The notes beneath the pieces are model-generated. The model was not told where the DNA came from, did no database searches, and saw only the letters and a program-made list of their open reading frames with translations. DNA of 64,000 nucleotides from Asterias amurensis (Eukaryota; Echinodermata; Asteroidea; Forcipulatida; Asteriidae), in NCBI RefSeq assembly GCF_032118995.1, contig NC_092660.1, positions 6,587,501-6,651,500 on the forward strand, read 5' to 3'. The translations under genes were made by a program, and so were the position numbers. Of the stretch, positions 1 through 64,000 are shown in pieces. Every line of letters starts with the position of its first letter. Within the stretch, counting starts at the first letter, position 1.

Positions 1-479
1 ATAAATTCTTTTGGAATCTGAAAAGAACTAGTGATGTAGCAACTCAATAATTTATTAGATTGTTTGAAATTGTTTAGAGATCTCGCTTAGAGATCTTGTT
101 TAAAAAAAGAGCGCGGATTTTTTTCAGGGAGTGCTTTGGTTTGGGGAAACATTTTATGATTTTTATTTTGTGATTATCTGGCAAATACAAAATCTAAACC
201 ATGTTTTTGTTCTTTTTTGAGACTTTCTGGATTTTATTCCCCATGGCAATAAATTGGAACCTGCTGTCTGCTAGGCAAGAGGAATAAGAATGAGGAAAAA
301 TGACTTCTTCATGATTTTATTGTTGAATACCGATAAATGTGACTACATTTGTTTGTATCAGGCTTAACACACGTATGCAAACGTGTTGCAGTCATTGTGT
401 GGACATTCCTTTGTTCTGTACACTTAATGGAAATCCTTTTCTTCAACATTGTAAACAGCACTGTGTGGACGTGTGTAAG

Positions 480-980
480 CCTGCCCCACCAGTTATTGGG
501 CAATTATTTCCCAACAGCCATTGGGTAAACCACTTACTAAATTATTGGGCAAACCCAACTACAAATAACTCTAATTACACATCTGTTAGATATCCTCTTA
601 ATACCATTTATTGGTTAAAAGTATTTGTTCATAAACTGGGCACTTTTCAACTAACTGTTAGTGAATTTTTTATTAGACTATTGGGCTTATTTAAAGTAAA
701 TATCCATCAATTGGTAACTTTTTTCACCAATTGTTGGTTAATGCTGTATCCAATTATTGGGAATTGTTTAAATTTCTGTCCACATATTGGTCATTTGTCC
801 CACCATGTATTGGTAAATGCTGTATCCAATTGTTGGGTTCGTTTAAATTTCTGTACATATACATGGGTAACTTTCCCGCCAAATGTTGGTCAATATTTTA
901 ACCATTGTTGTTGGAATATTTTAAATGAATTACACACATGTTGGGAAAAAAGAGAAACAGTTAATGCAGTTCATTTTTTT
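480..980. repeat. Degenerate array of ATTGGG motifs (copy 1)
   Basis: ATTGGGCA, ATTGGGTA and ATTGGTAA motifs recur every 30-40 bp or so. The 240-codon open frame across it is rich in Cys, His, Asn and Trp and drifts with the repeat, so I read it as non-coding. The counterparts are about 11250-11730 and 22110-22590. Reverse-complement versions (TGCCCAA, TACCCAA) lie at 2495-2610 and 3290-3510 in the same unit, the latter ending at a TTTTTTACAGTG that resembles a transposon terminus. Confidence 0.6.
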
Positions 981-2349
981 ATATTTTATTTATTGAACTT
1001 CACTGTACTGAAAGTACGCTTTAAAAATTTAAGCAACCTCAAAGATAGGAACTTCTTTTGAGAATCAGACTTGGTAGTCAGTAAAACATATGTGAGACTT
1101 CGCAAGGATCAAACATAATTTGTGAGAAAAAAATGCTTTGTAAATAGCTCAACTTTTTTTTTAAACATTTGAACATGACATAACTCACTCTTTCAGCAAC
1201 GTCTTTCACGCACGTAATCTTATTATTACCGAAGTTTGAGCTTTTGAAACACACACTTGCTTGTTTTTACTTTCTTTATGGTTTTTTTTTCAAAAATTGC
1301 TTGAAAGCAAATATAGGGTAAGGGTGTCGACCATAAAGGTTTGAAAGATTAAGTAACCCGGCAAAGACCAACCATGTTTTCCCCCTTAGTCAATTAAATT
1401 TCTTGACGGTCATACGATTCTAAAAAAGGCAAATGTCATGAGCATTAATTTATTGTCTGCAATGGAACAAGGAATGAATGAAAAGGTAAACAACAAAATG
1501 TCAAACAGCCAATGGTCAAGCTGTGAAGCTTTCACGGAAGACTTAGGAAAGTCAAAAAGGCTCTCGTGGCTCTTAGAGTTGGACTGTCTTTGTTTGTTGG
1601 AAGTCCAGGCTGGCTGAAAATATATACCTCTCAAAGAATTTCCACACACTTGTGCAAAGGTGCTGGTATTTACAGTCGAGGATGAAGTTACCTTATGGCA
1701 GACATCTACGGCCTTCGGTAGGGATGGTTGCGGAATGCCTTCTTCTCAATAATCACACTGGGAGGTTATAGCACTGATTCACTGTACAGGACAGGCAGGA
1801 ATGGAAGAGGATGTTTTGTCGTATCAATGTTTTCTTATGTTGGCATGTGCACAATATTCTACGAAAAGTCAAGGTAACAAGAAAATGTACATTGTTAACA
1901 AATATAAACAATTTACTGGAGCAGGACCAATCGGTTGATATGCTGGTGCGGACGGCTAAATTGAACCCTCGCATAAACTGTTCCCCCAAACAAAGAATTG
2001 TGGAAGGGGTCAAACTACAGTAGGACAGATTTCCCTAAGACAATGGCACTCTAGAAACTGACCTATGCTGGTGGTCTCCCTATTTATTGTCAACAACCTT
2101 CCTGTTGGGATGGCAGTAATAATTCATAAAACCAAACACTGCCCTATGGCCGGGGATCACATCCAAGTTATGGTAAACCAGGAAAGAGGCAGTGCCTGGA
2201 TACACATGCCTCTTCACTTACTCTCCCTAGGTGCAACGTTAACTTAGGTGTGATCCCTGGCTAAAGACAGCCACATAGTCCCTCCCCCTAGATCCGCCAA
2301 AAGAATGCGAGATACTAGCTTTCATATAATTTTGCAAGACACCACTCAC
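981..2349. other. Non-coding part of the segment (copy 1)
   Basis: AT-rich DNA with short open frames only. None has convincing splice sites or codon bias, and I see no tRNA or element ends. The same stretch is carried in copies 2 and 3. Confidence 0.5.
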
Positions 2350-3180
2350 CAGTTGTACACCAGGCTGTCATTGTTTCCTTTGGCCCAAATCTGACACCAG
2401 TCTTCTTCTTGTCGCAGCCACCAAATATCACTGGAATGCAAACAAATTTGCATAAATGACATGTCATGCAATGTTTTTTGCCCAACTAGTATTACTATTG
2501 CAGGAACCATACTCGAAAATTGGGCATGATGGGTATTGACATTGCCCAATTTTTATTGAAAGAAATATCCCACTCAAACACTGGGCATACGCATATTACA
2601 ATAGCCCAACTAATGAAAGAAACTAGGCCTTTTGCTTAAAAGTTGAACGTTAGTAGATGTGACGTTGCTCAAAGGTTGGATAGCCAGGCTTAACTTATGG
2701 CAAGTTGTCTGCTGGAAATTGTAACAAATTTTTAAAAAGCAAACAACCAAAAGCAAAAGGAAGACAGTTGAAAAAAACAACCCACACATACACATACAAA
2801 CGAACCAAAAATCCAACAAACAAACAAACAAGCATAAAACGACACACCATATTTTTAACAACCAATTTGCAAAAAAAGGTTTTTGTTTTGACTTTTATCT
2901 TTAACGTTATCCCTATAGGCTAGGCCTACTCGACTCTCGAGTTAATGTCAGTGTTACACACGCTATGTATGGTTGTGCGCACCAAGTTTAACGTTTTTAT
3001 TTCTAAATAAAAGCGTATGTGAGCTATGGTTTTATCTCCATTGTATTCATTGTAAGAATTACCGTAGAATCGTTTGTGCAGCTCGTCGAGCCCCCATTCA
3101 TGAAGAATCTCTTCAAGCGTGTTACCACTCCGCCATGATTGCTCACAAGTTCTCCACGACATTCTCGATGTATTTTGTGT
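2350..3180 (-). CDS. Possible two exons of a second minus-strand gene (copy 1)
   Basis: Candidate exon A (3180-3063, 118 nt) runs from a TACAATTCAG acceptor to a GTAATT donor and encodes a stretch ending LEEILHEWGLDELHKRF. This faintly recalls the first helices of a SAM domain (hydrophobic heptads, GL..L...F). Candidate exon B (2430-2350, 81 nt) has a CATTCCAG acceptor and a GTGAGT donor; in the matching phase 1 it reads VIFGGCDKKKTGVRFGP. The same sites recur in copy 2 (13944-13827 for A) and copy 3 (24809-24692 for A). No start, stop or third exon could be placed with confidence. Splice sites of this strength also occur by chance. Confidence 0.28.
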
Positions 3181-4533
3181 CTGAATTGTAGCCCGAACAT
3201 CTGACGTCACACTTCGAGGCCAATCTAGTCTGATTGTTAGTTTTTAAGTGCCCTCAATCATGTCAAAGTAACCAACTAGTGGGCTTATTGCTGATTTTAT
3301 ACCCAACATCTAGTATGGCGACTGAAGCAAGCACCATGTACCCTTTTATTGGGTAAAGATTACCAAACTTTAATGACTCAATTTCGTACGAACATTGGCA
3401 AAGCCTAACATTTACCCAACAGCAAATTTTACCTATAAATGTGTTAAAAAAATGACCAAAATATGTGTGAATATAGTTTTACCCAACACCCGATTACCCA
3501 TTTTTTTACAGTGATAGTTTCTACATAGTCTCTATCTTTATATTTTTGAATAAGTGTTTTTTTCTTTTCTTTTCTGCAGTGGTAGAAGTTTATCCTTGTA
3601 GTCGATGCTCTTAGAACTTTCCCTCCTAAATTTGTTTCTGAACTTCCTATTTTGTTTTAAACATGTGTCTTTCACTGTTCAACTCCCCAGTTCTTCTTTT
3701 TTTCTCTTTTCAAAGTTTATGTAATCATAGTCCTTTTTAGAAGTAAAAAAAATGCAAAAAATACAAAAAAATGTAGTGCTCCTTCGTAGTGCACCTTTTC
3801 TGGTACAACGTCCCTACCTATTAGATCTTTATTAGTGTGATTTCGACTAGACACATTACTGTTTGTTTTGTTTTACAGCTTAGATCACTGTAAAAATGAA
3901 TGCACTGTTTTTATATTGGCCGTTTGTATGTTTTATTGTGTTTGAGTGGTTGAGGTTTGAGAGAAGGAATGTAATATTTAATTAATAGAAAAAAAATAAA
4001 ATAAGGCAGGAAAAAGTAAATTCGTTTTCGTTTCATTCTATGATTTTTGGGAACTTTTTCATCCAAACAATTTTAGATGCTTTGTCCTGTGTCAACAAAC
4101 TAAATCTTGAATTTGTGTGTTTGGAGTCGGAGGTTGGGGTGAGGGTTTGTCAGGTTTCGGTTATTCTCCATTTTAACTTGACCAGACCTATATAGTGTTT
4201 ATACACCGTAGTGTGTTCATCGTTGGCCATAAATAATTGACAAACAGAACATTTGAGCTTTTCAGAATGTTTTTCTTTATTTCATCTTTGTTTATTATAT
4301 TTTCATGATAATTTTGTTTTTTACAATTCTTATATGATCTGGACTTCACTTGATTATACAATAGGATATAAAAAGGCAAAACGGAACGTATATTGAGCAG
4401 AGTGGTTTAAGTTCTAACTTACAAACAATACAATAAGTTTTATTATTTGTCAAAATGAAAATGAAAACTATTCCGGAAATTTTAATGAAAAATATTGGTA
4501 TACTAGTGACTCAACCCTGATTTACAAAAACTT
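3181..4533. other. Spacer downstream of the kinase gene (copy 1)
   Basis: Contains the reverse-complement ATTGGG-type array (3290-3510), T-rich and A-rich tracts, and the likely 3' untranslated region of the kinase gene next to its stop codon. Minus-strand AATAAA hexamers at 4444-4439 and 4282-4277 are candidate polyadenylation signals. No gene is seen. Confidence 0.55.
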
Positions 4534-7500
4534 TTAAGTGAATCTGGTCACGCGCCCTCTTCTTAGGCCCATTTTCTTATTCATTATCCGACACTTGAAT
4601 TCCTCAATCTCCTTAACCACTACGGCCACTGTTGGTCGATCATGAGGCATCCTTCTCTGACACTTCTCACACAAGTCACGAAAGAAAGACAACTTCTCAA
4701 TGTTTTTGTAGGAGACAAGAAGAAACAAGTGTCCCAAACTAAAGACGTCGCTTTTGATACCTCGTTTGCAGACGCCCTCTATCACCTCCGGTGGTATATG
4801 TGGGCAGTTTTTGTAGCACCACGCTTTTCTTGCAGAGGTCCACATGAATTCAGGAGATGGACTGTCAATCCGATCGGCAATTCCTAGGTCGACTACTTTC
4901 GCTGTACACTTATTGGAGTTATTGCTATCATACCATACCACAATGTTCCCAACGTGGAGGTCATTGTGAGACCATCCAGCCTCATGTAAGGCAAGAACTC
5001 CTCTTGAAATATCAAGACATATCTGGATCCAATCCAAGGTCTCCAAGTTGGCAGGAGTCTCGGACAGAAAAGAGTGTAGGTTACTTGATTTCTTAGTGAC
5101 TGGATCTCCCACAAACTCAAGGGCGAACGATTCATGATCAATGATGCCCCACACCTTGGGGATTTCCTTGCAATGTTGGACTGCCAGCATGACTCTGATT
5201 TCGTTTACCATATCATTGTATTTCACAGTGCCTGTGGCTAGAATTTTTTTGACAGCAACTAGAGTACCGTCTGATATCTTCTTCTTCAAGAATACTTCTC
5301 CATTAACCCCCTTCCCAAGACAGGTTGGTTTACCTTGTGTCATCACGTCCTCTAACTCGATTTCATGAAGAACTGGGATAAACGAACATACAGCAGGTAG
5401 AGGGACAGCTGTGAAGAAAAATTGGTCTATTTCTTGGGCAAGAAATGGGTCTATTTCTTCAGCAAGAGTTACTTGGGGATGAGTTTCTACAGGATGTGAA
5501 GGTCCCTTCCTCTGAGCTTTGAAATCAATCTCTGGAAGAGTTTGGGTTTCATGCACAAGCCTCCTAAAGAAAAAGAAAAATAATGGAATGTTTTTGTTGG
5601 GGTTTTGGTTTGAGCGTCTTTTAGCAACAAAACTCCATTGTATTAAACAGTTAAGTTACTTCCTACCCCCCCCCCCCCCTTCTAAAAATAAGGGTTGTAG
5701 CTGTTTCTGATCGTGTGTTCTTTTGAAAGAAAAACTGTTTCTTTGGAAGGTGATTCAATCTTGGCCGCACAGCAATCGATTTGCCATTCCACAAAGTGGG
5801 AAAAAACTTACCTTTTATTAATAACTTTCGGTGAAATGTTTGCGGCAGGCTTGGGTGGGCGTTTACGGATTCTTGCCCGGAGGGGCGCAGGCCGGAGGGG
5901 TGCAGCCGGGTGTGTTGGTAACTGTAGTTGGCACTCGGGATTTGAAGCCCGGTGACCTGTCGGTGTTTGGCATGCGGCGGGGATTGAAGTCTCACCAGCC
6001 ATTGCTGGCACCATCAGAGGAGGGGCAGCCGATGTGGCCGCAGTCGGTGGAAGGATAGGGGGCATGTTTGGTTGTTCCATTGATTGTCTAGGGGAAGGCT
6101 GTCTTGGACGAGTTGAATTGTCCTCTTCATATCCCATAGCTTGCAACCAAGGTAACATAGAGCCAGTTTCGCCACTATAAAGAAAGTTGGTGGCAATCTT
6201 AGTAAGAACTTTTCATACAGAAACATACTCTGCGACTGAAACTTCAAAATAATTAATTTATTGAATGGAAACTTCAATGTATTCACATTTGTCATTTTAA
6301 GAAAACAGATGTTTTGAATTATTTTTTGACCTATGTGTTCGAAATTACAATATTATTCGATGAAGTTGTTGTGGTATTTACCCGATATCTAGCGGTTGTG
6401 CCATCATGGCGTCTACCCTTTCCATTACTCCCTCAAATGTTCGTCCTTTTTGCACACTTTGCTGAAACCAAATAAAGAGGAGAGATTTCATTGAAAAGGA
6501 GATGAACGCAAAATATGAAGAATTTGTCTTAGTTAAAGAAAATGGATTATTAATTTGATTACTTTGTTGTCGAGGCTTACCTGTGCGTGCGTTGAACCAT
6601 CGCCTTCACTCTGAGGTTTGGATTGGTTGACTTCATCCCCAGGCGATAGGGAGCCACTTGGATCCGCGAGTGTAGTTGCAGAGGCAGCATTTTCATCTCT
6701 ATTGGAGGCTGGAGATGTTCTTTTAGTCTCACTTGTCGAAGGGACGTTGACACTGTTTTTCTCTGCATTTGTTGAAGGGACGTTGACACGTTTATTCTCT
6801 GCACTTGTCGAAATGACTTTGACACTTTTATTCTCTGCACTTGGCGAAATGACTTTGACACTTTTATTCTCTGCACTTGTCGAAATGACTTTGACACTTT
6901 TATTCTCTGCACTTGTCGAAGGGACGTTGACACTCCCCTCAAGAAATACTAGCCCAGAGCATTCTTGTTGGGCACCGTTCCTTGATGATGAGGGAGCATT
7001 ACAGCTACCACTCGGTGGGGTTTTAGGGCGCTTTGGTGCCTCACTGGTTGTTTTCTGCTCGGCATCTTTCAGAGCTTGCAGTATCTCACTTTCACTGTGA
7101 AAACAATACTCGTTTTTTAAACAACATGACACTGTCGGTATTGAACTTTTAGCCACTACCAATATCAAACAATACTCATCAAATTGTACGAAGCCATCTG
7201 GCTATTTCAACGATCAATGAATCTTCATTTTAGTGCTGTTTATCCTGTTTTGTTTTGTGATGTTGTATAAACGGTCACATCAATCACAAGCATCGGCTTT
7301 TAGGATGGCCTCCATGTGCAAATCATTAGACAATAAATGTTCCATTGAATTGAGTTGAATTTCTTACCTGATTTGTTGGTCATTTATCATTTGAACCAAC
7401 TCTGAGACATCGTTGACTGTCTCGTCATCTCTTCGTTCGTCAGACTGAATGGCGTTAGCATCTTGCGATGATGGCGGACGTGCCACGTCTTCGTCTTCCC

Positions 7501-9270
7501 CTGTGATGTCAAGTCCTCCCTGGGAAGATGATGTTGAACTCACACCGGAGGAGGATTGCTCATCCTCATCCTTTGTAGATGATGTGGCAATTTCAATATC
7601 AGGATTGATATCAATTTCAAGATCAAGATTTATATTTTCAAGATGCACTTGAGAGCAGTAAGCATCTTGGTAGATCTGCTGCCTCATTTTCTCCATTCTC
7701 AAAACCCGATCTTCATGCACTGCCGATCTTCTCAGCCTTCGAGAAATGACACAACTGAGTATTACAACTTTATGTTGAGGTCATAAAATGAATATCCACC
7801 TGTCAATCATGTCAATAAGTGGAAGTGCGGTTTAAAAGTGTTTAGTCAACCATTGATGTATGCAGGCAATATAGTCACACTCTTCAATTTAGTGCTGTTT
7901 ATTTAGTTAGTGCTGTTTAGTTTTTGTTTGTTTTGTATTGTTTTGTAATGGGCACATCCATCGCAAGCCTTGGCTTTTAGAATGATGCCTCCATGTAGAA
8001 TTGAAGTTAATTTAATTCTCACCAGAGTGTTTGGTCATCTATCTCTTGAACCAACTCCGAGACATCGTTGACTGTCTCATCATCTCTTCCTTCGTCAGAC
8101 GGAATAGCGTAAGCATCTTGCGATGATGGCGGACGGGCCACGTCTTCGTCTTCCCCTGTGATGCCAAGTCCTCCCTGGAAAGATGATGTTGAACTCACAC
8201 CGGATGAGAATTGCTCATCCTCATCCTTTGTAGATGATATGGCAATTTCAATATCAGGATTGATATCAATTTCAAGATCAAGATTGGTATGATCAAGATG
8301 CACTTGAGAGCAGTAAGCATCTTGGTAGATCTGCTGCCTCATTTTCTTCATTCTCAAAACCCGATCTTCTTGCTCAGCTGATCTTCTCAGCCTTCGAGAA
8401 AGGACACAAATGAGTATTACAACTTTATGTTGAGGTCATAAAATGAATATCCACCTGTCAATTATGTCAATAAGTACAAGTGCGGTTTAAAAGTGTTTAG
8501 TCAACCGTTGATGATACAAGTATTTTGCTTTGTTAACTTTCCATTCTATTAAAATAAGAAGTTGTCTAAATATTTATTTTGAAAGAATTTTCGAACAAAA
8601 TCATCAAGTGATATAATTGTCAAATAAGATATTCTGAGAGTGTGAGCATTTACCTGTAAAGAATCCTGGTTGTTGGAAATCTTCCGGGTGCATCTGGGAT
8701 GTGCCATTTTGGCAGAAGGGGTGGGGGATCGTTGTTGGTATCTTCCACCAACCGACCGGGCGGGTATACCTCCCATGCCCGGTATAACTCTCTGTTGGTT
8801 ATAATAAACTTTGTTAGTATCACATCTCTCTGGGGACGGTGCCTTTTTATGAAATAATGAGCATTATAAAAACATCGGCGACGTTTGTTTACTGTAGTCA
8901 TGCAGTGGAACGACTCTTTATTAAAAAAAAAAACCAAGATAACAACAAAACACATTATGATTAGGAGAGCCTACTTTTTATTCGGGCAAAACATTCACAA
9001 GATATACCTGATACACGTGTATGTATACAAAAAATACTTACAAACTTAAGTTAACAGTGGAATGCCCAGCAGAGTTGGCCTAAAAACTGTTAAAAATACA
9101 ACTGTCGCGAAAAGGCATATGCGATATTAAACGTATTGTGTATTGGTTTCATCAGGAACAAGTGAACAAAATTGAAGAAAAGTTTATAAACTACGGTACA
9201 ATAATTTGTTTTAGACTTACCGGTAATTCACCGAGGTCAACGTCTCAATCGCTTTAAGCACTGTAATCAT
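4534..9270 (-). CDS. Protein kinase-like protein, 8 exons, 970 aa (copy 1)
   Basis: Coding exons, 5' to 3': 9270-9221, 8791-8654, 8391-8023, 7736-7368, 7094-6581, 6461-6382, 6174-5812, 5563-4534. All introns are GT...AG, all phases agree, and the sum is 971 codons with stop. The start is ATG at 9270 (AAAATGA context), reading MITVLKAIE. Residues 1-627 are mostly low-complexity and acidic or Ser/Pro-rich, with two duplicated 123-codon exons and a 12-residue repeat. The kinase domain is at about 705-955: Gly loop GKGVNGEV near 711, VAVK lysine 733, catalytic loop HNDLHVGN with Asp829 and Asn834, DLG at 853-855, PPEV at the APE position, and DRPT near the end. HRD is HND and DFG is DLG, so the usual HRD arginine is absent but the catalytic residues are kept. 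Substrate and pathway are unknown; the look is TKL-like. Candidate AATAAA signals (minus) lie at 4444-4439 and 4282-4277. Confidence 0.87.
6719..6934 (-). repeat. 36-bp coding VNTR, 6 units (exon 5, copy 1)
   Basis: Six in-frame repeats of 36 bp encode variants of SVKVISTSAENK. The outer units read VNVPST rather than VKVIST, so the array appears to expand from its middle. Copies 2 and 3 have eight units. Confidence 0.95.
7205..8510 (-). repeat. Tandem exon duplication (exons 3 and 4, copy 1)
   Basis: Two blocks of about 650 bp, offset 655 bp, each hold a 369-nt exon plus flanking intron. Both exons enter and leave in phase 2, so the duplication keeps the frame. The proteins share most residues, including the runs MRQQIYQDAYCSQVHL and DLEIDINPDIEIA and the acidic/Ser stretch. 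The same pair is present in copies 2 (18196-19219) and 3 (29072-30095), so the exon duplication is older than the segment triplication. Confidence 0.92.
9042..9079 (-). other. Candidate cryptic 38-nt exon in intron 1 (copy 1)
   Basis: On the minus strand a TTTTTAG acceptor and a strong GTAAGT donor bracket 38 nt between exons 1 and 2. Included, it would shift the frame and give an in-frame TAA within the insert. The same sites are present in copies 2 and 3. It may be unused, or it may be a frame-breaking (poison) exon. Confidence 0.3.
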
Positions 9271-9840
9271 TTTGGTCGAAATTTCTCGTATTGAGGCAAA
9301 ACTCAGCTGAAAAACTTGTTGATAACATTCGGGAAATGTATATCGCCAATAAAATCCCTGTCTATCGTACAAACGCTAAACAAGAACAGAGTAAATTTCC
9401 TGTATGTGTGTGTTTATGTATCCAGGGAGGTGCGCACGTGGGAACGGTTCGTTTCGAACGGGCGCGCTAAACGCAGCTTGTGTCGTCACAGTAGCTTCCA
9501 TTGATTACGTCATTTAATATTCCACACGTGATTCACCACGCAAAGACCTTTATGCAAACATATTTTATTCGATATCCATGGTTTCATTGTTGACTATAAA
9601 CATTGGGTCAATACGTCACATGTCGATGTCCTGGCCGCGTTTTAGTATTGAAACATGGGCGCGCCCATATTATAGAATATAATACCACTCTATATCTATG
9701 GGGCGCGCCGCCTATACGCCTCTCTTAATATTTATGCATGACGTCATAATTCAGTGGCTGCGCCCATCGCCTCGTTTTGGATTAGCATTGTGACGTACCT
9801 CGTGCATAAATATTAAGAAAGGCGTGCCACCACACATTTA
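9271..9840 (-). promoter_or_regulatory. Putative kinase-gene upstream region with a CRE-bearing palindrome (copy 1)
   Basis: This is the only CpG-rich stretch of the unit and lies just upstream of the start codon. It contains a near-palindrome of two arms of about 33 bp (9716-9750 and 9789-9828) with TCTTAATATTTATGCA in both and TGACGTCA or GTGACGTA next to them. Further ACGTCA-type sites lie at about 9506 and 9614, and GGGCGCGCC blocks at about 9658 and 9700. CRE-like sites in the first kb suggest promoter function, but a decayed foldback element is an equal possibility. It recurs at about 20100-20670 and, more diverged, 30977-31550. Confidence 0.35.
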
Positions 9841-10424
9841 GCGCTTACATGCCATTTTTTAAGCAGGAAAGAATACGTTTATTTTTTGAAAGTTTACTTT
9901 TTTTTTTAAGGAAAGACAATCAGGCAGAGGAACGATCAATCTGGTTTAACAACATATATTAATTTTAGTAGGGCTTGACAATAGACTTCAAAATGGTTGT
10001 TTGTTGTTATTGTTGTTGTTGTTTGGGTTCTTTTGTGTGTGTGTGTGTGGGGGGGGGGGGTTGACACCTTATAGCCCCGGGATGGTAAAAACAGTGTAAC
10101 AATAACATACACATAGGTAAGCCCAACAATTGTTAGTTTGATTATTTATTAAATGGCCAGTCACTGTCTAGGATTTTATTTGTAGCCCCTTATTATTTGT
10201 TTGTATTTGTTTTTAATTAATGATGTTTTAATTAGTAACATTTTAAGGACCAAACAAGAACATCTATAAAGCTTATCAGTCTCGTCTTAATTTAGGACTA
10301 GCCTTAAGTTTTTAATATCTCCAGACCATATAAGACTAGTCCTAACTCTTTGCGAAATCGACCCCTGGTCTCTAATGATTGTTTTTTTCTTCCGATGAAT
10401 GGTGTATGCTGTTTATCCTCACAG
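9841..10424. other. Spacer between the kinase promoter side and the orphan exon (copy 1)
   Basis: AT-rich. Apart from the simple repeat there is only a degenerate inverted pair of TTAGGACTAG / ACTAGTCCTAA around 10294-10350. No gene is seen. Confidence 0.5.
9990..10062. repeat. Simple repeat: GTT / GT / G run (copy 1)
   Basis: (GTT)n, then (TG)n, then a G run. Length differs in each copy (20822-20885; about 31707-31765, where the G run is expanded). Confidence 0.9.
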
Positions 10425-10593
10425 CATGATAGCTGACCAAGGAGCAATTGCACCACTTCCTGAGGTTGTCTATTACAAGCCCGCTGCTTGCTTCAGCAAA
10501 GAGCCCATCATGATGTACCCAATGGGATGCAATGTTGAGAGACCAGGGAACATCTTCACTGGAACCGTCATCCCAACCAAGCAGTTCATCAAG
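10425..10593 (+). CDS. Orphan internal exon of an unrecognised gene (copy 1)
   Basis: A 169-nt open exon follows a pyrimidine-rich acceptor (TCCTCACAG) and ends at a GTCAGT donor after an AAG codon. It enters with one base completing a codon and leaves in phase 0, encoding 56 residues beginning MIADQGAIAPLPEVVYYKP and ending IPTKQFIK. Codon use and composition look like real coding sequence. No partner exon is visible on the plus strand nearby, so it is probably a stranded fragment caught in the duplicated segment. I do not recognise the family. Confidence 0.6.
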
Positions 10594-10639
10594 GTCAGTT
10601 TAATACTAGGATAATACTAGGATAAGTTCCTGTATTCCA

Positions 10640-10720
10640 ATCAATGGAACAACCAAATATGCCCCTATCCTTCCATCCCACCGACTGCGGCCACATCGGC
10701 TGCCCCATCTCCTCTTTCGG
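10640..10720 (+). pseudogene. Inverted fragment of kinase-gene exon 7 at the segment junction
   Basis: About 80 bp match the coding strand of exon 7 (minus-strand bases about 6095-6015), but here in plus orientation. Both contain CAATGGAACAACCAAA, TATCCTTCCA and CCGACTGCGGCCACATCGGC. Small insertions break the frame. It lies between the orphan exon and the segment junction. It is repeated in copy 2 at about 21469-21548 and absent from copy 3, which is truncated before it. Confidence 0.85.
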
Positions 10721-13700
10721 ATGGGACGTAGGCAGGAATGCATGCAAAAGAACAACACTAGAACCAAGATTTTGCAGGAGGAATGTGTCTATAAATTCTT
10801 TTGGAATCTGAAAAGAACTAGTGATGTAGCAACTCAATAATTTATTAGATTGTTTGAAATTGTTTAGAGATCTCGCTTAGAGATCTTGTTTAAAAAAAGA
10901 GCGCGGATTTTTTTCAGGGAGTGCTTTGGTTTGGCGAAACATTTTATGATTTTTATTTTGTGATTATCTGGCAAATACAAAATCTAAACCAAGAGGAATA
11001 AGAATGAGGAAAAATGACTTCTTCATGATTTTATTGTTGAATACCGATAAATGTGACTACATTTGTTTGTATCAGGCTTAACACACGTATGCAAAGGCAG
11101 CTCTGTGTTGCAGTCATTGTGTGGACATTCCTTTGTTCTGTACACTCAATGAAAATCCTTTTCGTAAACATTGTAAACAGCACTGTGTGGACGTGTGTAA
11201 GCCTGCCCCACCAGACAGCACTGTGTGGACGTGTGTAAGCCTGCCCCACCAGTTATTGGGCAATTATTTCCCAACAGCCATTGGGTAAACCACTTACTAA
11301 ATTATTGGGCAAACCCAACTACACATAACTCTAATTACACATCTGTTGGATATCCTCTTAATACCATTTATTGGTTACAAGTATTTGTTCATAAACTGGG
11401 CACTTTTCAACTAACTGTTAGTGAATTTTTTATTAGACTATTGGGCTTGTTTAAAGTATATATCCATCAATTGGTAACTTTTTTCACCAATTGTTGGTTA
11501 ATGCTGTACCCAATTATTGGGAATTGTTTAAATTTCTGTCCACATATTGGTCATTTGTCCCACCATGTATTGGTAAATGCTGTATCCAATTGTTGGGTTC
11601 GTTTAAATTTCTGTACATATACATGGGTAACTTTCCCGCCAAATGTTGGTCAATATTTTAACCATTGTTGTTGGAATATTTTAAATGAATTACACACATG
11701 TTGGGAAAGAAGAGAAACAGTTAATGCAGTTCATTTTTTATTATTTTATTTATTGAACTTCACTGTACTGAAAGTACGCTTTAAAAATTTAAGCAACCTC
11801 AAAGATAGGAACTTCTTTTGAGAATCAGACTTGGTAGTCAGTAAAACATATGTGAGACTTCGCAAGGATCAAACATAATTTGTGAGAAAAAATGCTTTGT
11901 AAATAGCTCAACTTTTTTTTTTTAACATTTGAACATGACATAACTCACTCTTTCAGCAACGTCTTTCACGCACGTAATCTTATTATTACCGAAGTTTGAG
12001 CTTTTGAAACACACGCTTGCTTGTTTTTACTTTCTTTATGGTTTTTTTTTCAAAACATGCTTGAAAGCAAATATAGGGTAAGGGTGTCGACCATAAAGGT
12101 TTGAAAGATTAAGTAACCCGGCAAAGACCAACCATGTTTTCCCCCTTAGTCAATTAAATTTCTTGACGGTCATACGATTCTAAAAAGGCAAATGTCATGA
12201 GCATTAATTTAAAATCTGCAATGGAACAAGGAATGAATGAAAAGGTAAACAACAAAATGTCAAACAGCCAATGGTCAAGCTGTGAAGCTTTCACGGAAGA
12301 CTTAGGAAAGTCAAAAAGGCTCTCATGGCTCTTAGAGTTGGACTGTCTTTGTTTGTTGGAAGTCCAGGCTGGCTGAAAATATATACCTCTCAAAGAATTT
12401 CCACACACTTGTGCAAAGTTGCTGGTGTTTACAGTCGAGGATGAAGTTGCCTTATGGCAGACATCTACGGCCTTCGGTAGGGATGGTTGCGGAATGCCTT
12501 CTTCTCAATAATCACACTGGGAGGTTATAGCACTGATTCACTGTACAGGACAGGCAGGAATGGCAGAGGATGTTTTGTCGTATCAATGTTTTCTTATGTT
12601 GGCATGTGCACAATATTCTACGAAAAGTCAAGTTAACAAGAAAATGTACATTGTTAACAAATATAAACAATTTACTGGAGCAGGACCAATCGGTTGATAT
12701 GCTGGTGCGGACGGCTAAATTGAACCCTCGCATAAACTGTTCCCCCAAACAAAGAATTGTGGAAGGGGTCAAACTACAGTAGGACAGATTTCCCTAAGAC
12801 AATGGCACTCTAGAAACTGACCTATGCTGGTGGTCTCCCTATTTATTGTCAACAACCTTCCTGTTGGGATGGCAGTAATAATTCATAAAACCAAACACTG
12901 CCCTATGGCCGGGGATCACATCCAAGTTATGGTAAACCAGGAAAGAGGCAGTGCCTGGATACACACGCCTCTTCACTTACTCTCCCTAGGTGCAACGTTA
13001 ACTGAGGTGTGATCCCTGGCTAAAGACAGCCACATAGTCCCTCCCCCTAGATCCGCCAAAAGAATGCGAGATACTAGCTTTCATATAATTTTGCAAGACA
13101 CTACTCACCAGTTGTACACCAGGCTGTCATTGTTTCCTTTGGCCCAAATCTGACACCAGTCTTCTTCTTGTCGCAGCCACCAAATATCACTGGAATGCAA
13201 ACAAATTTGCATAAATGACATGTCATGCAATGTTTTTTGCCCAACTAGTATTACTATTGCAGGAACCATACTCGAAAATTGGGCATGATGGGTATTGACA
13301 TTGCCCAATTTTTATTGAAAGAAATATCCCACTCAAACACTGGGCATACGCATATTACAACAGCCCAACTAATGAAAGAAACTAGGCCTTTTGCTTAAAA
13401 GTTGAACGTTAGTAGATGTGACGTTGCTCAAAGGTTGGATAGCCAGGCTTAACTTATGGCAAGTTGTCTGCTGGAAATTGTAACAAATTTTTAAAAAGCA
13501 AACAACCAAAAGCAAAAGGAAGACAGTTGAAAAAAACAACCCACACATACACATACAAACGAACCAAAAATCCAACAAACAAACAAACAAGCATAAAACG
13601 ACACACCATATTTTTAACAACCAATTTGCAAAAAAAAAGGTTTTTGTTTTGACTTTTATCTTTAACGTTATCCCTATGGGCTAGGCCTACTCGACTCTCG

Positions 13701-15284
13701 AGTTAATGTCAGTGTTACACACGCTATGTATGGTTGTGCGCACCAAGTTTAACGTTTTTATTTCTAAATAAAAGCGTATGTGAGCTATGGTTTTATCATC
13801 TCCATTGTATTCATTGTGAGAATTACCTGAGAATCGTTTGTGCAGCTCGTCGAGCCCCCATTCATGAAGAATCTCTTCAAGCGTGTTACCACTCCGCCAT
13901 GATTGCTCACAAGTTCTCCACGACATTCTCGATGTATTTTGTGTCTGAATTGTAGCCCGAACATCTGACGTGACACTTCGAGGCCAATCTAGTCTGATTG
14001 TTAGTTTTTAAGTGCCCTCAATCATGTCAAAGTAACCAACTAGTGGGCTTATTGCTGATTTTATACCCAACATCTAGTATGGCGACTGAAGCAAGCACCA
14101 TGTACCCTTTTGTTGGGTAAAGATTACCAAACTTTAATGACTCAATTTCGTACGAACATTGGCAAAGCCTAACATTTACCCAACAGCAAATTTTACCCAT
14201 AAATGTGTTAAAAAAATGACCAAAATAGTGTGAATATAGTTTTACCCAAAACCCGATTACCCATTTTTTTACAGTGATAGTTTCTACATAGTCTCTATCT
14301 TTATATTTTGGAATAAGTGTTTTTTTCTTTTCTTTTCTGCAGTGGTAGAAGTTTTTCCTTGTAGTCGATGCTCTTAGAATTTTCCCTCCTAAATTTGTTT
14401 CTGAACTTCCTATTTTGTTTTAAACATGTGTCTTTCACTGTTCAACTCCCCAGTTCTTCTTTTTTTCTCTTTGCAAAGTTTATGTAATCATAGTCCTTTT
14501 TAGAAGTAAAAAAAATGCAAAAAATGTAGTGCTCCTTCGTAGTGCACCTTTTCTGGTACAACGTCCCTACCTATTAGATCTTTATTAGTGTGATTTCGAC
14601 TAGACACATTACTGTTTGTTTTGTTTTTCAGCTTAGATCACTGTAAAAATGAATACACTGTTTTTATATTGGCCGTTTGTATGTTTTATTGTGTTTGAGT
14701 GGTTGTAGTTAGAGAGAAGGAATGTAATATTTAATTAATAGAAAAAATAAAATAAGGCAGGAAAAAGTAAATTCGTTTTCGTTTCATTCTATGATTTTTG
14801 GGAACTTTTTCATCCGAACAATTTTAGATGCTTTGTCCTGTGTCAACAAACTAAATCTTGAATTTGTGTGTTTGGAGTCGGAGGTTGGGGTGAGGGTTTG
14901 TCAGGTTTCGGTTATTCTCCATTTTAACTTGACCAGACCTATATAGTGTTTATACACCGTAGTGTGTTCATCGTTGGCCATAAATAATTGACAAACAGAA
15001 CATTTGAGCTTTTCAGAATGTTTTTCTTTATTTCTTCTTTGTTTATTATATTTTCATGATAATTTTGTTTTTTACAATTCTTATATGATCTGGACTTCAC
15101 TTGATTATACAATAGGATATAAAAAGGCAAAACGGAATGTATATTGAGCAGAGTGGTTTAAGTTCTAACTTACAAACAATACAATAAGTTTTATTATTTG
15201 TCAAAATGAAAATGAAAACTATTCCGGAAATTTTAATCAAAAATAATGGTATACTAGTGACTCAACCCTGATTTACAAAAACCT

Positions 15285-18200
15285 TTAAGTGAATCTGGTC
15301 ACGCGCCCTCTTCTTGGGCCCATTTTCTTATTCATTATCCGACACTTGAATTCCTCAATCTCCTTAACCACTACGTCCACTGTTGGTCGATCATGAGGCA
15401 TCCTTCTCTGACACTTCTCACACAAGTCACGAAAGAAAGACAACTTCTCAATGTTTTTGTAGGAGACAAGAAGAAACAAGTGTCCCAAACTAAAGACGTC
15501 GCTTTTGATACCTCGTTTGCAGACGCCCTCTATCACCTCCGGTGGTATATGTGGGCAGTTTTTGTAGCACCACGCCTTTCTTGCAGAGGTCCACATGAAT
15601 TCAGGAGATGGACTGTCAATCCGATCGGCAATTCCTAGGTCGACTACTTTCGCTGTACACTTATTGGAGTTATTGCTATCATACCATACCACAATGTTCC
15701 CAACGTGGAGGTCATTGTGAGACCATCCAGCCTCATGTAAGGCAAGAACTCCTCTTGAAATATCAAGACATATCTGGATCCAATCCGAGGTCTCCAAGTT
15801 GGCAGGAGTCTCGGACAGAAAAGAGTGTAGGTTACTTGATTTCTTAGTGACTGGATCTCCCACAAACTCAAGGGCGAACGATTCATGATCAATGATGCCC
15901 CACACCTTGGGGATTTCCTTGCAGTGTTGGACTGCCAGCATGACTCTGATTTCGTTTACCATATCATTGTATTTCACAGTGCCTGTGGCTAGAATTTTTT
16001 TGACAGCAACTAGAGTACCGTCTGATATCTTCTTCTTCAAGAATACTTCTCCATTAACCCCCTTCCCAAGACAGGTTGGTTTACCTTGTGTCATCACGTC
16101 CTCTAACTCGATTTCATGAAGAACTGGGATGAACGAACATACAGCAGGTAGAGGGACAGCTGTGAAGAAAAATTGGTCTATTTCTTGGGCAAGAAATGGG
16201 TCTATTTCTTCAGCAAGAGTTACTTCGGGATGAGTTTCTACAGGATGTGAAGGTCCCTTCCTCTGAGCTTTGAAATCAATCTCTGGAAGAGTTTGGGTTT
16301 CATGCACAAGCCTCCTAAAGAAAAAGAAAAATAATGGAATGTTTTTGTTGGGGTTTTGGTTTGAGCGTCTTTTACCAACAAAACTCCATTGTATTAAACA
16401 GTTAAGTTACTTCCTACCCCCCCCCCCCCTTCTAAAAATAAGGGTTATAGCTGTTTCTGATCGTGTGTTCTTTTGAAAGAAAAACTGTTTCTTTGGAAGG
16501 TGATTCAATCTTGGCCGCACAGCAATCGATTTGCCATTCCACAAAGTGGGAAAAAACTTACCTTTTATTAATAACTTTCGGTGAAATGTTTGCGGCAGGC
16601 TTAGGTGGGCGTTTACGGATTCTTGCCCGGAGGGGCGCAGGCCGGAGGGGTGCAGCCGGGTGTGTTGGTAACTGTAGTTGGCACTCGGGATTTGAAGCCC
16701 GGTGACCTGTCGGTGTTTGGCATGCGGCGGGGATTGAAGTCTCACCAGCCATTGCTGGCACCATCAGAGGAGGGGCAGCCGATGTGGCCGCAGTCGGTGG
16801 AAGGATAGGGGGCATGTTTGGTTGTTCCATTGATTGTCTAGGGGAAGGCTGTCTTGGACGAGTTGAATTGTCCTCTTCATATCCCATAGCTTGCAACCAA
16901 GGTAACATAGAGCCAGTTTCGCCACTATAAAGAAAGTTGGTGGCAATCTTAGTAAGAACTTTTCATACAGAAACATACTCTGCGACTGAAACTTCAAAAT
17001 AATTAATTTATTGAATGGAAACTTCAATGTATTCACATTTGTCATTTTAAGAAAACAGATGTTTTGAATTATTTTTGTTAATAGACCTATGTGTTCGAAA
17101 TTACAATATTATTCGATGAAGTTGTTGTGGTATTTACCCGATATCTAGCGGTTGTGCCATCATGGCGTCTACCCTTTCCATTACTCCCTCAAATGTTCGT
17201 CCTTTTTGCACACTTTGCTGAAACCAAATGAAGAGGAGAGATTTCATTGAAAAGGAGATGAACGCAAAATATGAAGAATTTGTCTTAGTTAAAGAAAATG
17301 GATTATTAATTTGATTACTTTGTTGTCGAGGCTTACCTGTGCGTGCGTTGAACCATCGCCTTCACTCTGAGGTTTGGATTGGTTGACTTCATCCCCAGGC
17401 GATAGGGAGCCACTTGGATCCGCGAGTGTAGTTGCAGAGGCAGCATTTTCATCTCTATTGGAGGCTGGAGATGTTCTTTTAGTCTCACTTGTCGAAGGGA
17501 CGTTGACACTGTTTTTCTCTGCATTTGTTGAAGGGACGTTGACACGTTTATTCTCTGCACTTGTCGAAATGACGTTGACACTTTTATTCTCTGCACTTGT
17601 CGAAATGACTTTGACACTTTTATTCTCTGCACTAGTCGAAATGACTTTGACACTTTTAGTCTCTGCACTTGTCGAAATGACGTTGACACTTTTATTCTCT
17701 GCACTTGTCGAAATGACTTTGACACTTTTATTCTCTGCACTTGTCGAAGGGACGTTGACACTCCCCTCAAGAAATACTAGCCCAGAGCATTCTTGTTGGG
17801 CACCGTTCCTTGATGATGAGGGAGCATTACAGCTACCACTCGGTGGGGTTTTAGGGCGCTTTGGTGCCTCACTGGTTGTTTTCTGCTCGGCATCTTTCAG
17901 AGCTTGCAGTGTCTCACTTTCACTGTGAAAACAATACTCGTTTTTTAAACAACATGACATTGTCGGTATTGAACTTTTAGCCACTACCAATATCAAACAA
18001 TACTCATCAAATTGTACGAAGCCATCTGGCTATTTCAACGATCAATGAATCTTCATTTTAGTGCTGTTTATCCTGTTTTGTTTTGTGATGTTGTATAAAC
18101 GGTCACATCAATCACAAGCATCGGCTTTTAGGATGGCCTCCATGTGCAAATCATTAGACAATAAATGTTCCATTGAATTGAGTTGAATTTCTTACCTGAT

Positions 18201-20099
18201 TTGTTGGTCATTTATCATTTGAAACAACTCTGAGACATCGTTGACTGTCTCGTCATCTCTTCGTTCGTCAGACGGAATGGCGTTAGCATCTTGCGATGAT
18301 GGCGGACGTGCCACGTCTTCGTCTTCCCCTGTGATGTCAAGTCCTCCCTGGGAAGATGATGTTGAACTCACACCGGAGGAGGATTGCTCATCCTCATCCT
18401 TTGTAGATGATGTGGCAATTTCAATATCAGGATTGATATCAATTTCAAGATCAAGATTTAAATTTTCAAGATGCACTTGAGAGCAGTAAGCATCTTGGTA
18501 GATCTGCTGCCTCATTTTCTCCATTCTCAAAACCCGATCTTCATGCTCAGCCGATCTTCTCAGCCTTCGAGAAATGACACAACTGAGTATTACAACTTTA
18601 TGTTGAGGTCATAAAATGAATATCCACCTGTCAATTATGTCAATAAGTGCAAGTGCGGTTTAAAAGTGTTTAGTCAACCATTGATGTATGCAGGCAATAT
18701 AGTCACACTCTTCAATTTAGTGCTGTTTATTTAGTTAGTGCTGTTTAGTTTTTGTTTGTTTTGTATTGTTTTGTAATGGGCACATCCATCGCAAGCCTGG
18801 GCTTTTAGAATGATGCCTCCATGTAGAATTGAAGTTAATTTAATTCTCACCTGAGTGTTTGGTCATCTATCTCTTGAACCAACTCCGAGACATCGTTTAC
18901 TGTCTCATCATCTCTTCCTTCGTCAGACGGAATGGCGTTAGCATCTTGCGATGATGGCGGACGGGCCACGTCTTCGTCTTCCCCTGTGATGCCAAGTCCT
19001 TCCTGGGAAGATGATGTTGAACTCACACCGGAGGTGGATTGCTCATCCTCATCCTTTGTAGTTGATGTGGCAATTTCAATATCAGGATTGATATCAATTT
19101 CAAGATCAAGATTGATATGATCAAGATGCACTTGAGAGCAGTAAGCATCTTGGTAGATCTGCTGCCTCATTTTCTTCATTCTCAAAACCCGATCTTCTTG
19201 CTCAGCTGATCTTCTCAGCCTTCGAGAAAGGACACAAATGAGTATTACAACTTTATGTTGAGGTCATAAAATGAATATCCACCTGTCAATTATGTCAATA
19301 AGTGCAAGTGCGGTTTAAAAGTGTTTAGTCAACCGTTGATGATACAAGTATTTTTCTTTGTTAACTTTCCATTCTATTAAAATAAGAAGTTGTCTAAATA
19401 TTTATTTTGAAAGAATTTTCGAACAAAATCATCAAGTGATATAATTGTCAAATAAGATATTCTGAGAGAGTGTGAGCATTTACCTGTAAAGAATCCTGGT
19501 TGTTGGAAATCTTCCGGGTGCATCTGGGATGTGCCATTTTGGCATAAGGGGTGGGGGATTGTTGTTGGTATCTTCCACCAACCGAACGGGCGGGTATACC
19601 TCCCATGCCCGGTATAACTCTCTGTTGGTTATAATAGACTTTGTTAGTATCACATCTCTCTGGGGACGGTGCCTTTTTATGAAATAATGAGCATTATAAA
19701 AACATCGGCGACGTTTGTTTACTGTAGTCATGCAGTGGAACGACTCTTTATTAAAAAAAAAACCAAGATAACAACAAAACACATTATGATTAGGAGAGCC
19801 TACTTTTTATTCGGGCAAAACATTCACAAGATATACCTGATACACGTGTATGTATACAAAAAATACTTACAAACTTAAGTTAACAGTGGAATGCCCAGCA
19901 GAGTTGGCCTAAAAACTGTTAAAAATACAACTGTCGCGAAAAGGCATATGCGATATTAAACGTATTGTGTTTTGGTTTCATCAAGAACAAGTGAACAAAA
20001 TTGAAGAAAAGTTTATAAACTACGGTACAATAATTTGTTTTAGACTTACCGGTAATTCACCGAGGTCAACGTCTCAATCGCTTTAAGCACTGTAATCAT
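15285..20099 (-). CDS. Protein kinase-like protein, 8 exons, 994 aa (copy 2)
   Basis: Coding exons: 20099-20050, 19621-19484, 19219-18851, 18564-18196, 17922-17337, 17217-17138, 16924-16562, 16314-15285, with the same splice phases as copy 1. Exon 5 is 72 bp longer because it has eight rather than six 12-residue repeats. In the kinase exon the changes from copy 1 are Gln to Glu before the kinase domain, Leu to Ser before the helix leading to the catalytic loop, Ala to Asp after DRPT, and Leu to Pro near the C terminus. Catalytic residues are unchanged and the frame is intact, so this copy also looks functional. Confidence 0.86.
17475..17762 (-). repeat. 36-bp coding VNTR, 8 units (exon 5, copy 2)
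   Basis: Eight in-frame units of the same 12-residue repeat. One unit reads SAETKS, a marker shared with copy 3. Confidence 0.95.
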
Positions 20100-21249
20100 T
20101 TTGGTCGAAATTTCTCGTATTGAGGCAAAACTCAGCTGAAAAACTTGTTGATAACATTCGGGAAATGTATATCGCCAATAAAATCCCTGTCTATCGTACA
20201 AACGCTAAACAAGAACAGAGTAAATTTCCTGTATGTGTGTGTTTATGTATCCAGGGAGGTGCGCACGTGGGAACGGTTCGTTTCGAACGGGCGCGCTAAA
20301 CGCAGCTTGTGTCGTCACAGTAGCTTCCATTGATTACGTCATTTAATATTCCACACGTGATTCACCACGCAAAGACCTTTATGCAAACATATTTTATTCG
20401 ATATCCATGGTTTCATTGTTGACTATAAACATTGGGTCAATACGTCACATGTCGATGTCCTGGCCGCGTTTTAGTATTGAAACATGGGCGCGCCCATATT
20501 ATAGAATATAATACCACTCTATATCTATGGGGCGCGCCGCCTATACGCCTCTCTTAATATTTATGCATGACGTCATAATTCAGTGGCTGCGCCCATCGCC
20601 TCGTTTTGGATTAGCATTGTGACGTACCTCGTGCATAAATATTAAGAAAGGCGTGCCACCACACATTTAGCGCTTACATGCCATTTTTTTTAAGCAGGAA
20701 AGAATACGTTTATTTTTGGAAAGTTTACTTTTTTTTTATAGAACGACAATCAGGCAGAGGAACGATCAATCTGGTTTAACAACATATATTAATTTTAGTA
20801 GGGCTTGACAATAGACTTCAAAATGGTTATTTGTTGTTATTGTTGTTGTTGTTTGGGTTCTTTTGTGTGTGTGTGGGGGGGGGGGTTGACACCTTATAGC
20901 CCCGGGATGGTAAAAACAGTGTAACAATAACATACACATAGGTAAGCCCAACAATTGTTAGTTTGATTATTTATTAAATGGCCAGCCACTGTCTAGGATT
21001 TTATTTGTAGCCCCTTATTATTTGTTTGTATTTGTTTTTAATTAATAATGTTTTAATTAGTAACATTTTAAGGACCAAACAAGAACATCTATAAAGCTTA
21101 TCAGTCTCGTCTTAATTTAGGACTAGCCTTAAGTTTTTAATATCTCCAGACCATATAAGACTAGTCCTAACTCTTTGCGAAATCGACCCCTGGTCTCTAA
21201 TGATTGTTTTTTTCTTCCGATGAATGGTGTATGCTGTTTATCCTCACAG

Positions 21250-21418
21250 CATGATAGCTGACCAAGGAGCAATTGCACCACTTCCTGAGGTTGTCTATTA
21301 CAAGCCCGCTGCTTGCTTCAGCAAAGAGCCCATCATGATGTACCCAATGGGATGCAATGTTGAGAGACCAGGGAACATCTTCACTGGAACCGTCATCCCA
21401 ACCAAGCAGTTCATCAAG
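21250..21418 (+). CDS. Orphan internal exon, copy 2
   Basis: Identical in protein to the exon in copy 1, with the same splice borders. It is again isolated, 4.5 kb or more from any other plus-strand coding candidate. Confidence 0.6.
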
Positions 21419-21468
21419 GTCAGTTTAATACTAGGATAATACTAGGATAAGTTCCTGTAATCCAATCA

Positions 21469-21548
21469 ATGGAACAACCAAATATGCCCCTATCCTTCCA
21501 TCCCACCGACTGCGGCCACATCGGCTGCCCCATCTCCTCTTTCGGATG
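21469..21548 (+). pseudogene. Inverted exon 7 fragment, copy 2 junction
   Basis: Same fragment as at 10640, at the junction between copies 2 and 3, with the same breaks. Confidence 0.85.
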
Positions 21549-24500
21549 GGACGTAGGCAGGAATGCATGCAAAAGAACAACACTAGAACTAAGATTTTGC
21601 AGGAGGAATGTGTCTATAAATTCTTTTGGAATCTGAAAAGAACTAGTGATGTAGCAACTCAATAATTTATTAGATTGTTTGAAATTGTTTAGAGATCTCG
21701 CTTAGAGATCTTGTTTAAAAAAAGAGCGGGGATTTTTTTCAGGGAGTGCTTTGGTTTGGGGAAACATTTTATGATTTTTATTTTGTGATTATCTGGCAAA
21801 TACAAAATCTAAACCATGTTTTTGTTCTTTTTGAGACTTTCTGGTTTTTATTCCCCATGGCAATAAATTGGAACCTGCTGTCTGCTAGGCAAGAGGAATA
21901 AGAATGAGGAAAAATGACTTCTTCATGATTTTATTGTTGAATACCGATAAATGTGACTACATTTGTTTGTATCAGGCTTTAACACACGTATGCAAAGGCA
22001 GCTCTGTGTTGCAGTCATTGTGTGGACATTCCTTTGTTCTGTACACTCAATGAAAATCCTTTTCTTCAACATTGTAAACAGCACTGTGTGGACGTGTGTA
22101 AGCCTGCCCCACCAGTTATTGGGCAATTATTTCCCAACAGCCATTGGGTAAACCACTTACTAAATTATTGGGCAAACCCAACTACACATAACTCTAATTA
22201 CACATCTGTTAGATATCCTCTTAATACCATTTATTGGTTAAAAGTATTTGTTCATAAACTGGGCACTTTTCAACTAACTGTTAGTGAATTTTTTATTAGA
22301 CTATTGGGCTTATTTAAAGTATATATCCATCAATTGGTAACTTTTTTCACCAATTGTTGGTTAATGCTGTCTCCAATTATTGGGAATTGTTTAAATTTCT
22401 GTCCACATATTGGTCATTTGTCCCACCATGTATTGGTAAATGCTGTATCCAATTGTTGGGTTCGTTTAAATTTCTGTACATATACATGGGTAACTTTCCC
22501 GCCAAATGTTGGTCAATATTTTAACCATTGTTGTTGGAATATTTTAAATGAATTACACACATGTTGGGAAAGAAGAGAAACAGTTAATGCAGTTCATTTT
22601 TTATTATTTTATTTATTGAACTTCACTGTACTGAAAGTACGCTTTAAAAATTTAAGCAACCTCAAAGATAGGAACTTCTTTTGAGAATCAGACTTGGTAG
22701 TCAGTAAAACATATGTGAGACTTCGCAAGGATCAAACATAATTTGTGAGAAAAAATGCTTTGTAAATAGCTCAACTTTTTTTTTTTAACATTTGAACATG
22801 ACATAACTCACTCTTTCAGCAACGTCTTTCACGCACGTAATCTTATTATTACCGAAGTTTGAGCTTTTGAAACACACGCTTGCTTGTTTTTACTTTCTTT
22901 ATGGTTTTTTTTTCAAAACATGCTTGAAAGCAAATATAGGGTAAGGGTGTCGACCATAAAGGTTTGAAAGATTAAGTAACCCGGCAAAGACCAACCATGT
23001 TTTCCCCCTTAGTCAATTAAATTTCTTGACGGTCATACGATTCTAAAAAGGCAAATGTCATGAGCCTTAATTTAAAATCTGCAATGGAACAAGGAATGAA
23101 TGAAAAGGTAAACAACAAAATGTCAAACAGCCAATGGTCAAGCTGTGAAGCTTTCACGGAAGACTTAGGAAAGTCAAAAAGGCTCTCATGGCTCTTAGAG
23201 TTGGACTGTCTTTGTTTGTTGGAAGTCCAGGCTGGCTGAAAATATATACCTCTCAAAGAATTTCCACACACTTGTGCAAAGTTGCTGGTGTTTACAGTCG
23301 AGGATGAAGTTGCCTTATGGCAGACATCTACGGCCTTCGGTAGGGATGGTAGCGGAATGCCTTCTTCTCAATAATCACACTGGGAGGTTATAGCACTGAT
23401 TCACTGTACAGGACAGGCAGGAATGGCAGAGGATGTTTTGTCGTATCAATGTTTTCTTATGTTGGCATGTGCACAATATTCTACGAAAAGTCAAGTTAAC
23501 AAGAAAATGTACATTGTTAACAAATATAAACAATTTACTGGAGCAGGACCAATCGGTTGATATGCTGGTGCGGACGGCTAAATTGAACCCTCGCATAAAC
23601 TGTTCCCCCAAACAAAGAATTGTGGAAGGGGTCAAACTACAGTAGGACAGATTTCCCTAAGACAATGGCACTCTAGAAACTGACCTATGCTGGTGGTCTC
23701 CCTATTTATTGTCAACAACCTTCCTGTTGGGATGGCAGTAATAATTCATAAAACCAAACACTGCCCTATGGCCGGGGATCACATCCAAGTTATGGTAAAC
23801 CAGGAAAGAGGCAGTGCCTGGATACACACGCCTCTTCACTTACTCTCCCTAGGTGCAACGTTAACTGAGGTGTGATCCCTGGCTAAAGACAGCCACATAG
23901 TCCCTCCCCCTAGATCCGCCAAAAGAATGCGAGATACTAGCTTTCATATAATTTTGCAAGACACTACTCACCAGTTGTACACCAGGCTGTCATTGTTTCC
24001 TTTGGCCCAAATCTGACACCAGTCTTCTTCTTGTCGCAGCCACCAAATATCACTGGAATGCAAACAAATTTGCATAAATGACATGTCATGCAATGTTTTT
24101 TGCCCAACTAGTATTACTATTGCAGGAACCATACTCGAAAATTGGGCATGATGGGTATTGACATTGCCCAACTTTTATTGAAAGAAATATCCCACTCAAA
24201 CACTGGGCATACGCATATTACAACAGTCTAACTAATGAAAGAAACTAGGCCTTTTGCTTAAAAGTTGAACGTTAGTAGATGTGACGTTGCTCAAAGGTTG
24301 GATAGCCAGGCTTAACTTATGGCAAGTTGTCTGCTGGAAATTGTAACAAATTTTTAAAAAGCAAACAACCAAAAGCAAAAGGAAGACAGTTGAAAAAAAC
24401 AACCCACACATACACATACAAACGAACCAAAAATCCAACAAACAAACAAACAAACAAGCATAAAACGACACACCATATTTTTAACAACCAATTTGCAAAA

Positions 24501-26163
24501 AAAGGTTTTTGTTTTGACTTTTATCTTTAACGTTATCCCTATGGGCTAGGCCTACTCGACTCTCGAGTTAATGTCAGTGTTACACACGCTATGTATGGTT
24601 GTGCGCACCAAGTTTAACGTTTTTATTTCTAAATAAAAGCGTATGTGAGCTATGGTTTTATCATCTCCATTGTATTCATTGTGAGAATTACCTGAGAATC
24701 GTTTGTGCAGCTCGTCGAGCCCCCATTCACGAAGAATCTCTTCAAGCGTGTTACCACTCCGCCATGATTGCTCACAAGTTCTCCACGACATTCTCGATGT
24801 ATTTTGTGTCTGAATTGTAGCCCGAACATCTGACGTCACACTTCGAGGCCAATCTAGTCTGATTGTTAGTTTTTAAGTGCCCTCAATCATGTCAAAGTAA
24901 CCAAACCAACTAGTGGGCTTATTGCTGATTTTATACCCAACATCTAGTATGGCGACTGAAGCAAGCACCATGTACCCTTTTGTTGGGTAAAGATTACCAA
25001 ACTTTAATGACTCAATTTCGTACGAACATTGGCAAAGCCTAACATTTACCCAACAGCAAATTTTACCCATAAATGTGTTTAAAAAATGATCAAAATAGTG
25101 TGAATATAGTTTTACCCAAAACCCGATTACCCATTTTTTACAGTGATAGTTTCTACATAGTCTCTAATTTATATTTTGGAATAAGTGTTTTTTCTTTTCT
25201 TTTCTGCAGTGGTAGAAGTTTATCCTTGTAGTCGATGCTCTTAGAACTTTCCCTCCTAAATTTGTTTCTGAACTTCCTATTTTGTTTTAAACATGTGTCT
25301 TTCACTGTTCAACTCCCCAGTTCTTCTTTTTTTCTCTTTTCAAAGTTTATGTTATCATAGTCCTTTTTAGAAGTAAAAAAATGCAAAAAATACAAAAAAA
25401 ATGTAGTGCTCCTTCGTAGTGCATCTTTTCTGGTACAACGTCCCTACCTATTAGATCTTTATTAGTGTGATTTCGACTAGACACATTACTGTTTGTTTTG
25501 GTTTACAGCTTAGATCACTGTAAAAATGAATGCACTGTTTTTATATTGGCCGTTTGTATGTTTTATTGTGTTTGAGTGGTTGAGGTTTGAGAGAAGGAAT
25601 GTAATATTTAATTAATAGAAAAAATAAAATAAGGCAGGAAAAAGTAAATTCGTTGTCGTTTCATTCTATGATTTTTGGGAACTTTTTCATCCAAACAATT
25701 TTAGATGCTTTGTCCTGTGTCAACAAAACTAAATCTTGAATTTGTGTGTTTGGAGTCGGAGGTTGGGGTGAGGGGTTTGTCAGGTTTCGGTTATTCTCCA
25801 TTTTAACTTGACCAGACCAATATAGTGTTTATACACCGTAGTGTGTTCATCGTTGGCCATAAATAATTGACAAACAGAACATTTGAGCTTTTCAGAATGT
25901 TTTTCTTTATTTCTTCTTTGTTTATTATAATTTCATGATAATTTTGTTTTTTACAATTCTTATATGATCTGGACTTCACTTGATTATACAATAGGATATA
26001 AAAAGGCAAAACGGAATGTATATTGAGCAGAGTGGTTTAAGTTCTAACTTACAAACAATACAATAAGTTTTATTATTTGTCAAAATGAAAATGAAAACTA
26101 TTCCGGAAATTTTAATGAAAAATATTGGTATACTAGTGACTCAACTCTGATTTACAAAAACTT

Positions 26164-29100
26164 TTAAGTGAATCTGGTCACGCGCCCTCTTCTTGGGCCC
26201 ATTTTCTTATTCATTATCCGACACTTGAATTCCTCAATCTCCTTAACCACTACGTCCACTGTTGGTCGATCATGAGGCATCCTTCTCTGACACTTCTCAC
26301 ACAAGTCACGAAAGAAAGACAACTTCTCAATGTTTTTGTAGGAGACAAGAAGAAACAAGTGTCCCAAACTAAAGACGTCGCTTTTGATACCTCGTTTGCA
26401 GACGCCCTCTATCACCTCCGGTGGTATATGTGGGCAGTTTTTGTAGCACCACGCCTTTCTTGCAGAGGTCCACATGAATTCAGGAGATGGACTGTCAATC
26501 CGATCGGCAATTCCTAGGTCGACTACTTTCGCTGTACACTTATTGGAGTTATTGCTATCATACCATACCACAATGTTTCCAACGTGGAGGTCATTGTGAG
26601 ACCATCCAGCCTCATGTAAGGCAAGAACTCCTCTTGAAATATCAAGACATATCTGGATCCAATCCAAGGTCTCCAAGTTGGCAGGAGTCTCGGACAGAAA
26701 AGAGTGTAGGTTACTTGATTTCTTAGTGACTGGATCTCCCACAAACTCAAGGGCGAACGATTCATGATCAATGATGCCCCACACCTTGGGGATTTCCTTG
26801 CAATGTTGGACTGCCAGCATGACTCTGATTTCGTTTACCATATCATTGTATTTCACAGTGCCTGTGGCTAGAATTTTTTTGACAGCAACTAGAGTACCGT
26901 CTGATATCTTCTTCTTCAAGAATACTTCTCCATTAACCCCCTTCCCAAGACAGGTTGGTTTACCTTGTGTCATCACGTCCTCTAACTCGATTTCATGAAG
27001 AACTGGGATGAACGAACATACAGCAGGTAGAGGGACAGCTGTGAAGAAAAATTGGTCTATTTCTTGGGCAAGAAATGGGTCTATTTCTTCAGCAAGAGTT
27101 ACTTCGGGATGAGTTTCTACAGGATGTGAAGGTCCCTTCCTCTGAGCTTTGAAATCAATCTCTGGAAGAGTTTGGGTTTCATGCACAAGCCTCCTAAAGA
27201 AAAAGAAAAATAATGGAATGTTTTTGTTGGGGTTTTGGTTTGAGCGTCTTTTACCAACAAAACTCCATTGTATTAAACAGTTAAGTTACTTCCTACCCCC
27301 CCCCTTCTAAAAATAAGGGTTATAGCTGTTTCTGATCGTGTGTTCTTTTGAAAGAAAAACTGTTTCTTTGGAAGGTGATTCAATCTTGGCCGCACAGCAA
27401 TCGATTTGCCATTCCACAAAGTGGGAAAAAACTTACCTTTTATTAATAACTTTCGGTGAAATGTTTGCGGCAGGCTTGGGTGGGCGTTTACGGATTCTTG
27501 CCCGGAGGGGCGCAGGCCGGAGGGGTGCAGCCGGGTGTGTTGGTAACTGTAGTTGGCACTCGGGATTTGAAGCCCGGTGACCTGTCGGTGTTTGGCATGC
27601 GGCGGGGATTGAAGTCTCACCAGCCATTGCTGGCACCATCAGAGGAGGGGCAGCCGATGTGGCCGCAGTCGGTGGAAGGATAGGGGGCATGTTTGGTTGT
27701 TCCATTGATTGTCTAGGGGAAGGCTGTCTTGGACGAGTTGAATTGTCCTCTTCATATCCCATAGCTTGCAACCACGGTAACATAGAGCCAGTTTCGCCAC
27801 TATAAAGAAAGTTGGTGGCAATCTTAGTAAGAACTTTTCATACAGAAACATACTCTGCGACTGAAACTTCAAAATAATTAATTTATTGAATGGAAACTTC
27901 AATGTATTCACATTTGTCATTTTTAAGAAAACAGATGTTTTGAATTATTTTTGTTAATAGACCTATGTGTTCGAAATTACAATATTATTCGATGAAGTTG
28001 TTGTGGTATTTACCCGATATCTAGCGGTTGTGCCATCATGGCGTCTACCCTTTCCATTACTCCCTCAAATGTTCGTCCTTTTTGCACACTTTGCTGAAAC
28101 CAAATAAAGAGGAGAGATTTCATTGAAAAGGAGATGAACGCAAAATATGAAGAATTTGTCTTAGTTAAAGAAAATGGATTATTAATTTGATTAATTTGTT
28201 GTCGAGGCTTACCTGTGCGTGCGTTGAACCATCGCCTTCACTCTGAGGTTTGGATTGGTTGACTTCATCCCCAGGCGATAGGGAGCCACTTGGATCCGCG
28301 AGTGTAGTTGCAGAGGCAGCATTTTCATCTCTATTGGAGGCTGGAGATGTTCTTTTAGTCTCACTTGTCGAAGGGACGTTGACACTGTTTTTCTCTGCAT
28401 TTGTTGAAGGGACGTTGACACGTTTATTCTCTGCACTTGTCGAAATAACTTTGACACTTTTATTCTCTGCACTTGTCGAAATGACTTTGACACTTTTATT
28501 CTCTGCACTAGTCGAAATGACTTTGACACTTTTAGTCTCTGCACTTGTCGAAATGACGTTGACACTTTTATTCTCTGCACTTGTCGAAATGACTTTGACA
28601 CTTTTATTCTCTGCACTTGTCGAAGGGACGTTGACACTCCCCTCAAGAAATACTAGCCCAGAGCATTCTTGTTGGGCACCGTTCCTTGATGATGAGGGAG
28701 CATTACTGCTACCACTCGGTGGGGTTTGAGGGCGCTTTGGTGCCTCACTGGTTGTTTTCTGCTCTGCATCTTTCAGAGCTTGCAGTGTCTCACTTTCACT
28801 GTGAAAACAATACTCGTTTTTTAAACAACATGACATTGTCGGTATTGAACTTTTAGCCACTACCAATATCAAACAATACTCATCAAATTGTACGAAGCCA
28901 TCTGGCTATTTCAACGATCAATGAATCTTCATTTTAGTGCTGTTTATCCTGTTTTGTTTTGTGATGTTGTATAAACGGTCACATCAATCACAAGCATCGG
29001 CTTTTAGGATGGCCTCCATGTGCAAATCATTAGACAATAAATGTTCCATTGAATTGAGTTGAATTTCTTACCTGATTTGTTGGTCATTTATCATTTGAAA

Positions 29101-30976
29101 CAACTCTGAGACATCGTTGACTGTCTCGTCATCTCTTCGTTCGTCAGACGGAATGGCGTTAGCATCTTGCGATGATGGCGGACGTGCCACGTCTTCGTCT
29201 TCCCCTGTGATGTCAAGTCCTCCCTGGGAAGATGATGTTGAACTCACACCGGAGGAGGATTGCTCATCCTCATCCTTTGAAGATGATGTGGCAATTTCAA
29301 TATCAGGATTGATATCAATTTCAAGATCAAGATTTATATTTTCAAGATGCACTTGAGAGCAGTAAGCATCTTGGTAGATCTGCTGCCTCATTTTCTCCAT
29401 TCTCAAAACCCGATCTTCATGCACTGCCGATCTTCTCAGCCTTCGAGAAATGACACAACTGAGTATTACAACTTTATGTTGAGGTCATAAAATGAATATC
29501 CACCTGTCAATTATGTCAATAAGTGCAAGTGCGGTTTAAAAGTGTTTAGTCAACCATTGATGTATGCAGGCAATATAGTCACACTCTTCAATTTAGTGCT
29601 GTTTATTTAGTTAGTGCTGTTTAGTTTTTGTTTGTTTTGTATTGTTTTGTAATGGGCACATCCATCGCAAGCCTTGGCTTTTAGAATGATGCCTCCATGT
29701 AGAATTGAAGTTAATTTAATTCTCACCTGAGTGTTTGGTCATCTATCTCTTGAACCAACTCCGAGACATCGTTTACTGTCTCATCATCTCTTCCTTCGTC
29801 AGACGGAATGGCGTTAGCATCTTGCGATGATGGCGGACGGGCCACGTCTTCGTCTTCCCCTGTGATGCCAAGTCCTTCCTGGGAAGATGATGTTGAACTC
29901 ACACCGGAGGTGGATTGCTCATCCTCATCCTTTGTAGTTGATGTGGCAATTTCAATATCAGGATTGATATCAATTTCAAGATCAAGATTGATATGATCAA
30001 GATGCACTTGAGAGCAGTAAGCATCTTGGTAGATCTGCTGCCTCATTTTCTTCATTCTCAAAACCCGATCTTCTTGCTCAGCTGATCTTCTCAGCCTTCG
30101 AGAAAGGACACAAATGAGTATTACAACTTTATGTTGAGGTCATAAAATGAATATCCACCTGTCAATTATGTCAATAAGTGCAAGTGCGGTTTAAAAGTGT
30201 TTAGTCAACCGTTGATGATACAAGTATTTTTCTTTGTTAACTTTCCATTCTATTAAAATAAGAAGTTGTCTAAATATTTATTTTGAAAGAATTTTCGAAC
30301 AAAATCATCAAGTGATATAATTGTCAAATAAGATATTCTGAGAGAGTGTGAGCATTTACCTGTAAAGAATCCTGGTTGTTGGAAATCTTCCGGGTGCATC
30401 TGGGATGTGCCATTTTGGCATAAGGGGTGGGGGATTGTTGTTGGTATCTTCCACCAACCGACCGGGCGGGTATACCTCCCATGCCCGGTATAACTCTCTG
30501 TTGGTTATAATAAACTTTGTTAGTATCAAATCTCTCTGGGGACGGTGCCTTTTTATGGAATAATGAGCATTATAAAAACATCGGCGACGTTTGTTTACTG
30601 TAGTCATGCAGTGGAACGACTCTTTATTAAAAAAAAAAACCAAGATAACAACAAAACACATTATGATTAGGAGAGCCTACTTTTTATTCGGGCAAAACAT
30701 TCACAAGATATACCTGATACACGTGTATGTATACAAAAAATACTTACAAACTTAAGTTAACAGTGGAATGCCCAGCAGAGTTGGCCTAAAAACTGTTAAA
30801 AATACAACTGTCGCGAAAAGGCATATGCGATATTAAACGTATTGTGTTTTGGTTTCATCAGGAACAAGTGAACAAAATTGAAGAAAAGTTTATAAACTAC
30901 GGTACAATAATTTGTTTTAGACTTACCGGTAATTCACCGAGGTCAACGTCTCAATCGCTTTAAGCACTGTAATCAT
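26164..30976 (-). CDS. Protein kinase-like protein, 8 exons, 994 aa (copy 3)
   Basis: Coding exons: 30976-30927, 30497-30360, 30095-29727, 29440-29072, 28798-28213, 28093-28014, 27799-27437, 27193-26164. All frames are open and all splice sites are kept. The kinase exon differs from copy 2 at one residue (Leu in place of Ser) and exon 3 is identical in protein to copy 2, so copies 2 and 3 are the closest pair. Exon 5 has eight 12-residue repeats. Although the gene body is nearly identical to its neighbours, the DNA upstream of it (from about 31190) is markedly diverged, so its promoter may differ. Confidence 0.86.
28351..28638 (-). repeat. 36-bp coding VNTR, 8 units (exon 5, copy 3)
   Basis: Eight in-frame units. 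The order of unit variants nearly matches copy 2, with one VKV/VNV difference. Confidence 0.95.
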
Positions 30977-32137
30977 TTTGGTCGAAATTTCTCGTATTGA
31001 GGCAAAACTCAGCTGAAAAACTTGTTGATAACATTCGGGAAATGTATATCGCCAATAAAATCCCTGTCTATCGTACAAACGCTAAACAACAACAGAGTAA
31101 ATTTCCTGTATGTGTGTGTTTGTGTATCCAGGGAGGTGCGCACGTGGGAACGGTTCGTTTCGAACGGGCGCGCTAAACGCAGCTTGTGTCGTCACAAAAG
31201 CTTCCATTGATTACGTCATTTAATATTCCACACGCAATGCACCACGCAAAGACCTCTATGCAAATATATTTTATTCGATATCCATGGTTTCATTGATGAC
31301 TTTAAACATTGGGTCAATACGTCACATGTCGATGTCCCGGCCAAGTTTTAGTATCAGAACATGGGCGCGCCCATATATATAGTATAAAATTATAATACCA
31401 CTCTATATCTATGGGGCGCGCCGCCTATACGCCTCTCTTAATATTTATGCATGACGTCATAATTTAGTGGCTGCGCTCATCGCCTTGTTTTGGATTAGCA
31501 TTGTGACGTACCTCATGCATAAACATTAAGAAAGGCGTGCCACCACATTTTAGCGCTTACTTGCCATTTTTTTTAAGGAGGAAATAATACGTTTATTTTT
31601 TTTATTTTTAGTTTTTTTAAGGAAAGACAATCAGGCAGAGGAACGATCAATCTGGTTTAACAACATATATTAATCTTAGTAGGGCTTGACAATAGACTTC
31701 AAAAATGGTTGTTTGTTGTTATTGTTGTTGTTTGGGGGGGGGTTTGTGGGGGGGGGGGGCGGGGAAGGTTGACACGTTATAGCCCCGGGTTGATAAAAAC
31801 AGTGTAACAATAACATACACATAGGTAAGCTCAACAATTGTTAGTTTGATTATTTATTAAATGGCCAGCCACTGTCTAGGATTATATTTGTAGCCCCTTA
31901 TTATTTGTTTGTATTAGTTTTTAATTAATTTAATGTTTTAATTAGTAACATTTTAAGGACCAAACAGGAACATCTATAAAGCTTATCAGCCTCGTCCTAA
32001 TTTAGGACTAGCCTTAAGTTTTAAATATCTCCAGACCAGTTAAGACTATAGTCCTAACTCTTTGCGAAATCGACCCCTGGTCTCTAATGATTGTTTTTTT
32101 TCTTCCGATGAATGGTGTATGCTGTTTATCCTCACAG

Positions 32138-32297
32138 CATGCTAGCTGACCAAGGAGCAATTGCACCCACTTCCTGAGGTTGTCTACTTGCCAATAAGCC
32201 CGCTGCTTGCTTCAGCAAAGAGCCCATCATGATGTGCCCAATGGGATGCAACGTTGAGAGCCCAGAGAACATCTTCACTGGAACCGTCATCCCAACC
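32138..32297 (+). pseudogene. Decayed and truncated orphan exon, copy 3
   Basis: Same exon as at 10425 and 21250, but with one extra C after GCACC, a small insertion near TACTTGCCAATAAG and several substitutions, so its frame is lost. Its 3' end and donor are missing: homology stops at CATCCCAACC and a MITE begins at the next base. Confidence 0.85.
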
Positions 32298-32446
32298 TGG
32301 GGCCGATTTCACAAAGATCTAAAATTGATCGTGACTGCAAATCAATCGTAGTTGCTTAGTAAAGTGTGATGTCACAATACAAATCACTATGGTGATACTG
32401 AAAATTGGTCTTGCGATGAACTTTATTGCTTTGTGAAATCGGCCCA
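32298..32446. mobile_element. MITE family A, complete (149 bp)
   Basis: Bounded by inverted termini GGGGCCGATTTCACAAAG and CTTTGTGAAATCGGCCC. A second complete copy in opposite orientation is at 39322-39469 and a partial one at 63112-63213. It begins exactly where the tandem array ends. Confidence 0.9.
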
Positions 32447-32889
32447 GGGCCCAATTTCATGGCTCTGCTTACCGCCGAATTCTGCGCTTACGATCGCGAT
32501 TCTCCGCTTACGTGTAAGCGCCGAATTTCTGCGCTAGCCTTGTAAGCGTAGAATGCCTAGTAACGTGGAGTACGCACGCGCAGAAGCCCAAATTCGCCGC
32601 TTACCCGTGAAATACGCTTGCCGTAAGCACAGACCTCCCTGCTAAGCGCCGATTCTGTGCTTACTGCCGAATTCTACGCTTACGATCACGAATCCCTGCT
32701 TACGTGCAAGCGCCGAATATCTGCGCTAGCCTTGTAAGCGTAGAATGCCTAGTAACGTGGAGGGGACGCACGCGCAGAAGCCAAGGTTCGCCGCTAACCC
32801 GTGAAATACGCTTGCCGTAAGCACATAATTTCCTGCTTCCGTAAGCGCCGATTCTGTGCTTACGGTAAGCAGAGCCATGAATTGGGCCC
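32447..32889. mobile_element. MITE family B, 443 bp, with internal duplication
   Basis: Inverted termini GGGCCCAATTTCATGGCTCT and its complement bound the element. The inside is a block of about 190 bp present twice (sharing GCGCTAGCCTTGTAAGCGTA and CCCGTGAAATACGCTTGCCG). It abuts MITE A with no base between them. Confidence 0.9.
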
Positions 32890-33595
32890 TGATATGCCAA
32901 TTAGCGCTTGCGACCAGCGACCAAACGTGATTGGCTAAACATGCCTTGCAGGCGTGGCTTATACATACTCAACGCTAAACCACCATGGGAAATAAAGTGT
33001 ACATGTAGTTTCCCAACATGTACGTTTACATAGGCAGTTTTACGTACGCAATTTATATACGTGTACCCTACAGACAATTCAATATTCATCGGAAACTTGT
33101 AAAATACTTAATTATCTCAACAAGATCTCAGCTGGATAATTCTAGAACATTCTCTCATGGATTCTTAACAACTGTTCCTGTAAACCTTAAATATAAAGTA
33201 ATGACCATTCATTGGCATTAATACAGGTATTGCCCAAGGCTGTGTGTCGTGAATACTGCTAATGTGCAAGTGTCAAGCACAATAAAATACGATAAACCCT
33301 CGAACACCATTATATTTGACAGCTCTATTTTTAGCAAGGATTTAGCCTAATATCTGGGGAAAATGCACTTTTCGCCACAATATGCATACAATAACAAACC
33401 TGTGAAATTGAGCTCAATCGGTCATCGAAGTTGCGAGATAATTATGAAAAAAAACACCATTGATGGTTGTCTTCGAGACCTCAAATTCTAAATCTGAGGT
33501 CTCGAAATCAAATGCGTGGACTACTTTGAAACTATAATGGCACTTCTTCGGTGGCTCATATCCGCCAATTCCTAGAGAACTCTTGTGTTATTTTA
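32890..33595. other. Spacer with a fragment of MITE family C
   Basis: No gene. Bases 33379-33520 match the middle of the family C element seen whole at 63372-63760 (GAGCTCAATCGGTCATCGAAG, then the palindromic GAGACCTCAAATT / AATCTGAGGTCTC), in reverse orientation. Confidence 0.6.
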
Positions 33596-34800
33596 CGGCG
33601 ATATATCGCCATACTATTGCGTTATATCGCCGTCTAGTGCGTTATATCGCCGTATTATTGCGTTTTATATAACACCCAAGCAGATCCTTGCCGTTTGGTT
33701 GGAGGATTGTCCGTCACGTGATAGCAAATAAAAGTACCATTGCACGCTGAGTCACTCACCGTGCTTTTTCGTTCCATCCCAAAAGTACCATTGCACGCTG
33801 CCAGCTTGCAATGGTACTTTTCGGATGGAACGAAAAAGCACGGTGAGTAAAAACATCACTGCGTGCGCGTGTCTTTGGTAACGCAGCAGTGTTACTGCAA
33901 GGCATATTAGTAAAATTACCAGCATTCGGCTTAAAAATTGTAGACCTACGCTTTGTTTGTTTTGAAAGTTGTATCTTTCAATCAAAATGACAAAGATCTA
34001 CTTGGATGTTTTATAAAACAAATAATGAATGTTTTTCATTCGTGCAATGGAGCGAATATGTTCATTCGTTGAAAGCTGGAATGTTCCATTTAACTCGGCT
34101 CCGCCTCGTTGAATAGAACATTCCATCTTTCAACTCATGAACATAATTTGCACCATTGCACTCATAAACATTCATTATGTGTATAATATCGACGTACTTT
34201 ATTGCGTTTTATATAACACCCAAGCCGATCCTTGCCATATGATTGGAGGATTGTCCGTCACGTGATGGCAAATAAAAGTACCATTGCACGCTGAGTCACT
34301 CGCCGTGTTTTTTCGTTCCATCCGAAAAGTACCATTGCACGCTGCCAGCGTGCAATGGTACTTTTCGGATGGAACGAAAAAGCTGAGTAAAAACATCACT
34401 GCGTGCGCGTGTCTTTGGTAACTCAGCAGTGTTACTGCAAGGCATATTAGTAAAATTACTAGCATTCGGCTTCTAAAATTAAAAATTGTAGGCCTACGCT
34501 TTGTTTGTTTTGAAAGTTGTATCTTTCAATCAAAATGACAAAAATCTACTTGGATGTTATATAAAACAAATAATGAATGTTTTTCATTCGTGCAATGGTG
34601 CGAATATGTTCATTCGTTGAAAGCTGTAATGTTCCATTCAACTCGGCTCCGCCTCGTTGAATAGAACATTCCATCTTTCAACTCATGAACATATTCGCAC
34701 CATTGCACTCATAAACATTCATTATGTGTATAATATCGCCGTTTTTTATTGCGTTATATCGCCGTATTTTATTGCGTTATGTCGCCGTACTATGATATTG
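33596..34800. repeat. Tandem pair of hairpin-bearing units (about 540 bp each)
   Basis: Unit 1 (about 33659-34201) and unit 2 (about 34202-34740) both start TTGCGTTTTATATAACACCC. Each has two large inverted repeats: one around AAAAGTACCATTGCACGCTG (33756-33847; 34300-34390) and one around AATGAATGTTT...AAACATTCATT with arms of about 70 bp (34027-34176; 34570-34722). Short TTGCGTTATATCGCCGT motifs flank the pair on both sides (33596-33665; 34735-34795). No coding capacity; looks like a duplicated foldback element. Confidence 0.85.
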
Positions 34801-35500
34801 TTGGGACTGCTTGAATCAGCAATAAACGAGTATAATTCACAATTAACAAATTTTTGTGCTGAGCGAACCCTGCTGAAAGAAAAAATAAGTACATCGGCGG
34901 CGTGTTTTGCATTAGCGCCCTCTACCGACACAATCAGCCAGGTACTGGGCTGTAGATCGAAGGCAAACCGTATGTCCTTCACATGTTCCTTGACACGTGT
35001 GATATCGATGAGCCACATTGTATTATGATTAGCTTTTAGTGTCAAACCAGACGACCTCGGCAGGCAGAGTGCAGTGCAGAGTGCAGTGACGTACTATGTT
35101 TGTTGCACCGACCTACCTCGGCAGGCAGAGTGACGTACTATTATTTATGTTTGTTGCATCGACCATGGAGGAATAAACTAGAATCGACCTACTTCTAGGC
35201 TCCGTGTTAATAGAAATACTCATGAATGAATCTCCCACCGCGTGCACACCACAAGATCGTTGGATCATAGAGGAAGTTGGATCCGCAGCGCATCTCGTCG
35301 TCTTAACTATCAGGTATCAAATAGTGAACCATAAGGGTAACCTGTCGTTGTATTATATACCTGATTCAGGTATATAATTTATAAAACAAGCATATAATCC
35401 AAACAGACATAGAGCCGTCGTCCAGTGCCAGTGCGGTATAGTATAGTGGTAAGTAAACTTGATCAAGGTTTGAGGTTGGTTAGTGTTTTAGGTTTAATGG
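34801..35500. other. Possible promoter and 5' untranslated exon side of the kelch-like gene
   Basis: Contains a short imperfect duplication of CTCGGCAGGCAGAGTG (about 35056 and 35114). A good donor, GTATAGTG|GTAAGT, ends a possible untranslated exon at 35448 on the plus strand. On the minus strand an open frame at 34746-35045 (99 codons) has reasonable composition but no recognisable domain and no splice partner, so I do not call it. Confidence 0.3.
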
Positions 35501-35680
35501 GTTTCGTTCGTCCGCTATCGTCTCTCCCGTAACGATAGATAGAGACGATAGTGGACGAAACCGAAATAGTTCTTGAGTAGGAGTATTGTTACTCCTAGAA
35601 CTTCGGTTTCGTCCGGCTATCGTCTCCCGTATAGCCGAACGAAACCGAAATAGTTTTAGGAGTAGGAGTATTGTGACCCC
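35498..35680. repeat. Two nested hairpins with GGTTTCGTTCGTCC arms
   Basis: The first hairpin (about 35500-35563) pairs GTTTCGTTCGTCCGCTATCG with its complement; the second (about 35603-35650) is a related GGTTTCGTCC...GAACGAAACC hairpin. Each is followed by a copy of CCGAAATAGTT and GGAGTAGGAGTATTGT, so the hairpin plus tail is duplicated. Confidence 0.8.
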
Positions 35681-35871
35681 ATATTCGATCTTTTCCTCAT
35701 TCCAGTGTATTGACCATTGGCATCCACTACTTACATGTACCTACAGGACAGCTTGTTTGTAATTTCAAACCATCCCCGTCTTCCTTACCACCACTGCCTA
35801 CCTTGTTGCCTGTTGGGATTTAATGTTCATAAATAATATAAAAATGGCTCTCTTTTAATTGTTACATAACA

Positions 35872-36500
35872 TTGCTTGTTCGTTTGTTTGTTTTGTTTGT
35901 TTGTTTATTTGTTAATTTGTTTGGGTGTCTGTTGATTTGTTTGTTGATTTGTTTGTTTGTTTGTTTGTTTGTTTGTTTGTTTGTTTGTTTGTTTGTTTGT
36001 TTGTTTGTTTGTTTGTTTGTTTGTTTGTTTGTTTGTTTGTTTGTTTGTTTGTTTGTTTGTTTGTTTGGTTGGTTGGTTGGTTGGTTGTTTGTTTGTTTGT
36101 TTGTTTGTTTGTTTGTTTGTTTGTTTGTTTGTTTGTTTGTTTGTTTGTTTGTTTGTTTGTTTGTTTGTTTGTTTGTTTGTTTGTTTGTTTGTTTGTTTTT
36201 TGTTTCGTTTGTTTTATTGTTTTGTTTGTTTTATTTGGTTTGTTTGTTCGTTCGTTCGTTCGTTTGTTCGTTCGTTCGTTCGTTCGTTCGTTCGTTCGTT
36301 CGTTCGTTCGTTCGTTCGTTCGTCCGTTCGTTCGTTCGTTGTTTTGTTTGTTTGTTTTGTTTGTTTTGTTTGTTTTGTTTGTTTTGTTTGTTTTGTTTGT
36401 TTTGTTTGTTTGTTTGTTTTGTTTTGTTTGTTTTGTTTGTTTTGTTTTGTTTGTTTTTGTTTTGTTTTTGTTTTTTGTTTGTTTGTTTGATTGTTTGTTT
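35872..36500. repeat. Compound microsatellite (TTTG)n (GGTT)n (TTCG)n (TTTTG)n
   Basis: About 630 bp of pure short repeats. (TTTG)n spans about 35936-36197 with a GGTT interruption at 36065-36086; (TTCG)n spans about 36244-36340; TTTTG/TTTG mixtures follow to about 36500. The long open frames here (Val-Cys-Leu-Phe repeats) are artefacts. Confidence 0.98.
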
Positions 36501-37124
36501 GTTTTGATGTTCGGCTGGGTCTTTGTTGTGGATTTTTGGTTGGTCTCAGTTGGGTTTGTTAGTTAAGTGTGCTTGTTAAAATGTATTGTCTTTGTTTTAT
36601 CTAATTTTAGTTCTCATAAAGTTCTTTTTTGATTTTCACTTTTAAATTTGTAATTTTTCTTGTGTATAAATATTCTCCTGTCCTCTTAAAAAAATTATAT
36701 AAAAAGGTAAATCTGTATTTTAATTCAGTCTTTGGACTGCGACAATTACATGTTTTTTTACAATAAACCAGTAATATTATAATAATAAAAGACGATGTTC
36801 ATTTATTTGTAAAGAACAGGCCAACAAGGTGGGCTGACAAATTATTCAAGGAAAAACGTTTCAGAAAATTTCGCTGTGACACTGTATCATGCATGTTAGG
36901 GCCTACACAGTTTCCGACTAAGTCCCCATACACTGTGTTTTTTAATTTTTTTTATGTGCCAATCCTGTTAATTTCCCTGGTTGCCTCCCAGATGAAACTG
37001 TCTTGTTACGCTACTGGTAATATTATCATAAAGTTTGTAATCATGTTGTTGTGTTTTTTTATTTTTTTTTTTATGTGTGGTTGTTTTGGTATAATGACTT
37101 CCAAGTTTCTTGTGTCTTCTTTAC
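36501..37124. other. Spacer or intron upstream of the kelch-like coding exon
   Basis: AT-rich with T runs and no element ends seen. It ends in a pyrimidine-rich acceptor at TTCTTTACAG just before 37126. Confidence 0.5.
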
Positions 37125-37160
37125 AGGTTTTTGACATTGGACGTCTCAACAATTACAAAG

Positions 37161-40100
37161 ATGTCAAGTAAAGCTTCATGCAATCAAAGCCTAGGTGTTG
37201 TCAATTCCATGCCTGATGCTCTGCATCAAGACTCATCTGCCAATCATATACATCACAATGCTCATCCTGCTATACTCTTGGAGGAGTTGAACACACTACG
37301 CAATGAGGAGAGCTTAACGGATTTATCCCTTGTGACTGAGGATGGGCAACAGATTGCCTGTCACCGTGTGGTTCTTGCAGCTTCTATCCCCTACTTCAAG
37401 GCCATGTTTACCAGCGGCATGCAAGAGACCAAATCCCAGCAAGTTCGCATGCAAGGTATCGCTGGGTCTACTCTGAGGTTAATTGTTAACTACTGCTACA
37501 CAGGCTCCTTCATTCTCACAGAAAATAACGTGGAAGAAGTTGCAAATGCTTCAAACATACTTCAGTTTGAGTCACTAGAGGAAGAATGTGCCCGATTCTT
37601 GGGTAGTCGTCTCAACGCCACAAATAGTCTGGAAACAGAAATGGTTGGTCAGCGGCTCTTTAATCGGCAGCTGAGTGCACAAGCTCATGACTATTCGGTT
37701 GGGAACTTTACCGATGTGACTTTCTCTCAGGAGTTCTTAGAGTTTTCCGAGGAGCAGGTAGATGACTTCATCTCGGAGAATCTATACATAGATTTGGAAG
37801 AGGAGGTGTACTATGCCGTCATGAGATGGGTTAAGCATGACTGGGAGAACCGCAACAGTTACCTTTCAACGTTGTTTAAGAAAGTCTTTTTTGAACTGAT
37901 GGACAACAACTTCTTGCTGGAAATTGCAGGTAAAAAAGTGTAGATTTCTTTCTTTTACAGCACCAAAATTCAAACTTGAATTGAAGTTTTTCTTCACACA
38001 CGGACATTTTAAAGCCATTATACACTTTCGGTAAACAGTATTGTCCAAGTCCCACACTTCGTGTATCACAACTTATATATAAAATAAGAATCCTGTGGAA
38101 ATTTAGGCTCAATCGGACATCGGAGTCGGGAGAAAATAACAGGAAAACCCACTCCTGTTTTCGCGCGTTTCGCCGTGTCATGACATGTGTTTATAACAAA
38201 TCCGTAATTCTCGCTAACGAGAATTTATATTGTTTTACCATTTTCTCAAAAAGTAAAGCATTTCATGGACTAATATTTCAAGAAAAGTCTTTCACCATTA
38301 CCTTCTGTAAACCCTGTAAATTATTTGTGAATCTGTGAACTTTTTTTTTTTTTTTTCTGTACCGAAAGGGTCCAATGGCTTTAATGTGAATAAAGAGTTT
38401 AAAGTCACCTGGAAGTGGTATTTTTTCAAAATAAAGCTTTTTTCACTAATATGTGTGTTTTGATGAGTTGAATGTGAATAAACAGTTAACTAAGGTTTTA
38501 AAAAATCAGTTCTTTATGTTATTTACAAATTTAAGAGTAGACCCCGACCCGAGAGGGCGCTGTTCGTGACGTCAATCAAGGCAGACTTTGCCTGTAATGC
38601 GTAGAGTAAACACAATTGCAAAGTACATGTACGGACCAAGTCATGAGTTTGTACGTTTCAACAAAAAAAAAATTGTTTTTTTTCCGGCAATACCGACCAG
38701 GTGTATTGCTGCTGAATGCAGAAAAACACTTTTTGAAATGTACCAACTCACGACTTGGACGTACATGTACTTTACACATGTGTTTACTATACGCATTGCA
38801 GGCAAAGTCTGCCTTGAACGACGTCACAAAAGGGGTAGGCGGAGTCAGCCCCCCAAACAACTTTATATATTTTTTAAACATATAAATCGTGATAAACAAT
38901 TACTAAAAAAATTGTTTTATTGTTCGTAAGCATATACTCTTATGTTTGAAAGAAAAAAAAATTCTATTTCCAGGTGACTTTAAAAACTCTTTATATATTC
39001 ACATTAAAATTGACTTGTTGCTGTTTGTAAAAAAAAACATTCATCAAATATATACATTGCATGAAGGAAATTGAAGGAACCTGAGTGCGTTCACATTCAC
39101 TTTACAATTTGAAATCAAGCTGGTCACCAGAAGCTGACGGGGAATTGCATTCATGCTGGCCGGGGCTTGGCAGTCAATACTCCAGTATAAACTTACAATT
39201 TCCTCATAGAGTGCCCTTTACCAAGGAAAAACTGCCTTGCAGTTTCTAAGCCGAAACATATTGGGCTGCATGCCTCAACAATTAATTGTTGTGGCTGACT
39301 GTGAGTGTGGGTTCAAGGCCTGGGGCCGATTTCACAAAGCAATAAAGTTCATCGCAAGACCAGTTTTCAGTATCACCATAGTGATTTGTATTGTGACATC
39401 ACACTTTACTAAGCAACTACGATTGATTTGCAGTCACGATCAATTTTAGATCTTTGTGAAATCGGCCCCTGGTGTTGACACAATGTGTCTATTTTTAGCA
39501 AAATACTTCATGGGTGGTTATGGTTATGCAGTGAACATTTATGTACATAAAGGCCTGATGTGTAATGCACATTGGAGAGCTTAGACAGAGCAGCACTGAT
39601 TGGTCCCCGTGTTTTCATAGCGACATGCGCTTGTGATGCTCTGTATGGTTCTTACAAACATGTGCATTGTGTATTAATATAAATACCTCAGACAGTTTGG
39701 CTATTCCTATTTGTGGAGAGCGCGTCACGTGGGTGTGTATAAACCTTTGTTTATGTCCATTTAAAGGGTTGAAACATGGGCATGACACGCAAGCTTCCAC
39801 CTGTGCTTATACATGTAAGACAGTTCATTCATTCCTATTGGTCGAGGAGAAACGGCTGAAGCGGTTGTGCCACATCACGCAATACGTGCGACGTGCACAG
39901 CATTCCCTTATTGAGTTGTTTACCCGATCGGGTCGAGGGCCTTACTATTTCATAGCTGGAGGGGTGTTGTGTTGAAAGAAATCATTGAACAATTTAAATT
40001 TTTGCATTTATTTTTCTTGTTGACCAAAAAGTGTTGATGTTTTTCTACGAAAAGGTATGAATGGGAATCAAAGTGAGTTGGTTCGGTTTTCAACTAGTGG

Positions 40101-43100
40101 ATAAACCAGCCGAGGCCTGGTTTTTGGTAATTACCTCGACTTCATCTCGGTAAAACTATCAATTAGGGTATCGTTGGGTTTAAACCACTAGTTGAAAACC
40201 TCTTCACCACACATTAATTCCTTTAGCATGAGCCCATTCAGATGCTTCATGTTGTTTTAAGTGCTAGGCGTACATGTCATGTCAACCTATTACGGTCACC
40301 TGCATGGCATTTGGTCAGTAACTGTGCATCACAGGTGTCACAGTTAACCCCGTGCAACCATGACGAGAAAGACAGTTTGCTAACTCTGGAATGAAAGTCT
40401 CTTCGACACAATATTATATTTACAATTATTTTACATTTATTTACAACAACTGGGGAAACTGCCCCATTTCTAGAATCTGTACACTGAATATCTATATATC
40501 TTGGATTCGACTGAAATTAATAAATGAACTCAAAACACTTCGTCTCGATCTTCTCAAATAAAACTTATCCTTAAATTAACAATGTGTTGAAAATACTAGA
40601 AACTAAAGGGTGAGTCTCCTTAGACTATAATCGATATTATATATATATACAAAAATCAAGGCGTTTTAACAATTTCTCTTACTTCTGCAATGTTTCGCTT
40701 TTTGCGTCGTAATAACACCACTCTACTCTGTAGTCAATTAAATGTCTCCAAATCAAATTAATCAAAAGTTAATCAAATTTACACTTAAACAAAAGTGACC
40801 CTCCGGTCTGGCGTCCTGCCTCGATTCAATCTCAACTCTGATTTAAACTCTTACTTCAACCCTGACTTCAACTCTTACTTAAACTCTTACTTCAACTCTT
40901 GACTCCAACTCCGAATTCAACTCCAAACAAAAGTGTTCAAAATATTGGGTAAATAAAATGGCCCACCGTGAAAATGTCCAAAGGCTTAAATGTCCTCCGG
41001 TAACACTACAGCGTCTCACTCCACTCTTCCATTTTATGTAGGCACGTATCATACACGGACTCTCCGACCTTCTTCTTGGTCCGCCTCAGACCTTCAATTA
41101 ACGCTTCTCACTCTATGAGAGTATAGTCCCTTGAACTTCTAGGAGAGGGTTAGATTCCAACATCAACATCATGGCCATCTATAAAATAGTTATTGAAACA
41201 AATACAATAATGCCTGATGCTCTCCTTCATTTTGATAAATACACATGCACTTCTCAAATCCTTTCTTTGTCTGATTCCTTCGTCCAAAAAATAGTGAACT
41301 ACAAATTCAGAGTGTTCAAAATACAAAGCTATTCAAATCCAATGCTCCATTAATACAGCATGAAATACACTTTTCCAAAACCAATTTAGTTTCAAGAAGT
41401 CTCCTTAATTAGAATCAATATCCTCAAAAGACAATAAGCAAATTTTCAACTTACGATTTTCTCCTTGCTTCCAAACTTAAACTGCCGATCTCTGTCGCCT
41501 CAGTTGTCTGCGAATCAATTGCTTAAAATAACAGCCTGATAATCTGTTTCTGGTTTAGCATTAATATTGCAGCAAAACAATAACCTCAAAGGTTATAATT
41601 GTAGCGCGACACTGTTGAGATATAGGCACTTCCAAAAACCTATCCAAATTCTCTCTATCTTTCTCTCACTCAAAATTTCATGATCCTTCTTCCATAAGAA
41701 CCTATGTGAGACTACTGCCACTCCCTAAAATCTTGCATACCACGACTTCATGCAAAGTAGCTCAATCCTTCAATGCACAACAATACCTAATTATTCACAC
41801 CAACCTGTGTGACCAGACAAAGTACAAAGGAAAGTGAAGGCACTGACCTCCGCACTTCTATTCATAAACCAAGTTACGAAATTAGCATAACAATAGTTCA
41901 CAACCTTTGGGGAGAAAAATGCATATTCATTAGTGGATCTGCCCCTGTAAACTTAAACATACATATTCATTAGTATATCTGCTCCTGCAAAATAAACACC
42001 ATACATTAGAATGGGGGGGGGGTAATTCTGACAACAGGACATCTGTACATCACATCACAGTTTGTTTTTTGTTTGTTTAGATGACTTTCTCAGTAAGGGA
42101 ACTTGGGAAACCTCCCTCCCCCTAAAAGGGTCAACACCAAGTTGGCAATCAGCCAATCTCTTTAACGATCATTGGTTTTTAACGTTAATGTTCATGAATT
42201 GCACAAATCAAGAAATTTTGATTGATTATAAAATAGACAATACTTAATTCTGGTCAATGTGAAATCAACAGTTACATACATGTAGCTTGGTAGGATTTGA
42301 ACCCACGATCTGTAGTCTAACCATTGGACCACGGTGACCATGTAACATAAAATGATTTCACACTGTCCCTCTTTCTGTGTCAACTGCTAGGCGATACGAA
42401 ATTATAGGGTTGAACTCCCTTATTGCTTTTAATTTATATTAAAGGATAATTCTTCATCTTCTTGTACTTTTCTTTGTAGCACAAGAGGCCTTACTGCATG
42501 TACGAGAAACGGAAGATTGCTTAAAGATCGTTAAGAAAGCACTTTCATTTCACAAGGCACACGCTGACTCAATGTTTCTACCAAACAGCCAATCCCACCT
42601 GTCCGCTAGGGTTCACACAATGAGGAATTTTTCAGAAGTCATAATTCTCATCGGACAACTAGAGTTCCGGAATCAAGCTGAGGGTCTGAATCCAAAATCC
42701 AGCAATCTTCTTTTGTACAACCCTAAGAGTTGTAAATGGGAGGAGTTACCCCAGTCCCCTTTTGACGGTATTTCTGAATTCTCCACATCAGCCACAAACA
42801 TCAATAATGATGTTTTGGTATTGACCAGTCGCCATCGAGCGTGGCTGTACATAACTTGCGAGAAGAAGTGGTCATTGTTGACCAATCGAATGGAACACCG
42901 TAACGGTGAATGTCTGGTGACTCATGGGAACCAGGCTTTTGTCCTTGGTGGTATGACGCCGGTTGCAGGTACCGTTATGACCAGCGTTCAGTATTTTCAA
43001 GCAGTCACTAAGCAGTGGTTAGATGTTTCACCTATGATCAGCGGTCTAACTCGCGCCTCTGCGGTAGAGTGTCTGGATAAGATCTATATTATAGGAAGCA

Positions 43101-43552
43101 CCGGATCGCGTTTGATCTCCGAGATGTTCTGTTACTCCGTTTACTCCGGTAAATGGGTCAAATGTTTGCCGCTGTCGCAGCGATTAATCAACCCAAAGAT
43201 GGTTGCTGTTAAGGGTTGCTTGTATGTCCTGGGCCATCTGGACGACTTCACCATGGCTATGCTCAAATATGATGTCATTGCCGCAACGTGGAGTAACACA
43301 GAGGCTCCATTAGTGGCAAGGAAGGGTGCCTCGGTCGCCTTTTGCAACAACAAAATCTACCTCTTTGGAGGCAAGGTGGAGAATAACGATTACCAACAGG
43401 CAGATGAGTTTACGATCGAGTGTTACAGCCCGGAAACTGAAATTTGGAGTATCCATGATGAATCGCCTTGGTTACTGAATGGAGAGCAGACGGTCACCGT
43501 ATTAAACCCTTCGTTCCCGCCTGCGTTACGTTTAGGCCCCAAGAAACACTGA
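37161..43552 (+). CDS. Kelch-like protein (BTB-BACK-kelch), 2 coding exons, 613 aa
   Basis: Coding exons 37161-37929 and 42480-43552 join in phase 1 (GCAG|GTAAAA donor; TTCTTTGTAG acceptor) to give 614 codons with stop. ATG at 37161 is chosen because the frame upstream runs into the pyrimidine tract of an acceptor at about 37125. The BTB domain is at about 38-150 (TDLSLVTEDGQQIACHRVVL, YFKAMFTSGM), BACK at about 155-256 (FLEFSEEQVDDFIS, AVMRWVKHD), and the beta-propeller at about 290-600. Only two blades keep the double glycine (VLGGMTP, LFGGKVE); others read IIGS and VLGH. Family members are usually substrate adaptors of cullin-3 ubiquitin ligases; the order and length fit. The subfamily is not assigned. 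The intron of 4.55 kb is full of MITEs. A noncoding first exon ending at 35448 is possible. Confidence 0.93.
38008..38383. mobile_element. MITE family D in the kelch intron
   Basis: Termini TTTAAAGCCATTATACACTT and its near complement ending CCAATGGCTTTAA. The inside is non-coding. From memory, this is a very abundant element in sea stars. Confidence 0.8.
38381..39007. mobile_element. Foldback element in the kelch intron, about 627 bp
   Basis: Outer inverted termini of about 45 bp contain AATGTGAATA, AAGAGTTT and AAAGTCACCTGGAA. An inner imperfect palindrome (about 38577-38818) pairs AAGGCAGACTTTGCCTG and AAAGTACATGTACG with their complements. No transposase frame. The left end overlaps the right end of the preceding MITE by a shared TTA. 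Confidence 0.8.
39322..39469. mobile_element. MITE family A, complete, opposite orientation
   Basis: Same element as at 32298-32446, inverted, with the same terminal 18 bp. Confidence 0.9.
40086..40199. repeat. Short inverted repeat (about 115 bp)
   Basis: GGTTTTCAACTAGTGG pairs with CCACTAGTTGAAAACC; inner CCGAGG / CCTCG motifs pair as well. Possibly a small MITE. Confidence 0.7.
40200..42257. other. Kelch intron, otherwise featureless
   Basis: AT-rich with a degenerate CT/AC repeat of the CTTACTTCAACTCT type at about 40838-40930, a duplicated CATATTCATTAGT motif at about 41923 and 41962, and a G run at 42014. No gene is seen. Confidence 0.5.
42258..42362 (-). mobile_element. tRNA-related SINE or MITE fragment
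   Basis: The minus strand reads TGGTCCAATGGTTAGA (box A-like) and, 17 bases later, GGTTCAAATCC (box B). The acceptor arm of a tRNA is absent, so it is not a tRNA gene. TGTGAAATCA and TGATTTCACA flank it as an inverted pair. Confidence 0.6.
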
Positions 43553-43570
43553 ATGTTTCAGGCATGACAC

Positions 43571-43960
43571 TTAAAGGTACACGTTGCCTTGGATCGGACG
43601 AGTTGGTCAAAACAAAAGCGTTTGTAACCGTTTTTTTATAAAATGCATATGGTTGGAAAGATGTTTTAAAAGTAGAATACAAAGATCCACACAAGTTTGC
43701 CTCGAAATTGCGTGGTTTTCCTTCTACTGTGCGAACTAACATGGTCGGCCATTTATGGGAGTCAAAATTTTGACCCCCATAAATGGCCGACGTGTTAGTC
43801 GACAAGGTAAAAGGAAAACCACGCAATTTCGAGGCACGTTGTGTGGATAATTGTATTCTACTTTTACAACATCTTTCTACCCATATGCATTTTATAAAAA
43901 ACGGTTACAAACGCTTTTCAAAGACCAACTCGACCGATCCAAGGCAACGTGTTCCTTTAA
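43571..43960. mobile_element. Foldback MITE family E just after the kelch stop codon
   Basis: A near-complete palindrome of 390 bp: TTAAAGG...ACGTTGCCTTGGATCGG at the left pairs with CCGATCCAAGGCAACGT...CCTTTAA at the right, folding around GTCAAAATTTTGAC at about 43766-43779. It starts 18 bases after the kelch-like stop, so it is likely to lie in the 3' untranslated region. Confidence 0.9.
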
Positions 43961-44282
43961 CAGCTGAAAAGCTGATGTCCTCTTCTTTTTTGGAAGTACA
44001 AAAAAATCAAATATTGTACACAGCTTGTTTGACAAGATTTGTGTAAAAAGAATAACTAAATATACATGATAATGTATTTTCATTTTTTTTTTTTTTTTTA
44101 CAATTCAAAAATCTCCAAATTACTTGTCACTAATAACTGTTTGTCAGATGGATAAATTAGAAAAAAAAAGAAAAACAGTTCCCACCCAAATGTGTTGTCT
44201 TTTACCCAAGGAACATTAATGGATATATTCAAATCCTGTTTTATAGTGATTTACAGTACATTACAGACCTTGTCAGTACATT

Positions 44283-45385
44283 GGGTCGTATGAATAAAAA
44301 GTAGTACTTACTTTTACTTGAAAATTTTAAGTATTTACTACCATCCATATGAATAAAAGGAAGTAAAAACTGTTACTTAAAAGTATTTACTAAAATGCTA
44401 AAAGTATCTACTTTTACCAAAAAGTAAATTCTTTTAATTTTAGCACTTACTTACTTCCATATGAATAAAACAGAGAATATACTACAAAATGCAAGAAAAT
44501 GCAGTGATTTTTCAAGGTAGCTCCAGAGCTATCTTGGGCACAGAAGTAAAAGGCTCGTCCGAAGAAATGACAGTGTTTAGGAATGTTCCTCACAGGATAA
44601 ATGTTTTAGTCCAAAGGAAAGACATCACTGAAATATTAAATAGACACATACACAGTGTTTCACAACAGAAACAATACACACAAACTCAAACTGCTTTTAA
44701 TCAAACTTGTTTAAATATGCTGAGGATAAAATAAAACTGTTTGTAAAAAAAACGTTTTGTATCATTACAGTAAGCTTTTTAAAAAGATATAAAGAATTTG
44801 TTCAACTCAGAAATGAATGCCTCGATCATTAAGGCTTATTGTTCATAAAATCAGAAGAAGTAATTTTTTAAAAAATTAAATGCATTTCAATAGAATGTTG
44901 TTCGTGTTATTATTAAAACTTTTAAGTTTAAGTTTAAATAGCTATGCTCATATCCAGCTCTCATCTTCTCTATACAGTGCTGTCATGCTCCACTCCAAGT
45001 TTCAAAAGCTTAACAAAAACGTTTTTATTCTGTGTGTCCAGATGAGTCTCTTCATCAAAATGTTGTCAGAATAAAAACCTCATGGCTGACTTGAAGATTT
45101 CTATGTTTCTGTTAAACCAAATGCTGCTTTGGCTGTGTGTGTGAGTGCGCACGTAGACGTGAATGTGAGTTGTATTACAAAGGAAACCTTTTGTTAAGAG
45201 CCATTCAGCCATGGTATATCAGAAGTATTTACTCCAAAGCATTAAGTGAATACTTTGCAGTAAAAGAATAGGTTTATTCATAGGAATTTAGAAGATGCTT
45301 TTACTGAATGCTTCTACTTGGAAGTTTATGCTTTTACTTTTTGCTAGTACTTGTCAGTAAATACTACTTTTTACTCATACGACCC
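44283..45385. mobile_element. Non-autonomous DNA element, about 1.1 kb, inverted termini
   Basis: Termini GGGTCGTATGA.TAAAAAGTAG are inverted over about 32 bp. A 19-bp direct repeat beginning AGACCTTGTCAG lies at 44264-44282 and 45402-45420. Inside, TACTT-rich stretches and an 81-codon frame (44489-44734) starting MQENAVIFQGSSRAILG have no recognisable domain and no transposase signature. Confidence 0.75.
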
Positions 45386-45869
45386 ATTGAAAGCAAAGGT
45401 CAGACCTTGTCAGTACATTGTATTCAGCGCTGGTTGATACCAGCATAGAACAAGGAAACTAGGTTGAAAGCAAAGGTCAGGACTTATTACATGAGGAAGG
45501 AAACCTTGCACTGCCTTTGTACTTTGGGAGAAAAGTGGGTCTCAACCATAAACTTATGGTGTACTCGTTTCTGTTTCTACAAATATCTTAGTTTAAAGCA
45601 ACAGTACGGAATTGGTTTTTGCTAACAAAACTTTTAAAAACATACGTACATTGTACATTCTACTCCATGAATCTACACTTTCTTGTCCATTCTCCTTATC
45701 GTATTAAAATCTCACTTAATTTCTTATTTTCACCACTCCCTATAGAAGCGGGTTTTTTTGGGCAACTGGTACGTATTCAGACACACCTACATGTATGTTC
45801 CAAAAACCCTATGTTCATTCATTCACTCATTCATTTATTAGAAATCGCATGGCAACCAATGGCTTAATT

Positions 45870-46222
45870 GATTGATAATTGTTAGCATAAAAACTAACTT
45901 GGAAACAAGCAACATGGAGAGCTGTTGGTAGTATAAAACATTGTAGGACGGCTCCATCTGAAGCAACGTAGTTTGTGAGAAAGAAGTAATTTTCCATGAA
46001 TTTGATTTTTAGACCTCAAAATTAGATTTTGGGGTCTCAAAATCAAGCATTTAAAAGCACACAACTTTGATTTTGTACAAGGGTGTTTTATTTTTCCATT
46101 AGGCCTATTATTTCACAACTTCGAGTTCAATTTTTCACAGGTCTTTATTTTGTGCATTTGTTGAGATACACCAAGTGAGAAGCCTGGTCTTTGACAATTA
46201 CCAAAGGTGTCCAGTGCCTTTA
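45870..46222. mobile_element. MITE family C, copy with a shortened left end
   Basis: Contains GAGAAAGAAGTAATTTTCCA, the GAGGTCTC-type palindrome (here decayed), and the right end GTCCAGTGCCTTTA. Compare the complete copy at 63372-63760. Confidence 0.8.
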
Positions 46223-46235
46223 CATGTTACATGTT

Positions 46236-46699
46236 ACTTACTTTTACTTGAAAATTTTAAGTATTTACTACCATCCATATGAATAAAAGGAAGTAAAAAC
46301 TGTTACTTAAAAGTATTTACTAAAATGCTAAAAGTATCTACTTTTTAATTTTAGCACTTACTTACTTCCATATGAATAAAACAGAGAATATACTACAAAA
46401 TGCAAGTAAATGCAGTGATTTTTCAAGGTAGCTCCAGAGCTATCTTGGGCACAGAAGTAAAAGGCTCGTCCGAAGAAATGACAGTGTTTAGGAATGTTCC
46501 TCACAGGATAAATGTTTTAGTCCAAAGGAAAGACATCACTGAAATATTAAATAGACACATACACAGTGTTTCACAACAGAAACAATACACACAAACTCAA
46601 ACTGCTTTTAATCAAACTTGTTTAAATATGCTGAGGATAAAATAAAACTGTTTGTAAAAAAAACGTTTTGTATCATAACAGTAAGCTTTTTAAAAAGAT
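46236..46699. mobile_element. Second, truncated copy of the 1.1 kb DNA element
   Basis: Matches 44306-44789 almost base for base, including the 81-codon frame (one residue changed near the start), but lacks 20 bp and both termini. It is followed by an inverted family C end at about 46699-46735 (ACCAATAGTGTCCACTGCCT). Confidence 0.9.
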
Positions 46700-46739
46700 T
46701 TTGAGTAATTACCAATAGTGTCCACTGCCTTTAATGGGG

Positions 46740-47437
46740 GGTGTCAAAACAGGGATTTTGGAATAAGTATGAGGGTTGTAAAAACCATGCTCTGTTTACA
46801 GCTCTTGCAATATATCACTGTATCATTTTGTTCATATGTACATAGGGTACATGCATCCATTACCGTGTTTAGACTGGATTAGTGTATAGCAGCTTGTGGC
46901 CAGTATAATGCCCATATTAGGTAATATAATTTCTATGTAGGGCAGCGATAACCATAAATGTGTAAATAAAATGAAAAGAATAATTATTTTACAAGGTTAT
47001 GAAATTCTGTGTATCTTGTATCATTTTACAAGACAAGATAAAATGAGTGTGCACAAAGTAAAGAAATTAAAAAGATCGTGTTGAATGTGTTTTGTACCAG
47101 GAGATGGTTTACTAAATTTATAATAATTTTTAATACTGTATTTTATACAGTATTTATATATATGGGCATTCAAACCACGCATTATTACTGAAATAAAATA
47201 TAGAATTTTTTTTTTTAATTGTAATACTTTTTTAGTAATGAATTTTTATAATGTGTAAATATTCTTATGATTTGATCAAAATGTATCTTGAGTTGGTCAC
47301 GTAGCCCTGTAGTAACAGCTGCTAGACAGTTAATGATAATGTTTGGCCATGAACCCTTGAACTTGTGCATTCAGGGGCATTTCTTGGTATTGGTAATGTG
47401 AGATAATTTACAGTTTGTTGTATATATTCAAGTGGAG
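46740..47437. other. Intergenic, nothing recognised
   Basis: AT-rich, with the short palindrome ATACTGTATTTTATACAGTAT at about 47133-47153. No gene. Confidence 0.5.
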
Positions 47438-47709
47438 CCCAGGTCAAAATTCCAGTTGAACCTAGTTAACTGGGGTCAACTGGTTCAACTGGATAGTGAT
47501 CAAACTCGTCCATTTTCCATATTAACCAACTGGTTTGGACTAGGTTTAACTGTGTTCAACTAGGTTGAAATTATAAACCAGTTGGTTTCTGTCCATTTTC
47601 CATATTAAACCAACTGGTTTTAAATATATTTAACAAGTTTATCAACTGGTTTTCAACTAGTTCCAGTTAAACCCAGTTTAACTTGGTTCAACTGGAATTT
47701 TGACCTGGG
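47438..47709. mobile_element. MITE family F, 272 bp, CCAGTTGAAC-rich
   Basis: Inverted termini CCCAGGTCAAAATTCCAGTT and complement. The inside is a degenerate array of AACTGG / CCAGTT motifs, with CATTTTCCATATTAA twice. Confidence 0.88.
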
Positions 47710-49730
47710 AGTGAAGGCAAGAACTTGGGTTATCTGCACCCACATACAAATATGCATCATTGTTATGTTCCTTTCTTTTATTTTAGTTCATTTTCATTTC
47801 ATTATGTTACGAAATTCTGGTTGTGAAGGCAATGACTCTCAGAAAAGTTAACTTTATTACCCAGGGATGATATTTGGTCCTTGGACAAAAGTAGGAACAT
47901 TTTCTCAAGCACGGGTTGACCTAGTTCATGAAGTGTATGCTGTGATAGAGTTTTCAGGCAAAAGGCCTATGTTAACACTTTTTCCAAGGGCAAACAAATT
48001 TGAAAACAAAGTAGGAAGAATATTAAGCCTGATCACTGTTCTATAGCCAAGAGCCCAATGGAAAGAAGACTTGAGGAAGTTTCAGTTTTAGATGTGGGGG
48101 AAATTTCATAAACCCCGGAGAATTATTCTATGGAAAAACCCAGCCAGTCAGGTAGGGACTGAAAACCCAATCCATTCCAACCAGCCCTGAGGACCAGCTT
48201 TCCCCAATGTAACTTTGGCCCAGGCATGTCAAATTGTATTGATATTTACAACTTAATACCTCAACATAGTCTCTGTTATAATGTATTGTGCTTGAACATG
48301 TGTGTTTGGACCCCAAGAGCATGCCCTGAAGAACTGGTGTACAATTAAAATAGCTGTGTAACGGTGTACTACTGTAGTATTTTGACTTATTTATGACCTT
48401 GATTTTGAAACAATTAAAATATATGGTATCGGTAACACTTGCAAATGAGGCCAATGTGTGATTAATGGTAACAAGGCTTGTAACCCAAGGACTGTAGATA
48501 CTTTCACTTTCGTAGATGTGTGTATAGATGATTGATATGATATGTGACCTGTGACATTACTTGTTTTACATAAGAGCCACCAAGCCTGGACTTCCTGGAG
48601 GCTTGGCAAGTATAGCACATAGCCATGGAAGAAAACATGAAATCTTATATTTTTTGGAGATTTCATTTTCTAATTCTTATCAACTTTTGATATGATTAAT
48701 AGGGGGCACATCTCCTTTATCAACTTTTGATATGTCAAGCTTTTACTTTCACAACTCTTGGATTTATGTGGAAATGATGACACAAAATGTCAACTTCGAC
48801 CTATGACCAGCTGCTGTGCAGTATCTTGCCTGCCAGAACAGCCAAAGTACAAGGTCACACTTATTGTGAACTAAGGTCACATGGTCTATCTCTCTTTTGG
48901 TTACTTACACTGACCAATTTTGTAATGGGCAACCTGGTTTCAGGAAGGTTTTTTCTACTCGTTTGTTTCTGGTCTTATTCAAACATTTGCTTGTCTGGAA
49001 AACATTTGAGCTACTACAAGCCCTGCAGTCCTTGTGGATTTTTCTTCCAAACTCTTGCCTCAAAGAAATTAGGTTGGCAACAAATCTTCCTTTTTTGTGA
49101 ATATTATGATTTAATGTTATAGTTTTGGTTAGTACAATGATTTACTAATGTACAATAATTGTATATTTGTGCTCCCCTTTTGGTAGAGACTGCTTCATGT
49201 TTGTGTGTGGGTTTTTTTTTTTTTGGGGGGGGGGGGGGCGGGGGTGGGGTCTGGTTGAAATCTGCCCTAAAAAGTTGGCTTTTTATTTCCTGACGAAAGG
49301 GGACCCAGTTCTGTTGCACCTGTACAACTGAGCACTAAACCCTGCTTGTGTTGACCTATTGAGTTCGTGCTTCACAATGGTTGTTTGTTTCAATAGAATC
49401 CAGTAGCAGCGTTGAATGATGCATTGTTGTATTGTTGCAGTGGATGTCAGCTGGTTCATGTAGTATAGGGAGTACATGTTTAATTGTCCAATACCTTAGC
49501 ATAGTTTTGTACAGATGAACCCTCCCCACCCCCTTCCTAGAATCCTCTGAATAAATTCTGAGACACAATAATTCAAATTCCTAGACACAATGTCGACACA
49601 ATGGTGGGGGGGGGGGGGGGGGTATTACATGCCCCATGTAGAGCGTGACCAAATGCATAAAAGGAAAAGTACACAAAGTGTTCATCATTCAATGCAAAAA
49701 AAGTGTTCATCAATCAAATGCCAAAATGTT
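47710..49730. other. Intergenic, nothing recognised
   Basis: Only short frames without domains or convincing splice sites. G runs at about 49224-49240 and 49604-49622. No gene or element ends are seen. Confidence 0.5.
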
Positions 49731-49732
49731 TG

Positions 49733-50203
49733 AACTAACATCACGTATTGATGTTTGAACTACATAACATGTAAACTAACATCACGTATTGATGTTTGAA
49801 CTACATAACATGTAAACTAACATCACGTATTGATGTTTGAACTACATAACATGTAAACTAACATCACGTATTGATGTTTGAACTACATAACATGTAAACT
49901 AACATCACGTATTGATGTTTGAACTACATAACATGTAAACTAACATCACGTATTGATGTTTGAACTACATAACATGTAAACTAACATCACGTATTGATGT
50001 TTGAACTACATAACATGTAAACTAACATCACGTATTGATGTTTGAACTACATAACATGTAAACTAACATCACGTATTGATGTTTGAACTACATAACATGT
50101 AAACTAACATCACGTATTGATGTTTGAACTACATAACATGTAAACTAACATCACGTATTGATGTTTGAACTACATAACATGTAAACTAACATCACGTATT
50201 GAT
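49733..50203. repeat. 41-bp tandem satellite, about 11.5 units
   Basis: The unit contains ACTAACATCACGTATTGATG and TTTGAACTACATAACATG. CACGTATTGAT recurs twelve times at exact 41-bp steps from 49742 to 50193 with almost no variation. Each unit has two small dyads (ACATCA/TGATGT and TACAT/ATGTA). There are no spacers, so it is not a CRISPR-like array. Confidence 0.98.
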
Positions 50204-51800
50204 TGACAATCGAGCTTGAAAATGTCATGCATCTCACCAATGGGTTTATTTCTGTCAAAGGTACGGGGTTGTGGGGATTGTTTAAAATGGGAACTTCAAG
50301 AGGGTGGTATTAGGAGTAAAGTAAAGATAAAAAGGCTTGGGATGTAAAAGGATTAAACAGGAGGAAAAAATACTGGTACAAAATGGGAGGGGTGGGGATA
50401 ATTGTATTTTCGGGGCAGGGATGTCAAAAACTGCCGGGGGGGGGGGGGGGAGGTAAACCTAGCTTATTATAAAACAAATCATCCGTTTGAGCCCCAAACA
50501 TGAACACTGGCAATCTCAAGGAACCAAAGGTGTAGTTAACAATTGTTCCCTTGTCCATTCCAATATGAGACATCGTTACTGCCGGCAGCTGGCCATCACT
50601 CACATTTCTGCCAATCACCACCAAGCTGTGAAAGTTTGCCTCGATATAAGGGTATATTTTTGCCAGTGACCTCTATTACGGAAAAATTAGCATGTATAAA
50701 TTTGGTTTGTGTTGATGGAATTGCGCATGCAATGCATATCCTCTGCTTACCAGTTATCATGCTATTATGCCTTTTTCTTTGAATTGGAAAAAAATTAATG
50801 ATGCCTTATATCAACCGATGCCCTAATTATCTTCATTTGTTAAAACGAAGTATGCAAACATGTATTAAAACTTGATGGACATTGAAATGTTCACACCACA
50901 CACCGATCTTGGATGACTTCAACTGGCCCCATTTGTTTTGAGTTTTTCCTGTTTTCACGGCAAACGAGAAAGTATGGTTTCCCGGTGAAGCCATAATGGA
51001 AGAAAAATCTGCAGTGACTACAAGTGTTCTTTGAGATTCTGTGTATGACTGTATAGCCAGCAGTTGCCTTCATTTTATTCATAATATATTTTTATTAAAT
51101 TTTTAAAATTACCATGGTAACTTGCAAACAATAAAAAAAAAATTAAAAAATATCAAAAGAGTGAATAATTACTGGCTTCAAAATCTGATTTCTATTTATT
51201 TTGTTTCTATTTTTTTTCTTAATATTTATAATAAAGTGTATACATAAACAGTGATAATTGAATCAACAAGCTGATGTTTAAATTTTGATATAAATAATAG
51301 TATTGATACGAGGGTTACAAAATAAAAATCTCCAAAAATATTAGAAAATGATATAAGGCACATGGCTTCTTCAAGCCTCGGTATTTTTTTTCAAGAATGC
51401 TCAGCAAAACATTCTGTCACATGATTTTGATCATCATGAATTGTGAATTGAAATAGCGTTTGATGAAACTTTTTCGGTGGGCAAATATTTTTATATGGCC
51501 TCAACATTATGACATATTTTTGTACCTTGTAGAAATGTCTAAAATACCAAACTTTTTGCATTTACAAGTGCAAATGACCAGTGGAGCCTTACGTGTTTCT
51601 AAGTTTTGGTCAAAGAAGAGGAGACTCTTTGCTTGGCATATAAAACCACACAATTTTTATCTAGGGACTGTTTACATCGCGCACAGAGAGGTAAAAGATT
51701 TGCAACGATAATAGGTACACCTCGAAAACAGGACCTCCTACGATACATGTTTTTGCTTCAATTAATCATCAGTTCGAATCGGATGGTATAACACCTCAAC
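50204..51800. other. Intergenic, nothing recognised
   Basis: AT-rich with G runs at about 50437-50451. Short frames only; no element termini or splice pairs that I trust. Confidence 0.5.
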
Positions 51801-51905
51801 TGGTACGGGTGGCACGATTGGCTTGTGCGTAAAGCCCTCGCCCCTCACCAATGTGACCCAGTTCGATTCCTGGCCAGGGCCATATATGTGAGTTGAGTTG
51901 TGCGT
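51801..51905 (+). mobile_element. tRNA-derived SINE head
   Basis: GGTGGCACGATTGGCTTG (box A region) and GTTCGATTCCTGGCC (box B region) followed by CATATATGTGAGTTGAGTTG, a tail I associate with marine deuterostome SINEs. Not a functional tRNA: the arms do not pair fully. Confidence 0.65.
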
Positions 51906-52199
51906 TGGTGCCAGCAGTCTTCTTAACAAATGGAATATTTGGAGTTAGCACAGGGTACACATCTGAGAAGAATAAAACGAACGTTTCATTAGTTCAAGTT
52001 TGTTTAAACAAAGATATGTTCCCTTATAGTGAGTCATTGCTAAAGACAAGCAAATTTCATGAGAATGAGTACCAAACCGATCGCATTAATTCATTGATTA
52101 GTCCAGTCACTTGAGACAGGAATGCATCACACTACTCCTCCATTTTAACAAAATAATGCCCCCATGCATTAACATTGAGTAAAATTGTTGCGCCGATAC

Positions 52200-52575
52200 T
52201 TGCTGCAAAAACAAAGGATTTAAACGGCCTCTAGCTACTGGGTCTAGAATTGTGAGACATCTGCTATAGAATGGCAACCAAAGGTTGTGGGTTTGAATCC
52301 CACCCGAGAGGGATACGCCTGTATCAAGTTTATACACTGAGTTTTATACAGTGCTAACACACATAAGTGTGTAAAGGTAAAACCATGGAGAATCTTCTCT
52401 ATCCTTGATGCAAATTTAATATACTGTTAATAACTGCGGCCAGTTTAAACTGGATTTGTGAGTAAACATTCACAGGACTTGGGAAAGTACTGAGTATACA
52501 GTGCTAACACACATCGGCAGATGGGTAAAAACCAAAGTGAATATTCTTTATCCCCGATGCAAATTTATCATCTCT
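52200..52575 (+). mobile_element. tRNA-derived SINE with a duplicated tail
   Basis: A box B-like GGGTTTGAATCCCACCC lies at about 52290. The tail motif TACAGTGCTAACACACAT and the following 70 bases or so (ending GATGCAAATTTA) occur twice, at about 52345 and 52498, so two related SINE tails lie in tandem. Confidence 0.65.
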
Positions 52576-53081
52576 CATGCTTGTCTTGTTATAAAAGGTG
52601 GGCTATTATGCTTTATCTTAGAAAAATATTAGTGTTAACCTTTTGTCTTGTACAATTCTCCTTTCACTTCTTCCCCGGCCATGTTGAGGGAAATGATTGT
52701 GGATCCTTGAGCTATGTAACATGCTTAGTGGAAACGCACCTATTCTGTAGCACACCTTTTCTGTAGCACAGCTTAGCTTCCTACATACAAACGTCTTGCA
52801 CCAAGACTATGTCGAACGGAGAGGTCTCATGTTTGCTTAGTTTTTACTGTTTCAGAAACTCATACTGAACGCAAGAAGTCTTCTATGAATGCTATAAGTC
52901 ATATTTTACCTCTTTTCATTTTGCCCACCAACTTGCATGTAAATTGTGGACGAAAATGAGAGAAAATTGTTGAGCCTTCAGCCAATTTGTCCTGCAAGAG
53001 TGTGAAAGGTCGCGCGCGCACACACCCACACACACCACATGAGTAATTTGCATACCACGTACATCCCTGGGACAAACTTCA

Positions 53082-53156
53082 ATAAAGAACATTTGCAGAT
53101 AGGGACAAACTAATATTTTTAAATGTTAGTTTGTCCCTATCTCAAAATGTTCTTTA
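53082..53156. repeat. Short hairpin (75 bp)
   Basis: TAAAGAACATTTGCAGATAG plus GGGACAAACTAA pairs with its complement around a 12-base AT loop. Confidence 0.8.
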
Positions 53157-53439
53157 AAAGGCCATCCAAAACGTGCACAAAATGAACAAGATAAGAATGT
53201 TACTAGATAGTCACTTGATTTTCGTCACATTCTTGAAATTGAATTATTCTCTTTATAATAAACAATTACAATCCTATTTGCACACAATGATTTAAAAGAT
53301 CATTTAAAGAGTTGTGCAGAAGGTATGATGTTTCTAATGTCTGAATAAATATTTGGGGAAAAAAATCCCAAATCACTTATTTTCTAATGATTTCATATAG
53401 GGATGAAAACTATGGGGCGCCGTTTGTCCATTAATTGTT

Positions 53440-54426
53440 TGACAATTTTAAGGCATGTTTTTACCATGGTTTACAGCAATTAGATGTAAACCATAAAAAC
53501 TGTTGCCACATCCTGTTATGGTTTACATACCAGTAAAGTATTTGTTGTGTCTAAGTTTATGGTTTACAAACCATGAACATACAAAAAACATTTACAAATC
53601 GTGGTTCATAAACCAAGAAAATTTACGCATCTTAAAAACATGTTTTATAAACCATACAAAATAAAGCATCAAATTCATGGTTTACAAATCATGGTTTACA
53701 AACCATGAAAATTGAGACATCTAAAAACATGGTTTACAAACCATGAAAGTTTAAGATAAAAATCGTGGTTTACAAATCATGGTTTATAAACCATAACAAA
53801 TGAACCATAAAATCATGGTTTGTGACAATGGTTTATAAACCATGAAAATCGAGACTTCTTAAAAAACATGGTTTATAAACCATGAAAATTGAGACTTCTT
53901 AAAAAACATGGTTTATAAACCATGAAAATTTACACATCTCAAAAACGTTGTTTGTAAACCATAAAAAAAAGTGCACTTACAAATCATGGTTTACAAACCA
54001 TAAAAAATGTGCACTACAGAAATCATGGTTTATAAACCATAAAAACGTGCACTCACAAATCATGGTTTACAAACCATAAAAACTGTGCACTCAGAAATCA
54101 TGGTTTACAAACCATAAAAACGTGCACTCACAAATCATGGTTTACAAACCATAAAAAAAACTCCACTCACAAATCATGGTTTACAAACCATAAAAGCGTG
54201 CACTCACAAATCATGGTTTACAAACCATAAAAAATGTGCTCTCAGAAATCATGGTTTACAAACCATAAAAACGTGCACTCACAAATCATGGTTTACAAAC
54301 CATAAAAAAACTTCCACTCACAAATCATGGTTTACAAACCATTAAAAAAATGTGCACTCACACAAATCATGGTTTACAAACCATAAAAAAGTTGCGTACA
54401 CAAATCATGGTTTACAAACCATAAAA
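53440..54426. repeat. Left-arm array of ATGGTTTACAAACCAT palindromes
   Basis: A unit of about 37 bp with the dyad ATGGTTTACAAACCAT (or the perfect palindrome ATGGTTTATAAACCAT) plus a linker such as AAAACGTGCACTCACAAATC. Units are irregular in the outer part (53440-53950) and regular in the inner part. Confidence 0.95.
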
Positions 54427-54624
54427 TTCTATTACGATCGTCTCTAAAACCTCCTTCCCAACTCTGATCGGTTCCCATTTCACCCCCATTTCCCCCCATG
54501 CCACGTGCGAGCCAGCAATATGCAATTCACCGTGTGTGTCAATGCTGTGATCAATGCACCGTGTGTGTAATGCTGATGCAATAATTATGGTGGCCCTGAA
54601 GGGACATCGCATATCGTAAACGTG
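54427..54624. other. Left-arm unique segment
   Basis: A non-repetitive segment of about 200 bp between the two arrays, mirrored at about 58715-58905 with very few differences (for example TTCCCATTT against TTCGCATTT). Confidence 0.85.
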
Positions 54625-54980
54625 TGCGCATACGTATGCAATGTCGTGAAACAATTCGCAAATATGTGCGCACACGAATGCAATGTCGTGAAACAATTCG
54701 CGAATATGTGCGCACACGTATGCAATATCGTGAAACAATTCGCAAATATGTGCGCACACGTATGCAATGTCGTGAACCAAATCGCGAATATGTGCGCACA
54801 CGTATGCAATGTCGTGAAACAATTCGCGAATATGTGCGCACACGTATGCAATATCGTTAAACAATTCGCAAATATGTGCGCACACGTATGCAATGTCGTG
54901 AAACAATTCGCGAATATGTGCGCACACGTCTGCGAATATTATTTGCGATGTCGTGAATTTTATTGCATACCATGTTGCAT
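54625..54980. repeat. Left-arm 42-bp array, about 7 units
   Basis: The unit contains AATATGTGCGCACACGTATG and CAATGTCGTGAAACAATTCG. GTGCGCAC is itself palindromic. As 42 is divisible by three, open frames arise on both strands; they are not genes. It ends in a variant unit leading into TATTGCATACCA. Confidence 0.95.
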
Positions 54981-57900
54981 TTGAATAAAATATCTAATAA
55001 TCTGGGGGGTTTCTTTCCAACAGTGAGATAAGCGGTAGTCATTGCAGCAGTAGTCTTTGTTGTGAGGCAAGCGAGGCAGTCAGTGCGCAAGGGTCAGAAA
55101 ACCCCTTCATTTCGTTTGTTAGATATTCATGACCGTCGCGGCTATGAATATATAATGAGCTCGGAGGACGCATTTTAAAAAATCCAATTCGGGAGTATTA
55201 AATACTCTAACGGACAAAAACTTTCATAAAACGGAGTAATAATGTTTTATTGTACCTACAAAAATTATTTCATAATTTTATGTATCCAAAAATAAGAAAT
55301 ATGAGACAAAAAACATTACCCTCTTTGTGCAGAAATAATGGTCTTCAAAAACGTCATCTTTTTAATATTTAACCAAATTGTGCAGAAGAATTTTATAGAT
55401 GGACTGTTAGGTAAACTATTGATGTAGTCTTTCGCTGTATTCGTTATTTCCAAGGTAGCTCGAAACAGTCAAGTTCACCAAAAGAATCCGTCTTCGTCAG
55501 CGTGACCGTTCAGAATCGAGAAATCCGCCATGTCTCGCTTGTAAAATGAGAGCCCACACGTGATTGGTCAAAACATGGACCATGCTCAATGTCCTATATA
55601 ACTAGTGTAACCAATCAGCTGCTGCGTAAGGAAACGCTAGTCATTTGCCTAGCGTTTCCGTACACTTCAGTCATGTCTGGTTCCCTACTTCAAACGTTAC
55701 ACTGATTAATGCGGTGTTGGGTAAACATTGAGGTACCAGGCTTTTCAAAGGATTGTGCATTTGTCTAAAAGGGATTCGTTTAAAGAAGGTCTGCCGTACA
55801 ATGGCTAAATCCATTAAAATTATTTTTTGAAGCTTTTTAATATGCCATTCCACCGAAAATGGTAGTAGATATTCGCTGTGGTTTATACCTTGATGAAAGA
55901 AACACTATTGCATTTCAAGGGTCCACCATTACTTGCCCATTTTCATGCTTTTATTCTGTGAGGATTGGTCAATTGTTAACAACATATTTTTTATTAAACA
56001 CTGCAACATTCTTTTCTTATTTCATTTATTAATTTATTTATTTGATTCTTTCAGCTGTGGGAATGTCTCATGCAATTATCCACATTTTCCTTTACAGAGT
56101 CTTAATTATTTAAATAATTGTTTAATGCTAGGTCAGCTCAGAGAAAAATTACAAAAAAGTTGTTACAGGAACACCCAGGTATTAGGAGATCTGTAAACAT
56201 ATAAAGTGGAAATTATACTTTCTAATTCAACTAGTTTCTTATTTTCCCTATTATCTATAAATATCACAAGCAACTTGCAATACAACATTAAGTACTATTT
56301 TTGTCTGCCAATGATATTGATTAAAATAATGTAATTTATCTTGATGGGAACCCTGTAAAGCAATGATTGAACAATGCTTACTCTTTATCTTAAAGTTATT
56401 GTACAATACTATTGGCAAAGATCTTTTCGTTGAAAAGCTTACTGGTCGTTAAGTTCACATTTGAACTATATTTTCTGTCTCTGATCTGAAATGAAGGTTC
56501 ACACTTCCTGCGAATGTCAATGCGATACCAATGTTGATATCAAAAGTTCACAAATAACTTGCAGAGGTTGAATTGTGCGAATATTGCATTGTGCAAATAT
56601 CGCAACGAAAACAGAGTTGTGATGTAAAATTCAAGTAAAATCCATATCGAATTCACATTCGCAGTAAGTATGAACCAGGCTTAAGACTTTAAACTTTAAA
56701 TTAAAAAAATATTCAGAAATATAAATTCACAAGCATGCAAAAGTTTCAACTCAATTCGGGGTCTGTTAGCTTGAGAAAAAAAACCCCAGCAAAACATTTC
56801 ATTTAGTACGAGGTACTAAAGTATCTTGTAAGAAGGTACGAAGTGTCAAAGGTACGAAGTGTCCAAGGTACGAAGAGTCCCATAGTCAGTTCGTACCTTG
56901 CAAAGGTACGAAGCGTCTAGGGTGCGAAGAGGCAAAGGTACGAAGTGTCCTGACACCTTTCATCTCGGAAGACTGTTATTTGACCCATCCAAGCCTAGCG
57001 ATACCAACTACATCTCTGAGCACGGCATTCCCGAACAGTCATAATTACAACACTCCGTAGAAATCTGGCTGGGTTACAACATCAGGAAGAAACCAGTCAA
57101 TGTTCAACTTCACGTTCTCCGACAAGTACTTTGTGACGGAATTATCCAAAAGCTAGAAACAACGGTAGGTCATCAAGGGTAGGCCTGAGGTTTGGAGGGA
57201 AAAAAAGTATCATAAGATTTTAATTTTACATTGTTTAGATCCCATCATATAGTTATTTAAAAAAAGGTTGACAGAAATAACCAGGCTAATTCTCATTGTA
57301 TATGGACCTAAACTGGGGGCACTGTACTCCGTAGCACGCTAATATAAGGTTTGCGGTAGACCTAGTGACTGGGGCGCTGTACTCCTTTTAAACAATTTTT
57401 GACTTCATCTGTCGTACTAGCGAAAAACAGGGTATTTGTTAAAATTCTGTGCCATTCCCTGGGGCGCTAGTACGACAGATGAAGTCAAAAATTGTTTAAA
57501 AGGAGTACAGCGCCCCAGTCACTGGGTCTAGGTTTGCGGTATAAACACATCCGGTTATTAAAAATTTAACTTTGTATAATAAGATGACAACTAACATGAC
57601 TAAAGAAACAAATATATTAATGCAATAAAACAAAGTGCAAGTTGAAGACAAAAACTTGTGTATTGTAAATATCATGTCCAAAATAGCCTAGAACTGTCAC
57701 TGACTCACTGTGTAGTACGAGCATGGAGGGTCTATTTCTTCCTCCATGGTATAATTATAACAACGTGTAAGTTAAACCAGGTCCCTACTAGTACTACTTT
57801 CTGATATTTAAAAAAATGTTTTATAAATACATGCCACGACGACGACGACGACGAAAGACAAAACAACTAAACAGCAGCCCCAGAAAATCGTGTTTACTGT

Positions 57901-58520
57901 GACGTCACGCAACAATGAGTGCCGCAACAACGGAGAAATTTGTGATTTCTCGTGAAATTACGAGGCCGAAAACACGACAACGGTTGAACGTGCAGAAGTG
58001 AATGTACCATCAATAGGACCAGAAACCCTTCGTCTACCATAATATCGACCTCATTTGTCTCCATTATGCTCGAAACAGTCAAGTTCACCAAAAATGTGAG
58101 GCTATTCTTCGAAAAGTGTGAAAACTTAAGTACACTTCAGTTGAAAATATAAATGTCTTAGAGGGGTTAAATTCGGTAAAAATTGGGTTCTAAATCTTCG
58201 TTAGATTGTCGAGAAGGCTACTTACCCCACCACGTTGGTCTAACTCCGAAGGAAATGTACTTCCCATCGGTTTGAAGGCGCAGTGTCGGAACGCTCGCAT
58301 TTTCACGCGAAATCTCGAAGGGGTCCGAGGCCAGCTCTCGCTGCAAATGAAATCGAGCGCTATGCTTCATTATCGAGCACGGTGCGCACGGACTGTCTTC
58401 CTTGGCCTGGTGCCAAGTTCCTGGGTATACACATGCTTTACAGAGGGAGCCTGCTGTAGCGCCACAGTACTCCCTAGATCGGTAACAAATTATCCACAAC
58501 TATGACATCATCCTAATGGT
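54981..58520. other. Middle of the foldback element
   Basis: No long open frame. Holds a hairpin at 57358-57535, GGTACGAAGTGTC repeats at about 56835-56950, two copies of TCGAAACAGTCAAGTTCACC (55452 and 58070), and MITE-like pieces at about 57880-58500 such as CGTGGTGGGGTAAGTAG on the minus strand. It may be composite, built from nested insertions. Confidence 0.6.
57358..57535. repeat. Near-perfect hairpin with arms of about 64 bp
   Basis: GGGGCGCTGTACTCC, AACAATTTTTGACTTCATCT and GTCGTACTAGCG pair with their complements around a loop of about 40 bases. By eye the arms differ at hardly any position. Confidence 0.92.
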
Positions 58521-58715
58521 ATGCACGTGGTATGCAATAAAATTCACGACATTGCAAAACAAATCGCATTCGTGTGCGCACATATTCACGATTTGGTTCA
58601 CGAGATTGCATACGTGTGCGCACATATTTGCGATTTGTTTCACGACATTGCATTCGTGTGCGCACATATTTGCGAATTGTTTCACGACATTGCATACGTA
58701 TGCGCACACGTTTAC
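58521..58715. repeat. Right-arm 42-bp array, about 3 units
   Basis: Inverted copy of the left array (CGTGTGCGCACATATT units) with fewer units (about 3 plus a variant end unit, against about 7), so the arms are not a simple mirror. Confidence 0.93.
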
Positions 58716-58905
58716 GATATGCGATGTCCCTTCAGGGCCACCATAATTATTGCATCAGCATTACACACACGGTGCATTGATCACAGCATTGACACACACG
58801 GTGAATTGCATATTGCTGGCTCGCACGTGGCATGGGGGAAATGGGGGTGAAATGCGAACCGATCAGAGTTGGGAAGGAGGTTTTAGAGACGATCGTAATA
58901 GAATT

Positions 58906-60078
58906 TTATGGTTTGTAAACCATGATTTGTGTACGCAACTTTTTTATGGTTTGTAAACCATGATTTGTGTGAGTGCACATTTTTTTAATGGTTTGTAAAC
59001 CATGATTTGTGAGTGGAAGTTTTTTTATGGTTTGTAAACCATGATTTGTGAGTGCACGTTTTTATGGTTTGTAAACCATGATTTCTGAGAGCACATTTTT
59101 TATGGTTTGTAAACCATGATTTGTGAGTGCACGTTTTTATGGTTTGTAAACCATGATTTGTGAGTGCACGTTTTCATGGTTTATAAACCATGATTTGTGA
59201 GTGCACGTTTTTATGGTTTATAAACCATGATTTTTGAGTGCACATTTTTTATGGTTTGTAAACCATGATTTGTGAGTGTACGTTTTTATGGTTTATAAAC
59301 TATGATTTCTGAGTGCACATTTTTTATGGTTTGTAAACCATGATTTGTGAGTGCACGTTTTTATGGTTTATAAACCATGATTTTTGAGTGCACATTTTTT
59401 ATGGTTTGTAAACCATGATTTGTGAGTGCACGTTTTTATGGTTTATAAACCATGATTTTTGAGTGCACGTTTTTATGGTTTATAAACCATGATTTCTGTA
59501 GTGCACATTTTTTATGGTTTGTAAACCATGATTTGTAAGTGCACTTTTTTTTATGGTTTACAAACAACGTTTTTGAGATGTGCAAATTTTCATGGTTTAT
59601 AAACCATGTTTTTTAAGAAGTCTCAATTTTCATGGTTTATAAACCATGTTTTTTAAGAAGTCTCGATTTTCATGGTTTATAAACCATTGTCACAAACCAT
59701 GATTTTATGGTTCATTTGTTATGGTTTATAAACCATGATTTGTAAACCACGATTTTTATCTTAAATTTTCATGGTTTGTAAACCATGTTTTTAGATGTCT
59801 CAATTTTCATGGTTTGTAAACCATGATTTGTAAACCATGAATTTGATGCTTTATTTTTTATGGTTTATAAAACATGTTTTTAAGATGCGTAAATTTTCTT
59901 GGTTTATGAACCACGATTTGTAAATGTTTTTTGTATGTTCATGGTTTGTAAACCATAAACTTAGACACAACAAATACTTTTCTGGTATGTAAACCATAAC
60001 AGGATGTGGCAACAGTTTTTATGGTTTACATCTAATTGCTGTAAACCATGGTAAAAACATGCCTTAAAATTGTCAAAC
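58906..60078. repeat. Right-arm array of ATGGTTTGTAAACCAT palindromes
   Basis: Inverted counterpart of 53440-54426. The outer irregular part matches unit for unit; the inner regular part differs in unit number and in the TATAAA/GTAAA centre variants. Confidence 0.95.
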
Positions 60079-60105
60079 AATTAATGGACAAACGGCGCCC
60101 CATAG

Positions 60106-61307
60106 AAAACTTTCATTTTCTGTAAAAGCAAAAAAAACCCATCATCAGTTGTTTTCCACCCGGAAACACCACTGAAGGGAATATTTGGGGGGTTTTCAAG
60201 TCAAAACATTATTGCATTAATAAAAAAAGTGAAGCATTTTCACTGTGTCAATGTGTGTTGAAACATCCACAGAATAAAGCATGGTTTATTACTTTGATTG
60301 TGGCCAAGTTCAATCAAGGGACATAAAGTTGACTATTGTCGACCATAAGGCGATTTTGCCTGGTACACAGGATTCACTTCATACATAGGTAAACATGGAA
60401 CACTGACTAGTGGGTGACAAGATTGTCGCTGATCGAACTTGCTCCATATTGAAGCATTGACCAGTGTTAAATTGTACATTCTTGGACCTTAAATTGTAGC
60501 CTTGAAACAGTGTTAGAGCAATTTATAAACGCAATTAGTTTAAGTTAATTAAATTAAGTTAAGAGACCAGGGTTGCAGTGCACACAGTTTTAATGACACA
60601 AGAAGATACAAATTAACTGAATGTTCTGCCCTTGTTCGGGAGCTTTATTTACACACAACAAGTCATTATACACGCGAGAGAAGGCCCAAACCAGAGGACG
60701 CCCTCTCTGGCGAGCAGATTCCCCGATCGGACTGCAAGGGCCGCCATCAGTGTTCTGACTAGACTGTGGGCCCCTGTCTTTATCCGTCAGATGTTCAGGC
60801 TATGTTCCGACAGGAAGTCATGCTGGCGTCCTCAAATGGTCGATCGGCACAGCCGCTCCAATATAGACCAAGTGACTTTTTTTTACAAAAGTGGGACTGG
60901 GACCTTGTACATTTTAAACATTCTTGGGCATTTTGACCAGGCAAGATCAAGCCTGATACATCACAGAGCCAACGAAGGCGATTACCTCCATGTCCCCTGG
61001 TCATTGCGTTGGTGCCCTTGACATGCTCGAGTAGAAATTTACAATTTCCTCATAGGATGCCCTTTACCAAGGAGAAAATGCCTTGGTACCCTTGCCCTGT
61101 AAAAAATGAAGCACCAACTTCTCTGTTAGACTGCAGGCTGGTCGCTTCATGTTTGATTTCTGTTTACCTTTCAAAGTCATTGTCACTGTCCCAGTGTGCT
61201 AAGGATAATGGCGGCCATCGTAACTAAACAAGCTTAGTAATGGTTGTTCGGACAGGTATTTCACTACTTCTCACTGACTAGGCTAAGACCGGCTTATTGC
61301 ACCAGGC
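60106..61307. other. Intergenic, nothing recognised
   Basis: No domain-bearing frame. A 129-codon plus-strand frame at 60632-61021 has no recognisable domain or splice context. Confidence 0.45.
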
Positions 61308-61708
61308 TTAAAGGCACTGGACACCTTTGGTTATTTTCAATGACCAGTATTCTCGCTTGGTGTATCCAAACATATGTATCAAATAATTTTGAACTCTATT
61401 GATCATTGAAGTTGCGAGAGAACAATGGAAGAAAAAACACCCTTGTTGCACAAGTGTGGTTTCAGATGCTTCAATTCGAAACCTCAGTTGAGGATGGTTG
61501 AGGTCTCCAATTCAATTCAAATATTTCAGTGAGAAATTACTTCTTTCTCAAAGCCAACAGTACTTCAGTTCCTTGCTCTATGTTCAGCCGCTTCTCACAA
61601 TGTTTTATACTCCATCCACAGCTCTCCATTGCTTGTTACCATGCAGGTAAGTTTTTATGCTAACAATTATTTTGAGTAATTACCAATAGTGTCCATCCCA
61701 GTGCCTTG
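61308..61708. mobile_element. MITE family C, decayed copy
   Basis: Inverted relative to the copy at 63372: begins TTAAAGGCACTGGACACC and ends ACCAATAGTGTCCATCCCAG. The inner GAGGTCTC palindrome is degraded. Confidence 0.8.
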
Positions 61709-61996
61709 ATTGACTGATTAAGCTTAGACTGTCAAAGGTGATAGCTGGCTATAACTGCCTGGTCTGAGACCACTGGCTAAGACCATTTTATTGCTGAATG
61801 CCCAGGATTGAAACCCACATTTCACCACTCTCTTTGCATAGCACAAGATATATTGAAGCCTTTTACATCGGGAACCCTGATCAAAGGGTTTAGTTTTTTG
61901 CCATAAGAGTTCCTTAACAACCAGAACACCACTGTCTTTCTATAGCACAATGACTCGTCCATTCACCATCGCTGACTCGCTGGTATGGTTGTTATG

Positions 61997-64000
61997 TCAC
62001 CTTTTCTTCTTTCCTGTTTTGGCGGCAAGCTCTAAACCTTGGATGTGTTTCTTTGGGATGTTGTAATGATCTGTATGCACATAAGGGGGGAATTAATAAC
62101 AATAAATAATAACTAGATTTTATACAGTGCTTTATCTTCATGCATCTCGAAGCAGTTTTGTTTTTAATTATGAGACTATTTGTAGCACTTCTTAAGGGTT
62201 CACAAGGTGCAACGGCACATTCAGCAGCTACTGTCAGAAACACAGAAGCAAACCCCTTCAAATAGTGATAAGTCATGTTAGTGTTTACTGGGTTCTTTTA
62301 CAACACACAGGACCTACAACTTTAAGTCCCATCAAAAGGAAAAAGAAATAGCGGTTAAGCGTCTTAAGGACACAAGTTTCAACGCCAGAGCTTAAATCAA
62401 GTGTGCAACACAGGGACTTATTTTTTCCTCTTTATAAAATCTTTAAATACATCAGAGCATGATGTTAACACCACTGTGTAGACATTTAATTTAGGCTTAA
62501 AGAAACTCAACACACAAAGTTAATATTATTGCCCCTTAGAACAAAGCTTTGCATAAAAACCGAAAGAAAAACAAGGAGAAAACAAAGAAAGACTTTTACT
62601 GACCCGTTAGTAGTGTCTCAATGAACCGAATCTGTTTCCCTTGTATGATGACCTGCGACCCTGACCCTTGACCTGGCATCTGACTGATGGAGCTACTGGC
62701 TGCCACGCCTACTTGAAGTCGGTGTGCAAATTCCTTGGGCTCTATGCCATAAAACTCCAGGTTTTGTATGACTGTAACCTGCACACACACAAACACAGAA
62801 TGAGAGAAACGTTTTTACCTGATCATTTTTCAAATTAATGAAGAATAATCTGATGCACACTGCTTAACAGCCTCAAAGGCTTTGGGTACTTTTAGCCCAA
62901 CACAAACACAAATTCCACAGATTTACATTAAACTTGGAAGTTTTAAGATAATGATGGTAAAAAGGTTCCCTTAAAATACTACTTGCAGAGGCACTGTAGT
63001 TTTTGAGAAATAAGTATTAAAAAATTTCACAAAACTAGATTTCGTCTCAGGAGATGGTCTAGTCGTGAATATCCGGGGCTCGAATTCACGAATTCATCGT
63101 CACATGAGTTGTCAGTATCACCAATCACCATAGTGATTTGAATTGTGACATCACACTTTACTAAGCAACTACGATTGATTTGCAGATAAGACCAATCATA
63201 GTTCTTTGTGAAACCATAGTTCTTTGTGACATTTTGAAAATATTTTTAACCTGACGGGGGCCTATTCCTAGGCATTATTGACAATGACTATCACAGAGAA
63301 ATCAATGAGATGAAATGGAAAAAAAATAATATATATCTTTTCTTTTGGGGCAACATTGTTATACTTTTCTTAAAGGCAGTGGGCACTATTGGTAACTACT
63401 CAAAACAGTTATTATCATAAAACCTTTCTTGATTACGAGTAATGGGGAGAGGTTGATAGTATAAAAAATTGTGAGAAAACAGCTCCCCCTGAAGTAGTTT
63501 TTGAGAAAGAAGTAATTTTCCACGAATTTTATTTCGAGACCTCAGATTTAGAATTTGAGGTCTTGAAATCAAGCATCTGACGCACACAACTTCGTGTGAC
63601 GCATTGAGCGACAAGGGTGTTTTTTTCTTTCATTAATATCTCGCAACTTCGACTACCAATTGAGCTCAAATTTTCACAGGTTTGTTATTTTATGTATATG
63701 TTGAGATACACCAAGTGAGAAGACTGGTCTTTGACAATAACCAATAGTGTCCGGTGTCTTCAAACTGTTTCTGTGTAATTTTCTTATGGCATTTTTACTG
63801 TTATATGCCCTTAAACAGGCTGGTCCTGGAGACAGCGCAATAAAAATTCAATAAATTATAATATAAAAAAAGGCAAACTTACATTCTTATTGCCAGATTT
63901 TTTCTCAATCTTGAGCTGGATTGGCTGCAATTTTCCCTTTCTTACACTTTTTGGATTTGATGACCTTTGACCTCCAACTAGGACCTCATAGCCAGATGTC
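61997..64000 (-). CDS. EIF2D: eIF2D, last three exons (partial, runs off the right edge)
   Basis: Exons 5' to 3': 64000-63883 (cut by the window edge), 62778-62604, 62070-61997, joined in phases 0 and 1, ending at TGA. The protein runs from VRKGKLQPIQLKIEKKSGNK into VTVIQNLEFYGIEPKEFAHR and ends DHYNIPKKHIQGLELAAK then TGKKKR. This is the C-terminal SUI1/eIF1-like domain of eIF2D, which handles tRNA delivery and the recycling of 40S subunits; the closing (Y/H)xxPxKHIQGLE motif and Lys-rich tail match the family closely. Splice sites: GTAAGT and GTCAGT donors, TGTGTGCAG and GCATACAG acceptors. A candidate AATAAA lies about 205 nt past the stop (61792-61787). It shows no sign of damage. Confidence 0.95.
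63112..63213. mobile_element. MITE family A, partial copy in an eIF2D intron
   Basis: Shares CACTTTACTAAGCAACTACG and ATTGATTTGCAG with the full copies. Its outer ends are lost and GTTCTTTGTGAAACCATA is locally duplicated. Confidence 0.85.
63372..63760. mobile_element. MITE family C, complete copy in an eIF2D intron
   Basis: Left end TTAAAGGCAGTGGGCACTAT, right end AATAGTGTCCGGTGTCTT; the inner dyad GAGACCTCAGATTTAG / AATTTGAGGTCT is intact. It serves as the reference for the three broken copies in this window. Confidence 0.88.

Follow-up and report, generated by a model that had tools for sequence, protein, structure and literature searches.

Four intact genes lying side by side in the genome of the sea star Asterias amurensis are, as we hold with good confidence, members of the protein-kinase superfamily in a tandem array that was founded earlier and homogenised later. 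We analysed a window of 64,000 nucleotides (positions 6,587,501 to 6,651,500 of contig NC_092660.1; coordinates below are those of the window, with negative numbers for sequence to its left). Comparison of the window with itself gave inter-copy alignments of 98.2-98.6% over 4.3-10.2 kb and one of 96.4% over 3.9 kb, and placed the right end of the array at 32297. The stretch 277-32297 consists of three copies of a 10.4-10.9-kb unit, all on the minus strand: copy A at 277..10990, copy B at 10991..21890 and copy C at 21891..32297 (unit edges were placed by us on the plus strand), and the three internal unit starts open with identical bases. The preliminary description had the array passing the left edge. 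It does so by one more full copy, copy 0, at -7444..276 (contig C13, 6580056-6587776; minus strand), of which only the right-hand end, 1..276, lies inside the window, but the array stops there, next to a vitellogenin-like gene. Searching 40 kb of left-hand sequence, as had been proposed, thus recovered a fourth full copy and nothing of the kinase gene beyond it; tblastn of the protein found no further pieces of the gene in these 40 kb or elsewhere in the window, and we rejected an array open to the left because only one further copy was found there. The total in this assembly is therefore four adjacent copies in the same orientation with a common junction. Across the whole genome (491,506,623 bases in 23 contigs; the assembly paper gives 22 chromosomes, PMC10625585), the kinase exon matched the four array places at 98-100% identity and 24 others at 29-54% (28 matches, 33 candidates scored).

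The predicted gene, modelled from genomic sequence alone, has eight exons on the minus strand in the same arrangement in all four copies, each with GT donors, AG acceptors, a start, a stop and no internal stop; the intact eight-exon frames that had been described for three full-length copies are thus confirmed and extend to copy 0. The predicted proteins measure 1047 (copy 0), 987 (A), 1011 (B) and 1011 (C) amino acids. The coding sequence of copy A runs from 9270 to 4534 (exons 9270-9221, 8842-8654, 8391-8023, 7736-7368, 7094-6581, 6461-6382, 6174-5812, 5563-4534), that of copy B from 20099 to 15285 (20099-20050, 19672-19484, 19219-18851, 18564-18196, 17922-17337, 17217-17138, 16924-16562, 16314-15285) and that of copy C from 30976 to 26164 (30976-30927, 30548-30360, 30095-29727, 29440-29072, 28798-28213, 28093-28014, 27799-27437, 27193-26164). 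Exon 5 contains an in-frame minisatellite of 36 bp, or 12 amino acids, on the minus strand (copy A 6730-6934, copy B 17486..17762, copy C 28362-28638), with 11, 6, 8 and 8 repeats in copies 0, A, B and C, respectively, counting the last partial one. Exons 3 and 4, each with flanking intron, form a duplicated pair of two approximately 515-bp blocks (copy A 7344-8513, copy B 18172..19341, copy C 29048-30217; minus strand) that differ at 31-40 of 515 columns and are duplicates of one another. In the genome, exon 3 matched only the array's own eight places (8 matches, 9 candidates), and exon 5 gave 7 matches among 130 candidates, 6 of them in the array and a weak one on contig C1 (29%, 1.4e-4).

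Divergence between copies is low overall and strongly uneven along the unit. The four copies differ pairwise by 1.02-2.07%, with 0.28-1.13% in introns (0.3-0.8% for copy C against the others), 0.56-1.18% in exons and 0.94-1.41% over the whole spacer in A, B and C, so that the near identity through introns and spacers that had been noted earlier stands. Values are higher, 1.5-3.1%, where 1 kb of 3' spacer is common to all four copies, with the maximum of 3.1% between C and copy 0, and on the outer 3' side of copy 0, divergence rises to about 5% within the first 170 or so columns. In the distal 5' flank (copy B 20320..21416, matching about 31200-32290 in copy C), copies 0, A and B lie 0.6-1.8% apart (0.74-1.81% in the comparison by region) but copy C differs from each of them by 6.85-7.13%, with the switch in copy C some 220 bp ahead of the start codon. 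Between B and C, 77 of 1080 sites differ in the distal 5' flank as against 40 of 4251 in the spacer (Fisher p 3e-27) and 5 of 1775 in introns (p 2e-27), whereas A and B show no flank excess (11/1481 versus 54/4242 in the spacer, p 0.12), so that no mutation hot spot lies here.

The nearest pair of copies also shifts along the unit, from A and B in the 5' flank to B and C in the introns and the whole spacer, while over the 1 kb of gene-proximal spacer that all four copies share, A and B, not B and C, are nearest. Over all 210 sites, shared sites cluster beyond chance for every pair. When only the gene and its near flanks are considered (121 sites), a sum-of-squares test is passed by all six pairs (p 0.024 to below 1/5000) and a stricter longest-run test by four of six, the exceptions being 0-A (0.18) and A-B (0.10); clustered differences can also come from uneven mutation rates. 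In the exon 3 block, copies 0, B and C are identical (0/515) and A differs at 13 sites, four of which match exon 4 where chance would give about 0.26 (p 1.6e-4). We considered a conversion tract from exon 4 into exon 3 of copy A and rejected it, since the exon-4-like sites alternate with private ones; this pattern is better explained if copy A keeps an old exon 3 lineage and copies 0, B and C were homogenised recently.

The left boundary of the array suggests how it was founded. Plus-strand open reading frames left of it match Vitellogenin_N at 6.9e-6, just above cut-off, with a second piece at 4.1e-5, below cut-off, and VWD at 2.6e-8. Further along on the same strand, we read -8924..-8672 as a 3' exon of this vitellogenin-like gene; Pfam gave no match to this exon itself. 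A plus-strand scrap of it sits at the promoter end of all four units, behind the common upstream region, with its frame broken by short deletions: at 21215..21461 in copy B (92% identical to -8924..-8672), at about 32102-32297 in copy C and, placed by offset, at about 10386-10632 in copy A. Since every unit carries this scrap, we infer a single junction at the founding of the array, where the vitellogenin-like gene met the sequence upstream of the kinase. Over the 190 bp that the scraps have in common, those of 0, A and B are identical (0/190) and that of C differs at 8 of 189 sites; against the original exon, the differences number 12/189 for 0, A and B and 9/195 for C. Because copy C also ends in the scrap, at 32297, a further right-hand copy may have been lost. 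Just right of the array lies a short element with inverted ends GGGCCGATTTCACAAAG (32300..32445), adjoined by a second one with inverted ends at 32447..32889. Left of the vitellogenin-like frames, from -36478 to -35852, we observed an open-frame repeat of the type VVVIRKFWEDV.

In the history that we propose, a duplication would have joined the kinase upstream region to the 3' part of the neighbouring vitellogenin-like gene, which runs convergently, and the resulting unit would have carried a scrap of that gene at its promoter end. This unit would later have been multiplied by unequal crossing-over; the same process, gene conversion or both would keep the interior of the array alike while the outermost flank, lacking an exchange partner, would retain old differences. 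Old edges, as in the 6-7% flank of copy C, together with a younger interior point to homogenisation of an older array. Exchange between copies by unequal crossing-over or gene conversion, as the preliminary description had suggested, is thus supported by the uneven divergence and by the clustering of shared sites. Its claim of very recent amplification holds in part: the interior is near-identical and younger, but the first duplication looks older by the outer flank of copy C. Borrowing the mutation rate of 9.13e-9 per site per generation given for Acanthaster cf. solaris (PMC10861045), we roughly place intron coalescence about 0.15-0.6 million generations ago and that of the copy C flank about 4 million generations ago.

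If one copy had simply been multiplied recently and had then drifted without exchange, divergence would be low over most of the unit, as it is: the 1.0-2.1% between copies is close to the 0.96% heterozygosity that PMC11090083 gives for the species. This simpler course of events is nevertheless unlikely, as divergence within one copy pair is strongly uneven, the nearest pair shifts along the unit and the 6-7% flank of copy C largely contradicts it. The same heterozygosity, which comes from another A. amurensis assembly, approximates the inter-copy difference and bears also on the idea that alleles or collapsed repeats were strung together by the assembler, so that the true haplotype would have fewer or more copies, as does a mean HiFi read length of 12.51 kb at 22.68x (PMC10625585) set against a 10.8-kb unit. 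Three different minisatellite lengths, copy-specific sites in all four copies, the different sequences on the two sides of the array and the absence of any N in the 104 kb joined speak against such an artefact, as does the use of hifiasm and purge_dups for the published assembly (PMC10625585). False allelic duplication would in our judgment be expected to give two copies in tandem, not four. With reads barely longer than the unit and heterozygosity near the inter-copy difference, we leave the artefact a small share of the probability and consider an assembly error in copy number unlikely; an older array with a homogenised interior is the reading that we carry forward.

The spacer is present in A, B and C and absent beside copy 0, a pattern suggesting that the unit gained it by insertion. 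Five open reading frames in it gave nothing above a cut-off in Pfam. Among the 40 of 376 candidates scored in a genome search, every match outside the array lies on contig C10, apart from matches to a dispersed repeat, about 100-140 bp long, in another part of the spacer. One stretch (copy B 12095..14276) is part of a repeat family, with diverged relatives at about 12 places on C10 (10.73 and 12.05-14.63 Mb) among these scored candidates, and two of the C10 loci agree at 90-95% over their six longest matching pieces. PMC11757944 places a candidate sex-determining region on chromosome 10 at 7-12 Mb, and we assume that C10 is this chromosome.

The kinase assignment rests on the part of exon 8 with HND and DLG motifs (copy B 15285..16160, minus strand), which scores as a protein kinase superfamily domain (Pkinase PF00069, E 8.6e-21, 74.9 bits versus a cut-off of 31.7). 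K54, E70, D150 (of HND), N155 and D174 (of DLG), which we take to be the catalytic Lys, Glu, Asp (HxD), Asn and Asp (DxG) of kinases, are invariant in all nine aligned family members. When the profile of these nine was compared with solved structures, EGFR, 7t6f (whose chain is named only Tyrosine-protein kinase), TNIK and B-Raf led with close scores among the best 60 of 2471 matches; since many tyrosine and tyrosine-kinase-like matches have close scores, we assign the array kinase to no named family. The N-terminal two thirds of the protein match no Pfam family above its cut-off, and this long region looks low in complexity by inspection. A single-sequence structure model reached a mean pLDDT of 34.8, too low to be of use.

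All four copies are probably working kinases, judging from their sequence. Intact frames together with exon indels of whole repeats only, as against seven intron indels, suggest that the copies are kept: where the four copies align, exons contain just two indels, both in the minisatellite and of 108 and 72 bp, multiples of 36, while 1779 bp of introns contain seven, three of them in one homopolymer run. Changes among copies comprise 16 synonymous and 36 non-synonymous ones, which does not depart from the neutral expectation (p 0.18); constraint on the amino-acid sequence is not clearly evident, and the change ratio alone does not show purifying selection. A verdict on selection from dN/dS was dropped, the changes being too few. 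Each gene would then encode a putative working kinase with a long N-terminal region and a variable minisatellite, and the size of the array would set kinase dosage.

The remainder of the window contains other features. Right of the array, at 37098-43552 on the plus strand, a BTB-BACK frame and a kelch-repeat frame are probably one kelch-like gene. A long TTGT simple repeat with several frames open occupies 35872-36504, a 41-bp tandem repeat of 11.5 copies at 100% identity lies at 49733-50203, and two arrays of one 37-75-bp repeat face opposite ways at 53635-54426 and 58904-59880, about 4.5 kb apart. Rfam had no match in the window at gathering threshold.

We regard the locus as a clear but ordinary tandem gene array of a known kind that leaves general understanding unchanged. 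Its value is that of a compact, bounded natural case in which founding junction, unhomogenised edge and homogenised interior can be read together and in which the exchange rate between copies could be separated from array age; it also offers a candidate locus for copy-number variation in a sea star that is invasive. Among the matches listed in literature searches on starfish or echinoderm kinases and Asterias vitellogenin, no title or abstract opening concerned this locus, and the main text of PMC11090083 contains no word beginning with kinase and names none in its section on expanded gene families. It is a quite improbable speculation that members of this family have again and again acquired a minisatellite of variable length ahead of a kinase domain that stays intact (12 amino acids in frame in the array, perhaps 20-21 in two paralogues on contig C3), the family being here amplified and homogenised beside a yolk-protein-like gene; this would be consistent with a fast-evolving role in recognition, say in immune defence or in reproduction, and populations would then vary in copy number and repeat length.

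Compared with known systems, the array kinase resembles eukaryotic protein kinases (PF00069, PF07714) in its above-cut-off domain score and catalytic residues but differs by HND for HRD and DLG for DFG. Its paralogues outside the array are dispersed, on C3 at 21.17, 5.41 and 21.34 Mb (the last one shortened) and on C5 at 23.99 Mb, with a kinase stretch 42-54% identical to that of the array; the best two kinase-exon matches outside the array, at 49 and 54% identity, are both on C3. Like the array, the C3 paralogues at 21.17 and 5.41 Mb have, upstream of the kinase exon, a minisatellite lying in open frames whose period (60 and 63 bp) is a multiple of three, but its repeat unit is unrelated and, judged from these frames, only putatively coding. 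Tandem arrays under concerted evolution include rRNA, histone and globin clusters. The present array shares with such multigene arrays the same-strand units, the common junction, the homogenised interior and the diverged outer edge, with about 7% in the copy C flank versus 0.3-1.4% in introns and spacer against A and B, and it differs from them in comprising only four copies of one protein-coding gene and in a minisatellite length that is not homogenised.
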